Assembly (NCBI RefSeq): GCF_001428605.1
Contig: NZ_LMID01000011.1
Coordinates: forward strand, 496,880 to 560,879
Direction of reading: 5' to 3'
Origin: Sphingomonas sp. Root720
GTDB lineage: Bacteria > Pseudomonadota > Alphaproteobacteria > Sphingomonadales > Sphingomonadaceae
DNA: 64,000 bases
Positions 1 through 64,000 of this stretch are shown here, one piece after another. The first letter of the stretch is position 1. Each line of letters starts with the position of its first letter. A program made the translations under genes and the position numbers. The notes below the pieces were generated by a model that saw only the letters and a program-made list of their open reading frames with translations, ran no database searches and was not told where the DNA came from.

Positions 1-515
1 GCACCGAGGCGCCGCGCGGTCGCGATCGCCTGGAGCCCGGCGACGCCGACGCCCATGATGAAGGCGCGCGCCGCGGACACGGTGCCCGCCGCCGTCATCA
101 TCATCGGGAAGGCACGGCCATATTCGGCCGCCGCCAGCAGCGCGCGGGTGATGCGCGGCATGAACTCCATCGCCAATGCCTCGAAGCCCTTGGCGGCATA
201 GGCGTCGATCCGGGCGCGGTCCCCGAACGGATTCAGCCCCGCGACGATCCACGCCCCCGGCCTCGCGCCGGCCAGCGCCTCGGGATCGGGCCCCTGCACG
301 CCGAAGATGATATCCGCATCCTTCAGCGTCGCCGCTCGCGGGCCCACCTTCGCTCCAGCCGCCTCATAATCAGCATCGGAAATCGAAGCATCCTCGCCCG
401 CCCCCGCCTCAACCGCCATCTCGGCACCCAAGGCAATGAACTTCTTCACGGTCTCAGGCGTCGCCGACACACGGCGCTCACCCGCAACACCTTCCTTGAG
501 GACTGCGATCTTCAA
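1..515 (-). CDS. pntA: NAD(P) transhydrogenase subunit alpha-like protein, N-terminal part, RQD loop deleted
   Basis: The 171 N-terminal residues are visible; the gene runs off the left edge. The start is TTG at 513-515, with AGAAGG eight bases upstream. The protein begins LKIAVLKEGVAGERRVS and has the NAD-binding GVGVAGLQAIATARRLGA stretch, both typical of the dI domain of PntA (alanine dehydrogenase/PNT family), which binds NAD(H) in the cytoplasm. After MPRITRA the sequence jumps straight to LLAAAEYGRAFPMMMTAAGT. About 18 residues that normally sit there (the QSMD...SSQ-N-AGY loop, the RQD loop contacting nicotinamide) are missing without a frameshift. It is the last visible gene of a minus-strand acyl-CoA catabolic operon, 36 bp after the acyl-CoA dehydrogenase. 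It could be a transhydrogenase subunit or a paralogue with another role. Family assignment is firm, function is not. Confidence 0.8.
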   Translation of the reverse strand, partial: MKIAVLKEGVAGERRVSATPETVKKFIALGAEMAVEAGAGEDASISDADYEAAGAKVGPRAATLKDADIIFGVQGPDPEALAGARPGAWIVAGLNPFGDRARIDAYAAKGFEALAMEFMPRITRALLAAAEYGRAFPMMMTAAGTVSAARAFIMGVGVAGLQAIATARRLG

Positions 516-551
516 GAGCGAATCCTTCTGACTTCACCACGCATCGCCGCG

Positions 552-1751
552 CTACTGCTTTGGCAAGCGCAACGCGGCGGCGATGTTATTGAGCTGGATG
601 GCGGACGAGCCGCCGATGATCGGCATGAGCAGGACATCGCGAACATAGCGCTCCATGTCGCTTTCCTCGACATAGCCATAAGCGCCCATCACCGACTGGC
701 ATTTGAGGACGATGTCCTTCGCGGTGTCGCAGATGAACAATTTGGCCATCGACGTTTCCGCGCGGCAGGGGAGCTTGTTTTCGGCGAGCCATGCTGCCTG
801 GGTCAGCATGAGGCGACATGCATGCAGTCGGGTCTGCGCATCGGCCAGCATATGGCGGACCGATTGAATGCCGCTGATAGGTCCACCGAATTGCTTGCGC
901 TCGGTGCTATATTGCCATGCGTCCTCGACCGCGGCGACGGCGAGGCCCAGCGCCATGGCGGCAACCTCCAGCTTCTCGATGTCCAGGCCGGGCCCGACCA
1001 GGAACGACCAGCCGTTGTTCCAACCTGCCTCCCCGCCCATCACGGACGAGAAGGGCACTTCCACATCCTCGAGCTGGACATCGGTGGTCGCAGCACCCCG
1101 GGCGCCCATTGTTCCCATCCGGGTGATCGACAGGCCCGGCGAATTCGTCGGAATCAATATGAAGGAAAGATTCTGATATTTTGGCTTGTCCGCATCGCTG
1201 CGGACCAGCGCATAAATATAGTCCGCGAGTTCCGCGCCTGTGCAGAAGCGCTTCGCACCGCGGATGATCAGGCGATCACCGCGCCGTTCGGCCGTCGTCC
1301 GCACATTCGCCAAGTCAGCGCCGATGTCGGGCTCGGTCCAACCATAGGCGAAGCGCATGCCCTCGCCGGTTACCTGCGGCAGGAGTTCGGCCTTCTGCTC
1401 GGCCGTACCGCATTCCTCGAGGTTCATGCCGGCATAACAGGCCGACATGATATAGGGTATCGCCACTGCCAGGCTTCGCCGGGACAGTTCCTCGATCGTC
1501 GCCATGCAGGCGACGATATTCCGGCCCGCGCCGCCATATTCTTCGCTTACCGCGAGCCCGGTGACGCCCAACTGGGTCAGCGACCCATATACGTCCTTCG
1601 GAAACAGGTCCTGGTGGTCCCAAGCCCGGGCGAGTTCGCGCGGCATTTCCTGGGCGACGAACCTGCGCAGGCTTTCCCGCAGCAGGCCGAGCATCTCGGG
1701 TTCCGCGAAGTTCAGCGGCACATCGGGATCCGGGCGGGATAGGTCACTCAT
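552..1751 (-). CDS. acyl-CoA dehydrogenase (ACAD family)
   Basis: This is a 399-residue FAD-dependent acyl-CoA dehydrogenase, the usual family length. I chose the ATG at 1749-1751 (MSDLSRPD), preceded by an AGAGGA element; an ORF extension 21 residues upstream looks non-coding. The helical N-domain comes first, then GWTEPDIGAD (137-146) at the flavin-binding middle domain, then the C-terminal helical domain. The usual Glu of the Y-E-G-T motif near the C-terminus is absent (IIGGSSAIQ). Glu259 in LDIEKLE aligns with the alternative base used by isovaleryl-CoA-dehydrogenase-type enzymes. It would oxidise an acyl-CoA to the 2,3-enoyl-CoA and pass electrons to ETF. It is the fifth gene of the minus-strand operon, 63 bp after a second ACAD. 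The substrate cannot be told from sequence. Confidence 0.9.
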   Translation of the reverse strand: MSDLSRPDPDVPLNFAEPEMLGLLRESLRRFVAQEMPRELARAWDHQDLFPKDVYGSLTQLGVTGLAVSEEYGGAGRNIVACMATIEELSRRSLAVAIPYIMSACYAGMNLEECGTAEQKAELLPQVTGEGMRFAYGWTEPDIGADLANVRTTAERRGDRLIIRGAKRFCTGAELADYIYALVRSDADKPKYQNLSFILIPTNSPGLSITRMGTMGARGAATTDVQLEDVEVPFSSVMGGEAGWNNGWSFLVGPGLDIEKLEVAAMALGLAVAAVEDAWQYSTERKQFGGPISGIQSVRHMLADAQTRLHACRLMLTQAAWLAENKLPCRAETSMAKLFICDTAKDIVLKCQSVMGAYGYVEESDMERYVRDVLLMPIIGGSSAIQLNNIAAALRLPKQ

Positions 1752-1814
1752 CGGTGGTTCATTCCTCTTCGGGCGAGCCCCGGCGTCGCACGACGCCGGG
1801 GCTCGCCCCTTCAA

Positions 1815-2996
1815 TCACGCAACCTGGCGATATTGGCGCAGCGTTTCCTTCGCGATGATCAGCTTCTGGATTTCGCTCGTTCCCGCGCCGATCTCGTGAT
1901 GCTTGGCGTCGCGATAAAGCCGGGCGGCCGGATATTCTTCCATAAGCCCGTTGCCGCCGAGGATCTGAACCGCATCGCGAGATGCCTGCACCGCCATTTC
2001 CGAGGAATAGAGTTTCAGCATGGCTGCCTCGCGGTTGACATTTATCCCGCGCTCACAGGCCCTGATCAGGTGGTAGAACATCGTCCGGCTGGTTTCGACG
2101 CCTGTAGCCATCTGGGCGATCTTGTCCTGGATCATCTGATAGGTCGCGATTGGCTGCCCGAATACTTCGCGTTCAAGTGCGTAGGGAATGGCGACATCGA
2201 GACATGCCTGGCCGATGCCGGTATTGCTCGCGCCCTCGAAAACGCGCTCGGAATCCAGACCGTCGAGGAGAATTCTGAAACCTTCATCCACCTTTCCGAG
2301 AACCTGGCTTTCGTGGACTCGCACATCTTCCAGGAACACTTCGCTGGTCGGAGATGCCCGGAGGCAGAGCTTGTCGAACGGCTTGCCCGTCGAAAGGCCG
2401 GGTGTGGATCTTTCGACGATGAAGCAGGTGCCGCCCTTCACGTTGCGATCGGCCCCGCTTGTGCGCGTGAATACCAGGAAGAATTCCGCGATCGGCGCGT
2501 TGGTGATATATGTCTTATGACCCTTGATGATCCAGTGATCCCCGTCCTTGCGCGCCGTGGTGCGCGGGCTAAGGGCATTGGATCCGCCATGAGGTTCGGT
2601 GATGCAGATCGAGGCCGAAATCTTGCCCTGCGCCAGCGGACGCAGATATTTCTCCTTCTGCTCATGCGTTCCATAGATCGACAGGTGACGGGCAACGATC
2701 CCGATATTGACAAACAATGTCGCATCGAGCCCCGCGCTCATCCGCGCCGTTTCCTCGGCGACGATGGCGCGCGTCATCAGTGACGCGCCCGCGCCGCCAT
2801 ATTCCTCCGGCAGGAACGTCCCGAGCATCCCGGCGTCACCCATTTTTTCGAGAAGCCCGGCGGGGGGCTGACCCTCCGCCTCCATTTGCGGGACGAGCGG
2901 TTCGACTTCCTGCTTCATGAAGCGCCGAACACTGTCCCTGAACTGGCGCTCCTCGTCGGTGAGGAAGGTTTCTACCGCAAGAGAATAGGTATCCAT
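1815..2996 (-). CDS. acyl-CoA dehydrogenase (ACAD family)
   Basis: This 393-residue acyl-CoA dehydrogenase has its ATG at 2994-2996, with AAGGA seven bases upstream. CITEPHGGSN (131-140) is the flavin-binding signature, and the C-terminal GAGTSEIQKLIIAKE is the classical ACAD signature 2. The Glu normally before G-T in that motif is Ala here. Glu250 in LDSERVF lies where isovaleryl-CoA dehydrogenase keeps its catalytic base, so activity is still expected. It probably forms a 2,3-enoyl-CoA in the beta-oxidation-like pathway encoded by this operon. Two ACADs side by side may form a heteromer, as in some sterol side-chain pathways, or act on successive intermediates. The gap to the racemase-like gene is 20 bp. 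Confidence 0.92.
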   Translation of the reverse strand: MDTYSLAVETFLTDEERQFRDSVRRFMKQEVEPLVPQMEAEGQPPAGLLEKMGDAGMLGTFLPEEYGGAGASLMTRAIVAEETARMSAGLDATLFVNIGIVARHLSIYGTHEQKEKYLRPLAQGKISASICITEPHGGSNALSPRTTARKDGDHWIIKGHKTYITNAPIAEFFLVFTRTSGADRNVKGGTCFIVERSTPGLSTGKPFDKLCLRASPTSEVFLEDVRVHESQVLGKVDEGFRILLDGLDSERVFEGASNTGIGQACLDVAIPYALEREVFGQPIATYQMIQDKIAQMATGVETSRTMFYHLIRACERGINVNREAAMLKLYSSEMAVQASRDAVQILGGNGLMEEYPAARLYRDAKHHEIGAGTSEIQKLIIAKETLRQYRQVA

Positions 2997-3016
2997 TCGT
3001 TTATCCTTGGCGATGA

Positions 3017-3805
3017 TTAGAAGAGCGGATTAAACTGAGATTTCACGCGGGCTGTGTCGGCGGGTTCGAAATACTCACCCATTCCGACGCGGCTGGTGGC
3101 GGGAAAGCCCGCCTTCCGGGTAAGCTCGACCCGCATTTCAAGCGTCTTCAGACCGATCGACAGCACGTCGAAGATGGGCGCGCCCATGTCGGATATCTGG
3201 GTGAGACCCGCGACGGCCGCGATGCAGCTCAGGCCGGCGCTCGCGATCACCACGGCGTTGGCGCCTTCTTCCACCAGTTTGCGCGATTGGCGCTCGATCT
3301 CCGCGGCGACGAGGGCCGGCTCCACGAAACCCTGCGTAAACGCCTGCTTAGACGGGATTTCGATACTGCGAATGCCGCTGCACCGGCCCCACAGTCCGTT
3401 AGCGGTGACGATCGTGTTCACCGCTTCGAACCAGGGACGATCGGCCGTGGTAACGATCCCAAATTTCAGGCCATATTCGCACGCCCAGTGCATGGATGCG
3501 GCCATCGGGCCGACCACCGGAATTTGGGATAGCGACCGGGCCTGGACGACGCCGGGATCGCCCGAGCACGCGACCATCGAGCCATCGAACCCATCCTCGC
3601 TTGCTTCGGCGAACCTGTGGGCTACGTCGAGCGAATTGATGAAATAAGGATAGGCGTAGGTCGTGTCCGCGGCTCTGCGCAGCCGCGCATAGCGATGCAC
3701 GATCTCGGTATCCGGGTTCTTGATCTTGTCGAACACGCCATCGATCATCTGCGTATAGAGTTCGGAACCCTTTTCCGAATTGATGTGGATGACACAGAGC
3801 TTCAT
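3017..3805 (-). CDS. Asp/Glu/hydantoin racemase superfamily protein
   Basis: This 262-residue cytoplasmic protein belongs to the Asp/Glu racemase fold, which includes maleate isomerase, hydantoin racemase and arylmalonate decarboxylase. The ATG at 3803-3805 has GGAG six bases upstream. The first catalytic position is Cys80 in VACSGDPG. At the second position, where racemases carry a Cys in a (G)CAG motif, it has Ser189 in IASAGLS, with Cys194 nearby. A two-base proton-shuttling racemase is therefore uncertain, and a one-Cys decarboxylase or isomerase is possible. It sits between acyl-CoA dehydrogenase and enoyl-CoA hydratase genes with gaps of 20 and 27 bp, so it is part of the same degradative operon. 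The exact reaction is not recognised. Confidence 0.8.
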   Translation of the reverse strand: MKLCVIHINSEKGSELYTQMIDGVFDKIKNPDTEIVHRYARLRRAADTTYAYPYFINSLDVAHRFAEASEDGFDGSMVACSGDPGVVQARSLSQIPVVGPMAASMHWACEYGLKFGIVTTADRPWFEAVNTIVTANGLWGRCSGIRSIEIPSKQAFTQGFVEPALVAAEIERQSRKLVEEGANAVVIASAGLSCIAAVAGLTQISDMGAPIFDVLSIGLKTLEMRVELTRKAGFPATSRVGMGEYFEPADTARVKSQFNPLF

Positions 3806-3832
3806 CTTCTTCTCCAGATCCTTCTTTTCGCC

Positions 3833-4627
3833 TCACCGGCCCTCGAAAACAGGAGGACGCCGTTCGAAGAAAGCATCGATGCCCTCACGATGATCGGACG
3901 TTCGGAACAGCGGACCGAACAGTTCGACTTCGCGGCGATGCGCCTCGTCGAGTGAGTGATCGAGGCCGTAAATGGCCGACTTCTTCGCTGCCGCCACGGC
4001 GACCGGCCCGCAGGCGTTGATCTCTGCGGCGAGCGCCAGGGCGGCTTCGAGCGCCTGGCCGGTCGGCACCACCTCGTCGACCAAGCCGAGTTCCGCCGCC
4101 CGCGCGGCGGTGATCCGCATCCCGGTAAACAACATGCGCTTGGCCGTGCCGCGGGGGATCATCCGGCACAGCATGCGCGTGCCGCCCGCGCCCGGAATGA
4201 GGCCAAGCCGGACCTCGGCGAGACCGAACATGGCATGCTCTTCGGCGATCGCGATGTCGCAGGCCATCACCAGTTCGAGCCCGCCGCCTATCGCATGGCC
4301 GTTTACTGCGACGATGACCGGAACCCGCGAATAGTGGAGAGCGGCCTGCATCTTCTGGACCTGGAGCGCCATCTTCTCGGCGGTTTCCGGTCCCAGCGTC
4401 AGGAAGAATTTGATGTCGCCGCCGCCGACGAAGCATCGGCCGGTGGCGGTGAGGATGAAGGATCGGACCGAGAAGTCCTCCTCGACCGCCTCGGCGGCCT
4501 CCCGAATCTCGTCGACGACGTCGGGGTGAGTGGCGTTGACCGGAGGATAGTCGATCGTGACGATGATCGTATGACCGTGGCGGTCGACTTTGATATATTT
4601 GAAATCGCTGCGCACCTTGTGCTCCAC
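3833..4627 (-). CDS. enoyl-CoA hydratase/isomerase family protein
   Basis: This 264-residue crotonase-fold protein starts with GTG at 4625-4627; no strong Shine-Dalgarno is seen, but it follows the thiolase stop by 21 bp and may be translationally coupled. Both Glu residues of true hydratases are present: Glu118 in GGGLEL and Glu138 in GLAEVRLG. The oxyanion-hole glycines lie in RCFVGGGD and HAIGGGLE. It should hydrate a 2,3-enoyl-CoA to the 3-hydroxyacyl-CoA between the two acyl-CoA dehydrogenases and the thiolase of this operon. No 3-hydroxyacyl-CoA dehydrogenase is visible here, so that step would have to come from elsewhere. Confidence 0.92.
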   Translation of the reverse strand: MEHKVRSDFKYIKVDRHGHTIIVTIDYPPVNATHPDVVDEIREAAEAVEEDFSVRSFILTATGRCFVGGGDIKFFLTLGPETAEKMALQVQKMQAALHYSRVPVIVAVNGHAIGGGLELVMACDIAIAEEHAMFGLAEVRLGLIPGAGGTRMLCRMIPRGTAKRMLFTGMRITAARAAELGLVDEVVPTGQALEAALALAAEINACGPVAVAAAKKSAIYGLDHSLDEAHRREVELFGPLFRTSDHREGIDAFFERRPPVFEGR

Positions 4628-4648
4628 GTTGCTGGAAGTGCCGGGCGT

Positions 4649-5827
4649 CTAGATCCGAAGGTTTTCGACGATCGTGGCGTTGGCCAGCCCGCCGCCCTCG
4701 CACATCGTCTGGAGACCGAAGCGCTGCCCGCGACGGGCCAGCGCGTTCAGCAGCGTCGCCAGGATCCGGGTGCCCGACGCGCCCAGCGGATGGCCGAGGG
4801 CGATCGCGCCGCCATGGACGTTCACCTTGCCCGGATCGATATCCAACGCCTTCATCCAGCCCATCGGCACCGACGCGAAAGCTTCATTGACCTCGAACAA
4901 CGCGATGTCCGATTCCTTCAAACCCGCCTTCCCCAGGGCGCGCCGCGTCGCGGGGATCGGCGCGTCGAGCATGATGACGGGGTCGGAACCCGTCACCGCC
5001 ATCTGATGAATGCGGCCGATCGGCTTGCGCCCCAGGGCGGCGAGACCGCGCCGGTTGACGATCAGCGCAGCAGACGCGCCGTCGCAGATCTGGCTGGCAT
5101 TGGCGGCGGATATGCGCCCGCCTTCGCGCAACAGCTTGACCTTCTGGATGCCGTCCAGGGTCGCGTCGGTTCGAATACCCTCATCGGTCTGGTGCCATTC
5201 AACGGAGCCATCCGCCGCCTGTACTGGAATCGGCGCGATCTCGTCGTCGAACGCCCCGGCTGCAGCGGCCGCTGCGGCGCGACGATGGCTCTCCAGCGCG
5301 AACCGGTCCAGTTCATCTTTGGACAGCTCGAACCGCTCCGCCATCTGCTCGGCACCATCGAACTGGCTCGGTTCGGCCGTGCCATAGCGCGCCTCGAAGC
5401 GGGTGCCGCGATAATGCCCCATCCCATTCGCCTCGGGCAGGGTGGACGCCAGCAGCATCGGCACCCGGGTCATGCTTTCCACGCCGCCCGCGATCACCAT
5501 ATCCATCGTGCCGGACAGCACGGCCTGTGCCGCGAAATGGATCGCCTGCTGCGACGATCCGCACTGACGATCGATCGTCACCCCGGGCACCCGTTCGGGC
5601 AGGCGTGACGACAAGGCGACGGTCCGCGCCACATTCTGGGATTGCTGCCCGACCTGTTGCACGCAGCCGAAGATCACGTCGTCGATCAGCTCGGGATCGG
5701 CGCCCGTCCGGTCGAGCAACGCATCGACCACAAAGCCGCCCAGATCGGCCGGATGCCATTCACTGAGCCGTCCGCCACGCCGGCCGCCGGCCGTCCGGAT
5801 CACATCGACGATAAATGCCTCTTCCAC
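4649..5827 (-). CDS. acetyl-CoA C-acyltransferase (thiolase)
   Basis: This 392-residue thiolase would cleave a 3-oxoacyl-CoA with CoA. I placed the start at GTG 5825-5827 (VEEAFIVDVIRT) because GGGAGG lies seven bases upstream; the longer ORF adds 20 unlikely residues. All catalytic residues are visible: nucleophile Cys89 in DRQCGSS, His346 in GGAIALGHPLGASG and Cys376 in TMCEGGG. It is the first gene of the six-gene minus-strand operon running to position 1 and diverges from the Old Yellow Enzyme operon. A palindrome in the shared promoter (5914-5925) may coordinate both directions. Confidence 0.94.
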   Translation of the reverse strand: MEEAFIVDVIRTAGGRRGGRLSEWHPADLGGFVVDALLDRTGADPELIDDVIFGCVQQVGQQSQNVARTVALSSRLPERVPGVTIDRQCGSSQQAIHFAAQAVLSGTMDMVIAGGVESMTRVPMLLASTLPEANGMGHYRGTRFEARYGTAEPSQFDGAEQMAERFELSKDELDRFALESHRRAAAAAAAGAFDDEIAPIPVQAADGSVEWHQTDEGIRTDATLDGIQKVKLLREGGRISAANASQICDGASAALIVNRRGLAALGRKPIGRIHQMAVTGSDPVIMLDAPIPATRRALGKAGLKESDIALFEVNEAFASVPMGWMKALDIDPGKVNVHGGAIALGHPLGASGTRILATLLNALARRGQRFGLQTMCEGGGLANATIVENLRI

Positions 5828-5913
5828 CTGCTCGCCTCCCTCACGGCCTGGCCGCTGCCAGCAGCCAACCGAGTCACTGCATGCCATCCAGCTACCATCG
5901 AAGATCGATATTT

Positions 5914-5925
5914 ACAAACGCTTGT
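5914..5925. promoter_or_regulatory. putative operator in a divergent promoter
   Basis: ACAAACGCTTGT is a near-perfect 12-bp palindrome followed by a T-run, inside the 151-bp gap between the divergent thiolase and Old Yellow Enzyme genes. Palindromes of this shape are common operators for TetR-type regulators of acyl-CoA metabolism. No regulator gene is present next to it. This is inferred from dyad symmetry and position only. Confidence 0.45.
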
Positions 5926-5978
5926 TTTTTTAATTTGGAAGTGCAAAGCTTTTGGCCGGACGAGAAAGGGTGGGTTCA

Positions 5979-7130
5979 ATGGCGGTCAAACTCCTAGAAC
6001 GCTGGCGCTTGCGCGACGTCACGGTGCGTAACCGGATCATGATCTCGCCCATGTGCCAATATTCGGCGCGGGGGGACGGCAAGGTTATGGACTGGCATCT
6101 CGCGCATTATGGCCGGTTCGCGATCGGCGGCGCCGGCCTGGTGATGACCGAGGCGACCGCCGTCGTGCCGGAGGGGCGGCTAAGCCATGGCGATCTCGGC
6201 CTCTGGTCTGACGACCATGTCCCCGGACTCGCCCGTTTGGCCGAACTGATCACTTCCCAGGGCGCGGTGCCCGGACTCCAGCTGGGTCACGCAGGACGCA
6301 AGGCCGGCATGCGCCGCCCATGGCATGGCGACGGCGCCGTCGACGCCGCGGATCTGGCCGAGCGCGGCGAAGCGCCATGGCCGACGGTGTCAGTGAGTGG
6401 CGCTCCCGCTGCCGAGAATCTGCCGGCGCCCCGGATGCTCAGGCTGGACGAGATCCCGGCGCTGCTCGACTCTTGGCGCGCCGCGGCCAGGCGCGCTCTG
6501 GAGGCCGGCTTCCGCATAATCGAAATCCATGCAGCGCACGGCTATCTCATCAATTGCTTTCTCTCGCCTTTGTCGAACAAGCGCAGCGACGCTTATGGCG
6601 GCGATCGGATCAATCGTATGCGGCTGGCCATCGAGATCGTCCGGGCCGTACGGTCGGTATGGCCCGAGAGCTTGCCTTTGTTCTGCAGGATTTCGGCTAT
6701 CGACGCAGCCGCGGACGGCTGGAATCTCGACGACTCGGTGCAGCTTGCCATCGCGATGCGGGCGGCCGGTGTCGATGTCATCGACTGCTCCTCCGGTGGG
6801 ATCGGCGGCGATCTTTCGGTCATTCCCAGAGGACCAGGTTTCCAGGTTCCTTTTGCCCAGCGGATTCGCGAGGAGGCCGGCATAGCGACCGTCGCGGTCG
6901 GCCTGATCGTCGGCGCGCAACAGGCTGCAGACGTCATCGATCAGGGGCGCGCCGACATCGTAGCCATCGGCCGGGAAGCGCTCTTCAACCCCAACTGGCC
7001 CCTCCACGCTGCGATGCAGCTTCAGCCCGAACGGCGGTTCGAGGACTGGCCTCCCCAGTCCGGCTGGTGGTTGGGCCGGCGCAAGACACCCCATATCCCC
7101 TTTCCGGAGCCAGTACCGGACCCCGCCTGA
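5979..7130 (+). CDS. NADH:flavin oxidoreductase / Old Yellow Enzyme, YqjM type
   Basis: This 383-residue FMN-dependent TIM-barrel ene-reductase starts at ATG 5979 with an AAAGGG element upstream; a TTG extension to 5952 is less likely. It has the hallmarks of thermophilic-like (class III) OYEs: Cys26 and Tyr28 in SPMCQYSA modulate the flavin, and the His184/His187 pair in HAAHGYL binds the carbonyl of the substrate. NKRSDAYGG and the C-terminal GREALFNPNWPLHAA are also typical. It would reduce an activated C=C bond, such as an enone or dienoyl-CoA. It opens a plus-strand operon with a crotonase and an AMACR-like gene and diverges from the thiolase operon, which suggests a role in unsaturated or cyclic substrates. 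Confidence 0.92.
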   Translation: MAVKLLERWRLRDVTVRNRIMISPMCQYSARGDGKVMDWHLAHYGRFAIGGAGLVMTEATAVVPEGRLSHGDLGLWSDDHVPGLARLAELITSQGAVPGLQLGHAGRKAGMRRPWHGDGAVDAADLAERGEAPWPTVSVSGAPAAENLPAPRMLRLDEIPALLDSWRAAARRALEAGFRIIEIHAAHGYLINCFLSPLSNKRSDAYGGDRINRMRLAIEIVRAVRSVWPESLPLFCRISAIDAAADGWNLDDSVQLAIAMRAAGVDVIDCSSGGIGGDLSVIPRGPGFQVPFAQRIREEAGIATVAVGLIVGAQQAADVIDQGRADIVAIGREALFNPNWPLHAAMQLQPERRFEDWPPQSGWWLGRRKTPHIPFPEPVPDPA

Positions 7131-7165
7131 CCGCTGCTTCCCATTCTCAAAACAGGATCAGACCC

Positions 7166-7972
7166 ATGTCATCCAATTTCCAATATCTTGCTATCAGCGT
7201 GACGGAACAGGGCATCGCCCATGTCGTCCTCAACCGTGAACCCGCCAATGCCGTCAATCGTGACATGTATATCGAGATCGCAGCGCTGTTCGGCGATATC
7301 GACCGCGCCGGGCCCGACGTGCGCGCGGTGGTTCTCAGCGCCGCAGGACAGCACTTCTGCGCCGGCAATGATCTCGAAGAGTTCGCGACGATGACGCCGG
7401 ATAATGCCGTCGAGCGCATGTGGCGCGTTCGGGAAGCCTTCTTTGCGATCGCCGAATGTGCTGTGCCGGTGGTCGGTGCGGTCCATGGCGCGGCGCTGGG
7501 GACGGGAATGGCAATCGCCGCATCGTGCGATTTCGTCGTCGCTGCGCCCGATGCGCGCTTCGGATTGCCCGAACTGACGGTGGGTGTGATGGGCGGCGCC
7601 CGCCATCTGGCGCGCATTGCGCCCATGCCGCTGGTCCGCAAGATGTACTTCACCGGCGAACCGATGAAGGCCGAACAATTCGCGGCCGCCGGTGCTGCCC
7701 TCACCATTGCGGCGACGGACGAGCCCAAAGCGGAGGCCCAGCGCCTCGCCGCCCGCGTGGCATCGTTCAGCCCCACCGCGGTCCGGGTGAGCAAGCGGGT
7801 CCTCGACCGGATCGAATGGATGAACCTACGCGAAGGCTATGAATTCGAGCAGGCGGCGACCGAGCGGATGAGCGGGCATCCCGACTCGAAGGAAGCCCTC
7901 GCCGCCTTCCGCGAGAAGCGCGCCGCCAACTATGCGCCGTTGAGCCGCGACAGCCATTGGCACGGAGTGTAA
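7166..7972 (+). CDS. enoyl-CoA hydratase/isomerase family protein lacking one catalytic Glu
   Basis: This 268-residue crotonase-fold protein has its ATG at 7166, 35 bp after the Old Yellow Enzyme stop. The oxyanion-hole region (HFCAGNDLEEF, ALGTGMA) is clear. The Glu of the first hydratase position is Ala116, while Glu136 in GLPELTVG is kept. Enzymes with only the second Glu are often isomerases, racemases, decarboxylases or carnitinyl-CoA-type hydratases rather than standard 2-enoyl-CoA hydratases. It lies 4 bp before the AMACR-like gene, so translation is probably coupled. Confidence 0.87.
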   Translation: MSSNFQYLAISVTEQGIAHVVLNREPANAVNRDMYIEIAALFGDIDRAGPDVRAVVLSAAGQHFCAGNDLEEFATMTPDNAVERMWRVREAFFAIAECAVPVVGAVHGAALGTGMAIAASCDFVVAAPDARFGLPELTVGVMGGARHLARIAPMPLVRKMYFTGEPMKAEQFAAAGAALTIAATDEPKAEAQRLAARVASFSPTAVRVSKRVLDRIEWMNLREGYEFEQAATERMSGHPDSKEALAAFREKRAANYAPLSRDSHWHGV

Positions 7973-7976
7973 GCGC

Positions 7977-9071
7977 ATGTCCGGTCCCCTTCAGAACATC
8001 CGGATCATTGAGTTCGGCTCGATGGGGCCAGGCCCTTTCGCGTGCATGATGCTGGCCGACAACGGCGCGGATGTGGTTCGCGTCATGCGCGCCACGCCGG
8101 CGGTGATGGATGGCTATATCTCGTTGGAAAAAGACGCGCTCGCTCGATCCAGGAAAGTGGTTCGGCTGGACCTGAAAAAGCCTACCGATATTGCCAGAGC
8201 GAGAGAATTGGTACGGAACGCCGACGGCATCGTTGAGGGCTTTCGGCCGGGCGTAATGGAACAGTTGGGTTTAGGACCCGACGTTCTGCTGGCCGACAAT
8301 CCCAAGCTGGTTTACGGTCGGATGACCGGCTGGGGTCAGGACGGCCCCTATGCGCAATCGGCAGGGCATGACATCAATTATATTGCGTTGAGCGGCGCCC
8401 TGCATGCCATCGGGCGTCCAGGACAGCCGCCCGTTCCGCCCGCGAACCTGGTTGGCGATTTCGGTGGCGGCGGCATGATGATGGCCTTCGGCATGGTCAG
8501 CGCGATCCTGCATGCGCGCGCCACGGGCCAGGGACAGATTGTCGACTGTTCGATGGTCGATGGTTCGGCCTTGTTGATGAGTCTTCTTTACTCGGCACAC
8601 GCCATGGGCGTGTGGCGCGACGAATATGGCGTCAACATGGTCGACGGCGGGGCGCACTTCTACAATTGCTACGAGACGGCCGACGGCAAGTTCGTCGCTG
8701 TGGGCGCGATCGAGCCGCAATTCTACGGTCGTTTGCGCCATCGTCTCGGCATCGCTGAAGATCCCGCCTTCGACGATCCCCACGACCCTCGGAAGTGGGA
8801 TACCCTAAAGATACGCTTCGCCGAGATATTCAGGAGCAAGACGCGGGAGCAGTGGTGCGAAATCTTCGGATATGACGATTCCTGCTTCAGCCCCGTCCTG
8901 TCGATGCGCGAAGCGCCGCACCATCCCCACAACGTCGATCGGAGAACGTTCGTCGACGTTGGCGGAATGATGCAGCCGGCCCCCGCGCCGCGCTATTCGG
9001 CCAGCGTGAACGACGCACCGACAATGACGAGGGACGACCAGGACGACGGCGACCTGGTGTTCGGTTCCTGA
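7977..9071 (+). CDS. alpha-methylacyl-CoA racemase / class III CoA-transferase family (AMACR-like)
   Basis: This 364-residue family III CoA-transferase-fold protein starts at ATG 7977. The residues match racemases of the AMACR type: His131 in AGHDINYIALSG, Asp161 in LVGDFGGG and Glu233 in NCYETADGKF, where AMACR/MCR keep their catalytic His, Asp and Glu. The GFRPGVMEQLGLG block is the common CoA-binding region. It would epimerise the 2-methyl centre of a branched acyl-CoA, as needed for beta-oxidation of isoprenoid or sterol-like side chains. It is the last gene of the plus-strand operon. A CoA-transferase activity cannot be excluded. Confidence 0.87.
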   Translation: MSGPLQNIRIIEFGSMGPGPFACMMLADNGADVVRVMRATPAVMDGYISLEKDALARSRKVVRLDLKKPTDIARARELVRNADGIVEGFRPGVMEQLGLGPDVLLADNPKLVYGRMTGWGQDGPYAQSAGHDINYIALSGALHAIGRPGQPPVPPANLVGDFGGGGMMMAFGMVSAILHARATGQGQIVDCSMVDGSALLMSLLYSAHAMGVWRDEYGVNMVDGGAHFYNCYETADGKFVAVGAIEPQFYGRLRHRLGIAEDPAFDDPHDPRKWDTLKIRFAEIFRSKTREQWCEIFGYDDSCFSPVLSMREAPHHPHNVDRRTFVDVGGMMQPAPAPRYSASVNDAPTMTRDDQDDGDLVFGS

Positions 9072-9084
9072 TCGCCGCACCGCC

Positions 9085-9095
9085 GGGGGGGGGGG
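9085..9095. repeat. 11-base G homopolymer
   Basis: Eleven consecutive G residues lie 14 bp after the AMACR-like stop, in the non-coding gap 9072-9436. The tract is not in or before an open reading frame. Runs of this length are also prone to sequencing length errors. Confidence 0.9.
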
Positions 9096-9239
9096 CGCCG
9101 CGTGCCGACGGGTGGGCGGCGTTAGGAGAGGCTTCTTACTCGCGCCGGATATGGCCAACCTGTTCCGCCTCTCTCGACGCCGGCGCTCGGCGTTCGTCCG
9201 GTACGGTGAAGATTAGCTATTCCTCGGGCTCGACAGGAA

Positions 9240-9410
9240 GCCCGAAGGGGCAGCTGCCTCCGACGCTGCCGACCGACGACTCGATCCCTGCTCGGCAAGA
9301 CGCTCGGTGTACTTGATCGACATATATTGCGACCCGCGGTCGGCCTGACGGATCAGGACGCGCCGATGAGGCGGGCGGCGACCGGGAAGCGCCTTCTCGT
9401 CAATAGCAGA
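9240..9410 (-). pseudogene. decayed IS3-family transposase (OrfB) fragment
   Basis: Read on the minus strand, this stretch encodes DRGSQYMSIKYTERLAEQG, the conserved core around the second Asp of the IS3-family DDE integrase domain (normally H-S-D-R-G-x-Q-Y). After the final G a one-base shift is needed to continue as IESSVGSVG, the next conserved block. Neither the first Asp region nor the Glu region is intact, and no terminal inverted repeats were found. It is a dead remnant and the only recognisable content of the 365-bp gap 9072-9436. It ends near the 3' end of the fused M81-aminotransferase gene. Confidence 0.75.
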
Positions 9411-9436
9411 AAAAGGAAGTCCAAGGTTGCTGTCGG

Positions 9437-11593
9437 CTAGGTCCAAAGTCGGCGATATCGATCTAAGAATTTGGTTATTTCGTCATACAGGCCTGCGATC
9501 TGCGTCTGTCGCAATTCTAGATTGAGCGCGATGAGCCCGCGACGTGCAATATAGTAGCCGCGATCCGCCAAGAAGAAGAACAGCAGGTCGCGAAGTCGGT
9601 TGTCGATGCGGTCGATCTCGACGAAGCTTCGGATAGACCGGTTTGTTGCATGGACGTTCATGAGCGAACCGAGCCCGATAAGCTGAAGCGGCGCGTTGGC
9701 TTCGCTGAACAGATCATTGAGGCGGCCGCGCAGATCGTCACCAGCGCGATTCAACGCCTCGACGCGTTCGGTTGTATAGATTTCGCGCAGTCCGGCCGCG
9801 CCGGCCGCCATCGAGATCACATTATTGTTGAACGTCCCGGCATGCTGCAGCGCGTTGGGCCGGCCCGGCGAGAACATGTCCATGAGCGCCGCCTTGCCGC
9901 CGAAGGCCCCGATCGCGCCGCCGCCGCCGATATACTTGCCCAGAGTGGTGATATCGGGATCGAGGCCGATAAGTTGCTGACGCCCACCCGGTGCGAGCCG
10001 CGAGGTCTGGATTTCATCCAGGATGACGACTGCCCCGGCCCGCTTCGCAGCGGCCTCGACGCCCTTCAGGAATTCGGGATCGCCGGGCAGGCACCCTCCG
10101 GCGCCCAGCATCGGCTCTAAAAGCACCGCGGCCAGATCGGCGGCGTGGGTTTCGATCAGCGCTTTCGCGCCCGCCAGATCATTATAGACGGCATAGACGA
10201 ATTCGCCGGCAATATTGACCGGCGAAGCACCCGCCAAAAAGCTGAGCACGCCGCCATGATAGGCCCCGGTGAACACCAATATTCGGCTTCGCCCGGTGGC
10301 CGCGCGGGCCAGGGTGACCGCCATCAGGTTGGCCTCGGTGCCGCTGTTGGTGAAGCGGACCAGATCGATCGAGGGGAAGCGTGCGACCACCAGTTCCGCC
10401 AGTTCGACCTCATAGGGCGTATGCGCCGAAAGGTTCGTGCCACCGTCAAGCGCCCTGTCGATGGCGGCGCGGATGACCGGGTTGGAATGGCCGTAGAGCC
10501 CGGCGGTGAATTCGCCCAGGAAGTCGACATATTCCAGGCCGTCGACGTCCCACAGGCGCGTGTCCTGCCCCCGCGCCATGACGATCGGGAACGGATCGTA
10601 GAAGAGCACCGAGCGGGTGTTCCCGCCGGGCATCGACCGGGCGCCTCGCGCCAGCATCGCGGCGCTTTCGGGCCGGCGCTCGGCAAAGCAGCGCTTTGCC
10701 TCGATCAGACAGCTATCGATATCGGGTTTGGCGTGGATCGATGGGGCGACGTCGCGGCTGCTCCAGGCTTCCGCGATCAGCGCGTCGGCGATTGCCTGAT
10801 AACGTTCGTCCTCGCCGTCGCCGTTCACGACCGCCGAAGGTCCGGCTTCGGCGATATCACCATGATAGGAGCCAGCGTTGAGCGCGATATCGGCTATGCC
10901 AGGCTCGCTTTCCTCGAGCGCGCGAGCCCGCGCCTGAAGCCGGCTCATGGGCCCGTCGGGATCGAGGGTGCGGCCCATGTCCATTCCGGCAAGCATTGGC
11001 CGTCGTCCAATGTAGAGATGCGGCCTGAGATGGCCGCGCATCGCCCGGTCGAGAAGTGTCGATGCGCGATAGCTGGTCTCGAAATGATCGGTATGCGGCG
11101 TGGTCCGGAAACCGGTCAATATATCGGCATGGCGAACCATCGCATCGCTGACATTGGCGTGAAGATCGAGACTCAGCGCGATGGGTATTTTCGTTCCTGC
11201 GAGCGCGCGCACGCGGCGTAATATCTCGCCCTCGCAATCGGGATGATCCCGGGAATACATCGCGCCGTGAAGGGCGAGGAGAATGCCATCGACCGGCTGG
11301 GCCTTTTCCAATTCCCTGAGCAACCGGCACGCCAGGATCTCGAACGTATCGACGGTCAGCAGGCCGCTAGGCATGGCTTCGGCGAAGAAGGGGAAGCGCA
11401 GCTTCCAGCCGAGATCCCGCCCTGCCTCGGCTATCCCGCCGGCAGTCGATCGCATGCCGATGAACTGGTCTGCGTCGAAGCGTTCCGGGTCGGCATCGCG
11501 AAAATGGCCGAGCCCGGTCGGCAACCTGCTGAAGCTGTGGTTCTCAGGGCTGATTCCACAGGCGAAGACCTTGAACGGACGGGATGCAGGCAT
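9437..11593 (-). CDS. fusion of MlrC-type (M81) metallopeptidase domain and beta-amino acid aminotransferase
   Basis: This is one 718-residue open frame with two unrelated enzymes. Residues 1-280 are the N-terminal domain of M81 (MlrC/microcystinase C) peptidases. Putative zinc and catalytic residues are Glu17 (SPENHSF), His109 (LLALHGAM), Asp143 and His145 (LDLHAN) and His167 (TTPHTDH), with the same spacing as in MlrC. The usual MlrC C-terminal domain (about 180 residues) is missing. Residues 285-718 form a fold-type I class III aminotransferase close to beta-phenylalanine aminotransferases and glutamate-1-semialdehyde aminomutase: MPGGNTRSVLFYDPFP with Arg327, Asp526 in ILDEIQTSRLAP and PLP lysine Lys553 in TTLGKYIGGG. 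The switch occurs within residues 278-290 without a linker. A regulon operator lies 54 bp upstream. No signal peptide is seen, so it is cytoplasmic. Whether both halves are active is unknown. Confidence 0.88.
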   Translation of the reverse strand: MPASRPFKVFACGISPENHSFSRLPTGLGHFRDADPERFDADQFIGMRSTAGGIAEAGRDLGWKLRFPFFAEAMPSGLLTVDTFEILACRLLRELEKAQPVDGILLALHGAMYSRDHPDCEGEILRRVRALAGTKIPIALSLDLHANVSDAMVRHADILTGFRTTPHTDHFETSYRASTLLDRAMRGHLRPHLYIGRRPMLAGMDMGRTLDPDGPMSRLQARARALEESEPGIADIALNAGSYHGDIAEAGPSAVVNGDGEDERYQAIADALIAEAWSSRDVAPSIHAKPDIDSCLIEAKRCFAERRPESAAMLARGARSMPGGNTRSVLFYDPFPIVMARGQDTRLWDVDGLEYVDFLGEFTAGLYGHSNPVIRAAIDRALDGGTNLSAHTPYEVELAELVVARFPSIDLVRFTNSGTEANLMAVTLARAATGRSRILVFTGAYHGGVLSFLAGASPVNIAGEFVYAVYNDLAGAKALIETHAADLAAVLLEPMLGAGGCLPGDPEFLKGVEAAAKRAGAVVILDEIQTSRLAPGGRQQLIGLDPDITTLGKYIGGGGAIGAFGGKAALMDMFSPGRPNALQHAGTFNNNVISMAAGAAGLREIYTTERVEALNRAGDDLRGRLNDLFSEANAPLQLIGLGSLMNVHATNRSIRSFVEIDRIDNRLRDLLFFFLADRGYYIARRGLIALNLELRQTQIAGLYDEITKFLDRYRRLWT

Positions 11594-11646
11594 GGGCTCT
11601 CCTTCCCCTCGAGCGTCTAGCTGTCATCAGAATAGCTCGCAATAAA

Positions 11647-11663
11647 ATTGTACATCGGACAAT
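11647..11663. promoter_or_regulatory. regulon operator A (ATTGTAC-N5-ACAAT dyad)
   Basis: ATTGTACATCGGACAAT is a 17-bp dyad, extended to AATTGT...ACAATT, 54 bp upstream of the fusion gene start. Four more copies of the same motif precede other genes of this region (17457, 19622, 25810, 25956). A TetR-family regulator encoded at 17515-18237 is the likely binder; this is inferred from the shared location. Confidence 0.72.
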
Positions 11664-11719
11664 TGGATCGCCCTCCGAGCTTTGCCGCTGAAGACGGCGG
11701 GACACGCCGATACGTCCTG

Positions 11720-12120
11720 ATGAACAGGGCAGTCTTCGATTCGGGAAGGAAGGCGGGGGCCGCGGCGCGGCGGTGTCGATCACGCTGCTTTTGACCGCCT
11801 GCTACTTCCTGTCTGTCGTCGACCAGCAGATCATCGCCTGACTCGCCGAGCCATCAAACCGACCTCGGGCTTAGCGATCTGCAAATCGGAATGGTGCAGG
11901 GTTCCGCCTTCTCGCTGTTCTACGCGGCGGCCGGGTTGCCGCTCGGATCGGCGGCCGGCCGTTTCTCCCGCACCCGTCTCGTGGGATCGCGATCGTCCTT
12001 TGGAGCGTGATGACGGCGCTGCGGGGGAACCGTGCAGAATTTCACGTAACCGCTGCTCGCGCGCAAGGGCGTCGGCAAGGCCGCATATCGTGCCCGGATA
12101 AGCCTGTCGCCAGCCCTACC
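11720..12120 (+). pseudogene. MFS transporter pseudogene (N-terminal remnant)
   Basis: Stretches in different plus-strand frames add up to the start of a major facilitator transporter. SITLLLTACYFLSVVDQQIIA (11776-11838) is first-helix-like and ends in a stop. DLGLSDLQIGMVQGSAFSLF continues through GRFSRTRLVG in another frame. GIAIVLWSVMTALRG follows after a one-base shift, and then QNFT-stop-PLLAR-GVG. At least three frame or stop lesions are visible and nothing of the rest of the transporter remains. It occupies most of the 572-bp gap 11594-12165 between the fusion gene and the serine hydrolase. It may be the lost importer of the surrounding peptide-degradation cluster. Confidence 0.8.
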
Positions 12121-12165
12121 AGACGTTTGTTCCGCGATCGGGGCGCTGCGACGCCGGGGCCGCCT

Positions 12166-13713
12166 TCAGCGCCTGCTCGTCGGCCCGAGCAGGGCTGGGA
12201 CGATATGCTCGCTGATCAGCCCCAGAGGCGTGCCGGGCTCATGTGATCGCGTCGCCGTCCGCCAGGATGCCGAGGTGATGACGATCACCGTTTGCACCGA
12301 CGGCAGCACCATGATGAACTGTCCGCCCTGACCGATCGCGCTATAACCGTCGATCTTCTCGATATGACGGTGCTGCGCATTGGTCAGATGCCAATAGAAG
12401 CCATAGGGATAATCGCCATCGGCGGTCTGCTGCGTGGTGGACTGCGCGATCCACCTTTCGGAGAGGATATGCTTGCCCCGCCACAGGCCCTTGTCGAGCA
12501 TGAGCTGGCCGAGCTTCGCAGCGTCGATCGGGCGCATATAGACGCCCCCGGCGGCGAGCGGGCGTCCATGATCGCGGGTCGGCATCCAGCTGTAATTGGT
12601 GATGCCGAGCGGCTTGAATAACGTGCGATCGGCAAAATCGGCAAAAGGCTGCTTCACCGCATTCTCGATCAGCCGGCCCTGCAACGCGGGCAGCCCATTG
12701 TCGTAATTGTAGCGGGTGCCGGGTTTGGCGACGAGCGGCTTGTTCAGCATATAATCCGCGATATCGGTTGCCGCTTCGAGCATCTTCGACGGCTCGCCCG
12801 ACGATGCGCTGTCGTCCCATTTGGTCCCCGAATCCATCGAGAGGATATGGCGCACCAAGATCGGATATTTTTCCTTCGCCCACAGGCTGTCGGAATAGTC
12901 GGGGAAATAGGTGGCGGCGGGCTCGTCGAGGTCGATCAATCCGCGGTCCCACGCCGCGCCGGTGATCATCGCCGTCAGGCTCTTGGTGCAGGACGAGATC
13001 ATGTGCGGATTGTCGGCGGACTGGCCCCAGAAATATTCCTCGAGAATGAGTTTGCCGTTGCGCAGGACGAGTAGGCCTTCGATCTGCGGCTTGTCGATAT
13101 CGCCGCTTTGCCCGAGCACCGCACGGACCAGCGCGGCGAGACGATCCTCGTCGACACCCTGGCTGTGCGCGGACGCGACGGGAAAGCCATCGGCGCGGCC
13201 TGTCGGGGTACGATAGGCATAGTCCCCGGTCCGGTCGCCGTTCGCGTCGAGGCGCGGCGCACGGAACGCCGCCGAGCGGCGGGGGTCGCGGCTGAGCATC
13301 GCTGCATTATGCTCCAGCCCCAGCGGACCGGCATTGTCGATTCTGTAGTCGAGTTCGCCGCGCTTGCCTCGGCGCAGCGTGATCGCAGGGCCGCTGGCGA
13401 ACGCACCAGGAAAGGCCGCTTTGGCGCCCTGCGCGTCGATCGACAGGCTGGCGGCCTCGTCGCTGGCGAGGCGGTCGCGGTTGATCAGGACAAGCGCTCC
13501 GTCGCGCCGTTCGATTTCGATCTCGACCGGAAAGCGCCGCGAGAAGCGACCCCTGCGATCCTGGGCCATGCCATACCAGCGGCCGACGAGATCGGCTTCG
13601 GACAGCCGGGATGCTTCCGCTCCGGCGGGCCGCTCGGCGCGCAGCGCCGGACAAGCAGCAAGACTGAGGGCAAGCATGGCACAGGCCGTCGCGCCGGAGC
13701 GGATCATCCTCAA
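12166..13713 (-). CDS. serine hydrolase of the beta-lactamase/S12 family, exported (possible lipoprotein)
   Basis: This is a 515-residue penicillin-binding-protein-type hydrolase. The start is TTG 13711-13713; AGGAG eight bases upstream lies inside the end of the M28 gene, which suggests translational coupling, although ATG 13707 is an alternative. The N-terminus is a signal sequence ending LALSLAAC, so Cys21 may be lipidated. The catalytic SxxK is Ser241-Cys-Thr-Lys244 and the Y-x-N motif is Tyr337-Asp-Asn339. A roughly 150-residue N-terminal extension of unknown fold precedes the catalytic domain. Such enzymes include D-aminopeptidases, esterases and MlrB-like peptidases. It is the last gene of an operon with an M28 peptidase and an aminotransferase, so a peptidase or amidase acting outside the cytoplasm is the best guess. 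Confidence 0.87.
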   Translation of the reverse strand: MRMIRSGATACAMLALSLAACPALRAERPAGAEASRLSEADLVGRWYGMAQDRRGRFSRRFPVEIEIERRDGALVLINRDRLASDEAASLSIDAQGAKAAFPGAFASGPAITLRRGKRGELDYRIDNAGPLGLEHNAAMLSRDPRRSAAFRAPRLDANGDRTGDYAYRTPTGRADGFPVASAHSQGVDEDRLAALVRAVLGQSGDIDKPQIEGLLVLRNGKLILEEYFWGQSADNPHMISSCTKSLTAMITGAAWDRGLIDLDEPAATYFPDYSDSLWAKEKYPILVRHILSMDSGTKWDDSASSGEPSKMLEAATDIADYMLNKPLVAKPGTRYNYDNGLPALQGRLIENAVKQPFADFADRTLFKPLGITNYSWMPTRDHGRPLAAGGVYMRPIDAAKLGQLMLDKGLWRGKHILSERWIAQSTTQQTADGDYPYGFYWHLTNAQHRHIEKIDGYSAIGQGGQFIMVLPSVQTVIVITSASWRTATRSHEPGTPLGLISEHIVPALLGPTSRR

Positions 13714-13717
13714 ATGA

Positions 13718-15970
13718 CTATCTCCTGCTCGCCGGACGGGTCTTCGCGATCGCGGTCTCCAGCGCCGCGGCGATCTGCGACAATGTCTGCGCGGCGGGTG
13801 CGATCTGGCTGGCCGCCAGCTCCCACTTCCCGTCGTTGATCGCGTCGCCGATCGCGGGGAAGGGCACGGTGTCCCACAGCCGTCCCGGCGAATAGAGCTC
13901 GTTGCGGTAGAATGGACGGCCCGGCAGGCCGCTCCGCCTGCCGAACGCGCGTTCTACCGCCTGGAGCGCCTGGTTGAGATCCGCCGTCTCCGCCGGAGAC
14001 AAGGTTATGCCGGTCTCGATCCTCTTGTCATATTCGGCGGCCAACGCCGCTATCTTCCCGAGCGGCGTGCGGAGCGGCGTCAGGTCCAGCGTAGGAACAG
14101 GCTGCAGGGCGGGTACCGCGCGTGGCTGGCTGCGGAAGGCCAGCAGCTCGAACGCCTTTGCCTTCACCTGTGCATCCTCGCGCTCGATCGCGCCGCGCCT
14201 CGTAGCATAGAGCGTCTCGATCCCATCCACCTCTCGTGCGATCGCGGTGGCCATCGGTGTGAAGGTCATGGGCAGGATGTCGGCATCGGCCAGCCGCATG
14301 ACCGCGAGACCGTTGATCTGAGCGGTGGCCGCCGCATAGCGGAATTGGGGATCGTTGAAGCGCGTGTACCAGGCATAATTGTCGTAGCCCGTATGATAAG
14401 CGCCGAGACTGTCTTCTCCCCTGAACTCCAGGATCAGCGTGGGCAGCGCGAAGTGGCTGACGAAGGTGTGATGGTCCGATCCATAGCCGGGTGGGCCGAG
14501 GATCAGCTGATGGTTCTTGTCGTCATAACCTTCGCCGCTGCCGGTGATCGCGTTGCCCGAGCTGCTCGGCGGCTGATAAATGTCGAGGTCGTTCTTGAGC
14601 TGGACCCGCTTGCTGACGGGCACGCCGCTGGCGGGATCGGCGACGCTGTCGGTGATCCGGCTGATAAACTGGGCGAGCGACGACGATCCGGCCGCAGCGA
14701 ATATGCCCGCGCCCGAGACGTCGGTGTTGATGTAGACGACCGCATGCTTTGCGATCTCCTCGGCGTGAAGCTCGGCCCATTCGGTAGAGCCGATCGTGCC
14801 CTGCTCCTCGGCGTCCCAGCTATTGTAGACGATGGTGCGCTTGGGCCGCCAACCCATCTTGTAGGCGCTGCCGAGCAGCCGGGCTTCCTCGAGCATCGCC
14901 GCATGGCCCGAATGCGGATCCTGCGCGCCATGCACCCAGCCGTCGCGATGGTTGCCGCGCAGCACCAATTCGTCGCGATAGATGCCGCCCCTGAGCCGCG
15001 CGGTGACGTTGTGGATGTCGATATAGTTCCAGTCGTAGCGGATCTTGAGATGGACATCGCCATTGCCTGGTCCGGTACGATAGGTGACGGGCAGCGCGCC
15101 GCGCCAGCTTTCCGGCACGACCTGCCCTTGCAGCGACGCGAGCAGCGGCTGCGCGTCGGCGAAGGATAGCGGCATCGCCGGAATGGCCGCGACGGTCGAA
15201 TCCGGCGAGCCCGGCTTAACCCGTTCGCTGCCTTTCAATGAGGGCTTGCCCGGCGTCGTCGGGTCGCCCGGATATTTGCCGTAGAGAATGCTGCCGCGCT
15301 GCACGCCGTCAGGCGTCCGGCCAGGACCCTCGGGATAGGGGAGTTCCCGGTAATAGCCGTCCTCCTTGGGATCGGAATAGATCAGGATCGCCGCCGCGCC
15401 ATGTTCATGTGCGAGCTGCACCTTACCGCCGCGCCACATGCCGCCAGCGCGCACGATGACGATCTTTCCCTTCACGTCGACGCCCATCACCGCGAGCTGC
15501 TCATAGTCCGCCCGCAGTCCGAAATTGACGTAGACCAGCGGTGCGGTGACGTCGCCATCGGGGCCGTAGATGAAGAAGGGCGGGACGATCTCGCTCTTCT
15601 GCGCCGAATAGGGATCGCCCGGGATCGCCGGTTCGTCGAGCTTCGCGACAAAGGGGGTAGCGCCGAGAAGCTCGACGCGGCGCTCGATCGGCCGGGGAAA
15701 CAAGATCCGGTGCGTTTCGATCCGCGCATCCCATCCCCACGACCTGAACAGCTCCAGCGTCTTCTGCGCTGCGATGATCGAGAAGGGGCCGCCCGGGGTC
15801 GTCGGCCGCGCGGTCAGCGCGCGGACATAGTCGTCGATCCGTTGCGACGAGATTTCCGAGCGGAACCATTGCTCGCGCGCCTCGGTCGATGCCGGTGCCG
15901 CGATCGCCGCACAGGGCGCCAGCGAGGCGAGGAGCGCCGCCGGCCAGTAGAGCCTTGCCATCTTCTTCAT
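13718..15970 (-). CDS. M28 family zinc peptidase, glutamate carboxypeptidase II-like, exported
   Basis: This 750-residue protein has a signal peptide (about residues 1-25, ending AAIAA). Its domain order is that of glutamate carboxypeptidase II/transferrin receptor proteins: an apical PA domain (about 120-320), the M28 catalytic domain, then a helical dimerisation domain (about 620-750). The two-zinc site is intact: His341 and Asp351 in GNHRDGW...QDPHSG, Glu388/389 in SWDAEEQG, Asp417 in INTDVSG and His526 in AYHTGYD. It would remove C-terminal amino acids from periplasmic peptides. It lies 42 bp after the class III aminotransferase and 4 bp before the serine hydrolase in the regulon operon. 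Confidence 0.92.
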   Translation of the reverse strand: MKKMARLYWPAALLASLAPCAAIAAPASTEAREQWFRSEISSQRIDDYVRALTARPTTPGGPFSIIAAQKTLELFRSWGWDARIETHRILFPRPIERRVELLGATPFVAKLDEPAIPGDPYSAQKSEIVPPFFIYGPDGDVTAPLVYVNFGLRADYEQLAVMGVDVKGKIVIVRAGGMWRGGKVQLAHEHGAAAILIYSDPKEDGYYRELPYPEGPGRTPDGVQRGSILYGKYPGDPTTPGKPSLKGSERVKPGSPDSTVAAIPAMPLSFADAQPLLASLQGQVVPESWRGALPVTYRTGPGNGDVHLKIRYDWNYIDIHNVTARLRGGIYRDELVLRGNHRDGWVHGAQDPHSGHAAMLEEARLLGSAYKMGWRPKRTIVYNSWDAEEQGTIGSTEWAELHAEEIAKHAVVYINTDVSGAGIFAAAGSSSLAQFISRITDSVADPASGVPVSKRVQLKNDLDIYQPPSSSGNAITGSGEGYDDKNHQLILGPPGYGSDHHTFVSHFALPTLILEFRGEDSLGAYHTGYDNYAWYTRFNDPQFRYAAATAQINGLAVMRLADADILPMTFTPMATAIAREVDGIETLYATRRGAIEREDAQVKAKAFELLAFRSQPRAVPALQPVPTLDLTPLRTPLGKIAALAAEYDKRIETGITLSPAETADLNQALQAVERAFGRRSGLPGRPFYRNELYSPGRLWDTVPFPAIGDAINDGKWELAASQIAPAAQTLSQIAAALETAIAKTRPASRR

Positions 15971-16012
15971 CGGGGTGTCCTTCGCATCACGAGGGGCAGC
16001 AATCTTCTTCGG

Positions 16013-17365
16013 TCAGCCGATCATGTCGCAGTGCAGCGCTTCGCCGACAGCGGCGTCGAGGGAGGTGGCAAGGCGGTCGACGATCTGCGCGATCTCGCCT
16101 TCGGTCACGATATAGGGCGGGGCGACGATGGCATGATCGCCCGCCACGCCGTCGATCGTACCGCCGGTCGGATAAATCCCCAGGCCATTGCGCATCGCCG
16201 CCGCCTTGAGGCGCTCATTGAAGTGGACGGCGGGATCGAACGGCTTGTCGTGCGCACGCTCCCGAACGAACTCCAGCGCCCAGAACAGGCCACGCCCTCT
16301 GATGTCGCCGACATGCGGATGATCGGCAAAGCGGTCGCGCAAACTCGCTTCCAGCAGCGCGCCCATGCTCCGGACTCGCGCGTGCAACCCGTCCTCGCGG
16401 ATGATCCGCTGCACCTCCAATGCGGCCGTGCAGGCAACGGGGTGCGCCTGATAGGTGTGGCCATGGACGAAGGCGCCCGAACCGACGGCGAGTGCGTCGA
16501 TGACACGGCCGGATACGAGGATTCCGCCGATCGGCTGGTACCCGCCGCCCAGCCCCTTGGCGATCGCCTGGATATCGGGCGTGACGCCTTCCTGCTCCCA
16601 CGCATGCAGCGTTCCCGTCCGGCCCATGCCCGACATGATTTCGTCGAGGATCAGCAGCGCGCCATGGCGGTCGCAGACTTGGCGGATCGCCGGGAAGTAG
16701 CCGGGCACTGCGGCGACACAGCCCGCGGTCGCGCCCACCACCGGTTCGGCGATGAACGCGATCACGCGATCCGGGCCCACCCGCTGGAATTCCTCTTCCA
16801 GTTCGCGCGCCAGCCGTGCGACATAATCGGCATCGCTCTCGGTCCGCTCCTGGTAGCGGAACGGAAAGCAGGGCGAGACCCGGCTGAAATTATGCGGCAG
16901 CACGTCTTCGTAGATCGACCGGCGCGCCATATTGCCGCTGGCGGCCAGCGTGCCGAACAGATTGCCGTGATAGCTTTGCCGGCGCGAGATATAATGGACG
17001 CGCTGCGGCTCGCCGCGCTCGACATGATATTGCCGTGCCATCTTGAGCGCCGATTCCATCGCGACCGAGCCGTCGGAGACGAAGAAAGCGCGCGTCAGGC
17101 CGCCCGGGTGGCCGTCGAGCAGCAGTTCGGCCAGCGCTTCCGCGGGTTCGCTCGAGAAGAAGCCCGTATGCACATAGCCGAGCTTCGCGGCCTGCCTGCC
17201 GATCGCGGCGGCGACACGCTCATTGCCGTGGCCGAGACAGGCGACCGCCGCCCCCCCCGACGCGTCGATGATTTCCGCACCATTGGCCAGCCTGAGGATC
17301 AGCCCTTTGCCCGAGACGGCGATCTCGGGTTCGGTGGCGATGGTGCGATGAAGAACTTTGGACAT
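16013..17365 (-). CDS. class III aminotransferase (omega-amino acid/beta-alanine:pyruvate type)
   Basis: This 450-residue PLP enzyme starts at ATG 17363-17365, preceded by a GGGGGAG element; an in-frame GTG 13 codons upstream is possible. It has the class III block with Asp241 in ILDEIMSGMGRTG and PLP lysine Lys270 in AIAKGLGGGYQPIG. The N-terminal SDGSVAMESALKMARQYH and SYHGNL stretches bind cofactor phosphate. Relatives transaminate omega- or beta-amino acids and amines to pyruvate. Operator B lies 92 bp upstream, and the gene heads an operon with the M28 peptidase and serine hydrolase. It could deaminate a second product of the peptide, or share the beta-amino acid step with the fusion protein. 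Confidence 0.9.
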   Translation of the reverse strand: MSKVLHRTIATEPEIAVSGKGLILRLANGAEIIDASGGAAVACLGHGNERVAAAIGRQAAKLGYVHTGFFSSEPAEALAELLLDGHPGGLTRAFFVSDGSVAMESALKMARQYHVERGEPQRVHYISRRQSYHGNLFGTLAASGNMARRSIYEDVLPHNFSRVSPCFPFRYQERTESDADYVARLARELEEEFQRVGPDRVIAFIAEPVVGATAGCVAAVPGYFPAIRQVCDRHGALLILDEIMSGMGRTGTLHAWEQEGVTPDIQAIAKGLGGGYQPIGGILVSGRVIDALAVGSGAFVHGHTYQAHPVACTAALEVQRIIREDGLHARVRSMGALLEASLRDRFADHPHVGDIRGRGLFWALEFVRERAHDKPFDPAVHFNERLKAAAMRNGLGIYPTGGTIDGVAGDHAIVAPPYIVTEGEIAQIVDRLATSLDAAVGEALHCDMIG

Positions 17366-17456
17366 GAACTCCCCCGCCGCGTGCGACGCGGCGACAACGG
17401 ACACCGCAGCGGGCGTCGCGCCCCGCGATTCGATGCGAAGGAGCTACATCAAAAAA

Positions 17457-17473
17457 ATTGTACAGCAAACAAT
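17457..17473. promoter_or_regulatory. regulon operator B (ATTGTAC-N5-ACAAT dyad)
   Basis: ATTGTACAGCAAACAAT is a 17-bp copy of the shared dyad. It lies 92 bp before the class III aminotransferase start and 41 bp after the TetR gene stop, in an AT-rich patch unlike its surroundings. Confidence 0.72.
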
Positions 17474-17514
17474 AATTTTAGAATTGATTTCGGGATGCCT
17501 GGACTACGTCGAGA

Positions 17515-18237
17515 TCAGTCGGCTTTCGCCAGGCCCTCGATCCCCGCGACAAGAATGTCGAGACAGAGTTCGAAGCTCGTATCCAGCGGAGCATCAATGC
17601 CATTTTGCCAACGCAGGATGAAGGCGCGGTTCGACAGATTGCGCATGTTCCGGCTGAGCAACGGATAGGCCTCCGCATCGACCGAGAGCAATCTTTCTTG
17701 TACAGCGATCTGCCACTGGGCGGCATCCTCTCGCGGGATCGGCGCAAATTCCTGGGTCGTGAAGCCGACCATCATCGCCAGCACCATATTGTAGCCGCCG
17801 ACAAGCGCATTGTCGGAAAGACCCGCCTTCGAGAGCGTCGCCAGGATATATTCCACCAGATCCAGGTCGACCTGCGTGTTCGAGACGAGCTGGCCGCCGA
17901 TGAGCGGCGCAACATTGGGATGGGCGCGCACCGCAGCACGAAAGTTGCGCATTATGTCCCGCAGGCCCGCTTGCCACTCACGGCGTCGTTTGGCGGGGAC
18001 CACGTCGCAGGTGACCGCCGTGACGACATGCGCCAGCAGGGCATCACGATTGGACACATACCAATAGATGGCGGTTGGATAGACGCCCAGCTTCTGGGCA
18101 AGGTTGCGCAGGCTGAAAGAGTCCAGGCCCTCGGCGTCGATATAGTCGAGTGCGGCTGCGACGATGACGGGCTGGCTGAGCGCAGGCGTATCCGCCGAAG
18201 CTTTCCTCCGTCCCTGCTTCTTCGTGCCGGTGACCAC
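17515..18237 (-). CDS. TetR/AcrR family transcriptional regulator
   Basis: This 240-residue protein starts with GTG 18235-18237, with GGGGAG seven bases upstream. The N-terminal helix-turn-helix (about 40-68: SLRNLAQKLGVYPTAIYWYV...RDALL) is typical of TetR proteins, and the helical C-terminal half (about 85-240) should bind a ligand. It lies between the P1 peptidase (119 bp upstream) and the aminotransferase on the same strand. No dyad of the regulon type is seen directly in front of it, so it may be transcribed from the P1 promoter under operator C. It is the only regulator within the five-operator region and is therefore the best candidate repressor, with a peptide or beta-amino acid as possible inducer. 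Confidence 0.88.
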   Translation of the reverse strand: MVTGTKKQGRRKASADTPALSQPVIVAAALDYIDAEGLDSFSLRNLAQKLGVYPTAIYWYVSNRDALLAHVVTAVTCDVVPAKRRREWQAGLRDIMRNFRAAVRAHPNVAPLIGGQLVSNTQVDLDLVEYILATLSKAGLSDNALVGGYNMVLAMMVGFTTQEFAPIPREDAAQWQIAVQERLLSVDAEAYPLLSRNMRNLSNRAFILRWQNGIDAPLDTSFELCLDILVAGIEGLAKAD

Positions 18238-18356
18238 GTCCCATCTCCCCTGCAGGCAATGGTCCTGCCCTAACCGGGGCGATCGGAAAGCGCCAGACGC
18301 AATAGGCGGCAGAATGCGGTCGGGCCTGTCCGTCGTACATGGGGGAGCTTGTCGGC

Positions 18357-19568
18357 TTAGCGCGGCGGCGAACCGGCGGGAGCCGTGTAGCGCCCATATT
18401 TCCTCAGCAGCGCCTGAAGCCGGTCGTGGGGCAGCGCGTAGACGGTCGATCCGTCGGTGCCGGTCATCGTCTTCGCCGCCACGAGCTGGTTGACCAGCGC
18501 CTCTTCGACCGCCTGGGTGGCGGCGGTGAACAGTGCATCCATCACATCCTGCTCATTGTCGCTGATATAAGCCTGGCCAACGGGCTTGCCGTCATAGGGC
18601 AGGGTGTTGGTGGTCGAGAAGGCGAGCGCGAACTCTCCCGAATAATTGCCTGCGGTGCTGCCGCTGCGGCCCACGCCCAGCGCCGCGCGGCGCGAAAGGC
18701 GTTGCAGCTGGTGCGGCTGGAGCGGCGCGTCGGTGGCGATCACGACCAGCAGCGAATTCTTCTCGGGCGTGTCGGGCTCCGGCGCCTTGGCGGGCGGACG
18801 CATGACGGGCTCCAGGTCCCGAATTTCCTGACCGACCGGGATGCCGGCGATCCTGAGATCGCTGCGCTTGCCATGGTTCGCCTGGAGCAGGACGCCGATC
18901 GTATAGGTCCGGCTCCCAACCTTGACGACCCGCGATGCGCCACCGGTGCCGCCTTTGAAATGATAGGCGGTCATGCCCGTGCCGCCACCGACATTGCCCT
19001 CCGCGACCGGCCCTGCCGAGGCGCCGTCGAGCGCGGCGAAGACGTCGGCGGTGGTCATCGGATGGCCGTAGACATCGTTGAGCCGGGCATCGAGCGTTTC
19101 GCCGACCACCGGCAGCAACCGCGTGAACAGCTCGTCGTCCGACAGATAGCCGGGTCGCGCCGCCCAGTCGATCAGCCCCTGATGCACGACGCTGACATTA
19201 CCCGTTCCGGTGAGTGCGATGGGGCCGAAGAACAGCCCGACCTCATCGATCATGCGGGTACCGGTGAACTCGCCGGTGCCGTTGATGACGGAGAATCCTG
19301 CCGCCACCGCATCGCGCCCGGCCTTGCCGAGCGGCAGGATCACGGTGACCCCGGTCCGCACCGGCCCCTTGCCGCGCACCAGCTTGCCGTTGCCATGGAT
19401 CAGCGTCGTCATGCCGACCTCGACGCCCTTCACGTCGGTTATGGCGTTATAGGCGCCCGGTGTGCCGTCGAACGGCACGCCCAGATCGCGCGCGCGCGGC
19501 TCCGCCCCGGAAGCGCCGGTGCTCAGCGCCATCATGACCACCGCCATCGCCGTAAATATTCTCTTCAT
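18357..19568 (-). CDS. P1 family (DmpA/BapA-type) beta-aminopeptidase, exported and self-processing
   Basis: This 403-residue protein starts at ATG 19566-19568, with GGGGAGG six bases upstream; an upstream extension of 29 residues is unsupported. A signal peptide covers about residues 1-22. The mature protein begins PRARDLGVPFDGTPG, as in DmpA/BapA enzymes. The autoproteolysis site is Asn271-Ser272 in PEKNSLLVVIATDAPL: cleavage would free Ser272 as N-terminal nucleophile of the beta-chain. BapA cleaves at the same kind of Asn-Ser bond, whereas DmpA uses Gly-Ser. AEGNVGGGTGM (189-199) and GRSGSTAGNYSGE complete the Ntn-like active site. BapA-type enzymes remove N-terminal beta-amino acids from beta-peptides that ordinary peptidases cannot cut. 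Operator C lies 54 bp upstream, shared with the divergent BKACE operon. Confidence 0.92.
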   Translation of the reverse strand: MKRIFTAMAVVMMALSTGASGAEPRARDLGVPFDGTPGAYNAITDVKGVEVGMTTLIHGNGKLVRGKGPVRTGVTVILPLGKAGRDAVAAGFSVINGTGEFTGTRMIDEVGLFFGPIALTGTGNVSVVHQGLIDWAARPGYLSDDELFTRLLPVVGETLDARLNDVYGHPMTTADVFAALDGASAGPVAEGNVGGGTGMTAYHFKGGTGGASRVVKVGSRTYTIGVLLQANHGKRSDLRIAGIPVGQEIRDLEPVMRPPAKAPEPDTPEKNSLLVVIATDAPLQPHQLQRLSRRAALGVGRSGSTAGNYSGEFALAFSTTNTLPYDGKPVGQAYISDNEQDVMDALFTAATQAVEEALVNQLVAAKTMTGTDGSTVYALPHDRLQALLRKYGRYTAPAGSPPR

Positions 19569-19621
19569 GATGTGCCTCCCCGGGAGCTCCCACATGGCTC
19601 TTTCATACCCGGCAAATTTCT

Positions 19622-19638
19622 CTTGTTCAATGTACAAT
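19622..19638. promoter_or_regulatory. regulon operator C (divergent promoter)
   Basis: On the minus strand this reads ATTGTACATTGAACAAG, the same 17-bp dyad. It is placed between the divergent P1 peptidase and BKACE genes (54 and 73 bp from their starts), so one site could control both operons. Confidence 0.7.
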
Positions 19639-19710
19639 AATCTGCCAGTCGTCATGCGATACCACGACGCAGCTGCGGGAAACCCGCGCGCAGTTCAAAG
19701 GATGTTTGCA

Positions 19711-20604
19711 ATGGCGACAGGCACGGACAAGGTCATCGTAACGGTAGCGCCGACGGGCGGTATGGCGTCGAAGGCGCAGAACCCGAATCTGCCGACGCAA
19801 CCCGAAGAGATCGCCGAGTCGGTGTTCAAGTCCTACAAAGAAGGTGCCGCGATCGCCGCCCTGCACGCGCGCCGGCCCGATGACGAGGCCACCTGCAATC
19901 CCGACATCTACCGCGCGATCAACGACGGCATCCGTGCGAGATGCGATATCGTCATCAACAACTCGACCGGCGGCGGATCGAACGGCGACATGCTCGTGTC
20001 GCGCGACGATGGCCTGTTCGAATCCAATTTCACCGAGCGGCTGAAGGGCTGCGAGGCTGGCGCGGAGATGGCCACGTTCGACGGCATGACCTTCGTCGAC
20101 GTCCATGGCGGCCGCGAGATCATCGTGGCGACGACGCCATCGCGCTGCGAGACGCTGGTCAAGCGGATGATCGATCGCGGCATCAAGCCCGAATGGGAGG
20201 TGTTCAGTCCGACCCACATCCTGCAGGATGTCACCCGGCTGATCCAGAAAGGCTATGACAAGCCGCCCTATTACATCAACATGGTGCTGGGCGCCGACAA
20301 GGGCTTCCAGGGCGCGATGCCCTATAGCCATGACATATTGGCGGCGATGATCGCCGCGCTGCCACCGCAGTCGATTTTCTGCGTCTCGGCGATCGGGCCG
20401 GCGCAGCTTCCGGCGACAACACAGGCCATCCTGCTGGGCGGGCATGTCCGGGTCGGCCTGGAAGACAATAACTACTATGCGCGCGGCGTGCTCGCGACCA
20501 ACGAGCAGCTCGTAGCCCGCACCGTCCGGATCATCCACGAGCTCGGCCTCGAACATGCCAGCGCGCCCGAGGCTCGCGATATCCTTGGCCTCGCCCAGCG
20601 TTAG
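19711..20604 (+). CDS. BKACE family (DUF849) beta-keto acid cleavage enzyme-like protein, altered metal site
   Basis: This is a 297-residue TIM-barrel protein of the 3-keto-5-aminohexanoate cleavage enzyme family. ATG 19711 is chosen because AAAGGA lies eight bases upstream. Family enzymes cleave a beta-keto acid with acetyl-CoA to acetoacetate and a new acyl-CoA. Visible family blocks are VTVAPTGG near the N-terminus, NNSTGGG, and GGHVRVGLEDN with metal ligand Glu251. The usual His-x-His zinc pair is Ala50-Leu-His52 here (AALHARRPDD), and the Arg of the G-R-x-Q-x-P motif is Pro (IGPAQLP). The activity could therefore differ from the described members. It opens the plus-strand operon with an amino acid permease, a TyrA-like protein and a thioesterase. 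Confidence 0.85.
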   Translation: MATGTDKVIVTVAPTGGMASKAQNPNLPTQPEEIAESVFKSYKEGAAIAALHARRPDDEATCNPDIYRAINDGIRARCDIVINNSTGGGSNGDMLVSRDDGLFESNFTERLKGCEAGAEMATFDGMTFVDVHGGREIIVATTPSRCETLVKRMIDRGIKPEWEVFSPTHILQDVTRLIQKGYDKPPYYINMVLGADKGFQGAMPYSHDILAAMIAALPPQSIFCVSAIGPAQLPATTQAILLGGHVRVGLEDNNYYARGVLATNEQLVARTVRIIHELGLEHASAPEARDILGLAQR

Positions 20605-20627
20605 GACATATCGGGCTAGCTACAGGG

Positions 20628-22022
20628 ATGAAGAGAGGAACGCCGTTGACGCCTTCGCCGATCGACCGGGCGGCGCCCCAGCACGCGCTGAGCAATCGTC
20701 ACATCCAGTTCATCGCGATCGGCGGTGCGATCGGTGCCGGCCTGTTCATCGGCTCGGGCAGCAGCATCGAGGGTGCGGGGCCCGCTGTCCTGCTCACCTA
20801 TGCGCTGTGCGGCGTCTTCATCTTCTTCATGGCACGTGCGCTCGGCGAGCTGACATTGATCGAACCGGCGCAGGACGCTTTCGCGAGCTACGCCGAACGC
20901 CATATCGGGCCCGTTGCCGGGTTCGTCACCGGCTGGAGCTACTGGGCGAACTGGATATTGGTCGGCGCGGCGGAGATCACCGCATGCGGTGTGCTGATGC
21001 GCTTCTGGTTCCCTGATCTGCCGCAATGGATGCCCAGCCTGCTGGCGCTGCTCGCCATCTATGCGGCGAACATGCGCGCGGTGCGGCTGTTCGGCGAGAT
21101 CGAGTTCTGGCTGTCGCTGATCAAGATCGTGACGATAGTGGCGCTGATCGGCCTTGGGCTGGCTCTCCTGTTCCTGCCCGGCTTTCCGAAGCTGGCGGGG
21201 GCGTCGGTCGGCAATCTGTTCGATCATGGCGGCTTCTTTCCGAAGGGCGTCGCGGGGATGATCTCCATCCTGCCGATCGCGCTGTTCGCCTTTGGCGGAG
21301 TCGAGGTGATCGCGCTCACCGCACGCGAGGCGCGCGATCCGGTGCGTTCCATCCCGCGCGCGATCAACGGCGTGGTGCTGCGCATCCTGATCTTCTACAT
21401 CGGTACGATGTTCGTCGCGATGAGCATCGCGCCCTGGACCAGCTATAGCGGCGCACAAAGCCCGTTCGTGTCGGTGTTCAGTCAGGCCGGAATCGGCGCC
21501 GCCGCTTCGATCGTCAACTTCGTCGTGCTGACCGCAGTCCTTTCCTCGTGCAATACCGGGCTGTTCGCCACCGGGCGCATGCTTGCCGGCATCGCCAATC
21601 GGGGCGAAGCCCCGGCCATGCTCGGCGTGATAAATGCACGCGGGCTGCCCGGGCGGGCGATCACCGCCTCGGCGCTGTGCCTGTTGCTCGCCGTACTCCT
21701 GAACTGGCTCGTGCCCGATCGCGCCTTCGGAATATTGATGGCGGCTACCGCCTATCTCCTCCTCGGCGTGTGGACCGTCATCCTGATCGCGCATTACCGG
21801 ATGCGACGCGGCCGGTCGGCGGATGCTCGCTCGCCCTTCCCGATGCCGTTCTTCCCGGTCTCCAACGGGATAGCCCTGGCCGCGATTCTGCTGACCGCTC
21901 TGCTGATGGCGTCCGATGCGGCCAACCTGATCGTCACCGTCATCGCCGCCGGCTGGTATGGGGCGCTTGCCGCCGTCGCGCTGCTGCTGCGGCGAAGGGC
22001 AGGGGCGGCGGCGCATGGCTGA
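20628..22022 (+). CDS. amino acid permease (APC superfamily)
   Basis: This 464-residue integral membrane protein has about twelve predicted transmembrane segments. The APC signature IGGAIGAGLFIGSGSSI lies in the first helix (about 31-47), and FGGVEVIALTAREARDP is the characteristic helix-loop of the amino acid transporter family. The start is ATG 20628; a TTG at 20646 with AGAGGA in front is a real alternative. It would import an amino acid with protons. Its place between the BKACE-like and TyrA-like genes suggests uptake of the (beta-)amino acids released in the periplasm by the exported peptidases. Relatives carry GABA, proline, D-alanine/D-serine or aromatic amino acids. Confidence 0.92.
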   Translation: MKRGTPLTPSPIDRAAPQHALSNRHIQFIAIGGAIGAGLFIGSGSSIEGAGPAVLLTYALCGVFIFFMARALGELTLIEPAQDAFASYAERHIGPVAGFVTGWSYWANWILVGAAEITACGVLMRFWFPDLPQWMPSLLALLAIYAANMRAVRLFGEIEFWLSLIKIVTIVALIGLGLALLFLPGFPKLAGASVGNLFDHGGFFPKGVAGMISILPIALFAFGGVEVIALTAREARDPVRSIPRAINGVVLRILIFYIGTMFVAMSIAPWTSYSGAQSPFVSVFSQAGIGAAASIVNFVVLTAVLSSCNTGLFATGRMLAGIANRGEAPAMLGVINARGLPGRAITASALCLLLAVLLNWLVPDRAFGILMAATAYLLLGVWTVILIAHYRMRRGRSADARSPFPMPFFPVSNGIALAAILLTALLMASDAANLIVTVIAAGWYGALAAVALLLRRRAGAAAHG

Positions 22023-22794
22023 GGCGCGCGTGACGAAGGTCAGCGTCATCGGCTGCGGCAGTTTCGGACAGCTGGTGCTGCGCAGCATCGCGCCGCATGT
22101 CGATGTGACCTGCTATGATGCGGACCGCTCGACGCTGCGCGAAATCGATTATCCGATGGCGATGGACTGCGCCTCGGCAGCGGCGGCCGACATCGTGGTC
22201 CTGGCGGTCCCCGTGCAGGCGATCGAAGAGGTGTTGCGCGCGATCGCCCCGCACCTCCGCGCATCGGCGCTCGTCGTCGACGTCTGCTCGGTCAAGCGCA
22301 AGCCGCTGGCGGCGATGGCGCGCCTCCTCCCCTCCCATTGCGAGATATTGGGCACCCATCCGCTGTTCGGTCCGCAAAGCGCCCTGCGCGGGCTGGCCGG
22401 CAGCGGCATCGCGCTGGTGCCTGTCAGGGGCCGGCAATGGCGCCGGGTCGCCGCCTTCCTCGAAAAGGCGCTCCATCTCGACGTGATCGTCACGACAGCC
22501 GAGCGTCATGACCGCGACATGGCCTATGTCCAGGGACTGACGCACATGCTGGCACGGGTAGTCGGGCAGATGCGCCTGCCCACGACGCCGCTCACCACGC
22601 GAACCTATGACCATATGCTGTCGATGGTCGGCTTGGTCGGTCAGGACAGCGACGCGCTGTTCGAGGCGATCATGGCCGAGAACCCCTATTCCGCTGCAGT
22701 CTATGACGAGTTCGTCGGCCAGTTCACGAAGCTGCGGGATCTGGTGAACGGGTTCGACATCATCCCGCTCAGACAGAAGGCCGAACAGGAATGA
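22015..22794 (+). CDS. prephenate dehydrogenase (TyrA) family protein
   Basis: This 259-residue NAD(P)-dependent protein starts at ATG 22015, overlapping the permease stop by 8 bp. The Rossmann motif is VIGCGSFGQL (about 10-19). GTHPLFGPQS and the later QGLTHML contain His residues placed as in prephenate/arogenate dehydrogenases, followed by a helical dimerisation domain. It is encoded inside a catabolic operon rather than with aromatic biosynthesis genes, and it overlaps the thioesterase gene by 4 bp. It may perform an oxidative decarboxylation on a ring or keto-acid intermediate of this pathway rather than make tyrosine. That role is an inference. Confidence 0.8.
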   Translation: MAEARVTKVSVIGCGSFGQLVLRSIAPHVDVTCYDADRSTLREIDYPMAMDCASAAAADIVVLAVPVQAIEEVLRAIAPHLRASALVVDVCSVKRKPLAAMARLLPSHCEILGTHPLFGPQSALRGLAGSGIALVPVRGRQWRRVAAFLEKALHLDVIVTTAERHDRDMAYVQGLTHMLARVVGQMRLPTTPLTTRTYDHMLSMVGLVGQDSDALFEAIMAENPYSAAVYDEFVGQFTKLRDLVNGFDIIPLRQKAEQE

Positions 22795-23225
22795 CTGGAC
22801 AGATATTCGAGAACCGGATCGATCTTCGCATCGAATGGGGCGACTGCGACCCGGCGGGAATCGTCTTCTATCCGAATTATTTCCGCATCTTCAACAGGGC
22901 GACCGACGCGCTGTTCACGGCGGCTGGCTTCCCGCCTTCGACCGCGTTCGCGCGTTTCGGGATCCTCGGCTATCCGATGATCGACACACGCGCCAACTTC
23001 CTTTCCCCCAACCGGTTCGGCGACGATCTGTTCGTGACAAGCCGGATCACGCGGTGGGGGCGCAGCAGCTTCGACGTCAGTCACCGGCTGCACAATGGTT
23101 CGGGCCTGTCGGTCGAGGGCTTCGAAAAGCGGGTATGGGGGGCGATCGACGGCGAGGGCCGCCTGCGGGGCATCGCGGTCCCCGACGAGGTGCGCGATAT
23201 CATGGTTGCCGCCGATCCCGCCTGA
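22791..23225 (+). CDS. 4-hydroxybenzoyl-CoA thioesterase family protein
   Basis: This 144-residue hot-dog-fold thioesterase starts at ATG 22791, overlapping the TyrA-like stop (ATGA). The motif WGDCDPAGIVFYPNYF contains Asp20, which aligns with the catalytic Asp17 of the Pseudomonas 4-hydroxybenzoyl-CoA thioesterase. The surrounding block is nearly identical to that enzyme as I remember it, closer than to general YbgC proteins. It would hydrolyse an aromatic acyl-CoA to the free acid. It is the last gene of the BKACE operon, so it could release the acid from the acyl-CoA made by BKACE. A hydroxybenzoate product would feed PobA, encoded about 11 kb away. Confidence 0.88.
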   Translation: MTGQIFENRIDLRIEWGDCDPAGIVFYPNYFRIFNRATDALFTAAGFPPSTAFARFGILGYPMIDTRANFLSPNRFGDDLFVTSRITRWGRSSFDVSHRLHNGSGLSVEGFEKRVWGAIDGEGRLRGIAVPDEVRDIMVAADPA

Positions 23226-23342
23226 GGCCGCCGCCGCCAGGCGGAGAGCCCCCACATTACATCGCCGACGCACGTGAGAGCCCTGAGAGTCGTCGGGTGG
23301 TGCCTCATGGTGCGCCCCTCCCTCATCATCCGGACAAAGAAA

Positions 23343-23370
23343 CTCCGGCGTAGCCTGGGCTACGCCGGAG
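23343..23370. terminator. bidirectional terminator-like hairpin
   Basis: CTCCGGCGTAGCC, then TG, then GGCTACGCCGGAG forms a perfect 13-bp inverted repeat between the convergent thioesterase and TonB receptor genes. There is no T-run. The position between two converging operons supports a terminator. Confidence 0.6.
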
Positions 23371-23409
23371 AGGAGTGGAGTCCTGTCGGTGGCGCCTGCG
23401 CGCCGCCGG

Positions 23410-25734
23410 CTACTGCTGGTATGTGAGGGTCAGACCGAAGGTCCTCGGACGAACCGACGTTTCGTAGAACAGCGTCGTCGTTGGAAGGTCGCGTACCCGC
23501 GACAGGCGCGGCGCCTGGTCGAGCGCATTGTTGACATAGGCCGAGACCGTGACGCTGCCCAGGTCGACCCCCGCTCGGAACGCCAGCGCGTGGATCGGTT
23601 CCGATTCCAGCGCCTGAGCGTCGATGCCGAACACCGTCGGGCTGCGCAGCTGACCCTTGCCCTGATATTGATAGTCGGTCCGGAAGAACGCCTTGCGTCC
23701 GGCAACTTCGAACGCATAATTGCTCGACAGCGCCGCGGTCCATTTGGCGCCGCTGGTCACCGGATCGCCCTTGAGGCCGAGGATGACCGTTCCGGTACCG
23801 CGCAGCGTCTTGTCGAGCGTTGCATCGGTATAGCCGATCGAGGCACCCAGGGTGAGCGACGAGCTGGGCCGCGCAGTCAGCTCCAGGTCGAAACCCTTGG
23901 CGGTGGCGTCGCCGAAATTCGTGATGAACTCGGAGCCGCAACCCTGCAGCGGAACGCTCTGCTGGATGTCCTTCCACTTGATGTAGAAGCCGCTCGCCGC
24001 GACCTGCAGCGCGCCTCCCAGCGTCTTGTTCTTGGAGCCGACCTCATATGACGTGGTCGAATCCGAGTCATAGGCGCCTGGGGCGTCGGTGATCCCAAGC
24101 TGGGCCAATGCGGCGTTGCAGAAGGCCGAGGAAGGCGGGTTCGCGCCGCCCACCCGGTAGCCCTTGGAGATCGAACTGTAGAGCAGGTTGCTGTCATCTA
24201 CCTGCCACGACAGACCGGCCTTGTAGGTGAAGGGTGATTCGCTCTGCTTGCCGCCGACCGGAGGCGGGTTTCCACCGGCCGCCGGGCCCTGGCCGGCCCG
24301 TAGGAACTTGAACTTCGTCCTTGCCTGGCGCGCGCCCAAGGTCAGCGTCAGACCGTCGACGATCTTGTAGTCGGCCTGAGCGAACAATGCCTTCTGTTCA
24401 TCCGAACTCGAGCGGTTCGAGAAGAAGGTGTAGACACCCCGGAACAGCGGCACGCCGAAGAAATCCTCGGCGGTGATGCCCAGGATCTGCTGGAAGGCGG
24501 CGTCGAGCGTAGGCGCGGTGTTGCCCTGGAACGAATCCTGGTCGTTCTTGCTGTAGAAGGCGCCGACCGTCCATTTCAGCGGCGAATCCGGATTGTTGGA
24601 TTCGATCCGGAATTCCTGGGTCCAGGCCTTCTGCTTGTCGACATACTCCGCCTTGTTGTTGAACGGCGTATAGGGCGGGATCGACGTGCCGAAGAATAGC
24701 GCCGACTCGATGTTGGAGAAGTCGCCACCCTGCTTGGTCTTGCGGTCGATATAGGAGGTGCTCGAGACGAGCGACACGCCGCCCGCATCGAAGGTGATAT
24801 CGAGCGCGGGTAGCAGGAACCGGTCCTTATAGGGCTGCGCGAGATTCTTGCCGCTGCGGAACACGCCCTTGTCCGGATTCGACAGGTTGACGAAATAAAG
24901 GTCGCGGTCGTCGGACGACTGATGCTGGTAGAAGAGCGACGGCTCGATCGTCAGATCGGGCGTGACCTGCCACTTCAGCGCACCGCGCAGCGTGTAATTT
25001 TCGTCATTGTTGGTGTTCTTGTCGACGGATTGAAGCGTGGTCGGATTGACCCGGTCGACCCAGCCGCCGGCATTGCGATAGGAACCGCTGACACGGAAGC
25101 CCAGCACGTCGTCGACCAGCGGGCCGCCGATCGCGACACCGGCCTCGTAGCTCGGATCACCGCTCTCGGTCATCGCCACATCCGCACGGCCATAGATGTC
25201 GGACTTGGTCAGGCTCGGCTTGCGCGTGATGAAGCGTACCGCGCCACCCTCGGCGCCCGCGCCAAACAGCGTGCCCTGCGGTCCGCGCAGGACTTCGACG
25301 CGCTCTAGATCGAAGATATAGGGATAGAAGTTCGAGGCGACGTTGCCGGTCGGGCGCACCTGGATCGGCGTTTCGTTCAGATAGACGCCGGTGGTGGGCG
25401 ATCCAACGCTCGACGCGATGCCGCGGATCGAGATGTTCGATCGGCGACCGCCATTCTGGCCGTTCGACGGCGTGATGCGCAAGCCGGGCGCCAGTCGCAC
25501 GACGTCCTCGATGCTGCGGACGCTCTGCGCGTCGAGTTGCTCCTGCGAGAAGGCGACAATGCTGAGGGGCACCTTGCTCAGCGTCTCTTCGCGGCGCTGG
25601 GCGGTCACGACGATTTCATTGGTCGAAACCCCATCTTCAGGAGTTCCCTGGGCAACGGCGTGGCCGCTGATCGATGCAGCGACCAGCGCTGCAGCAGATG
25701 TGGTGATAAGTTTCGCAATCCTGGCCGATGCCAT
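23410..25734 (-). CDS. TonB-dependent receptor
   Basis: This is a 774-residue outer-membrane protein. The start at ATG 25732-25734 has GAGGGAGG five bases upstream; the longer ORF is not supported. The signal peptide (about 1-29, ending GHAVAQ) is followed by the TonB box region EIVVTAQRREE, the plug domain (VEVLRGPQGTLFGAGAEGG) and a large beta-barrel ending in Gln (LTLTYQQ) rather than the more common Phe. It should bring a large or scarce substrate across the outer membrane with TonB energy. Two regulon dyads lie 76 and 222 bp upstream, linking it to the peptidase and aminotransferase genes, so a peptide is the likely cargo. Confidence 0.93.
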   Translation of the reverse strand: MASARIAKLITTSAAALVAASISGHAVAQGTPEDGVSTNEIVVTAQRREETLSKVPLSIVAFSQEQLDAQSVRSIEDVVRLAPGLRITPSNGQNGGRRSNISIRGIASSVGSPTTGVYLNETPIQVRPTGNVASNFYPYIFDLERVEVLRGPQGTLFGAGAEGGAVRFITRKPSLTKSDIYGRADVAMTESGDPSYEAGVAIGGPLVDDVLGFRVSGSYRNAGGWVDRVNPTTLQSVDKNTNNDENYTLRGALKWQVTPDLTIEPSLFYQHQSSDDRDLYFVNLSNPDKGVFRSGKNLAQPYKDRFLLPALDITFDAGGVSLVSSTSYIDRKTKQGGDFSNIESALFFGTSIPPYTPFNNKAEYVDKQKAWTQEFRIESNNPDSPLKWTVGAFYSKNDQDSFQGNTAPTLDAAFQQILGITAEDFFGVPLFRGVYTFFSNRSSSDEQKALFAQADYKIVDGLTLTLGARQARTKFKFLRAGQGPAAGGNPPPVGGKQSESPFTYKAGLSWQVDDSNLLYSSISKGYRVGGANPPSSAFCNAALAQLGITDAPGAYDSDSTTSYEVGSKNKTLGGALQVAASGFYIKWKDIQQSVPLQGCGSEFITNFGDATAKGFDLELTARPSSSLTLGASIGYTDATLDKTLRGTGTVILGLKGDPVTSGAKWTAALSSNYAFEVAGRKAFFRTDYQYQGKGQLRSPTVFGIDAQALESEPIHALAFRAGVDLGSVTVSAYVNNALDQAPRLSRVRDLPTTTLFYETSVRPRTFGLTLTYQQ

Positions 25735-25809
25735 GCGTGCCTCCCTCTTGATGAGCAGTGTGACGTGGTCCTCCCTGGACGCGCCCACTGTTCGAAGCAC
25801 TATCATTTC

Positions 25810-25826
25810 CTTGTACGACATACAAT
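25810..25826. promoter_or_regulatory. regulon operator D upstream of the TonB receptor
   Basis: CTTGTACGACATACAAT is the shared 17-bp dyad with one end mismatch, 76 bp before the TonB receptor start. Confidence 0.68.
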
Positions 25827-25955
25827 AATCTTATGGAGCGTATTCGGCGCCAGAAATTCCGGCGCGGAACCCGTATAATATACCAAGATAACGCTGTTTA
25901 ACGGCGCCATAGGCACATGGACCGCCTTCGGATAGCCGTGATTCGACCTGCGATC

Positions 25956-25972
25956 ATTGTACGATCTACAGC
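25956..25972. promoter_or_regulatory. weaker regulon operator E, second site upstream of the TonB receptor
   Basis: ATTGTACGATCTACAGC keeps the left half of the dyad exactly and part of the right half. It is 130 bp upstream of operator D, between the TonB receptor promoter and the 3' end of ligI. It may be a secondary site or chance. Confidence 0.5.
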
Positions 25973-26026
25973 ATAATATCGGGAGATTCGGCGTTGTGTC
26001 TGGGCATTCCCGATTTTGCCTGGGGC

Positions 26027-27964
<1,938 letters not shown>

Positions 27965-27972
<8 letters not shown>

Positions 27973-28636
27973 AGCGCAGACCCATAGCCTCCAGCTTGCC
28001 GCGCATGTCGTAGATATCGAGGCCGAGTTCGCCCGCCGCGAGCCGCTTCCGCTTCAGTTCCTCAGCCGCCTCGCGTGCCCGCGCCTTGACGAGCACGGCC
28101 GCGGCATCGGCGCGCTTGACGACGCACGCGCCGTCATCATCCGCGACGATGACGTCGCCCGGCTCGATCGCGGCGCCGGCGCAGACGACCGGCACGTTGA
28201 CCGATCCCAGCGTCGCCTTGACCGTTCCTTGCGCGAACACCGCCTTCGACCAGACCGGGAACCCCATCGCGGTCAGGTCGCGAATGTCGCGCACGCCCGC
28301 GTCGATCACCAGGCCGCGACAGCCGCGCGCCATCGCCGACGTCGCCAGCAGGTCGCCGAAATAGCCGTCGACGCACGGGCTGGACGGCGCGAGCACCAGG
28401 ATGTCGCCCGGGCGAAGATGTTCGATCGCGACGTGGAGCATCCAGTTGTCGCCGGGCGGGGCCGAAATCGTCACTGCGGACCCCGCGATCCGCGCGCCTG
28501 GGTAGATTGGCCGCATATATGCGGCGAGCAGCCCGGTGCGCCCTTGCGCCTCATGAACCGTCGCCACTCCGGCAGTGGCCAGTCCCTCGACGACCCCTGC
28601 CTCGGCGCGCGCGACGTCGCGGACCACGATGCTCAT
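27965..28636 (-). CDS. ligK: 4-carboxy-4-hydroxy-2-oxoadipate aldolase / oxaloacetate decarboxylase (LigK)
   Basis: This 223-residue RraA-like class II aldolase has its start at ATG 28634-28636, with AAGGAG seven bases upstream; the 22-residue extension is not supported. The active-site pattern is visible: [31 protein letters not shown] and DAGVRDIRD, where Arg and Asp bind pyruvate and the divalent metal. It splits 4-carboxy-4-hydroxy-2-oxoadipate into pyruvate and oxaloacetate, the last pathway step. It is the first gene of the ligK-ligU-ligI operon and diverges from the LysR gene. Confidence 0.92.
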
Positions 28637-28670
28637 CTCATATCTCCTTTGCTGCCTCGTTCCCCCTGAT

Positions 28671-28680
28671 GTTGCGCAAC
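28671..28680. promoter_or_regulatory. palindrome in the ligK/LysR divergent promoter
   Basis: GTTGCGCAAC is a perfect 10-bp palindrome in the 92-bp gap between the ligK and LysR genes, with a TATAGAT-like -10 element on the plus strand about 40 bp further on. LysR regulators usually bind such dyads between themselves and their target operon. The match is short, so confidence is modest. Confidence 0.45.
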
Positions 28681-28728
28681 GCCAATCCATATTGCCGAGC
28701 ATCGATAAGTTTTTGCTATAGATAGTGC

Positions 28729-29934
28729 ATGACGAGTCCGTTCGATCTCAACCTGCGCCACCTGCGCGCACTATCGGCGGTGATCGCGCAGGGCAGCCTC
28801 AGTCGCGGCGCCGAGGCAGCCGGACTATCGCAACCCGCGCTGACCCAGGGGCTCGGCAAGCTCGAGCGCCAGATCGGGGTGCCGCTGTTCGAACGTCATT
28901 CGGACGGCGTCTCGCCAACCGCGGCGGGCTTGCTGCTCGCCGACCGCGTCGCGCGCGCCTTCGATTATCTCGCGGCCGGTACCCGCCGGTTCGGGCGCAC
29001 CAGCCGCAGCTTCGTCCGGCCCGAACAGTTGATGACCGCAAGCCAGCTCGACGCCTTCCTTCATTTCGCCGCGGCCCAGAGCTTCATGGGCGCGGCGCAG
29101 GCAAGCCGGTTGTCCCAGCCGGCGATCCACCGCGCGGTGCGCGACCTGGAGCAGATATGCGCCGTCCCGCTGGCCGAGCGGCGGGGGCGTGGCGTGATGC
29201 TGACCGCAGCCGGGCGCGCCTTGGCGCGCGGCGCGCGGTTGGCGCAGCAGGAGATCGCGGCGGGCATCATCGAGGTTCGGGGTGAGGATCATGAAGGGGG
29301 CCGTGTCGCGATCGGCGCGATGCCGCTCAGCCGGGCGCTGGTCCTGCCTCGTGCGCTCGCCGAACTGCTGCGCGCCATGCCCCATGCCGTGATCGATGTC
29401 GTCGAAGGATCGTGGCGCGAACTGATCGAGCCGCTTGCCGACGGGATCATCGATCTGACCATCGGTGCGCTACGCGATGAGCCCCCCGCCGGGCTTGTCC
29501 AGGAGCCGCTATTTACCGATCAGCTTGCCATTTTCGGACGGCCGGGACATCCGATCCTGGAAGGCCCGATCGACATTGCGACATTATGTGGCCAACCATG
29601 GATCGTCGGCCCCGCCGGCACGCCGCTGCGCAGGCATTGGGAAGCGATGTTCGCCGATGGCCCCCTGCCGGCCGTGCCGGTCGAATGCGGTTCGGTGATG
29701 GTGATCCGGGGCATGCTCGCGCAAAGTGACCTGCTCACGTTGCTGTCCCCGGATCAGGTCGCGCTGGAGGTTGCAAGCGGCATGCTCGTGCAGATCGGCA
29801 AGCCGCTCCCGGGGGCGGTGCGCACCATCGGCCTCACGACCCGCGGCGGCTGGCGCCCGACCTGGATTCAGCGCGAACTCATGCGGCACATTCGCGATGC
29901 AGTCCGCGACACAAGACTTCAGGAAAACCGATAG
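28729..29934 (+). CDS. LysR family regulator with two N-terminal HTH domains
   Basis: This 401-residue protein is about 100 residues longer than a normal LysR regulator. The cause is a second winged-helix domain. HTH1 spans about 8-68 ([20 protein letters not shown], then [12 protein letters not shown]). HTH2 spans about 104-164 ([19 protein letters not shown], then [13 protein letters not shown]). The substrate-binding domain follows from about 190. It sits between the divergent lig operons and probably activates one or both in response to a protocatechuate-pathway metabolite. Both HTH copies look intact. Confidence 0.88.
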
Positions 29935-29988
29935 CAGCCCAAGCAATTGGATTGGCCGCCCTGTCCGCACCCGCTCTAGCAGCGGCGC

Positions 29989-30852
29989 ATGGATGGCAGC
30001 ATTGCACATATCGGGTTCGGCGAGGCGGGCATGGCGTTCGCCCGCCCCGGCGCACGCGCCTATGACCGCAGCACCGACGACGGCGCGATGCGTGACGCCA
30101 AGCGGGCCGATTATGTAGCCTGCAGGGTCGTCGGCTGCGCCGACGCGACCGAGGCGCTGGCAGGCGTCGATGCGGTGCTCTCGCTCGTGACCGCCGACCA
30201 GTCGCTGGCCGCCGCGCGGACCGCTGCGCCGTTGCTGAAGCCCGGCGCAATCTGGTTCGACATGAACAGCGTCGCCCCCGATACCAAGCGTCAGGCGGCC
30301 GATGCGATCGAGGCGGCGGGCGGTCGTCATGTCGATGTCGCGGTGATGGCGCCCGTCCATCCCCGGAGGCTGGGCACGCCGTTGCTGGTTGCCGGGAAAT
30401 ATGCGCGGGCGGGCGCCGACGCCTTGCGGGCCATGGGGTTCGTCAATGTTCGCATCGTCGGCGGCGACACCGGCGCGGCGTCGGCGATCAAGATGATCCG
30501 CTCGGTGATGGTCAAGGGGATCGAGGCGCTCACCGCCGAGTGCCTGATCGCCGCCGATGCGGCCGGCGTGACGGCGGATGTCCTCGCTTCGCTGGACGTC
30601 GGCGCCCCCGAAGCGGGCTGGGAAGCGCGGGCCGATTATAATCTCGATCGGATGCTGGTCCACGGACGGCGCCGGGCCGCCGAGATGGAGGAGGTGGTCA
30701 GGACGATCGAAGCGCTCGGCACCGGGGCGGCGATGAGCCGCGCGACCGCCGAACGCCAGCGCGCGATCGGATCGCTTGGCGTCGTCCGCCCGCCTGAAGG
30801 GCTCGACGGCAAACTGGGGCTCCTCCGCAACGGCAAGGGGCTCGCGGCATGA
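29989..30852 (+). CDS. NAD(P)-binding dehydrogenase, 6-phosphogluconate/3-hydroxyisobutyrate dehydrogenase-like (DUF1932)
   Basis: This 287-residue protein has the Rossmann motif HIGFGEAGMAF (about 7-17), a middle part with VMAPVHP, the catalytic-type Lys in SAIKMIRSVMVKG, and a C-terminal helical domain of the DUF1932 type. Reductions or oxidations of beta-hydroxyacids are typical of the superfamily. It overlaps ligJ by 4 bp and heads the plus-strand operon, so it belongs to the pathway or to a feeder route. It is not one of the known core lig enzymes. No clear ribosome binding site is seen before ATG 29989. Confidence 0.75.
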   Translation: MDGSIAHIGFGEAGMAFARPGARAYDRSTDDGAMRDAKRADYVACRVVGCADATEALAGVDAVLSLVTADQSLAAARTAAPLLKPGAIWFDMNSVAPDTKRQAADAIEAAGGRHVDVAVMAPVHPRRLGTPLLVAGKYARAGADALRAMGFVNVRIVGGDTGAASAIKMIRSVMVKGIEALTAECLIAADAAGVTADVLASLDVGAPEAGWEARADYNLDRMLVHGRRRAAEMEEVVRTIEALGTGAAMSRATAERQRAIGSLGVVRPPEGLDGKLGLLRNGKGLAA

Positions 30853-31870
30853 CGATGATCATCGATTGCCACGGCCATTATACGGTCTTGCCCAAGGCGC
30901 ACGATGACTGGCGCGAAGCGCAGAAGGCCGCCTTCGAGGCCGGCGAGCTCGCGCCGCCCTATCCCGCCATCGGCGACGACGAGATTCGCGAGACGATCGA
31001 GGCCAATCAGCTGCGGCTGATCAGGGAACGTGGCGCCGACCTCACCATCTTCAGCCCGCGCGCATCTGCGATGGCGCCGCATGTCGGCGACGAGGGCGTC
31101 GCCAGCGAATGGGCCGGTCGCTGCAACGATCTCATCGCGCGGGTGGTGGCGCTGTTCCCCGAAAGCTTCGCCGGCGTCTGCATGTTGCCGCAAAGCCCCA
31201 AGGCCGGCATGGGCGCGTCGATCGAGGAGCTCGAACGTTGCGTGACCGGGCTCGGTTTCATCGGGTGCAACCTCAATCCCGATCCCGGCGGCGGCCATTT
31301 CCAGCATCCGCCGCTCACCGACCGCTACTGGTACCCCTTCTACGAGAAGATGGTCGAACTCGATGTCCCGGCGATGATCCATGTGTCGGGCAGCTGCAAT
31401 CCCGCGATGCACGCCACCGGCGGCTATTATATCGCGGCGGACACCATCGCGTTCATGCAGCTGCTCGAAGGGGATCTGTTCGCGGACTTTCCGACCCTGC
31501 GCTTCATCATCCCGCATGGCGGCGGCGCAGTGCCCTATCATTGGGGCCGCTATCGTGGGCTCGCCGATATGCTGAAGAAGCCCGGCCTCGACACGCATCT
31601 GATGAATAACATCTTTTTCGACACCTGCGTCTATCACCAGCCGGGCGTCGACCTGCTCGCCGATGTGGTCGACAGCAAGAATATATTGTTCGGGTCGGAA
31701 ATGGTCGGCGCGGTGCGCGGGATCGATCCGACCACCGGCCATTATTTCGACGATACGAAGCGCTATGTCGATGCGCTCGATATCGGCGAGGCCGAGCGCC
31801 ACGCGATCTTCGAAGGCAATGCCCGGCGCGTCTTCCCGCGGCTCGATGCGCAGCTGAGGGCGCGAGGGCT

Positions 31871-31874
<4 letters not shown>
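30849..31874 (+). CDS. ligJ: 4-oxalomesaconate hydratase (LigJ)
   Basis: This 341-residue amidohydrolase-superfamily protein has exactly the usual LigJ length. It begins MTMIIDCHGHYT with the metal-binding H-x-H, has HVSGSCNPAMHATG and FIIPHGGGAVPYHWGRYRG in the centre, and ends with the conserved ILFGSEMVGAVRGIDP block. LigJ hydrates the 4-oxalomesaconate-derived dienol to 4-carboxy-4-hydroxy-2-oxoadipate, the LigK substrate. It overlaps the preceding dehydrogenase (ATGA) and ligA (GTGA). Confidence 0.93.
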
Positions 31875-33120
<1,246 letters not shown>

Positions 33121-33156
33121 ACCAGTGATCCCGTTCATCCCCATCAGGAGATTATC

Positions 33157-34098
33157 ATGAAGATCGCCCTCGCCGGCGCCGGCGCCTTTGGCGAAAAGCA
33201 CCTCGACGGCCTGAAGGCTATCGACGGCGTCGAGGTCGTGTCGCTGGTCGGCCGGCGGCTCGATCAGACCCGGGCGGTCGCCGCCCGATATGGCATCGCC
33301 CACGCCTGCACCGATCTGGCCGAAGCGCTGGAGCAGCCGGGTGTCGATGCCGTGATCCTATGCACCCCGACGCAGATGCACGCGGCGCAGGCGATCCAGT
33401 GCATGGACGCGGGCAAGCATGTGCAGGTCGAAATCCCGCTGGCCGACAGCTGGGCCGACAGCGAAGCGGTCCTCGCCAAGAGCTCGCAGACCGGCCTCAC
33501 ATGCATGGTCGGCCACACGCGCCGGTTCAATCCATCCCACCAATATCTCCACGACAGGATCCGGCGCGGCGATCTCGCGGTGCAGCAGATGGACGTGCAG
33601 ACCTATTTCTTCCGCCGCAAGAACATCAACGCCAAGGGCGAGGCGCGCAGCTGGACCGATCATCTGCTGTGGCATCACGCCGCGCACACGGTCGATCTCT
33701 TTGCTTATCAGGCGGGACCGATCGTCCAGGCCAATGCGATCCAGGGGCCGATCCATCCCGAGCTCGGCATCGCGCTCGACATGTCGATCCAGCTCCGGAG
33801 CGAAAGCGGCGCGATCTGCACGCTGTCGCTCAGCTTCAACAATGACGGGCCGCTCGGCACCTTCTTCCGCTACATCTGCGATAACGGCACATGGATCGCG
33901 CGCTATGACGATCTGGTCACCGGCCGGGAAGAGCCCGTCGACCTGAGCGGCGTGACGGTTTCGAACAACGGGATCGAGCTGCAGGACCGCGAGTTCATCG
34001 GCGCGATCCGCGAGGGCCGCGAACCCAACAGTTCGGTCCAGCAGGTGCTGCCCTGCTATCGCGTTCTTCATATGCTCGAGCAGCAGCTCGGGGCATGA
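33157..34098 (+). CDS. ligC: 4-carboxy-2-hydroxymuconate-6-semialdehyde dehydrogenase (LigC)
   Basis: This 313-residue GFO/IDH/MocA-family dehydrogenase has a GAGAFGEKHLDG Rossmann motif at the N-terminus, VQVEIPLADSW where most family members have E-K-P, and LLWHHAAHTVDLF near the active site. LigC oxidises the ring-cleavage hemiacetal to 2-pyrone-4,6-dicarboxylate with NADP. The ribosome binding site is AGGAG before ATG 33157. It overlaps pobA by 4 bp. Confidence 0.93.
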   Translation: MKIALAGAGAFGEKHLDGLKAIDGVEVVSLVGRRLDQTRAVAARYGIAHACTDLAEALEQPGVDAVILCTPTQMHAAQAIQCMDAGKHVQVEIPLADSWADSEAVLAKSSQTGLTCMVGHTRRFNPSHQYLHDRIRRGDLAVQQMDVQTYFFRRKNINAKGEARSWTDHLLWHHAAHTVDLFAYQAGPIVQANAIQGPIHPELGIALDMSIQLRSESGAICTLSLSFNNDGPLGTFFRYICDNGTWIARYDDLVTGREEPVDLSGVTVSNNGIELQDREFIGAIREGREPNSSVQQVLPCYRVLHMLEQQLGA

Positions 34099-35267
34099 AG
34101 ACGCAGGTCGCGATCGTCGGCAGCGGCCCATCGGGCCTGCTGCTCGGCCACCTGCTGCGCGCGGCCGGGATCGACTGCGTGATCGTCGAGCGGCAGGGCC
34201 GCGCGCACGTCGAAAGCCGCATCCGTGCCGGGGTGCTGGAAACGGTGACGACCGACCTGATGCACCGGCTCGGCATCAGCGCGCGGATGGACGCCGAGGG
34301 GCTGATCGAGGATGGCTTCAACCTCGCCGACGGCGAGCGGCTGATCCGTATCGACATCAAGGCGCTGACCGGACGGCACGTCATGGTCTACGGCCAGACC
34401 GAACTGACCCGCGACCTGATCGCCGCCGCGCCGGAACGAGGTCTTAAGATCCTGTTCGAAGCCAAGGACGTCGCATTGCATGGCGTCGACGGCGACCGCC
34501 CCGCGGTGAGCTGCGAGATCGATGGCGAATCCCTCGACATCGAGGCTGATTTCATTGCGGGTTGTGATGGCTTCCACGGTCCGTCGCGCAAGGTCATCGT
34601 CGCCGCAGGCCATGCCCGTGAATATGAACGGGAATATCCGTTCGGCTGGCTCGGCATTCTCGCCGACGTACCGCCTTGCCATCCCGAGCTGATCTATTCG
34701 AACGACCCGTGCGGCTTCGCGCTGGCCTCGATGCGATCGGCGACGCGGAGCCGCTATTATATCCAGGTGTCACTCACCGAGAAGGTCGAGGACTGGCCCG
34801 AGGACAGGTTGTGGGACGAACTCGCCCGGCGCTTCGATCCGATCTCGCAGCATGGCGTGGCACGCGGCCCGGCGCTCGAGATGTCGATCGCGCCGCTACG
34901 CTCCTACGTGTTCGAGACCATGCGCCACGGCCGCCTGTTCCTGGCGGGGGACGCGGCGCACATCGTGCCTCCAACGGGCGCGAAGGGGCTCAATCTCGCC
35001 GCCTCGGACGTCGCCTATCTCGCCGATGCGCTGATAGCGCATTACCGCTCTGCCGATGACAGGCTTCTGACGCTGTACGAGGCGCGCGCGCTCGCCCGCA
35101 TCTGGAAGGCCGAGCGGTTCAGCTGGTATCTCACCAAGCTGATGCACCGCTTTCCGGGCGAAGGGGCCTTCGAACACCGCATGCAGACTGCCGAACTCGA
35201 TTATGTCGCTGGTTCGCAAGCGATGCAAAAGGCGATCGCGGAGAATTACGTCGGATTACCGCTGTAA
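34095..35267 (+). CDS. pobA: 4-hydroxybenzoate 3-monooxygenase (PobA)
   Basis: This is a 390-residue class A flavoprotein hydroxylase. Numbering matches the well-studied Pseudomonas enzyme at almost every active-site residue: Tyr201, Ser212, Arg214, Arg220, Tyr222 and Tyr385 are all present at the same positions. FAD motifs are GSGPSGLLLG at the N-terminus and FLAGDAAHIVPPTGAKG in the second half. It converts 4-hydroxybenzoate to protocatechuate, the LigAB substrate. It is the last gene of the plus-strand operon, so 4-hydroxybenzoate is probably the main input of this module. Confidence 0.96.
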   Translation: MKTQVAIVGSGPSGLLLGHLLRAAGIDCVIVERQGRAHVESRIRAGVLETVTTDLMHRLGISARMDAEGLIEDGFNLADGERLIRIDIKALTGRHVMVYGQTELTRDLIAAAPERGLKILFEAKDVALHGVDGDRPAVSCEIDGESLDIEADFIAGCDGFHGPSRKVIVAAGHAREYEREYPFGWLGILADVPPCHPELIYSNDPCGFALASMRSATRSRYYIQVSLTEKVEDWPEDRLWDELARRFDPISQHGVARGPALEMSIAPLRSYVFETMRHGRLFLAGDAAHIVPPTGAKGLNLAASDVAYLADALIAHYRSADDRLLTLYEARALARIWKAERFSWYLTKLMHRFPGEGAFEHRMQTAELDYVAGSQAMQKAIAENYVGLPL

Positions 35268-35331
35268 GGTCACGCTCTCGACGCGCTGCTGGCCTGAGGC
35301 GAGTTGGCGCCGGTCATCTCGATATACTCCC

Positions 35332-36096
35332 TCAATCAGCGGTCCAGCCACCGTCGATTATGACGCTGGTGCCCGTGACGAGCGCGCTGGCGTCAGTGGC
35401 GAGGAATAGCGCCGCCCCCATCAGATCCTCGACTGTGCCAATCCGCCCGAGCTTGATCTTGACAAGCACGTTCGCCTTGAACTTCTCGTCGGCGAAGAAG
35501 GGCTTGGTCATCGGCGTTTCGATGAAGGTCGGCGCGATCGTATTGGAGCGAATACCACGGCCGGCGAGGTCAAGTGCAAAGCTCTTGTTCATGCCCTCGA
35601 TCGCCCATTTCGATGCACAATATAGCGAGCGGTCGGGTCCGCCGACATGCCCCATTTGGCTGCCGATGTGGATCAGGCTGCCCCGGATGTCGTCGGCGAT
35701 CATCCGCTTGACGCAGGCTTGCGCCACGAAGAATGCGGACTTCACGTTGAGGTCCATCACCGCATCATAGTCAGCCGGAGTAACTTCCCACATCGGCTTC
35801 GGTCGATTGGTGCCGGCATTGTTGACCAGCACATGGAAGCCGGGCCGGCCGGCGAAGAAATCCTCCACCGCTGCCAGATCGGAAACGTCGAGGATCGCGG
35901 CTTCGGCGCGCCCGCCGGCGTCGCGGATGGCGGCTGCGCCGGCTTCGATCTCCGCCGCCGTCCGCGCCGCGAGGGTCACCGCGGCGCCGGCGTCCGCCAA
36001 AGCTGCGGCGAGCGCGAGCCCGATACCACGCCCGGCACCCGTCACCAACGCACGGCGACCGTCGAGACGGAAGCTCGGTGTTCTTGGGAGGTCCAT
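35332..36096 (-). CDS. short-chain dehydrogenase/reductase (SDR)
   Basis: This 254-residue classical SDR has the cofactor motif TGAGRGIG (19-26), NNAG (92-95), the catalytic triad Ser146, Tyr159 and Lys163 (YCASK), and a C-terminus ending INGGW-like (IIDGGWTAD). It oxidises or reduces an alcohol/ketone with NAD(P). It starts one base after the stop of the HisD-like gene, so the two are co-translated and probably act on successive hydroxyl groups of one substrate. It converges with pobA. Confidence 0.9.
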   Translation of the reverse strand: MDLPRTPSFRLDGRRALVTGAGRGIGLALAAALADAGAAVTLAARTAAEIEAGAAAIRDAGGRAEAAILDVSDLAAVEDFFAGRPGFHVLVNNAGTNRPKPMWEVTPADYDAVMDLNVKSAFFVAQACVKRMIADDIRGSLIHIGSQMGHVGGPDRSLYCASKWAIEGMNKSFALDLAGRGIRSNTIAPTFIETPMTKPFFADEKFKANVLVKIKLGRIGTVEDLMGAALFLATDASALVTGTSVIIDGGWTAD

Positions 36097-36097
36097 G

Positions 36098-37423
36098 TTA
36101 CTCGGCCGCTACGCGGGCCTCGGCCCGGCCTGCGTAGGGCACATCGCGGTGGCCATAGCGGCGCACGCGGATATTGGCCTGTTCGCCATGGCCTGCAAAG
36201 CCCTCGAGCGCGCAGAGACGCGAGCAATATTCACCGATCATTGCCGATGCCTCGTCGGTCAGCACGCGTTGATAGGTGCAGGTCTTGAGAAACTTGCCTA
36301 CCCACAGTCCGCCTGTGTAGCGCGCGGCCTTCTTGGTCGGCAGCGTGTGATTTGTACCGATTACCTTGTCGCCGAACGACACGTTGGTCCGCGCACCGAG
36401 AAACAGCGCGCCATAGTTGGTCATGTTGTTCAGGAAATAATCGGGATCGGCCGTCATCACCTGGACATGCTCGGAGGCGATCTCGTCGGCGATGCGGACC
36501 ATCTCGGCTTCATCTTCGGCTACGATCACCTCGCCGAACGTGTCCCACGCCTTGCGGGCGATGTCGGCGGTCGGCAGGATCTGGAGCAGCCGCTCGATCT
36601 CGGCGATCGTCTCGCGCGCGAGCTTCTCGGAGGTGGTGAGCAGCACCGCCGGGCTGTCGGGGCCATGCTCGGCTTGGCCGAGCAGGTCGGTCGCGGCCAG
36701 TTCGCCATCGCAGCCGATCTCATCTGCGATGATGAGCGTCTCGGTCGGCCCAGCGAAAAGATCGATGCCGACCCGGCCGAACAACTGGCGCTTGGCTTCG
36801 GCGACGAATGCGTTGCCCGGGCCGACCAATATGTCGACGGCGGCGATCGACTGGGTACCCAGCCCCATCGCCGCGACAGCCTGGATTCCGCCGAGACAAT
36901 AGATCTCGTCGGCGCCGGCCATCGCCTGCGCCGCGACGATCGCCGGAGCCGGCTTGCCACCGAACGGCGGCGCGCAGGTCACGACGCGCGGCACGCCCGC
37001 CACCTTGGCGGTGATCACCGACATATGTGCCGAGGCGAGCAGCGGATATTTGCCGCCGGGCACATAGCAGCCAGCTGCATTGAGCGGCAGGTTCTTGTGG
37101 CCGAGCACTACGCCCGGCAGCGTCTCGACCTCCACATCCTTCATACTGTCGCGTTGGATCCGGGCGAAGTTGCGGACCTGGGTCTGCGCGAACTCGATAT
37201 CCTTGACGTCTTGCGGCGTCAGCGTGTCGATGCATGCCTGGATCTCGGCATCGGTCAGGCGATAGCTGTCACGATCCCACTTATCGAACCTGATCGAAAG
37301 CTCGCGCACCGCTGCGTCGCCGCGCGTCTCGATATCGGCGAGGATGCCCTCTACCGTATCGCGCACCTGGCGGCTGGTCTCTGCCTTCGCTGCGGCTGTC
37401 GCGCCGCGCTTCAAATATCGCAC
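36098..37423 (-). CDS. histidinol dehydrogenase-like NAD-dependent alcohol dehydrogenase
   Basis: This 441-residue protein starts with GTG 37421-37423, preceded by AAGGAGG at eight bases. The zinc and catalytic residues of the HisD fold are all visible: Gln and His in GQAEHGPDS, the Glu-His pair in ASEHVQVMT, Asp in [10 protein letters not shown], and the C-terminal His in FAGHGEQA. It is not next to other his genes. Paralogues in catabolic contexts oxidise diols such as dihydroxypropanesulfonate. Here it is paired with an SDR and a dyad of the region's LysR regulon lies 200 bp upstream, so it probably oxidises a primary alcohol to the acid. Confidence 0.85.
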
Positions 37424-37622
37424 CCTGTCGTCCTCCTTTGCGCGTGAAGCCGACGGCTCTCTTCGTTTGTTCTGAGAGGCCGTTGCTGCACACCATCGAC
37501 CGTCGGACGGCGCTTCCCGCTATCATCGAGACAGGCAGCGCTGCGTCCGGGCATTTCCCAAGTTGTGAGGAAAGCGTACGGACGGTGCTGCATCTCGACT
37601 AGGCGGATTAAAATTATGATCA

Positions 37623-37642
37623 CCATAGGTTTTATCCTATGG
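37623..37642. promoter_or_regulatory. CCATAGG-N6-CCTATGG dyad, copy 1
   Basis: CCATAGG TTTTAT CCTATGG is a perfect 7-bp inverted repeat with a 6-bp spacer. It lies 200 bp before the HisD-like start and about 330 bp before the TonB start. The same dyad occurs at 37785 and 44846. Confidence 0.7.
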
Positions 37643-37784
37643 CGGGTTCGCGCGCGTCCAGGTGGAGACGAGAGCTTGTAGCGCTTTGATTAGGCAATCT
37701 GATCGCCAGCGCTGCTCTGACCACACGTAAGCGCCTCATCCTCATACCTGCCAAGTTTGTGCAGACCCGCGCTTTGAGCGATTT

Positions 37785-37813
37785 CATAGGATATTGCCTA
37801 TGGCTCGTATAAT
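37785..37813 (+). promoter_or_regulatory. CATAGG dyad (copy 2) and -10 element of the TonB receptor promoter
   Basis: CATAGG ATATTG CCTATGG is followed four bases later by TATAAT (37808-37813). The whole block 37797-37830 is repeated with three changes at 44859-44892, before the SDR operon. No good -35 box exists and the dyad covers that position, as expected for a LysR-activated promoter. Confidence 0.72.
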
Positions 37814-37971
37814 TTTTATCGCGCTAGTCCTGCCTTATCGGCGAGATTAATCCTCCGCTCGCAATATCGGATGAACGCTGGCGTTGTTCGAGCACGGCGC
37901 AGCGGAGCGGCATACAATCCGCTCCGGGGTGCTTGTGTCGTTCAAATAGAAACTAGAACCGGAGGGGACAG

Positions 37972-40266
37972 ATGAAAAAATTTCTAAGCGAGAACCCAAA
38001 TCTCCAGAACCGAAGCTCGGTCTGTAGATTGTCCTTCGCACTCCTTGCCTCCTCGATCCTGACTCCCTTGCCCGCCCTTGCGCAGGTTACGGGCGCCGCC
38101 ATATCGACAGATGTCGAAGCGCCTTCTGCAACGGATGATGCGCAGCTCCAGGATATCGTAGTAACGGCCCAGCGCCGCGAGCAGAAGCTGCAGGACGTTC
38201 CGGTGTCGGTTAGCGCCTTTGGTGGAGCGGCCCTCCAGGCCAGCGGCGTCTCGACGATAAAGGAACTGTCCTTCGTCGATCCGTCGCTGAACATTCCGCA
38301 GGTCGTGGGCGTATATCTCCCCTTCCTGCGCGGCATCGGCAATGCGGCCGGCGGCAATCTCGGCAACGAGTCCAGCGTCCCGGTCTACATCGACGATCTC
38401 TATTACACGCGGCTGAGCACCGCATATCTGGCGATCAACAGCATTGATCGCGTCGAGGTGCTGAAGGGACCGCAGGGCACGCTGTTCGGCCGCAACTCGT
38501 CCGGTGGCGCCATCCAGATGTTCACCAAGGATCCCGGCCGGGAGACCGAGGTGAACGCCTCGGTCGGCTATGCAAATTACCAGCGGCTGAGCGGACAGCT
38601 ATACGCATCCACGCCCCTGACCGACACCCTCGCCTGGAACATCGCCGTGGCGGGGACAGATCAGCGTGACGGCTGGGGCGAAAGCCTCGCCACCGGCCGC
38701 GATATCTTCAAGGAAAAGTTCGCGACGGTCCGCTCCAAGCTCCTCTGGGAGCCGGGTGACTCGACGCGCGTGAAGCTCGTCGGCTTCTACGCCTACACCA
38801 AGGGCGACATCGGTATGGTGCAGGACCGCCACAGCGGAACCTACGCATCTTCGGCCGCCATCGTCGCACCGGGTTATCCTAATCCGCCGATCAGGTTGCC
38901 GTCGCTTGCCGATGTCCCGGGTGATCATTTCTACGATACGCGCGAGGATCTCCCGCAGTTCGCTCGGGCGGAAGGCTATGGCGGCTCGCTGCGGATCGAT
39001 CAGGGACTGGGATTTGCTGACCTCGTGTCGATCACCGGTTTCCGCAACTCGAAGGAACTCATCCGTCTCGATGCGGACATCACTTCGCAGAATCTGCTGA
39101 ACGGCGACCTCAAGAGCGCCGACCGGCAGTTCACCCAGGAGTTTCAGCTCAAGTCGAAACGCGGCAGCGACATCGATTGGATCGTGGGCGCCTATTATCT
39201 TCACAGTCTGGTGAAATATAACCCGATTTCCCTCTACGGCGACGCATTTGGCGGCGCCGTGGTGGAGATCAGGTCCAGGCAGATCATCGACAGCTATTCC
39301 GCCTTCGGACAAGCCACGGTTCCCGTCCTCGCAGACACCAACCTGACCGTCGGGTTGCGGTACAATATCGACGACCTGAAGGGCTCGTCGCCCACCTACA
39401 GCAACTCCAGGCAGTTCAAGAAGCTGACCTGGAAAGGCACGCTTGATCATCATTTCACCGATGACGTGATGGGCTACGCATCGATCAGCCGCGGCTATAA
39501 ATCGGGTGCGTACAAGACCTTCCCGCTCGATAGCCCGCCTGCGCTTCCCGAAGTCATCGACGCCTATGAACTGGGCCTCAAGACCGAGCTGTTCGATCGT
39601 CGTGTACGCCTGAACGGTGCGCTGTTCTGGAACGACATCAAAAACCCGCAGGTGCTGGCGGTCGACGTTCAGGGCCTGATCCCCGGCATCATTCTGACCA
39701 ATGCGCAGAAGGCGCGGATCAAGGGCGCCGAGTTCAGCGTCGAGGCGGTTCCGGTGCACGGTCTCACCCTGCGCGGCGCGGCGACCTATCTCGATGGAAA
39801 ATATGTCCGGTACATCAATGCGCCCTTCTACTGCCTCAACGGCACGACCATCGCCGGACCGTCGACCGCACAGCAGGGCGGGCCGTGCCCGGTGCCCGCA
39901 GATGGAGGGAGCGGCAATAAGCTGCCGAATGTGGCGAAGTGGAGCTTCAACGCCGGCGCAAATTACAAGCTCGACAACAGCGCGGGTGCCTGGGTCGCCG
40001 ATGTCGGCCTGTCCTATACCGGCCGCTTCGCCTGGAACCCGGACAATTTCGTGATCGAGAAGGCAGTGACCCTGGTGAACGCCTCGCTCAACTTCACGCC
40101 GGCTTCGCTGAGCTGGCTGACGGTCGGTGCCTGGGGCAAGAATCTGAGTGGCGTGAAATATTACTCCATCTCGCAGGAGTCGGTAGGCCCGGCAGGAACG
40201 GCCGGTTTCCAGGCCGGTGCCGCCGCACCGCGAACCTATGGCGGGTCGCTATCGGTCAAGTTCTGA
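37972..40266 (+). CDS. TonB-dependent receptor
   Basis: This 764-residue outer-membrane receptor has a GGAGGGGAC ribosome binding site before ATG 37972. A long signal peptide runs to about residue 38 (LPALAQ). The TonB-box-like DIVVTAQRREQ and the plug motif VEVLKGPQGTLFGRNSSGG are followed by a barrel ending in Phe (GSLSVKF). It carries a substrate across the outer membrane for the downstream monooxygenases. A CATAGG-type dyad and -10 element lie about 160-190 bp upstream, shared with the SDR operon at 45011. The cargo is unknown. Confidence 0.94.
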   Translation: MKKFLSENPNLQNRSSVCRLSFALLASSILTPLPALAQVTGAAISTDVEAPSATDDAQLQDIVVTAQRREQKLQDVPVSVSAFGGAALQASGVSTIKELSFVDPSLNIPQVVGVYLPFLRGIGNAAGGNLGNESSVPVYIDDLYYTRLSTAYLAINSIDRVEVLKGPQGTLFGRNSSGGAIQMFTKDPGRETEVNASVGYANYQRLSGQLYASTPLTDTLAWNIAVAGTDQRDGWGESLATGRDIFKEKFATVRSKLLWEPGDSTRVKLVGFYAYTKGDIGMVQDRHSGTYASSAAIVAPGYPNPPIRLPSLADVPGDHFYDTREDLPQFARAEGYGGSLRIDQGLGFADLVSITGFRNSKELIRLDADITSQNLLNGDLKSADRQFTQEFQLKSKRGSDIDWIVGAYYLHSLVKYNPISLYGDAFGGAVVEIRSRQIIDSYSAFGQATVPVLADTNLTVGLRYNIDDLKGSSPTYSNSRQFKKLTWKGTLDHHFTDDVMGYASISRGYKSGAYKTFPLDSPPALPEVIDAYELGLKTELFDRRVRLNGALFWNDIKNPQVLAVDVQGLIPGIILTNAQKARIKGAEFSVEAVPVHGLTLRGAATYLDGKYVRYINAPFYCLNGTTIAGPSTAQQGGPCPVPADGGSGNKLPNVAKWSFNAGANYKLDNSAGAWVADVGLSYTGRFAWNPDNFVIEKAVTLVNASLNFTPASLSWLTVGAWGKNLSGVKYYSISQESVGPAGTAGFQAGAAAPRTYGGSLSVKF

Positions 40267-40270
40267 TTGG

Positions 40271-40300
40271 AGCGGGCGTCGAGTTGTCTCGGTGCCCGTT
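40271..40300 (+). terminator. stem-loop between the TonB receptor and the monooxygenase gene
   Basis: GGGCGTCGAG, loop TTGT, CTCGGTGCCC forms a 10-bp stem if two G-U pairs are allowed, starting 8 bp after the TonB stop. No T-run follows. It may terminate or attenuate transcription, or protect the receptor mRNA, before the downstream operon. Confidence 0.45.
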
Positions 40301-40344
40301 CGTCCCACGACGGCCCTCGTAACCGCAGTCGTAAAGGGCAATCC

Positions 40345-41712
40345 ATGGACAAGCAGATCCTCATAAACGCGTTCTACATGGCGTCCCCCGCGCAGGCATG
40401 GACGGGATTGTGGGCGCATCCGGATGCCCAGGGCGAGCGGTATAATGACCTTTCTTATTGGATCGAGCTGGCCCGCGCGGCGAAAAAGGGCCTGATAGAC
40501 GGCATCTTTCTTGCCGATACGCTGGGCGTGGCCGACATCTATGAAGGCAGGCCGGACGCCGTCATGCGCGCGGGCGGGATGTTTCCCTCGAACGATCCGA
40601 TGATGCTCATCCCGGCGATGGCGGCGGTTACGGAGCATCTGTGTTTCGGCGTCACCGCGAATACCACCTATGAGCCGCCCTATCTGCTGGCCCGACGCCT
40701 TTCGACTCTCGATCACCTCACCAGAGGTCGTCTCAGCTGGAATGTGGTGACCGGCATCCTCGCGTCGACGGCGCGGGCGATGGGTGTCGAGCCGGTGCCG
40801 CACGACAGGCGCTACGAGCTGGCGAGCGACTATATGGAACTCGTCTACAAGCTCTGGGAAGAAAGCTGGGACAACGACGCGGCGGTACGCGACAAGGCGA
40901 GCCGGACCTTCACCGATCCTGGTCGCGTGCGGCAGGTTTCCCATGGCGGGCACTACCGTTGCGAAGGCTATCATCTGTGCGAGCCGTCGCCCCAGCGGAC
41001 ACCTTTCATCTATGCGGCGGGCGGGTCCGGCAAGGGGACTGCTTTTGCGGGCCAGCACGCCGAGGCGGCTTTCACGGCCGCGCATGACAAGCCCAGCGCC
41101 AGGCGGATCGTCGACAGCTATCGCAAGGCGGCCGAACAGGCGGGGCGTACACCCGACAGCATCAAGGTCTTCAACGCTGTGACAGTGATCGTCGCACCGA
41201 CCGAAGCCGAGGCGCTGGATCTCAAGCGCCAATATGCGGATTACAGCAACGAGGCCGGCAATCTGGCGATGATGTCCTCCTTCCTCGGCATCGATCTTTC
41301 TCGATACGACCCCGACGATCCGATCGAATATGTCGAAAGTAATGCGATGCAGACCGCGGTAGAGGCGATGACGAAACATAATGGCGGCAAGAAGGTGCGC
41401 GTCCGCGATATCGCGGCGTTCGCGGACCTGCCGGGGCGCGAACCTTTCGTCGTCGGATCGCCCGAGCAGGTTTGCGACAGCATGATCGACTGGATCGACG
41501 AGACGGGTCTCGATGGTTTCAACCTGGTCCGCACCGTCGAACCCGCCGGGCTCCAGTCCTTTATCGATCTCGTCGTGCCTCGGTTGCAGGACAGGGGGCG
41601 CTACAAGACCCAATATGCCCCCGGCACGATGCGTGAGAAGATGTTTCCCGAAGGTGGTGCGCGCCGTCCCGCCGATCATCGCGGCGCGGCGTTCCGCCAT
41701 AGGGCAGGATAA
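40345..41712 (+). CDS. flavin-dependent monooxygenase, NtaA/SnaA/DszA (LLM) family
   Basis: This 455-residue luciferase-like monooxygenase starts at ATG 40345, with AAAGGG upstream; the 26-residue extension is not supported. Typical blocks are NAFYMASPAQAWTGLWAHP at the N-terminus, RLSTLDHLTRGRLSWNVVTG, EPSPQRTPFIYAAGGSGKG, and a C-terminal RGRYKTQYAPGTMREKMFP. Family members use reduced FMN from a partner reductase to oxidise nitrilotriacetate, dibenzothiophene sulfone, pristinamycin and similar compounds. No flavin reductase gene is seen nearby. A related protein (449 residues) is at 59977-61326. The MBL hydrolase gene follows after 5 bp. Confidence 0.92.
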   Translation: MDKQILINAFYMASPAQAWTGLWAHPDAQGERYNDLSYWIELARAAKKGLIDGIFLADTLGVADIYEGRPDAVMRAGGMFPSNDPMMLIPAMAAVTEHLCFGVTANTTYEPPYLLARRLSTLDHLTRGRLSWNVVTGILASTARAMGVEPVPHDRRYELASDYMELVYKLWEESWDNDAAVRDKASRTFTDPGRVRQVSHGGHYRCEGYHLCEPSPQRTPFIYAAGGSGKGTAFAGQHAEAAFTAAHDKPSARRIVDSYRKAAEQAGRTPDSIKVFNAVTVIVAPTEAEALDLKRQYADYSNEAGNLAMMSSFLGIDLSRYDPDDPIEYVESNAMQTAVEAMTKHNGGKKVRVRDIAAFADLPGREPFVVGSPEQVCDSMIDWIDETGLDGFNLVRTVEPAGLQSFIDLVVPRLQDRGRYKTQYAPGTMREKMFPEGGARRPADHRGAAFRHRAG

Positions 41713-41717
41713 AAGAC

Positions 41718-42602
41718 ATGCAGCAGCTCCCCGCCGACCTGGAGACCTTCAAGCGCTGGACTATCGGCAAAATACGCGTGACGCGCGTGCTCGAATTGCC
41801 GCCCACCGCATTCGATCCGGCAATCTTCATCCAGGCGACGCGTCGCGAGATATTGGATCATGGCGATTGGCTATGCCCATCCTTCGCCACCGACGATGGC
41901 GATATCATCCTGCATTTCCAGGCCTTCATCATCGAAGCCGGCGGCAAGAGGATCATGGTCGATCCCTGCATCGGCAACGACAAGCCGCGCGGTCATCCGC
42001 TGCTCGACATGCTCGACAACCCGTTCCTGGAAAGACTGGAACGTGCCGGCTTCCCGCGGGAGAGCATCGACGTCGTGCTGTGCACGCATCTGCACGTCGA
42101 CCATTGCGGGTGGAACACCATGTTGGTTGACGGCCGATGGGTGCCGACTTTCCCCAATGCGCGTTATCTGTTCGCAAGACGGGAGATCGCCTGCGCCGAA
42201 ATCGACAGCGATGGCGACGCGGCGGCGATCTATCAGGATTCGGTGCAGCCGATCATGGACGCCGGCCTCGCCGAGCTGGTCGATCCCGGCCATGTGATCG
42301 TTGAGGGCGTGAGGCTCGAGGCGACGCCGGGGCATACGCCCGGACACTGCTCGATCGTGATTTCGTCCGGCGGCCACGAAGCGATCATAACCGGTGACGT
42401 CATCCACCACCCGGTTCAGGCGGCCTTGCCCCATGTGTCGAGCAACTTCTGCCAGGACGAAGCCGTGGCGATCGCCACGCGCCGTAGCGTCCTGGCGCAC
42501 GCTGCCGATCACGACGTCATGCTGCTCGTGGCGCATTTCGCCGGATCCTCAGGGGTCTATGTGCGGACCGATGGCGATGCTTGGACGGTCGAAGAGACCT
42601 GA
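41718..42602 (+). CDS. MBL-fold metallo-hydrolase
   Basis: This 294-residue metallo-beta-lactamase-fold hydrolase has the zinc motif THLHVDHCGWN (His124, His126, Asp128, His129), then TPGHTPGHCS with another ligand, ITGDVIHH with the bridging Asp, and a C-terminal His in VAHFAG. Close-looking families include lactonases (N-acyl-homoserine lactonase type) and other ester or lactone hydrolases. Coming 5 bp after a Baeyer-Villiger-capable LLM monooxygenase, lactone hydrolysis is a sensible guess. A GGAGAGGAGAG stretch then precedes the next LLM gene. Confidence 0.88.
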   Translation: MQQLPADLETFKRWTIGKIRVTRVLELPPTAFDPAIFIQATRREILDHGDWLCPSFATDDGDIILHFQAFIIEAGGKRIMVDPCIGNDKPRGHPLLDMLDNPFLERLERAGFPRESIDVVLCTHLHVDHCGWNTMLVDGRWVPTFPNARYLFARREIACAEIDSDGDAAAIYQDSVQPIMDAGLAELVDPGHVIVEGVRLEATPGHTPGHCSIVISSGGHEAIITGDVIHHPVQAALPHVSSNFCQDEAVAIATRRSVLAHAADHDVMLLVAHFAGSSGVYVRTDGDAWTVEET

Positions 42603-42669
42603 CCCGTCGATGCTCCACGCGGCAAAAGCATACGGCGGATAGCCCCACCTGATAGGAGAGGAGAGCATC

Positions 42670-43791
42670 ATGAGCCGAAATCCGGTTTTCAACGGCAACA
42701 AGCTCAAGCTCGGCACATTCTGTACCAATGGACGCGGCACGACGCATTCGCTCGCTCCGGAAGCGAACCAGCTGAACTGGCAGGGCGCGCTGGAGGTGGC
42801 TAGAGAGGTCGACCGCGCGGGATATGAGGCGGTCGTGCCTTTCGCCCGCTGGAAGGGCTATGTGCAGGGCAAGCCCGGCCATGTGTCGGGCGAAGTGCTC
42901 GATCCCTACACCTTTGCCGCCGCGATCGCGCAGGCCACCACGCAGGTCGGTGTCTTCGTCACCTCGCACGCGCCGACCATCCATCCGATCGTGGCCGCCA
43001 AGCAGACCGCCACGATCGATATCATCTCCAACGGCCGCCTCGCCCTCAACGTGGTGGGCGGCTGGAACCGGCCCGAGCTGGAAATGTTCGGCGCGCCGCT
43101 GCGGGAGCATGACCAGCGCTACGACTATCTCGCCGAATGGCTGGACGTCCTGAAGCAGCTCTGGAGTTCGACCGAAGAGTTCGACCACCATGGCGAATTC
43201 TTCGACGTGATCGGCGGCTTTTCAAATCCCAAACCGGTACAGCGGCCGCATCCGCCGATCATGAATGCGGGGCATTCGGGGCGCGGCAGGCGCTTTGCGT
43301 GCGAGCATGCCAACTTGTGCTTCATCGGGATTCAATCCGAATCGCCCGGCAGTATCCGCAACGAGGTCGACGCGTACAAGCGCGTTGCGCGGGAGGAGTT
43401 CGGCCGCGACGTTCAGGTGTGGGCCCACACCTATGTTGTCCAGCGCGACACGCAGAAGGGGGCGGACGACTTTGTCGAATATTACGCCGTCGAGCATCAG
43501 GACCGCGAAAGCATCGACGGCCTGATCGGCCTGTCGGTCCCGGAGGTGAAGGACATGCCGCGCGAGGCGTGGGAAGCCGTGCGGACCAGATATGCTGCGG
43601 GTTATGGCGGCTTCCCTCTGGTCGGAACCGCCGAGCGCATCTGCGAGAAGCTGTCCATGTTGTCGGACGCAGGGCTGGATGGTGTGCTTTTGACCTGGAT
43701 CGACTTCGTCGACGGAGCCCGGCGCTTCAACCGCGACGTTCTGCCGTTGCTGGAGCGTGCAGGTCTGCGAAAGCCCGTTGCAGGCGGCTGA
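42670..43791 (+). CDS. LLM class flavin-dependent monooxygenase (SsuD/RutA/SfnG-like)
   Basis: This 373-residue luciferase-like TIM-barrel protein belongs to a branch different from its neighbour at 40345. It shows TIDIISNGRLALNVVGGWN, which resembles alkanesulfonate, dimethylsulfone and pyrimidine monooxygenases, then MNAGHSGRGRRFACEHANL and DGVLLTWIDFVDGARRF near the C-terminus. It uses FMNH2 and oxygen. A strong ribosome binding site (AGGAGAGGAGAG) precedes ATG 42670. Two LLM monooxygenases plus an MBL hydrolase suggest oxygenolytic breakdown of a heteroatom-containing or cyclic compound. Confidence 0.9.
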   Translation: MSRNPVFNGNKLKLGTFCTNGRGTTHSLAPEANQLNWQGALEVAREVDRAGYEAVVPFARWKGYVQGKPGHVSGEVLDPYTFAAAIAQATTQVGVFVTSHAPTIHPIVAAKQTATIDIISNGRLALNVVGGWNRPELEMFGAPLREHDQRYDYLAEWLDVLKQLWSSTEEFDHHGEFFDVIGGFSNPKPVQRPHPPIMNAGHSGRGRRFACEHANLCFIGIQSESPGSIRNEVDAYKRVAREEFGRDVQVWAHTYVVQRDTQKGADDFVEYYAVEHQDRESIDGLIGLSVPEVKDMPREAWEAVRTRYAAGYGGFPLVGTAERICEKLSMLSDAGLDGVLLTWIDFVDGARRFNRDVLPLLERAGLRKPVAGG

Positions 43792-43797
43792 TCCGCT

Positions 43798-43822
43798 GGA
43801 GCCGGGCGCCGGGGCGCGCTCC
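43798..43822. terminator. GC-rich hairpin between convergent genes
   Basis: GGAGC and GCTCC arms enclose a GC-rich loop between the LLM monooxygenase and the converging LysR gene. There is no T-run, so this is weak evidence. Confidence 0.3.
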
Positions 43823-43830
43823 GCTCAGGT

Positions 43831-44808
43831 TCACAGGCGCAATTTGGCGACGGCCTCCGCAGTGTCGTCGTCGGCGACCCCGTCGGACAGCATCCGCATC
43901 TTAGCGGTGCGCCAGCGGCCCGAGGAGACCGATTCCACAACCTGCTCGGTCAGGTATTTCTCATAGGCGGATACCGCGGCGGTCTTTGGGCGATTTTTCG
44001 GCGTTGCGATCGACCACGTCATCGATGCGTCGGTCAGCGGAATGGCCTCGAACGCGGCGCCCGATTCCTCGGTTGGCAGCGCGCAGGCGGACAGGATCGT
44101 GTAGCCGAGGCCCCGGGCGACGAGCGGAAGGATGTTCGTCGACGGCGTTTCCAAAACGGGGTTCAATGTATTGCCGGCCGCGGCGAGCGTTCGATCGATC
44201 CGCCGCATCACCATCGTCAGGTTCAGCGGGAGGATCATGGGATAGTCTGCGACATCGCGCAGGCTGATCGATCCCAGCGCGCTGAGCTTGGATCCCGCCG
44301 GACCGAGCAGGAAAAGCTCGTCCTCGACGAGCGGCTTCGACCAGAAATTATCCTGCTCGTCCGTCTCCACCAGCACCGCGAGCTGCAGCTCGTTGGCATT
44401 CATCGCTTGGGCCAGCGCCTCGCTGGCATTGACCGCGAGCTTGACATGGACCTCGGGAAATTCGCGGCGAAACCGTTCGATCACCGGATAGGTGACGAGT
44501 TCCGACCAGGATATCGGCATGCCGATCGACAGCGTGCCGCGCGGGCGCGCCTGCGCACTTTCGAGCTGGCTCTGCAGCCCGTCGATCTCATCGATCAGAA
44601 TTTCCGCCTTGAGGCGCAACGTTTTGCCGGCTTCGGTGAGCATGACGCCGCGGCCGTGGCGCATAAACAGGGCGAGGCCGAAATGCTCTTCCAGGTGGCG
44701 CAGATGCTGTGTCAGCGATGGCTGGGTAATGTGCAAGCCCAGCGCCGCCCGCGTGATGCTGCCATATTCGGCAACTTTCAGAAAATAGCGCAGACTGCGC
44801 AGGTTCAT
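43831..44808 (-). CDS. LysR family transcriptional regulator
   Basis: This 325-residue protein starts at ATG 44806-44808, with GAGAGGG five bases upstream. The HTH spans about 1-60 (MNLRSLRYFLKVAEYGSITRA...LHITQPSLTQHLRHLEE), followed by the usual substrate-binding domain. It lies divergent to the SDR operon, with a CCATAGG-N6-CCTATGG dyad 38 bp upstream of its start. The same dyad precedes the TonB receptor and HisD-like genes. It is therefore the probable regulator of both halves of this cluster; the inducer is unknown. Confidence 0.9.
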   Translation of the reverse strand: MNLRSLRYFLKVAEYGSITRAALGLHITQPSLTQHLRHLEEHFGLALFMRHGRGVMLTEAGKTLRLKAEILIDEIDGLQSQLESAQARPRGTLSIGMPISWSELVTYPVIERFRREFPEVHVKLAVNASEALAQAMNANELQLAVLVETDEQDNFWSKPLVEDELFLLGPAGSKLSALGSISLRDVADYPMILPLNLTMVMRRIDRTLAAAGNTLNPVLETPSTNILPLVARGLGYTILSACALPTEESGAAFEAIPLTDASMTWSIATPKNRPKTAAVSAYEKYLTEQVVESVSSGRWRTAKMRMLSDGVADDDTAEAVAKLRL

Positions 44809-44845
44809 GTCAGCCCTCTCCATTGTGCCGAACATCGCAGCCCAA

Positions 44846-44875
44846 CCATAGGACATCGCCTATGGCTTGCATAAT
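44846..44875. promoter_or_regulatory. CATAGG dyad (copy 3) with -10 element, LysR/SDR divergent promoter
   Basis: CCATAGG ACATCG CCTATGG (44846-44865) is a perfect dyad followed by CATAAT (44870-44875) as the plus-strand -10. Together with the following ATTTTTATCG-AGCTAGTCC it repeats the TonB promoter at 37797-37830. Confidence 0.75.
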
Positions 44876-45010
44876 TTTTATCGAGCTAGTCCGAATCGTC
44901 GCCCGCCCATATCGTTTGCCGAGACGAAGCAGAAAACAAATCCGCTAAGTTCATCGCAAGCCGCTGCGAGCGCGACCGCGCTCGACGATGATCGATCGTT
45001 AGGAGAGTGC

Positions 45011-45811
45011 ATGTCGGGGTTTGAAGGCAAGGCGGTGCTCATCAGCGGCGCTGGAAGCGGAATCGGAAGGGCGACAAGCCTGGCCTTCGCGGCCCATGGC
45101 GCGCATGTCTGGGTAACCGACTTCGACAAGGCCGGGGCCGATCGCACCGTCGAACTGATCGCGGACGCGGGCGGCACGGCGACCGCGGTCAAGCTGGATG
45201 TCAGGCTCGAGTCCGATTGGCAGGCTGCATTCGACCTGACCGATGCACATGCGGCGGCGCTGACCACCGTGGTCAACTGCGCCGGCAAATCGATGCTGGC
45301 CGACACGTTCACGATGTCGCTGGACGAATTGCGGCTCGTCATGGCGATCAATGTCGAGGGCGCCTTTCTCGGGATGAAGCACGGTATTCCCAGGATCGCG
45401 AAGTCGGGGGGCGGGGCCGTCGTCAACATCTCCTCGATCATGGGCCTCAAGGGCAAGGCCCGCATGGCAGCCTATTGCGGAGCGAAAGGCGCGGTACGGA
45501 TGATGACCAAGGCGATCGCGCTGGAATGCGCCGAGCTTCGCAACAAGGTCCGCGTCAATTCGGTGCATCCCGGCGTCGTCGATACCCCCGCCTGGAGCAA
45601 GCATGATGCTAAGGAGGCCAGAATGCTCGCCGGAGCGGAAGGCGCATCGGGCATGCTCGATGTCCATGAAGTCGCCGGCGCCATGGTTCCGATCGGCGTC
45701 GCGGCCTCTGCCGAGGAGATAGCCGAAACGGTACGCTTCCTCGCTTCGGATGCGGCGCGCCACATCACCGGCGCCGAGATCGTCATCGACGGCGGCATGA
45801 CCGCGGACTGA
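45011..45811 (+). CDS. short-chain dehydrogenase/reductase (SDR)
   Basis: This 266-residue classical SDR starts at ATG 45011, with TAGGAGAG upstream. It shows ISGAGSGIGRA (11-21), NCAGK, Ser141/Ser142 in NISSIMG, Tyr155 and Lys159 in AAYCGAKG, and a C-terminal TGAEIVIDGGMTAD. It is NAD(P)-dependent. It is the first gene of a plus-strand operon running through hydrolase, dehydratase, decarboxylase-like, SMR-like, aldehyde dehydrogenase and ligase genes, and is directly under the CATAGG-type promoter. Confidence 0.92.
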   Translation: MSGFEGKAVLISGAGSGIGRATSLAFAAHGAHVWVTDFDKAGADRTVELIADAGGTATAVKLDVRLESDWQAAFDLTDAHAAALTTVVNCAGKSMLADTFTMSLDELRLVMAINVEGAFLGMKHGIPRIAKSGGGAVVNISSIMGLKGKARMAAYCGAKGAVRMMTKAIALECAELRNKVRVNSVHPGVVDTPAWSKHDAKEARMLAGAEGASGMLDVHEVAGAMVPIGVAASAEEIAETVRFLASDAARHITGAEIVIDGGMTAD

Positions 45812-45840
45812 AACATGTTCGATATCAGCGAGATCGCGGC

Positions 45841-46593
45841 ATGAGCATCCAACTGAAGCTCGAAGGTTCCTCGTCGGACAGTCGCTTCGACTTTACCCTC
45901 CATCAAGACGGCGGCGTCCTTCCGGCGACCTTCTGGAACGCGCGGAAGTCGGCGGGCGCCGATAGCCCGCTCACCCTGCTTCAGCACGGCGGGCCTTTTC
46001 ACAAGCGCCATGAACGCACCGACGATCTGGCGCGGCAGGTGGTCGAACGTACGGGTAGCGCCGTCCTGCTGATCGACGGGCCTATCCATGGCCGTCGCCG
46101 GGACGACGAACTGCCCGTGCCTGAAATGCTGGGTCTGTTCGAGCGCCATTGGCGGGACCATCCCGGTATCGACGCCTATGTCGCCGATTGGCGGATGGCG
46201 TTGGACGCTGTTCTACAACAGGGCTGGGCCGATCCAGATCGTGTCGCCTGGCTGGGGATGTCGATGGGAACGGCTTACGGCATCCCGTTTTGCGCCGCAG
46301 AAACCCGCATCAAGGCGGCGGCACTCGGCATGTGGGGCACCGATTGGGGACAGGAGGCCAGTCTCTTCGACAGCGCGCGCCGGCTGCGGACTCCGGTGCT
46401 GTTCCAGATAAAATCCGAAGACGAGATATTTTCGACCGAGGGCCAGCGGGCCCTGTTCGATGCGCTTGGATCGCCGAACAAGTGCCTTCACACTTTTCCG
46501 GGCGGCCATTCGCTGACGGCGCCGGGGCAGCTCGACGAGCTGCTCGAATTCATTGTCCAGGCCTTCGGCCCGGCCGACAAACCCGCCGCCTAG
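45841..46593 (+). CDS. alpha/beta hydrolase (dienelactone hydrolase-like)
   Basis: This 250-residue alpha/beta-fold hydrolase has nucleophile Ser141 in the elbow WLGMSMGTAYG, an acid in the SEDEIFS region (about 190-193) and His223 in FPGGHSLTAPG. An oxyanion-type LLQHGGPFHKRHE block lies near the N-terminus. It should hydrolyse an ester, lactone or C-C bond in the pathway. It follows the SDR by 29 bp and precedes the dehydratase by 32 bp. The family alone does not fix the substrate. Confidence 0.88.
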   Translation: MSIQLKLEGSSSDSRFDFTLHQDGGVLPATFWNARKSAGADSPLTLLQHGGPFHKRHERTDDLARQVVERTGSAVLLIDGPIHGRRRDDELPVPEMLGLFERHWRDHPGIDAYVADWRMALDAVLQQGWADPDRVAWLGMSMGTAYGIPFCAAETRIKAAALGMWGTDWGQEASLFDSARRLRTPVLFQIKSEDEIFSTEGQRALFDALGSPNKCLHTFPGGHSLTAPGQLDELLEFIVQAFGPADKPAA

Positions 46594-46625
46594 CTACCTT
46601 GCCGTCCCGCGCGCCCTAGGAGATT

Positions 46626-48308
46626 ATGATGAACAACCCGCCCTGGCGCTCGAGAGCGACACTCGATGGTCCGATGCGCGTGGCGAACCGGATGCATCTG
46701 CGCGCGACCGGTCTCGACGACGAGGCGATCGCCAAGCCGTTCGTCGGCGTCGTGCATACCCATGCCGAGGTGAGTCCGTGCGTGATGTCGCTCGCGCCAC
46801 AGGCCGCGGCCGCCAAGCTGGGCGTCGAGGTGGCGGGCGCGACGGCGCGGGAATTCTCGACGGTCTCGATCTCGGACGTCTGGACGATGGTCCATGAACG
46901 CGGGCCGCAGTTCAGCCTGATCTCGCGCGAGCTGATCGCCGACTCGGTCGAACTCGTCCTCCAGGGACAGCGCTATGACGCCGCCGTGACCCTGGGGGCC
47001 TGCGACAAGACCGTCCCCGGCATGCTGATGGCCCTGACCCGCGTCAATATCCCCGGGGTATACGTCCATGGCGGCGCGGCGCTGCGCGGCTGGAGCAATG
47101 GCGAGCCGATCAACTTCTACCGGGTATTCGGCGATATGGACCGGACGCTTAACGGGGAGATGAGCGAAGAGGAGCTCGAAGAGCTGAACAAGGACGCGAT
47201 GGTGTCGGTCGGCACCTGCCCGGGCCTGAACACTGCGAGTACGGGCGCGACCTGCGCCGAGGTGATGGGGTTTTCGGCTCTCGGCACGGCCTCGATACCA
47301 GCGGTTTATTCGCAGCGTCTCGCGCTCGCCCGAAAGGCCGGCGAGCAGGCGGTGAAATTGCTTGTCGAGGGCGGCCCATTGCCGCGCGACTGGGTAACCC
47401 GCGAGAGCTTGGAGAATGCGGTGACCGTCGTCGCCGCGACGCGCGGATCGTCGAACATGCTGCTGCATCTCCCGGCGATCGCCAACGAGGCGGGCGTGAA
47501 GTTCGAGCTGAAGGACATGGCGGAAATCCTGCGGCGGACGCCGCGCATCACCAGCCTCATTCCCAATGGCCCCCACGCGCTGATCGATCTTCACCGGATC
47601 GGCGGTCTGCCGGTGATCTTCAAGTCGCTGCTCGATGGCGGCTTCCTCCATCCGCACACGCCGACCAATGACGGACGTCCGCTGTCGGAGGCGCTGGCCG
47701 ATGCTCCTTCTCCCGATGGCACTATCGTCCGCTCCTGCGATGATCCGTTCCAGCCCGACAGCGGCATCGTCATCCTGCAGGGCAATCTCGCGCCCGGCGG
47801 CTGCATCGTGAAGACCGCCGATATTCCGTCGCTCGTCTTCGAAGGCCCGGCGCGCGTGTTCGATGGCGATGCCGCGGCACGCACGGGAATCGCCGACGGG
47901 AAGTTCAGCGCCGGCGACGTCATCATCGTCCGCGGCGAAGGGCCGCGTGGTAGTCCCGGCATGCGCGAAATGCTGGATGTCCCGATCCCGATCCGCCGGC
48001 GCGGCATGGGCAAGGACGTGGCGCTCGTCACGGATGGACGGTGGCCCGCAGGAACCGGCGGCCTGTGCGTGGCCCATGTCTCGCCCGAGGCGCATGGCGG
48101 CGGTCCGCTCGCGCTGGTCGAGGACGGCGACATCATCCGGATCGATGCCGAGAAAGGGACGATCGATTTCAAGGTCGCCGACGAAGAGATCGCCCGGCGC
48201 CGCGCGGCCCTGTCACCGTCCAAATTCTGGTCCGGCGGGGTGGGCGAGAAATATGCGCGCTCGGTCGGCCCGACCCATCTGGGAGCGCCGACACATTCCT
48301 ACGGATGA
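46626..48308 (+). CDS. IlvD/Edd family dehydratase with altered catalytic serine position
   Basis: This is a 560-residue Fe-S dehydratase related to dihydroxyacid and sugar-acid dehydratases. The three cluster cysteines are visible: Cys52 (VSPCVMS), Cys126 (GACDKT, with Lys128 at the carbamylated lysine position) and Cys198 (VGTCPGLNTAST). The C-terminal motif normally DGR-F/M-S-G, whose Ser acts as the base, reads DGRWPAG here, with Pro474 at the Ser position. That residue change is uncommon and could mean a different reaction. It lies in a catabolic operon with no branched-chain amino acid biosynthesis genes. It would dehydrate a 2,3-dihydroxy acid. Confidence 0.88.
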   Translation: MMNNPPWRSRATLDGPMRVANRMHLRATGLDDEAIAKPFVGVVHTHAEVSPCVMSLAPQAAAAKLGVEVAGATAREFSTVSISDVWTMVHERGPQFSLISRELIADSVELVLQGQRYDAAVTLGACDKTVPGMLMALTRVNIPGVYVHGGAALRGWSNGEPINFYRVFGDMDRTLNGEMSEEELEELNKDAMVSVGTCPGLNTASTGATCAEVMGFSALGTASIPAVYSQRLALARKAGEQAVKLLVEGGPLPRDWVTRESLENAVTVVAATRGSSNMLLHLPAIANEAGVKFELKDMAEILRRTPRITSLIPNGPHALIDLHRIGGLPVIFKSLLDGGFLHPHTPTNDGRPLSEALADAPSPDGTIVRSCDDPFQPDSGIVILQGNLAPGGCIVKTADIPSLVFEGPARVFDGDAAARTGIADGKFSAGDVIIVRGEGPRGSPGMREMLDVPIPIRRRGMGKDVALVTDGRWPAGTGGLCVAHVSPEAHGGGPLALVEDGDIIRIDAEKGTIDFKVADEEIARRRAALSPSKFWSGGVGEKYARSVGPTHLGAPTHSYG

Positions 48309-48374
48309 CCCTGTCGCCCCGCGACGCCGGCGGATGACGCCGACGCCGATCACATCGCTCGATTGGATGATATC

Positions 48375-49220
48375 ATGACGCCACCTGCCGCTCCCAAGAT
48401 CAGCATCATGCCGACCTCCTTCGGCGCCGCCGGGGGACCGCGTCAGGCGCCCGACCATGCGGATTTTCGCCCGGGGCCGATCAAGTTCACACGCTATGTC
48501 GTCCGGTTTCTCGGTCGCGCGGACCAGTTGGGCGCTCTGCTGCCGAAAGGGCTCGCCCTGCGCGGCGAGCCCATGGCGCAATTCCACTTCTTCTGCCTGC
48601 GGGACATCCCCTGGCTGGCGGGCCGCGGCTACAACATCCTGTCGCTGATGATTCCGGTAACCCATAAGGGCGGGACCGGCGAGACGGTCGACGGTGTCTA
48701 CACCGCGGTGATGTGGGAGAATCTCGGCGACCCGATCATCACCGGTCGCGAACAGCTTGGGCATCCGAAGCTCTACGCGCAATTGCCCGATCCCCGTCGC
48801 TTGAACGGCGAGACGCATATTCGTGCGAGCTGGGAAGGCTTCACCTTTGCCGAGCTGCAACTGTCCTGCGAGACGCCCGCCGATCCGGTGCTGGTGTCCG
48901 AGATCGGCGCCAGCGTCGGAGCGGGGATCATCGCCCATAAATATATTCCCCGCAGCGGGCAGTGGGACGTGGCCGATGCCGACTATCTGACGCTGTCGCC
49001 GGTGCCCGGCACGGCCAATATGCGCGATCCGCAGCCGGCGCCTTCAGTCTGGACCGGCACCGGCAGCATCCGGTTCAACCTACCGCAATGGCAGGACATG
49101 CCGACCCAATATCACATCGTCGCGAAAATCGCCGCGCTGGAACAGTGCGCAGCGCTCGACGCCCTCATCATGGAGGGGACGACCTATCTCGACTTCTCCG
49201 ACCAGACGATCCTCAGCTGA
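48375..49220 (+). CDS. acetoacetate decarboxylase family protein
   Basis: This 281-residue ADC-fold protein starts at ATG 48375; a TTG 12 bases upstream is possible and neither has a strong ribosome binding site. The Schiff-base lysine region is ITGREQLGHPKLYA, with Lys132 at the position of the catalytic Lys115 of acetoacetate decarboxylase. The neighbouring second Lys that lowers its pKa is Leu here. ADC-like proteins without the second Lys often catalyse aldol, dehydration or other imine chemistry. It follows the dehydratase by 66 bp, so it may act on the keto acid that the dehydratase makes. Confidence 0.83.
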   Translation: MTPPAAPKISIMPTSFGAAGGPRQAPDHADFRPGPIKFTRYVVRFLGRADQLGALLPKGLALRGEPMAQFHFFCLRDIPWLAGRGYNILSLMIPVTHKGGTGETVDGVYTAVMWENLGDPIITGREQLGHPKLYAQLPDPRRLNGETHIRASWEGFTFAELQLSCETPADPVLVSEIGASVGAGIIAHKYIPRSGQWDVADADYLTLSPVPGTANMRDPQPAPSVWTGTGSIRFNLPQWQDMPTQYHIVAKIAALEQCAALDALIMEGTTYLDFSDQTILS

Positions 49221-49237
49221 TCAAGGAGGACTGCGAC

Positions 49238-49570
49238 GTGTCTACACTCTCTCTCCCCATCATCGGCGCCTTCGCCTTCACCATCATCGGCCAGGCCGTC
49301 GGCCTGTCGCTCATTCCCGCGACGCGTGGGTTCACGGCGCTGTGGCCGACGGTCGGCTGCGTCGTCGCGTTCATAGCGAGCTTCGGTGTGTTTGCCCGGC
49401 TCGTGAACAACGGCGTCGAGCTCAGCATGCTGACGCCGATCATCACGATCACGCTCCAGCTGGTCGTGCTCGTGATCGGGATCACCGTATATCACGAGTC
49501 CGCATCGCTCGCAAAGATCGGGCTGCTGCTGGGCGCCACGGCGCTGATCGCCGCCGCGACGCAGGTTTGA
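49238..49570 (+). CDS. small four-helix membrane protein, SMR (EmrE)-like without the proton-coupling Glu
   Basis: This 110-residue very hydrophobic protein starts with GTG 49238, with AAGGAGG eight bases upstream. Four transmembrane segments are apparent. The stretch GFTALWPTVGCVVAFIASF lines up well with the loop and second helix of EmrE-type small multidrug resistance proteins. The essential Glu14 of SMR exporters is Thr15 here, and the Trp63 region (IWSG) reads MLTP. It is therefore unlikely to be a normal proton-coupled drug exporter. It lies between the ADC-like and aldehyde dehydrogenase genes (gaps 17 and 49 bp), so it may help move the substrate or product of this pathway. Confidence 0.8.
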   Translation: MSTLSLPIIGAFAFTIIGQAVGLSLIPATRGFTALWPTVGCVVAFIASFGVFARLVNNGVELSMLTPIITITLQLVVLVIGITVYHESASLAKIGLLLGATALIAAATQV

Positions 49571-49619
49571 CCACCATCATACGCGCGCCCCACGGCGCAT
49601 TCGGAGAGGATGACCAGCG

Positions 49620-51038
49620 ATGTCAGACGACCTCAAGCTCCTGATCGGCGGACAACTCGTCGACGGCGATTCCACGATGGAGGTGATCGAACCGGCGACG
49701 GGCCGGCCTTTCATGTCGGTTCCGCGCGGCTCAGGGCGGCAAATCGAGCAGGCCGTCGCCGCCGCAAAAGCGGCGCAGCCGGCCTGGGCCGCATTGCCGC
49801 TTGATGAACGCCGTGCGCGCCTCCTGACGTTTGCCGACGCGATCGCCGCGAACGCCGACAGACTCGCCCGCGCTCTCGTTCGTGAGCAGGGCAAGCCCCT
49901 CCCGGAGGCGTCCTTCGAGATCGCCGCGACGGAAGCGTTCGTCCGCCACTTCACCACGATCGACCTGCCGATCGAAGTGATCCAGGACGATGACGTGCGG
50001 CGCGTCGAAATACACCGCAAGCCGCTCGGCGTGGTCTGTGCGATCATGCCGTGGAATTTCCCTGTCCTCCTAGCCGCGTTCAAGTTCCCGGCCGCGCTGC
50101 TGCTCGGCAACAGCTTCATCCTGAAGCCCGCGCCGACCACGCCAGTGACTTCGTTGATGCTCGGCCAGCTTGCGAAGGATATCTTCCCCGCCGGCGTGTT
50201 CAGCGTGGTGACCGATCTCAACGATCTCGGTGCAACGCTGACCGATCATCCCGATGTGGCGAAGATATCCTTCACGGGATCGAGCGCCACCGGCAAGAAG
50301 GTGATGGCGGCCGCCGCCTCGACCTTGAAGCGCATCTCGCTCGAACTCGGCGGCAACGACGCCAGCATCGTCCTTGACGATGTCGACGTATCGATCGTGG
50401 CGCCCAAGATCTTCTCCAAGGCGTTCATGAACGCAGGACAGGTCTGCATCGCCGTCAAGCGAGTCTACGCGCATAGCAGCATCTACGATGCTCTATGCGA
50501 CGAGCTGGCGAAGCTCGCCGACGCGGCGATCGTCGGCGACGGGCTGCAGCAGGGCACGCAGATGGGCCCAGTGCAGAACGCCGAACAATTCGCGAAAGCC
50601 AAAACCTTCCTCGACGGTGCGCGCCGGGAAGGCCGGATCATCGCCGGTGGCGATGTCGCCGAGGGCGAAGGTTATTTCATCAGGCCGACGATCGTGCGCG
50701 ACATCGAAGACGGCGCGATGCTGGTCGACCAGGAGCAGTTTGCGCCGATCCTGCCCGTGATCAGGTTCGACGACGTGGACGATGCGGTGCGACGGACCAA
50801 CAGTTCCGACTATGGCCTTGGCGGCTCGGTCTGGTCGGCTGACAGCGAGCGCGCCTATGCCGTCGCCCGGCAGATCGACAGCGGCATGGTCTGGGTTAAC
50901 GAGCATCTCGATTTCGGGCCGCACATTCCCTTCGGCGGCGCCAAGCAGTCGGGGATCGGGACGGAGCTTTCGACCGACGGCATGATCGAATTCTCGCAGA
51001 CGTGCGTCATCAACATTTCGAAGCAGCACGTCGGCTGA
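49620..51038 (+). CDS. aldehyde dehydrogenase (NAD(P)-dependent)
   Basis: This is a 472-residue ALDH with all key residues: Asn146 in MPWNFP, Glu242 in LELGGNDAS and nucleophile Cys276 in NAGQVCIAVKR. The cofactor-binding FTGSSATGKKVM and the C-terminal PFGGAKQSGIG are present. It oxidises an aldehyde to a carboxylate. A GAGAGGATG stretch precedes ATG 49620. In operon order it comes just before the acyl-CoA ligase, which fits an aldehyde to acid to acyl-CoA sequence. Confidence 0.94.
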   Translation: MSDDLKLLIGGQLVDGDSTMEVIEPATGRPFMSVPRGSGRQIEQAVAAAKAAQPAWAALPLDERRARLLTFADAIAANADRLARALVREQGKPLPEASFEIAATEAFVRHFTTIDLPIEVIQDDDVRRVEIHRKPLGVVCAIMPWNFPVLLAAFKFPAALLLGNSFILKPAPTTPVTSLMLGQLAKDIFPAGVFSVVTDLNDLGATLTDHPDVAKISFTGSSATGKKVMAAAASTLKRISLELGGNDASIVLDDVDVSIVAPKIFSKAFMNAGQVCIAVKRVYAHSSIYDALCDELAKLADAAIVGDGLQQGTQMGPVQNAEQFAKAKTFLDGARREGRIIAGGDVAEGEGYFIRPTIVRDIEDGAMLVDQEQFAPILPVIRFDDVDDAVRRTNSSDYGLGGSVWSADSERAYAVARQIDSGMVWVNEHLDFGPHIPFGGAKQSGIGTELSTDGMIEFSQTCVINISKQHVG

Positions 51039-51107
51039 CGAGGGTCGGCATCATGAGGCTGCCGGCGGGGGAATAGCCCCGCCGGGACGACGATCGCGGA
51101 GAGTGAC

Positions 51108-52718
51108 ATGTTCGGTTTGATGCAGGAGGGACAGCTTACCCTGGACGCCCTCCTCTCCCACGCGGCGCGATGGCATGGCGGGACCGAGGTTGTCTGGAAC
51201 GATAACCAGGGCGCGCGGCACCGCACCGTTTATGCCGACTGCCTAGGGCGGGCGAAGCAAGTCTCCAACGCACTGCTTGCTGCGGGCATCCGGCTCGGTG
51301 ACCGGATCGGTACGCTCGGTTGGAACAGCGCGCAGCATTTCGAGGCCTGGTATGGCACGGTCGCGATCGGGGCGGTTTGCCACACGCTCAATCCGCGGCT
51401 CTTGCCCGATCAGATCGGCTACCTCGTCAGGCACGCGGGCAACCGGGTGATCTTCGCAGACAGCGCATGCCTGTCCATCCTGGAAACAATCCTGCCCGCC
51501 TGTCCGATGGTCGAACAGGTTATCTTCTTCGACGACGAGACGATCTGCCTTATCGACGGCAGCGCGGTCTCGGTCGATGGCTTTTCCGCATGGATCGGCC
51601 GGCATGGCGCGGACTGCGACTGGGGCGGCTTCGATGAACGGACGGCCGCCGGCCTCTGTTACACGTCGGGAACGACCGGCAATCCCAAGGGTGTCCTCTA
51701 TTCGCACCGGTCCAACTATCTGCACTCGCTGATCACCTGCCAGGCGGACGGATTGAACCTGGCATCGACCGACACGGTGCTGCTGCTCGTGCCGATGTAT
51801 CATGCCAATGCCTGGGGACTGGTTTACTCCGCACCGATGGCGGGGGCGAGGCTGGTGCTGCCCGGGCAGCGCGTCGACGGCGCGACGCTTTACGAACTCA
51901 TCGAAAGCGAGGGGGTTACCTTCGCGGCCGGCGTGCCGACCGTCTGGCAGGGGCTGCTTAAATATTGCCGGGAGACCGGAAGCAGGCTCACCAGGCTGAA
52001 GCGCGCGGTGGTCGCGGGCTCGGTCTGCCCGGAGACGATCGTTCGGGAGTTTCTCGAGCATGATGTCGAGGTCCTCCATGCGTGGGGAATGACCGAAGCA
52101 TCGCCGCTTGCGACCCTGTCGTCACCGGATCGCGAGGTGGCCGCCATGCCGCTCGACGACCGTATCCGTTACAGCCTGAAGCAGGGGCGGACCTTGCCAG
52201 GAGTCGACCTGAAACTGACCGACGATCATGGTCGTCGGCTGCCACATGATGGGCGGACGCCGGGGCGGCTACACGTCAAGGGCGAAACCATCGTCGGCGC
52301 CTATTTCGGCCAGGAGGACATCGCCATCCTCGACGGCGAAGGCTTCTTCGACACGGGCGACATCGCGACGATCGACCATCGCGGCTACATGCAGATTACC
52401 GACCGGGCCAAGGATGTCATCAAATCCGGTGGCGAATGGATCAGCTCGGTAGACTTGGAGACGATCGCTCTGGGTCATCCCAAGGCGGAGCTTTGTGCGG
52501 TAATCGGCGTACCGCATCCCAAGTGGGACGAGCGTCCCCTTCTCCTCATGAAGCTCAAGGGCGGTGCGGTGGCAACGGCCGAGGAGATATTGGCATATCT
52601 AGACGGCAAGATCGCAAAATGGTGGATGCCCGACGAGGTACGGTTCGTCGACGAAATTCCGTTGGGAGCGACAGGCAAAATCGACAAGAAAAAATTGCGC
52701 GATTCTCATTCCACCTAG
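51108..52718 (+). CDS. AMP-forming acyl-CoA ligase
   Basis: This 536-residue adenylate-forming ligase shows the P-loop YTSGTTGNPKGV (185-196), a core motif HAWGMTEASP, the hinge [20 protein letters not shown] and the catalytic Lys524 in [11 protein letters not shown]. It activates a carboxylic acid with ATP and CoA, and looks like the medium/long-chain fatty acid branch. It is the last gene of the SDR operon and may prepare the product of the aldehyde dehydrogenase for beta-oxidation. It is similar in length and motifs to the ligase at 55462-57090. Confidence 0.93.
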   Translation: MFGLMQEGQLTLDALLSHAARWHGGTEVVWNDNQGARHRTVYADCLGRAKQVSNALLAAGIRLGDRIGTLGWNSAQHFEAWYGTVAIGAVCHTLNPRLLPDQIGYLVRHAGNRVIFADSACLSILETILPACPMVEQVIFFDDETICLIDGSAVSVDGFSAWIGRHGADCDWGGFDERTAAGLCYTSGTTGNPKGVLYSHRSNYLHSLITCQADGLNLASTDTVLLLVPMYHANAWGLVYSAPMAGARLVLPGQRVDGATLYELIESEGVTFAAGVPTVWQGLLKYCRETGSRLTRLKRAVVAGSVCPETIVREFLEHDVEVLHAWGMTEASPLATLSSPDREVAAMPLDDRIRYSLKQGRTLPGVDLKLTDDHGRRLPHDGRTPGRLHVKGETIVGAYFGQEDIAILDGEGFFDTGDIATIDHRGYMQITDRAKDVIKSGGEWISSVDLETIALGHPKAELCAVIGVPHPKWDERPLLLMKLKGGAVATAEEILAYLDGKIAKWWMPDEVRFVDEIPLGATGKIDKKKLRDSHST

Positions 52719-52907
52719 AATGACTTTGGCAGAAATGTGGTTCCAGCCGATGGTGTGAATAGCCGCATCGGGGACATTGGAGCGGTGATTATCGCAATTG
52801 GCGTTCAATGATGGCTTGCCGGACGGCCGGCACGCCGGGCTTAGGCGGTGGTCCGGCGGCTCATTTTTGCCGCGCCTGAGCAGGCGACGGGTTTGCAGAA
52901 AGAGATA

Positions 52908-52942
52908 GGTCTCCATTGTCATTACGCATGACGTTGGAGACC
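52908..52942. repeat. imperfect 15-bp inverted repeat
   Basis: Arms GGTCTCCATTGTCAT and ATGACGTTGGAGACC pair with two mismatches around a TACGC loop. No T-run follows. It could be a terminator for one of the converging operons or the end of a lost mobile element. Confidence 0.5.
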
Positions 52943-52977
52943 TGTCCCGGAACGGCCTTCGAAAGCTGGACCGAGCC

Positions 52978-53100
52978 GTGCTTACCGACACCAAGGTTCG
53001 CACGGCCAAGCCAAGACGAATCCTGCGAGAGCGCCGGCGCTCGCCGCTTCTTTCTGCTTGTCGCCCGCTGCCGACGCACGCTCCAGGCGCGGCGAGGCTT
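52978..53100 (+). pseudogene. possible phage-type integrase N-terminal remnant
   Basis: From GTG 52978 the frame reads VLTDTKVRTAKPR, which resembles the start of DUF4102-type tyrosine integrases (M-L-T-D-x-x-I-R-x-A-K-P). A shifted frame then gives ESAGARRFFLLV, comparable to the D-x-G-G-L-x-L-L-V block that normally follows. No catalytic domain and no att site are visible. This is a short, weak match. Confidence 0.4.
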
Positions 53101-53134
53101 ATCCGATATTGTCTGAAGGCGACCTTTATCGAAA

Positions 53135-55336
<2,202 letters not shown>

Positions 55337-55461
55337 CTGGCGTCCTCCCCGCTCTGTCTGCGAGAGCTGGATTGTGGGTCTAACCCCAAGTCGCGCCGCA
55401 GCGCTCATGATCAGTTTTGGGCATGTCCATCGGAGAATTGCATAGATGCTCCGCCGGGCGG

Positions 55462-57090
55462 TCAGACGGCGTCGGCGTCGGCGAGATGGTCGCGATAGCG
55501 GTCGCGCAGGACCTTCTTGTCGATCTTGCCGGTGGCGGTCAGCGGCACCGGGGTGATCACGATCGCATCGGGCATCCACCAGCGCACGATGCGCGGCTCC
55601 AGATAGGCCTTCACTTTCTCGGGAGTGACGATGCTGCCCTCATGCGGTTCGATCGCCAGCAGCGGGCGCTCCTCCCATTTCGGGTGGAAGATGCCCACGA
55701 CCGCAGCGATGCGGACGCCGGGGCAGGCGGCCGCGACATTCTCCAGATCGATCGAGCTGATCCATTCGCCGCCCGACTTGATCACGTCCTTCTTGCGATC
55801 GGTGATCCGCATGAAGCCGAAGCGATCGATCGTCGCAATATCGCCGGTGTCGAACCAGCCATCGGCATCGGTCGCGCTCGCCTCCGCGCGATAATATCGC
55901 CCGATGACCCAGGGGCCGCGCACGAGCAGCGCGCCGGAGCTTTCGCTGTCATGCGGCAGCTTGGCTCCCTCCTCATCGACGATCTTCAGCTCGATGCCGA
56001 ATTGCATCCGGCCCTGGCGGGTCCATATCACCTCGTCCATCTCGTCCTCGCCCTCGGCCGCGAGCTTGGGGGTCGGCGTCGCGATCACGCCCATCGGGCT
56101 CGTCTCCGTCATCCCCCACAGCTGGCGGACGGCGACGCCGTGATCGCGCTGGAAGCTCTCGGCCATCGCGCGCGGCACCGCCGATCCGCCGATGACGAGC
56201 TGGCGCAGGGTGCCGGGCTTCTCCCCGGTGCGGGCTAGGTGATCGAGATACATGGTCCAGATCGTCGGCACGCCGCCGGAAAAGGTAACGCCCTCTTCGT
56301 GGATCAGGCTGTGCAGGCTGGCGGCGTCCATTCGGTCGCAAGGCAGCACCATCTTGCAGCCGTTGACCGCGGCGATGAAGGGCAGGCCCCAGGCGGTGGC
56401 GTGGTAGAGCGACTGGCAGGGCATGATCGCGTCGAAGGCGGTGAAGCCCAGCGCACCGCCAAGGCCCCCGGCCATGGCGTGCAGCACCACCGACCGGTGG
56501 CTGTAGAGCACGCCCTTGGGATCGCCGGTGGTGCCTGATGTGTAGCAGAGGAAGGCGGCGCGGTTCTCGTCGAACAGCGGCCAGGCGAAGCCGCCTTCTT
56601 CGGCCGCGAGCAGCGCCTCGTAGCCGGACGCGCCAAGGCCGTTGTCCAGCAGCCGTTCGGCATCGGTCAGCATCACATAATGCTCGATATGCTCCAGCCG
56701 GGGCCGCAACCGCTCCACCAGCTCAAGGAAGTTGCGTTCGAAGAACAGCACCCGGCTGCCGGCATGATTGATCGTGAAAGCGATCTGCTCGTCGCCCAGC
56801 CGCGGGTTGGCGGTATGAAGCACTGCGCCGAGACCTGGCACACCGTAGAACAGTTCCAGATGCCGGTGGGTGTTCCAGGCGAGCGACGTCACCCGGTCGC
56901 CGTCGCCGATGCCCAGGCGGATCAGCGCCTGCGCCAGCCGCCCCGCGCGCTCCTCGGCAGAGGCCCAGTCATGACGCCATGTCGGTTCGTCGACGAGCCG
57001 CGACACGATCTCGCGGTCGCCATGCGCCGCAGCGGCATAGCGGATTATGCCGCTGATCATCAGCGGTGCCGACTGCATCAAAGCTTCCAT
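55462..57090 (-). CDS. AMP-forming acyl-CoA ligase
   Basis: This 542-residue adenylate-forming ligase starts at ATG 57088-57090 ([11 protein letters not shown]), with GAGAGGA upstream; the 19-residue extension is doubtful. Motifs are [12 protein letters not shown] (183-194), [27 protein letters not shown] and Lys522 in [11 protein letters not shown]. It would convert a carboxylic acid to its CoA ester. A perfect 9-bp inverted repeat (57101-57141) lies just upstream of its ribosome binding site. It diverges from the FAH-family operon and precedes the TonB receptor gene. Confidence 0.93.
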
Positions 57091-57100
57091 CCTGTCCTCT

Positions 57101-57141
57101 CGATCGGGCTTTGCCGCAGCATAGAGGCTATCGCCCGATCG
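57101..57141. promoter_or_regulatory. perfect inverted repeat upstream of the acyl-CoA ligase
   Basis: CGATCGGGC (57101-57109) and GCCCGATCG (57133-57141) are perfect 9-bp arms separated by 23 bp. They sit directly before the ribosome binding site of the minus-strand ligase, in the 229-bp divergent promoter region. It may be an operator or a 5'-leader hairpin. Confidence 0.45.
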
Positions 57142-57319
57142 CGTCATGATTGCTTTGCCGAACCGCCATCAACGCGGCTGATGGAGCAGGCATCAATTTT
57201 GGCGATGGCGCGCCGCGAAAAGCATCATGCGGGCGGCGACAGCCCCGCTGCTAAACGCGATTCCGCCGAAAAGCCGATCGAGACACGTCCGGCAGGATCA
57301 GGTGTGGGATGCCGCGTAG

Positions 57320-58300
57320 ATGAAGTTGTACACCTTTCTCCTCGATGGGCAGGAGCGGCTCGGCGTCGAGACGAGCGACGGCCGCTTGCTCGATCTCGAG
57401 CATGCCCATGATCTGCTGCGCCAGACGCACTTCGCCCCCTTCGCTTCCATGCTGGCGCTGATCGAGGGCGGTGCGGTCGCGCTCGACATGACGCGCGACA
57501 TGCTGGTCGGGGCGCCTGACGAGGCGCTTCACGATCTCGCGTCCGCCACGCTCGCCCCGCCGATACCGCGCCCGCGCAAGATCCGTGGTTTCTCGGTCTA
57601 TGAGCGGCATCTGCGCCAGGCGGTCGAGGGCGCGGCGCGGATGCTCGCGGCGCGCGAGCCCGATCCCGAAGCCGCCTATCAGGCGGCGCGGCAGGCCTCA
57701 AATCTTGAAGCTTTGGTCGGCCCCGGCTGGCGCGCGACCCCGGGCTATTATTATTCGGATTGCACCGCCGTCACCGCGACCGGCGGCGAGGTTCGCTGGC
57801 CCGATTATTCGGACTGGATCGACTATGAGCTGGAGCTGGTCGCGATCATCGGCCGGCAAGGCAAGGACATCGCCGCCGATCAGGCGCAGGGCCATATCTT
57901 CGGCTATTCGATCTTCAATGATCTCAGCGCGCGCGACGCGCAATTCAAGGCGATGGCGACGGGCCTCGGCGTTGGCAAGGGCAAGGATTTCGACCAGTCC
58001 AATCCGTTTGGCCCGTGCATCGTCACCGCCGATGAGATCCCCGACCCTTACGCGCTGAAGGTGGCGGTGCGGGTCAATGGCGAAACCTGGTCGAGCGGCA
58101 CCGCGGAGGGTCCCTACTGGCGCTTCGCCGATTGCATCGCCTATGCCAGCCAGTCACAGACCATCTATCCGGGCGAGCTGTTCTCGACCGGTTGCGTCGT
58201 CGATTGCTGTTCGATGGAATTGCAGCGCCATGTCCTGCGCGGCGACCGGATCGAGCTGGAGGTCGGGGGCATCGGCGTGCTGCGAACGCGGATCATCTGA
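57320..58300 (+). CDS. fumarylacetoacetate hydrolase family protein
   Basis: This 326-residue FAH-fold protein starts at ATG 57320; no good ribosome binding site is seen. The metal site is visible in DYELELVAIIG (Glu-x-Glu) and the Asp of FNDLSARDAQ, followed by GKGKDFDQSNPFGPCIV, and GELFSTGCVV near the C-terminus. Family members hydrolyse acylpyruvates, decarboxylate oxaloacetate or isomerise/decarboxylate homoprotocatechuate-pathway acids. The N-terminal extension before the FAH core suits the acylpyruvate-hydrolase-like group. It is followed 14 bp later by a carboxymuconolactone-decarboxylase-family gene. Confidence 0.9.
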   Translation: MKLYTFLLDGQERLGVETSDGRLLDLEHAHDLLRQTHFAPFASMLALIEGGAVALDMTRDMLVGAPDEALHDLASATLAPPIPRPRKIRGFSVYERHLRQAVEGAARMLAAREPDPEAAYQAARQASNLEALVGPGWRATPGYYYSDCTAVTATGGEVRWPDYSDWIDYELELVAIIGRQGKDIAADQAQGHIFGYSIFNDLSARDAQFKAMATGLGVGKGKDFDQSNPFGPCIVTADEIPDPYALKVAVRVNGETWSSGTAEGPYWRFADCIAYASQSQTIYPGELFSTGCVVDCCSMELQRHVLRGDRIELEVGGIGVLRTRII

Positions 58301-58314
58301 GAGAAGGCCGGGCT

Positions 58315-58854
58315 ATGGAACAAGGCAAGCGTATCGCGGTCGATCTGGTGCAGCAGAGCGATCATCCCGACGTCGCCGACACCTTCGCGCGATTGAAGGC
58401 CAAGCCGATCGGCATCGTCAACATCCACCGCACCCTCGCGAACAGCCCGGCGGTATTCGACCGATTCATCGCCCTGGCGCATGCGCTGCGCTTCGAAACC
58501 GAGCTCGATCCGGGCGAGCGCGAGCTGGCGATCCTATGCGTGCTCGAACGGCATCAGGGCGATTATGAACTGGACAAGCATCGCATGATCGCCCGCGCCG
58601 CTGGGGTGAGCGAGGCGAAGATCGCCCATGTCCGAGCGCCCGATGCCCAGCCGAGTCTTTTCTCCGATCGCGAGCGCGCGATCCTGACCTTCGCCGAGCA
58701 GTTCGCCGCCGATCCGGGCGAGCGCCCGGCGCACGTCGAAACGGCGATCGAGGCCCATCTCGACAATCGCCAGAGGATCGAGTTGGGGCTGACCCTGGCG
58801 CTCTATCTGGGCCTGGCCCATTTCACGGCATTGCTGGACGTGCCCGAGGATTGA
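58315..58854 (+). CDS. carboxymuconolactone decarboxylase/AhpD-like family protein without CxxC
   Basis: This 179-residue helical protein starts at ATG 58315; a longer ORF to 58132 overlaps the FAH gene and is unlikely. The core helix pattern ELAILCVLERHQGDYELDKHRMIARAAG matches the AhpD-like fold with its conserved Glu and His. The redox C-x-x-C of true AhpD is absent (only one Cys), so peroxidase activity is unlikely. Homologues often accompany FAH and monooxygenase genes in aromatic degradation clusters, with unknown reactions. It is followed by a LysR gene after 52 bp. Confidence 0.82.
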   Translation: MEQGKRIAVDLVQQSDHPDVADTFARLKAKPIGIVNIHRTLANSPAVFDRFIALAHALRFETELDPGERELAILCVLERHQGDYELDKHRMIARAAGVSEAKIAHVRAPDAQPSLFSDRERAILTFAEQFAADPGERPAHVETAIEAHLDNRQRIELGLTLALYLGLAHFTALLDVPED

Positions 58855-58906
58855 CGTTCGGGCTCCCGACAGGGAGTCTAGGAGGATCGAAGGAGAGGAT
58901 GCCGAC

Positions 58907-59845
58907 GTGCCGTTTCGCGGATCGCTGCAGGATATCAGGCTTTTCGTCGCCGCCTATGAGGAGAAGAGCTTCACTGCGGCGGCGCAGCGCGAGAACAGCA
59001 CCCAGTCGGGCGTTTCGCACCATATCCGCCAGCTGGAGATGCTGCTCAACGTCAAGCTGTTCGTGCGCGAGAAGGTGGGCGTCACCGCGACGCCCGTCGC
59101 CGACATCTTCTACCGCAAATGCATCGAGACCCTGCGCGGCATCGACGACGCGACCAACCGGGTCGCCCAGTTCGTTCCCGGCCATCAGGGCACCTTCACC
59201 GTCGGCATCATCCCGGCGCTGACCCACCGGATCGTCGCCCCCACCCTGATGCGCTTCGCCCAGAGCCATCCCAATGTGAAGGTGCGGATCGTCGAGAGCT
59301 TCGGATCGCTGCTGCCGCAGATGATCGCGTCTGGCGAACTCGATTTCGCAATCAGCACCCTGCATGGCGGCGAAACCGGCATCCGCGCCCGGCAGCTTCT
59401 GATCACCCCCGAATGTCTGGTGTCGCAGGCGACGCCCGAGCAGCCGGGGCCGCTCACCACCGCGCCGCCCAACCGTCCGATCAATATCGCCTGGGCGAGC
59501 CGGATGGAGGGCCGCCGCGCCGCGATCATGGCCTGCCTGAGCGCGCACGACATCACCGTCGACGCCGAGTTGGAGATCGATTCGGCTCTGGCGATGCTCG
59601 ACCTGGTCGGGCGAAGCGACTGGCGCACCGTCACCCCCTGCCTGATGATAGATCCCGAGGCGGACCGGCAGCGCTTCGCCATCTACCCCTTGCGCGATCC
59701 CGACGTCGATTTCTCGATCATGCTGCTGGAGCGGACCGCCAATGTCCTGGTCCCCGAGGCCGAGGCCTTCGTCGAGATGTTCACCGAGGAAGCGCGGCGC
59801 GCCTCCGATGGCTGGATGGAGCGTTTCGCGGTCGCGCAGGTCTGA
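58907..59845 (+). CDS. LysR family transcriptional regulator
   Basis: This 312-residue protein starts with GTG 58907, with GGAGAGGA upstream. The HTH (about 8-65) includes SFTAAAQRENSTQSGVSHHI and LEMLLNVKLFVRE, followed by the substrate-binding domain (about 92-300). It follows the FAH and CMD-like genes on the same strand and precedes the LLM monooxygenase. It probably regulates this module; no repeated dyad was found that could be its operator. Confidence 0.9.
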   Translation: MPFRGSLQDIRLFVAAYEEKSFTAAAQRENSTQSGVSHHIRQLEMLLNVKLFVREKVGVTATPVADIFYRKCIETLRGIDDATNRVAQFVPGHQGTFTVGIIPALTHRIVAPTLMRFAQSHPNVKVRIVESFGSLLPQMIASGELDFAISTLHGGETGIRARQLLITPECLVSQATPEQPGPLTTAPPNRPINIAWASRMEGRRAAIMACLSAHDITVDAELEIDSALAMLDLVGRSDWRTVTPCLMIDPEADRQRFAIYPLRDPDVDFSIMLLERTANVLVPEAEAFVEMFTEEARRASDGWMERFAVAQV

Positions 59846-59976
59846 CCGCGCGCCCGGTTCATCAACCGGGGACATGAACCCGACGCAAATTCATAATGCC
59901 GGATCGTCGAACCGCCGCTGCTATGCCGGTTCCAACAGCTTCCGCGCCTAGCGACAGCATCAGTGATGAGGATGGC

Positions 59977-61326
59977 ATGCCGAAAGAGATCAGGCTCAAC
60001 GTGCTCGAGCAGGGCAACCCCAGCTTCCAGGCCTTCGGCCTGTGGGCGCACCCCCGCGACAAGGCGGTCGATTATCTGAAGCTCGATTACTGGCTGAACT
60101 ATGCCCGTCTCGCCGAGCGCGGGTTGTTCGACAACTTCTTCATGGCCGACGTCTACGGTATGCCCGACGTCTACCAGGGCAAGGCCGATGGCGCGCTGCG
60201 CAACGGATCGCAGGCCCCCAGTCTCGATCCGTCGGTCATCGTCACGGCCATGTCGACGGTCACCACCAATCTCTGCTTCACGATGACGGGCAGCGCCTCC
60301 TACGAAAGCCCCTATAGCTTCGCGCGGCGCATCTCGACGATGGACCATCTGATGAACGGCCGGCTCGGCTGGAACATCGTCACCTCCTACCTGCGCTCGG
60401 GCGCGCTCGCGATGGGCCGCACGGGCCTCGCCGAGCATGATCTGCGCTACGAGATGGCAGACGAATTCCTGGAGGGAGTCTATCGCCTGTGGGAAGGCAG
60501 CTGGGCCGAAGGCGCGCTGAAGAAGGACAAGGAGGCACGCGTCTATGCCGATCCGGACCTGATCGACACGGTCGATTTCCGTGGCGAATATCACAGCTTC
60601 CAGGCGATCGCCCCGGTCGAGCCCTCGCCCCAGCGCACGCCCGTCCTGTTCCAGGCGGGCGGCTCCGAGCGCGGCCGCCGCTTCGCCGCCACCCATGCCG
60701 AGGGCGTCTATCTGAACGGCACCAAGCCCGAGCTGGTCGCGGCACAGGTGGCAAGGGTCCGCGCGGCGGCGGAGGCCGAGGGGCGCAACCCGCAGTCGAT
60801 CAAATTCTTCACAGGCATCTCGGTGTTCGTCGACGAAACCGAGGAATTGGCGAAGGCGCGCTACGCCGATTACAAGCGCTATAGCAGCTTCGAAGGACTG
60901 ATTTCGATGATGTCGGGGGCGATGGGAATCGACCTGTCCAAATATCCGCTCGACGAACCGATCGTCTATCAGAAGAACGACGCCAACCAGTCGGCGCTGG
61001 AGATGTTCACCCGCAACAACGCTTGGACCCTCCGCCAGGTGCTCGACGAAAAGGCGCTGTGCGGTACCAATGTCGCCTTCATTGGATCGGCCGAACAGGT
61101 CGCCGACGAGATGATCCGCTGGATGGACGAGGCCGATATCGACGGGTTCAACATCGCCCGCATCGTCGCGCACGAGACGCTGGAGAACTTCATAGACATG
61201 GTCGTGCCCGAGCTGCAGAAGCGCGGCCGCTACAAGACCGCCTACCAGCCGGGTACCTTCCGCGAAAAGCTGTTCGGCCACCGCCGCATCGACAGCGACC
61301 ATCTGGCGGGCAGCTTCAGCCGGTAG
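59977..61326 (+). CDS. flavin-dependent monooxygenase, NtaA/SnaA/DszA (LLM) family
   Basis: This 449-residue luciferase-like monooxygenase starts at ATG 59977, with GAGGA in front; 27 residues of upstream ORF are unsupported. Motifs are FQAFGLWAHPRDKAVDYL, RRISTMDHLMNGRLGWNIVTS, EPSPQRTPVLFQAGGSERG and the C-terminal RGRYKTAYQPGTFREKLFG. It is a relative of the protein at 40345-41712. It needs FMNH2 from a reductase not seen here. It is likely the first oxidative step on the substrate brought in by the TonB receptor at 53135. Confidence 0.92.
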   Translation: MPKEIRLNVLEQGNPSFQAFGLWAHPRDKAVDYLKLDYWLNYARLAERGLFDNFFMADVYGMPDVYQGKADGALRNGSQAPSLDPSVIVTAMSTVTTNLCFTMTGSASYESPYSFARRISTMDHLMNGRLGWNIVTSYLRSGALAMGRTGLAEHDLRYEMADEFLEGVYRLWEGSWAEGALKKDKEARVYADPDLIDTVDFRGEYHSFQAIAPVEPSPQRTPVLFQAGGSERGRRFAATHAEGVYLNGTKPELVAAQVARVRAAAEAEGRNPQSIKFFTGISVFVDETEELAKARYADYKRYSSFEGLISMMSGAMGIDLSKYPLDEPIVYQKNDANQSALEMFTRNNAWTLRQVLDEKALCGTNVAFIGSAEQVADEMIRWMDEADIDGFNIARIVAHETLENFIDMVVPELQKRGRYKTAYQPGTFREKLFGHRRIDSDHLAGSFSR

Positions 61327-61370
61327 GGGATGGGAGAGGAGGGGGCGTGCCTTCTCCTCCCGATCCCGTC
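61327..61370 (+). terminator. imperfect purine/pyrimidine stem after the monooxygenase gene
   Basis: GGGATGGGAGAGGAG and CTCCTCCCGATCCC can pair with a bulge immediately after the LLM stop codon. There is no T-run. The position fits a terminator between the converging LLM and GST genes. Confidence 0.4.
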
Positions 61371-61382
61371 CCGCTGAACAGG

Positions 61383-61469
61383 TTTCGGCATCCACCGGGC
61401 GGGCAGCTTGTCGTTTCGCCTGGCGATTCGTGCGTGCGCTTTTGCCGTGCAGGCGGCGGGATGCCGAAA
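61383..61469. repeat. 11-bp inverted repeats flanking 65 bp
   Basis: TTTCGGCATCC (61383-61393) and GGATGCCGAAA (61459-61469) are exact reverse complements around a GC-rich 65-bp interior, in the 176-bp gap between the converging LLM and GST genes. The right arm also forms a short GCCGAA/TTCGGC hairpin. It may be a REP-like or small non-autonomous element, or a structured 3' end. Confidence 0.5.
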
Positions 61470-61502
61470 TATCTTCGGCGTGACGTTCCCGCGGCGCGGG
61501 GC

Positions 61503-62288
61503 TCAGCCCAGCATCGATAGATAGTAACGCCGCGGCTCGTCGGCCATGGCGTCCTTGATCTCCTGGAGCAGCGCAGGGTCGGCCATCTCCAGCAGCCGCG
61601 CGGTAGAGGGGCGGGTTGCCAGCCGCGCCCACCAGGCGGCGACCTTGGGACGGTTCGCCCAGGCCGGGTCCAGCCCGAATTCGACGAAGCGCAGCATGAT
61701 CGGCAGCATCGCGCAGTCGGCCAGGCTGATCGCATCGCCCACCAGCCAGTCGCGGTCGCCAAGCGCCGCCTCGACGTCGTCGAGCATCTTGCGCAGCTGG
61801 GCCAGCCCTGCGGTCACGAAGGGGCTGGCAGTGCCCTTCCGCACGCAATCCTCGCGCATCAGCCGGTCGCCATGGTTGACCATCGCGTCGAGCATCGCCT
61901 TCAGCCGCGCCTCGTCGACGGGGTCTCCGAACATCGATCGGATGAAGGTGGCGGCGGTGATCGCGCCCAGGGCCGGGAAATATTTCTCGTCGACCCGCTT
62001 CAGCCAGTGGTCGACCTTGATCCGCTCCCAGGGATGCGCGGGTTGCAGCGCCGGGCCGTCATAGGCCTCATCCAGATAGCGCATGATCAGCGAGGATTCG
62101 ACCAGCGGGCGTCCGGCGTCGTCGACGAAGGTTGGCACGACCCCGTCGGGGTTGAGCGCGCGATAGCCGGGGGTACGCAGATACTCGCGCTGCAGCTCGC
62201 GGGTCTGGACCGGCGCGCCTTTTTCGAACAGGGCGGACAGCGCCTTCCGCGCGCAGGTCGCGTGGTGCATCACCAGCAGTTCAGCCAT
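61503..62288 (-). CDS. glutathione S-transferase family protein
   Basis: This 261-residue protein has a thioredoxin-fold N-domain (about 1-80) and an all-helical C-domain. Cys12 in HHATCARKA is at the catalytic position used by omega/beta-type GSTs, and NPDGVVPTFVDD plus VESSLIMRYLDE form the glutathione site. Sphingomonad relatives include dehalogenases, maleylacetoacetate isomerases and the lignin beta-etherases. It could cleave an ether or isomerise a product of this module. It lies 12 bp after the bicupin gene in the same direction. Confidence 0.9.
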   Translation of the reverse strand: MAELLVMHHATCARKALSALFEKGAPVQTRELQREYLRTPGYRALNPDGVVPTFVDDAGRPLVESSLIMRYLDEAYDGPALQPAHPWERIKVDHWLKRVDEKYFPALGAITAATFIRSMFGDPVDEARLKAMLDAMVNHGDRLMREDCVRKGTASPFVTAGLAQLRKMLDDVEAALGDRDWLVGDAISLADCAMLPIMLRFVEFGLDPAWANRPKVAAWWARLATRPSTARLLEMADPALLQEIKDAMADEPRRYYLSMLG

Positions 62289-62300
62289 GGCTGTGTCTCC

Positions 62301-63098
62301 TCAGGCTTGTTCGAGCACGCTGGTCTCGATCATTTCCAGCTCGTCGGACATGGCACGCTGCTCGCAGGCGACGCCTTTCGGCAGGACGACGATATCGCCG
62401 GTTTCGACGCGGAGGGTCTGGCCGTCGATGTCCACGTCCATCCAGCCTTGCATCACCATCAGGAACCGGTAGCGGTCGTCATGCGCCAGCGATCCCGGCT
62501 CGAACGGGCTGGTGCGCGAGCGGCGCAGGCGCCGGATACGGAACCGGCGGTCATAGGGCCCCATCACCGGGTAGAGATAGGCGATCACCCCGCGCGCCTC
62601 GCCTTGGCGGATCGCGGCGCTGCTGCCCCAGGTGCGCGCTGGGGTGTCGATGTCCGAAGCGGGTTCGACCCCTTCGACCGTGCCGAAGCTTCCCGGAAAG
62701 GTGATCTCGGCGACCTGATAGTCGGAGGACGGATTGCTCACGTCGTGCATCACATGGCCGGGAATGAAGAGGATGTCGCCCTTGCCCGCGCGGCCATAGC
62801 GGCCGCCCCGATAGCCCAGCTCGATCGATCCTTCGAGCACCATCGCCACCTGCAGGTCGCAGTCATGATGGTGCCAGGGGCTGCCGAAGGCGGGCTTGTC
62901 GATGAAATGGCCGGGGACGGTGGAGATGGAGCGAGCATCGCCGCCGGTGATCTCCTGCAGCCTGTAGTCGATCGTCCAGCCCGCCGCCGAGCGGTGCGCT
63001 TGGCCAGGCTGGTGCGGCAGCTCAATGCGATGGTCGCCGGCCTTGCGCACATAGGCGCGGATCAGCGTCGCGCTGTCGCTGGTCTGGTGATCGGCCAC
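62301..63098 (-). CDS. bicupin (double-stranded beta-helix) protein
   Basis: This 265-residue protein starts with GTG 63096-63098, with GGGAGAG upstream; a 68-residue ORF extension has no support. The first cupin (about 60-130) has the metal motif SPWHHHDCD...VMVLEGS and GDILFIPGHVMHDV. The second (about 185-255) has HDDRYRFLMVMQGW and GDIVVLPKGV, with fewer His residues. Bicupins of this size include ring-cleaving dioxygenases of the gentisate type and various isomerases. The first cupin could bind Fe. It is transcribed with the GST gene. Confidence 0.83.
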   Translation of the reverse strand: MADHQTSDSATLIRAYVRKAGDHRIELPHQPGQAHRSAAGWTIDYRLQEITGGDARSISTVPGHFIDKPAFGSPWHHHDCDLQVAMVLEGSIELGYRGGRYGRAGKGDILFIPGHVMHDVSNPSSDYQVAEITFPGSFGTVEGVEPASDIDTPARTWGSSAAIRQGEARGVIAYLYPVMGPYDRRFRIRRLRRSRTSPFEPGSLAHDDRYRFLMVMQGWMDVDIDGQTLRVETGDIVVLPKGVACEQRAMSDELEMIETSVLEQA

Positions 63099-63249
63099 GT
63101 CTCTCTCCCTTGGTCTTGCCGCCACGCTACCAGCCCCGGTCCGCCGCGAGGCATTAGAATTTCGCGAATGCGACATGCGATCATTTGATGGGCGGCCCGC
63201 GATGCGCTGGGTTAGCCACGCCTGACGGAAAGACGTGAGGGGAGAGGAT

Positions 63250-64000
63250 ATGGCGGCGATCGGCTTCATCGGCCTGGGCTCCATGGGGCTATGCCTCGCC
63301 ACGCGGTTGATCGAGCATGGCTGGGCGGTGGCGGGCCACGATCCCGCGCCCGGCCCGGCCCAGGCTTTTGTGGCGGCCGGCGGCGAGCTGGCAGCGTCGC
63401 TGCCCGATCTGGTGCGTAACTGCCCGGTGCTGCTCGTCGCGCTGTCGAGCCGCGCCGCCTATGATCAGGTGCTGGCCGGGATCGCGGCGGCCGGCGGCGG
63501 CGGCTGGCTGATCGACATCAACACGCTCGACCCCGCCGAGAAGCTGGCCGCGCGGGATCGCATGGCCGGGACCGGCTGGACGATGCTCGATTGTACCGTC
63601 AGCGGCACCCCGGTGATGGTCGAGAAGGATCTACACAGCCTCTATGTCAGCGGCGGCCCGGTCGAGGGCGATCTGGAGCGGATGATCGCCGACATGGCCG
63701 TGAAGCGCTTCGATGTCGGCGCTTTCGGCAACGCCGCGCGGATCAAGCTGGTGATCAATATGATGGTGATCTGCCATAATGTCGTCGCCGCCGAGGCAAT
63801 GGGCCTCGGCCTCAAGGCGGGTCTTGACCCCGATCAGCTCTACGAACTGATCACCGCCAGCGCGGGCACCTCGCGCATTTTCGAGGTGCGCGGACGAATG
63901 ATGGCGACGGGGGTCTATCCGCCTGAGACGATGTATTCGCTCATCGCCGACAAGGACGGGCCGACCATCGCCGATTTCGCGCGGGGCCTGCGGGTGCCGC
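63250..64000 (+). CDS. 3-hydroxyisobutyrate dehydrogenase-like protein (partial, runs off the right edge)
   Basis: The first 250 residues are visible from ATG 63250, preceded by GGGGAGAGGAT. The protein has the Rossmann motif IGFIGLGSMGLCLA, the substrate-binding block DCTVSGTPVM and the catalytic-type Lys in ARIKLVINMMV, as in beta-hydroxyacid dehydrogenases (3-hydroxyisobutyrate, tartronate semialdehyde). It would interconvert a 3-hydroxyacid and its semialdehyde with NAD(P). It diverges from the bicupin-GST pair and probably starts another operon of the same module. Confidence 0.88.
   Translation, partial: MAAIGFIGLGSMGLCLATRLIEHGWAVAGHDPAPGPAQAFVAAGGELAASLPDLVRNCPVLLVALSSRAAYDQVLAGIAAAGGGGWLIDINTLDPAEKLAARDRMAGTGWTMLDCTVSGTPVMVEKDLHSLYVSGGPVEGDLERMIADMAVKRFDVGAFGNAARIKLVINMMVICHNVVAAEAMGLGLKAGLDPDQLYELITASAGTSRIFEVRGRMMATGVYPPETMYSLIADKDGPTIADFARGLRVP

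Follow-up and report, generated by a model that had tools for sequence, protein, structure and literature searches.

Beta-phenylalanine transaminases such as VpAT and MesAT (from Variovorax and Mesorhizobium) are used in biocatalysis, and the natural pathway in which they act is unclear. The β-peptidyl aminopeptidase BapA comes from Sphingosinicella, and no downstream β-amino acid pathway attached to it was found in the literature searched. In Sphingobium SYK-6, VceA and VceB turn hydroxyphenyl-β-ketopropionate into hydroxybenzoate; VceA is presumably a BKACE. Lysine fermentation by the kdd-kce route, which is anaerobic, non-peptide, non-aromatic and dehydrogenase-based, includes cleavage of 3-keto-5-aminohexanoate. 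This route resembles the locus described here in that a β-amino acid is deaminated to a β-keto acid and then handled by a BKACE with acetyl-CoA, but it uses a dehydrogenase where this locus has a transaminase. The mlr microcystin genes (MlrB, MlrC) share with it the use of S12-fold and M81 hydrolases on a peptide with a β-amino acid. In the β-phenylalanine degraders described so far, the keto acid loses CO2 spontaneously to give acetophenone (PMC6150868).

We analyzed a 64-kb window of DNA (the whole stretch, in which all coordinates below are positions), calling genes by profile search and PDB search. The locus is probably a TetR-controlled catabolic regulon for aromatic β-amino acid peptides, most likely of the β-tyrosine type (3-amino-3-(4-hydroxyphenyl)propanoyl). 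A sequence-only reading had proposed degradation of β-amino acid-containing peptides in general. Both searches together recovered each gene it named, an operator scan confirmed that its shared dyads connect those genes, and its reading of the locus is supported, with independent comparative support for several links in the chain. We narrowed the substrate to aromatic β-amino acids because relatives of the BKACE and thioesterase lie in clusters of the hydroxyphenyl-β-ketoacid type and because a pobA/protocatechuate 4,5-cleavage block adjoins. It knew of no described pathway with this gene set, and a literature search (mostly listings and passages, with subscription papers largely outside it) found no paper joining β-amino acid transamination to BKACE. 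The locus would give β-phenylalanine transaminases a concrete route, through BKACE and an aroyl-CoA thioesterase. It also offers a regulator whose operator is defined and, in the combination of TetR, operator and β-aminotransferase, a means of searching across proteobacteria.

At 9437..11593 (minus strand), an M81 (MlrC-type) N-domain (PF07364, residues 8-299, E 9e-73, 245 bits) is fused to a MesAT/VpAT-type β-amino acid aminotransferase (class III, PF00202, residues 333-654). Against the PDB, the aminotransferase half scored 448 bits with MesAT and 425 bits with VpAT, compared to 218 bits for the best GSAM. It aligns with these enzymes nearly end to end, and the matching segments NTRSVLF, LGKYIGG and ARRGL keep the PLP lysine and two substrate arginines, roles that we assign to K267, R41 and R398 in VpAT numbering. 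Activity on β-amino acids is predicted. Unlike VpAT and MesAT, the enzyme is joined to an M81 domain and sits in a peptide regulon with a BKACE; unlike in the mlr genes, the M81 part is fused to a transaminase and is without its C-terminal domain (MlrC_C, PF07171, absent by profile search and present in the M81 protein of Rhizobium CB3060). The predicted structure is confident for the aminotransferase half and of low confidence for the M81 half, so it is uninformative on the peptidase. No description of such a fusion was found in the literature searched, again mostly listings and passages. Nor did we find another among 298 genomes of the family or 385 of the class, where the two or three best candidates per genome were scored and a weak fusion could be missed, or with the fusion as query against genome contigs, a search reaching close relatives and possibly leaving out the own genome. 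Among 34 matching plasmid records, none covered more than 80% of the fusion, and the best 20 of the 34 match the aminotransferase half.

The predicted β-peptidase is an S58 (P1) protein at 18357..19568 (minus strand; PF03576, 342 bits). Its best PDB match is BapA (493 bits, against 340 for DmpA), and like BapA it appears to be exported, with an N-terminus, MKRIFTAMAVVMMALSTGASGA, that looks signal-like by eye, and an Asn-Ser site, KNSLLVVIATDAPL, presumably that of autocleavage. We predict a β-aminopeptidase of the BapA type; an ordinary L-aminopeptidase, which would have counted against the earlier proposal, is unlikely given the BapA match. An operon on the same strand encodes two further hydrolases and a second aminotransferase. 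The S12 (beta-lactamase fold) hydrolase (12166..13707, PF00144) has an SxxK motif (SCTK at residue 239) and a signal-like N-terminus suggesting export; its best PDB match is Lsa45 (127 bits), and 6-aminohexanoate-dimer hydrolase scores 56 bits. The M28 peptidase (13718..15970, PF04389 + PF02225 + PF04253), also predicted to be exported, is glutamate carboxypeptidase II-like (267-272 bits with GCPIII/GCPII). The class III aminotransferase, AT2 (16013..17365), belongs to the PRK07483 family (NF005685, 645 bits, cut-off 485), and homologues at 48-54% identity share apparent operons with S58 at three loci (L208, L215, L219).

Divergently from S58 runs a plus-strand operon of a BKACE of an aroylacetate-type subfamily (19711..20604; PF05853, 262.5 bits, cut-off 24.8), an amino acid permease (20628..22022; PF00324, 346 bits), a prephenate/arogenate dehydrogenase-like NAD enzyme that the earlier reading missed (22015..22794; PF02153, 85 bits with prephenate dehydrogenase in the PDB) and an aroyl-CoA-type 4HBT thioesterase (22791..23225; PF13279/PF03061). 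The BKACE is 83-85% identical to BKACEs on plasmids of S. bisphenolicum (pBAR1), S. yanoikuyae and Novosphingobium MBES04. It carries an AxH motif, as do 10 of 10 aligned subfamily relatives, where seven others have HxH or CxH; the usual HxH motif of BKACE has a metal role, and its first His being replaced by Ala here counts against the model. The thioesterase has 4-hydroxybenzoyl-CoA thioesterase as its best PDB match and is 52% identical to the one beside the pBAR1 BKACE. Homologues of the dehydrogenase-like gene on two other plasmids were not with a β-aminotransferase.

The BKACE and 4HBT pair occupies the same slot as VceA/VceB, and its relatives are flanked by the same kinds of carboxylase and phosphatase gene, a likeness drawn from descriptions rather than sequence. 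The keto acid would here come from transamination and there comes from ketone carboxylation. In Rhodococcus, a carboxylase and phosphatase of these kinds make hydroxyphenyl-β-ketopropionate (PMC9618137). A Tm1-BCCP-BC-CT-HAD cluster accompanies BKACE/thioesterase relatives at three of 16 subfamily loci (L092, L100, L224), unlike at the window locus, which is without a carboxylase; on pBAR1 and on a contig of the own genome (C3) such clusters include pobA too. Thirteen of the 16 are without the carboxylase cluster, including Novosphingobium MBES04 (83%), and eight are without a thioesterase match. The set comprises L092, L098-L104 and the plasmid loci L222-L226, L228, L229 and L237, with L227 coinciding with L103. 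Both S. yanoikuyae plasmids and two additional records from Paraburkholderia fall outside it.

The transcription units have in common a 15-bp odd palindrome resembling TTGTACRNYGTACAA. Copies lie about 55 bp upstream of where the fusion begins (TTGTACATCGGACAA, 11648..11662), before the AT2-M28-S12 operon (TTGTACAGCAAACAA, 17458..17472), in the S58/BKACE divergent promoter (TTGTTCAATGTACAA, 19623..19637) and before the TonB receptor gene (TTGTACGACATACAA, 25811..25825), which has a second operator-like site with two mismatches (TTGTACGATCTACAG, 25957..25971). The five promoters of the sequence-only reading can be read as those of the fusion, the AT2 operon, S58, the BKACE operon and the TonB receptor. 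Allowing up to three mismatches, the window holds 11 sites against 1.1 expected, a number reached by none of 100 shuffles; genome-wide this looser pattern, with 85 sites, is not commoner than its reversed control, with 153. The locus holds all three sites with at most one mismatch that occur in the 5.59-Mb genome and five of the eight with at most two, counts that are partly circular, since the pattern was derived from the same sites. An earlier operator pattern had the wrong spacing and was dropped for the odd palindrome, and a generic repeat search of the DNA returned mostly coding noise. One of the stray own-genome sites with up to two mismatches (L254-L256) is located 53 bp upstream of an ORF of TonB/Oar-like type.

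A test in other species, which is not circular, points to the neighboring TetR-family regulator (17515..18237, minus strand; PF00440 + PF02909) as the likely reader of the operator. Its homologues (34-49% identity) are rare, occurring in 2 of 239 other class genomes. The operator was present at 8 of 10 homologue loci compared to 3 of 230 other loci; counted as sites with at most two mismatches, this is 13 in 198 kb against 3 in 2.47 Mb, and the remaining two homologue loci (L241, L243) had none. The 10 loci were drawn from 15 homologues (13 plasmid records and two other genomes), leaving out five Phaeobacter/Vibrio records with the same identity values. Some of the 230 comparison loci overlap one another on a contig, and one, L092, belongs to the own genome; own-genome L001, L002, L032 and L062 were dropped. 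The palindrome that precedes all operons of the locus recurs with TetR homologues elsewhere. In Paraburkholderia graminis, Phaeobacter inhibens, P. phymatum and G506, a TetR homologue, a β-aminotransferase and the operator lie within a few kb of each other. The P. graminis locus adds a BKACE of the same subfamily (60% identity), and that of Phaeobacter inhibens adds dehydrogenase-like and AT2-like genes, pobA and pcaDCHG. More distant TetR homologues stand beside hisC/hut-type genes instead.

The gene identities, the shared operator, its pairing with TetR across species and the recurring gene pairings can all be read from the DNA itself. A β-aminotransferase lies near a BKACE at 6 of 40 alphaproteobacterial loci in three genera, against 0.27 expected (P 5e-7, or P 0.003 with each genus counted once), and at 3 of 8 plasmid loci; in 34 of the 40 standalone β-aminotransferase loci, BKACE was absent from the stretch compared. 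These 40 were chosen, top-ranked but for one, from the 67 matches to the aminotransferase in genomes other than its own, and the eight from 34 plasmid records. M81 occurs near the β-aminotransferase at 4 of the 40 and 2 of the 8 (raw counts). β-Aminotransferase and BKACE are paired in independent clusters in P. graminis and in Rhizobium CB3060; in the latter, the neighbors are M81, a BKACE of another subfamily, a thioesterase, the β-aminotransferase, 3-oxoacid CoA-transferase, thiolase and glutamate dehydrogenase. For S58, we took 48 loci downward from ranked match lists. An aminotransferase of either type is present at 12 and missing from 36, again a raw count; at two (L095, L096), S58 overlaps a more distant β-aminotransferase-type gene (33-35% identity). 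Across 385 genomes, S58 and the β-aminotransferase occur in 36 and 62, sharing 25 (Fisher 2e-14, uncorrected for phylogeny). BKACE was not found at 47 of the 48, and the six nearest relatives of the S58 protein (L105-L110) all lack an aminotransferase of either type, which slightly lowers our confidence in the regulon. No single relative among the loci compared holds the complete set.

The minus-strand TonB-dependent receptor (PF00593 + PF07715) spans approximately 23410..25734 if MASARIAKL, the start that we infer, is used; the longest ORF would begin at 25821. About 0.3 kb beyond it begins a 4-hydroxybenzoate/protocatechuate 4,5-cleavage block (26027..35267), also missed earlier: amidohydrolase, 4-oxalomesaconate tautomerase, LigK, PcaQ-like LysR, DUF1932 protein, amidohydrolase, LigA, LigB, Rossmann oxidoreductase (LigC-like) and PobA (34095..35267, plus strand). 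The tautomerase, LigK/PcmE, LigA, a LigB subfamily and PobA exceed NCBIfam cut-offs; others have a Pfam basis, and the remaining names are provisional, some of them assigned by position. Because the block has its own LysR and a pattern scan found no operator with up to two mismatches inside it, position is its only tie to the regulon.

BapA/DmpA enzymes accept beta-alanyl peptides, which would fit a regulon for aliphatic rather than aromatic β-amino acid peptides (β-alanine, carnosine-like or β-amino fatty acids), as would AT2 at L215 standing beside an aldehyde dehydrogenase and a CoA-transferase, both named by reading the sequence. We consider this unlikely: the thioesterase is of the 4-hydroxybenzoyl-CoA type, several BKACEs of the clade lie in aromatic clusters, pobA/lig genes adjoin, and β-alanine would yield malonate semialdehyde, a compound of no use to BKACE as a substrate. 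It is similarly improbable that two unrelated functions are merely adjacent, a peptide-scavenging set (S58, M28, S12, M81 and the aminotransferases) and an operon (BKACE, permease, dehydrogenase, thioesterase) for aroylacetates or 3-hydroxy-arylpropanoates, the operon deriving from lignin-type catabolism. The closest BKACE and thioesterase relatives do occur in non-nitrogen contexts, and BKACE with a 3-hydroxyacyl-dehydrogenase-type gene recurs without aminotransferases, yet the same operator stands before both sets here, including the divergent promoter they share. P. graminis, moreover, has the same-subfamily BKACE and β-aminotransferase sharing a TetR and operator, and the pairing is repeated with M81 in CB3060.

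An mlr-related locus for cyanopeptides (microcystin/nodularin Adda) would explain why M81 and S12 occur together. Penicillin-recognising enzymes have served as the template for modelling MlrB (PMC11070527), and MlrC frees the β-amino acid Adda (PMC9144602). This reading is highly improbable: besides the absence of MlrC_C, the fusion's M81 similarity to MlrC is only about 105 bits, and published Adda breakdown leads to phenylacetate (PMC7232508), yet the genes adjoining here are pob/lig.

Returning to aromatic β-amino acid peptides, we infer the whole chemistry as follows. Peptide would enter through the TonB receptor and be trimmed by the exported S58, M28 and S12 enzymes, S58 removing the N-terminal β-amino acid. 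The permease would import amino acids, and the M81 half of the fusion would cut remaining β-aminoacyl amides, while its aminotransferase half converts the freed β-amino acid to aroylacetate, an unstable β-keto acid that, left alone, would decarboxylate. BKACE could then combine aroylacetate with acetyl-CoA, giving acetoacetate and aroyl-CoA, from which the 4HBT thioesterase would free the aromatic acid; 4-hydroxybenzoate would reach central metabolism by PobA and the adjoining Lig enzymes. AT2 probably acts on a second amino donor, and, because 3-hydroxyacyl-dehydrogenase-type genes lie near BKACE elsewhere, the prephenate-dehydrogenase-like enzyme may route 3-hydroxy acids into the same β-keto acid. 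TetR might be released by the β-amino acid or the derived keto acid. More tentatively, and with rather less confidence than in the regulon, we suggest a dedicated, horizontally mobile system for β-tyrosine/β-aryl-amino-acid peptides, with one conserved TetR switch in alpha- and betaproteobacteria, a bifunctional amide-cutting and transaminating protein, and aroylacetate passed to an Ala-x-His BKACE before it can decarboxylate. Such a system, if real, would supply the natural pathway so far lacking for enzymes of the MesAT/VpAT type. The genome also encodes a BenA-like protein, whose 731 bits fall short of the 781 cut-off, so β-phenylalanine is a possible substrate as well.

The locus belongs to contig C11 of a 5.59-Mb genome, and its genes were identified from profile matches and matches to PDB sequences. 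On the minus strand are the fusion of an MlrC-type (M81) domain with a β-aminotransferase (9437–11593), an operon encoding a second class III aminotransferase (AT2), an M28 and an S12 hydrolase (17365 down to 12166), a TetR regulator (17515–18237), and the S58 β-aminopeptidase. The last is divergent from a plus-strand operon (19711–23225) of BKACE, permease, prephenate-dehydrogenase-like (PDH-like) and thioesterase genes, which is followed by a minus-strand TonB receptor. The sequence-only reading had named all of these genes except the PDH-like one, an additional member of the BKACE operon. It had also described shared dyads, which comparison of the upstream regions resolved into one common 15-bp odd palindrome (TTGTACRNYGTACAA-like) at five sites of the locus (11648, 17458, 19623, 25811 and 25957). 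Allowing up to three mismatches, the window contains 11 matches vs 1.1 expected, and none of 100 shuffles contained as many. Genome-wide, all three sites with at most one mismatch and five of the eight with at most two lie inside this locus, a count that is only partly independent because the pattern was derived from these same sites; at up to three mismatches, the pattern shows no excess over its reversed control (85 vs 153). Elsewhere in the genome, a TonB/Oar-like receptor ORF has an operator-like site with two mismatches 53 bp upstream of it (L254, position 3190).

With the pattern fixed beforehand, we searched for the operator at loci of other species. TetR homologues lie ~2–4 kb from β-aminotransferases in Paraburkholderia graminis (pPHS1_P, 47%), Phaeobacter inhibens (pP66_d, 46%) and P. 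phymatum (pBPHY01, 42%), and these three loci have seven sites (at most two mismatches) in 64.6 kb, compared with three in 2.47 Mb for 230 other loci. The P. graminis sites precede the β-aminotransferase and a porin, separate BKACE from a phosphotriesterase-family gene, and occur once farther upstream of TetR. Phaeobacter has one before a transporter and another just within the annotated β-aminotransferase, whose true start may be later than annotated. Seven more loci were then chosen by TetR similarity alone, and five carry the site. Genome G506 (L249) has two perfect copies, both between TetR and the β-aminotransferase, and G403 (L248) has a single perfect copy, which separates TetR from an AT2-like gene. 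The Vibrio tubiashii site (L242) precedes TetR; Mesorhizobium ciceri and Sinorhizobium RAC02 each have one ahead of a hisC-type gene. Scanning found no sites at the Roseomonas marmotae locus (L241) and only three-mismatch matches in Agrobacterium LN-1 (L243). Overall, 8 of 10 TetR-homologue loci have a site (13 sites in 198 kb), and such homologues are rare, occurring in 2 of 239 other genomes of the class. The more distant homologues at L243, L244 and L245 adjoin histidinol-phosphate- or class I/II-type aminotransferases, as well as hut genes at L243, and two of these three loci have the same operator type; sensing of amino-acid-like ligands may be a broader trait of this TetR family.

The aminotransferase half of the fusion matches MesAT (448 bits) and VpAT (425 bits) in the PDB at twice the best GSAM score. 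Its PLP lysine and both substrate arginines align with those of MesAT/VpAT-type enzymes. The M81 half has the LDLHA and SFS-x-LPTGL blocks common to MlrC, and the transaminase occupies the expected position of the MlrC_C domain, which is missing from the fusion and present in the M81 protein of Rhizobium CB3060; the predicted structure was uninformative on this half. The S58 protein scores 493 bits against BapA vs 340 against DmpA; it contains an Asn-Ser site, and its N-terminus resembles an export signal. For the M28, S12 and AT2 proteins, we infer the particular roles.

The sequence-only reading had proposed that the peptidase, fusion and BKACE genes be checked for co-occurrence. In G234, S58, BKACE and a class III aminotransferase all fall inside ~5 kb. 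BKACE appears in 1 of 48 S58 loci, and no second fusion was found in 298 family and 385 class genomes (two to three candidates scored per genome), among the collected plasmids or by the scan of named genomes. Those 48 loci include 10 with an AT2-type match (30–54% identity), two with a β-aminotransferase-type match and two with M81; the six closest S58 relatives (58–66% identity, L105–L110) have no match to these three types or BKACE. G269 and G163 each have a β-aminotransferase-type gene (33–35% identity) that overlaps S58 by a few bases, and in G011, G274 and G242 S58 shares apparent operons with AT2 homologues (48–54% identity). Among 40 β-aminotransferase loci, BKACE occurs at six, from three genera, and M81 at four, with no BKACE within the stretch examined at the other 34. 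From the 66 BKACEs in the 36 genomes concerned, 0.27 would be expected (P = 5e-7, or 0.003 with genera counted once). Eight plasmid β-aminotransferase loci have BKACE in three cases (60%, 31% and 27% identity) and M81 in two. On Rhizobium CB3060 pCB3060_2, a dipeptide transporter, M81, BKACE, 4HBT thioesterase and β-aminotransferase neighbor 3-oxoacid CoA-transferase A and B, acetyl-CoA acetyltransferase and glutamate dehydrogenase. This set is the predicted chain plus acetoacetate recovery and 2-oxoglutarate regeneration, with a BKACE of another subfamily.

The window BKACE (19711–20604) and 10 relatives have an AxHARRP motif; seven other aligned BKACEs have HxHxR in six cases and CxHVR in one (Phaeobacter). 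Relatives on Sphingomonas bisphenolicum pBAR1 (85%), on contig C3 of the genome that contains the window (86.5%) and in G119 (~70%) adjoin a thioesterase and Tm1-like, BCCP, biotin carboxylase, carboxyltransferase and HAD genes. This carboxylase/HAD cluster is found at 3 of 16 subfamily loci examined, and a thioesterase match at eight (L092, L100, L101, L223–L226 and L229); the locus of an 83% relative in Novosphingobium MBES04 has neither. Relatives adjoin gentisate dioxygenase in Variovorax, and benzoylformate decarboxylase with ring-cleavage genes in Agrobacterium. We take VceA of SYK-6 to be a BKACE. A Rhodococcus carboxylase and phosphatase of these kinds are reported to produce hydroxyphenyl-β-ketopropionates, which VceA and VceB of SYK-6 convert to hydroxybenzoates (PMC9618137), and VceB is described as a vanilloyl-/syringoyl-CoA thioesterase (PMC11837543).

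Adjoining the regulon is a protocatechuate 4,5-cleavage and PobA block (26027–35267) in which PobA, LigA, a LigB subfamily, LigK and 4-oxalomesaconate tautomerase exceed NCBIfam cut-offs and a PcaQ-like LysR gene is included (28729–29934). On pBAR1, whose host's species name hints at bisphenol use, pobA lies ~8 kb from BKACE. The 66-kb contig C3 likewise has thioesterase–BKACE and a biotin-dependent carboxylase/HAD cluster (L092, 33000–48000) beside pobA, which is ~17 kb from BKACE with a protocatechuate 4,5-cleavage-type set (L257); this cluster probably serves 4-hydroxyacetophenone catabolism. In Phaeobacter, the β-aminotransferase, AT2-like, TetR and PDH-like genes recur next to pobA-pcaDCHG. 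Because BKACE relatives occur in aromatic contexts and pobA lies nearby on pBAR1, on C3, in the window and in Phaeobacter, a β-tyrosine-type compound would be the simplest substrate. It is possible that the substrate is instead β-phenylalanine, giving benzoate; the genome encodes a BenA-like protein, which at 731 bits is below the cut-off of 781.

β-transaminases, BapA, BKACE and the VceA/VceB-type conversion are already known. Joining β-deamination to BKACE has precedent, since lysine fermentation couples the two. For described β-phenylalanine degraders, the keto acid is reported to decarboxylate to acetophenone (PMC6150868). What appears to be new is a putative peptide-to-aromatic-acid regulon with a BKACE fed by a transaminase, the conserved TetR/operator pair and the peptidase–transaminase fusion. 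In Variovorax, Caballeronia, P. largidicola and Massilia, BKACE lies near 3-hydroxyacyl-CoA-dehydrogenase-type genes, which suggests that the PDH-like enzyme may oxidize a 3-hydroxy acid; its nearer homologues examined on plasmids of Roseibium and Paracoccus have no β-aminotransferase beside them. With gene names read by eye from the sequence, paired BKACE genes in G108 (L093/L094) and G277 (L097) accompany class III aminotransferases, SDRs, NAD-binding dehydrogenases and mandelate-racemase-like genes, which is another conserved aminotransferase–BKACE cluster.
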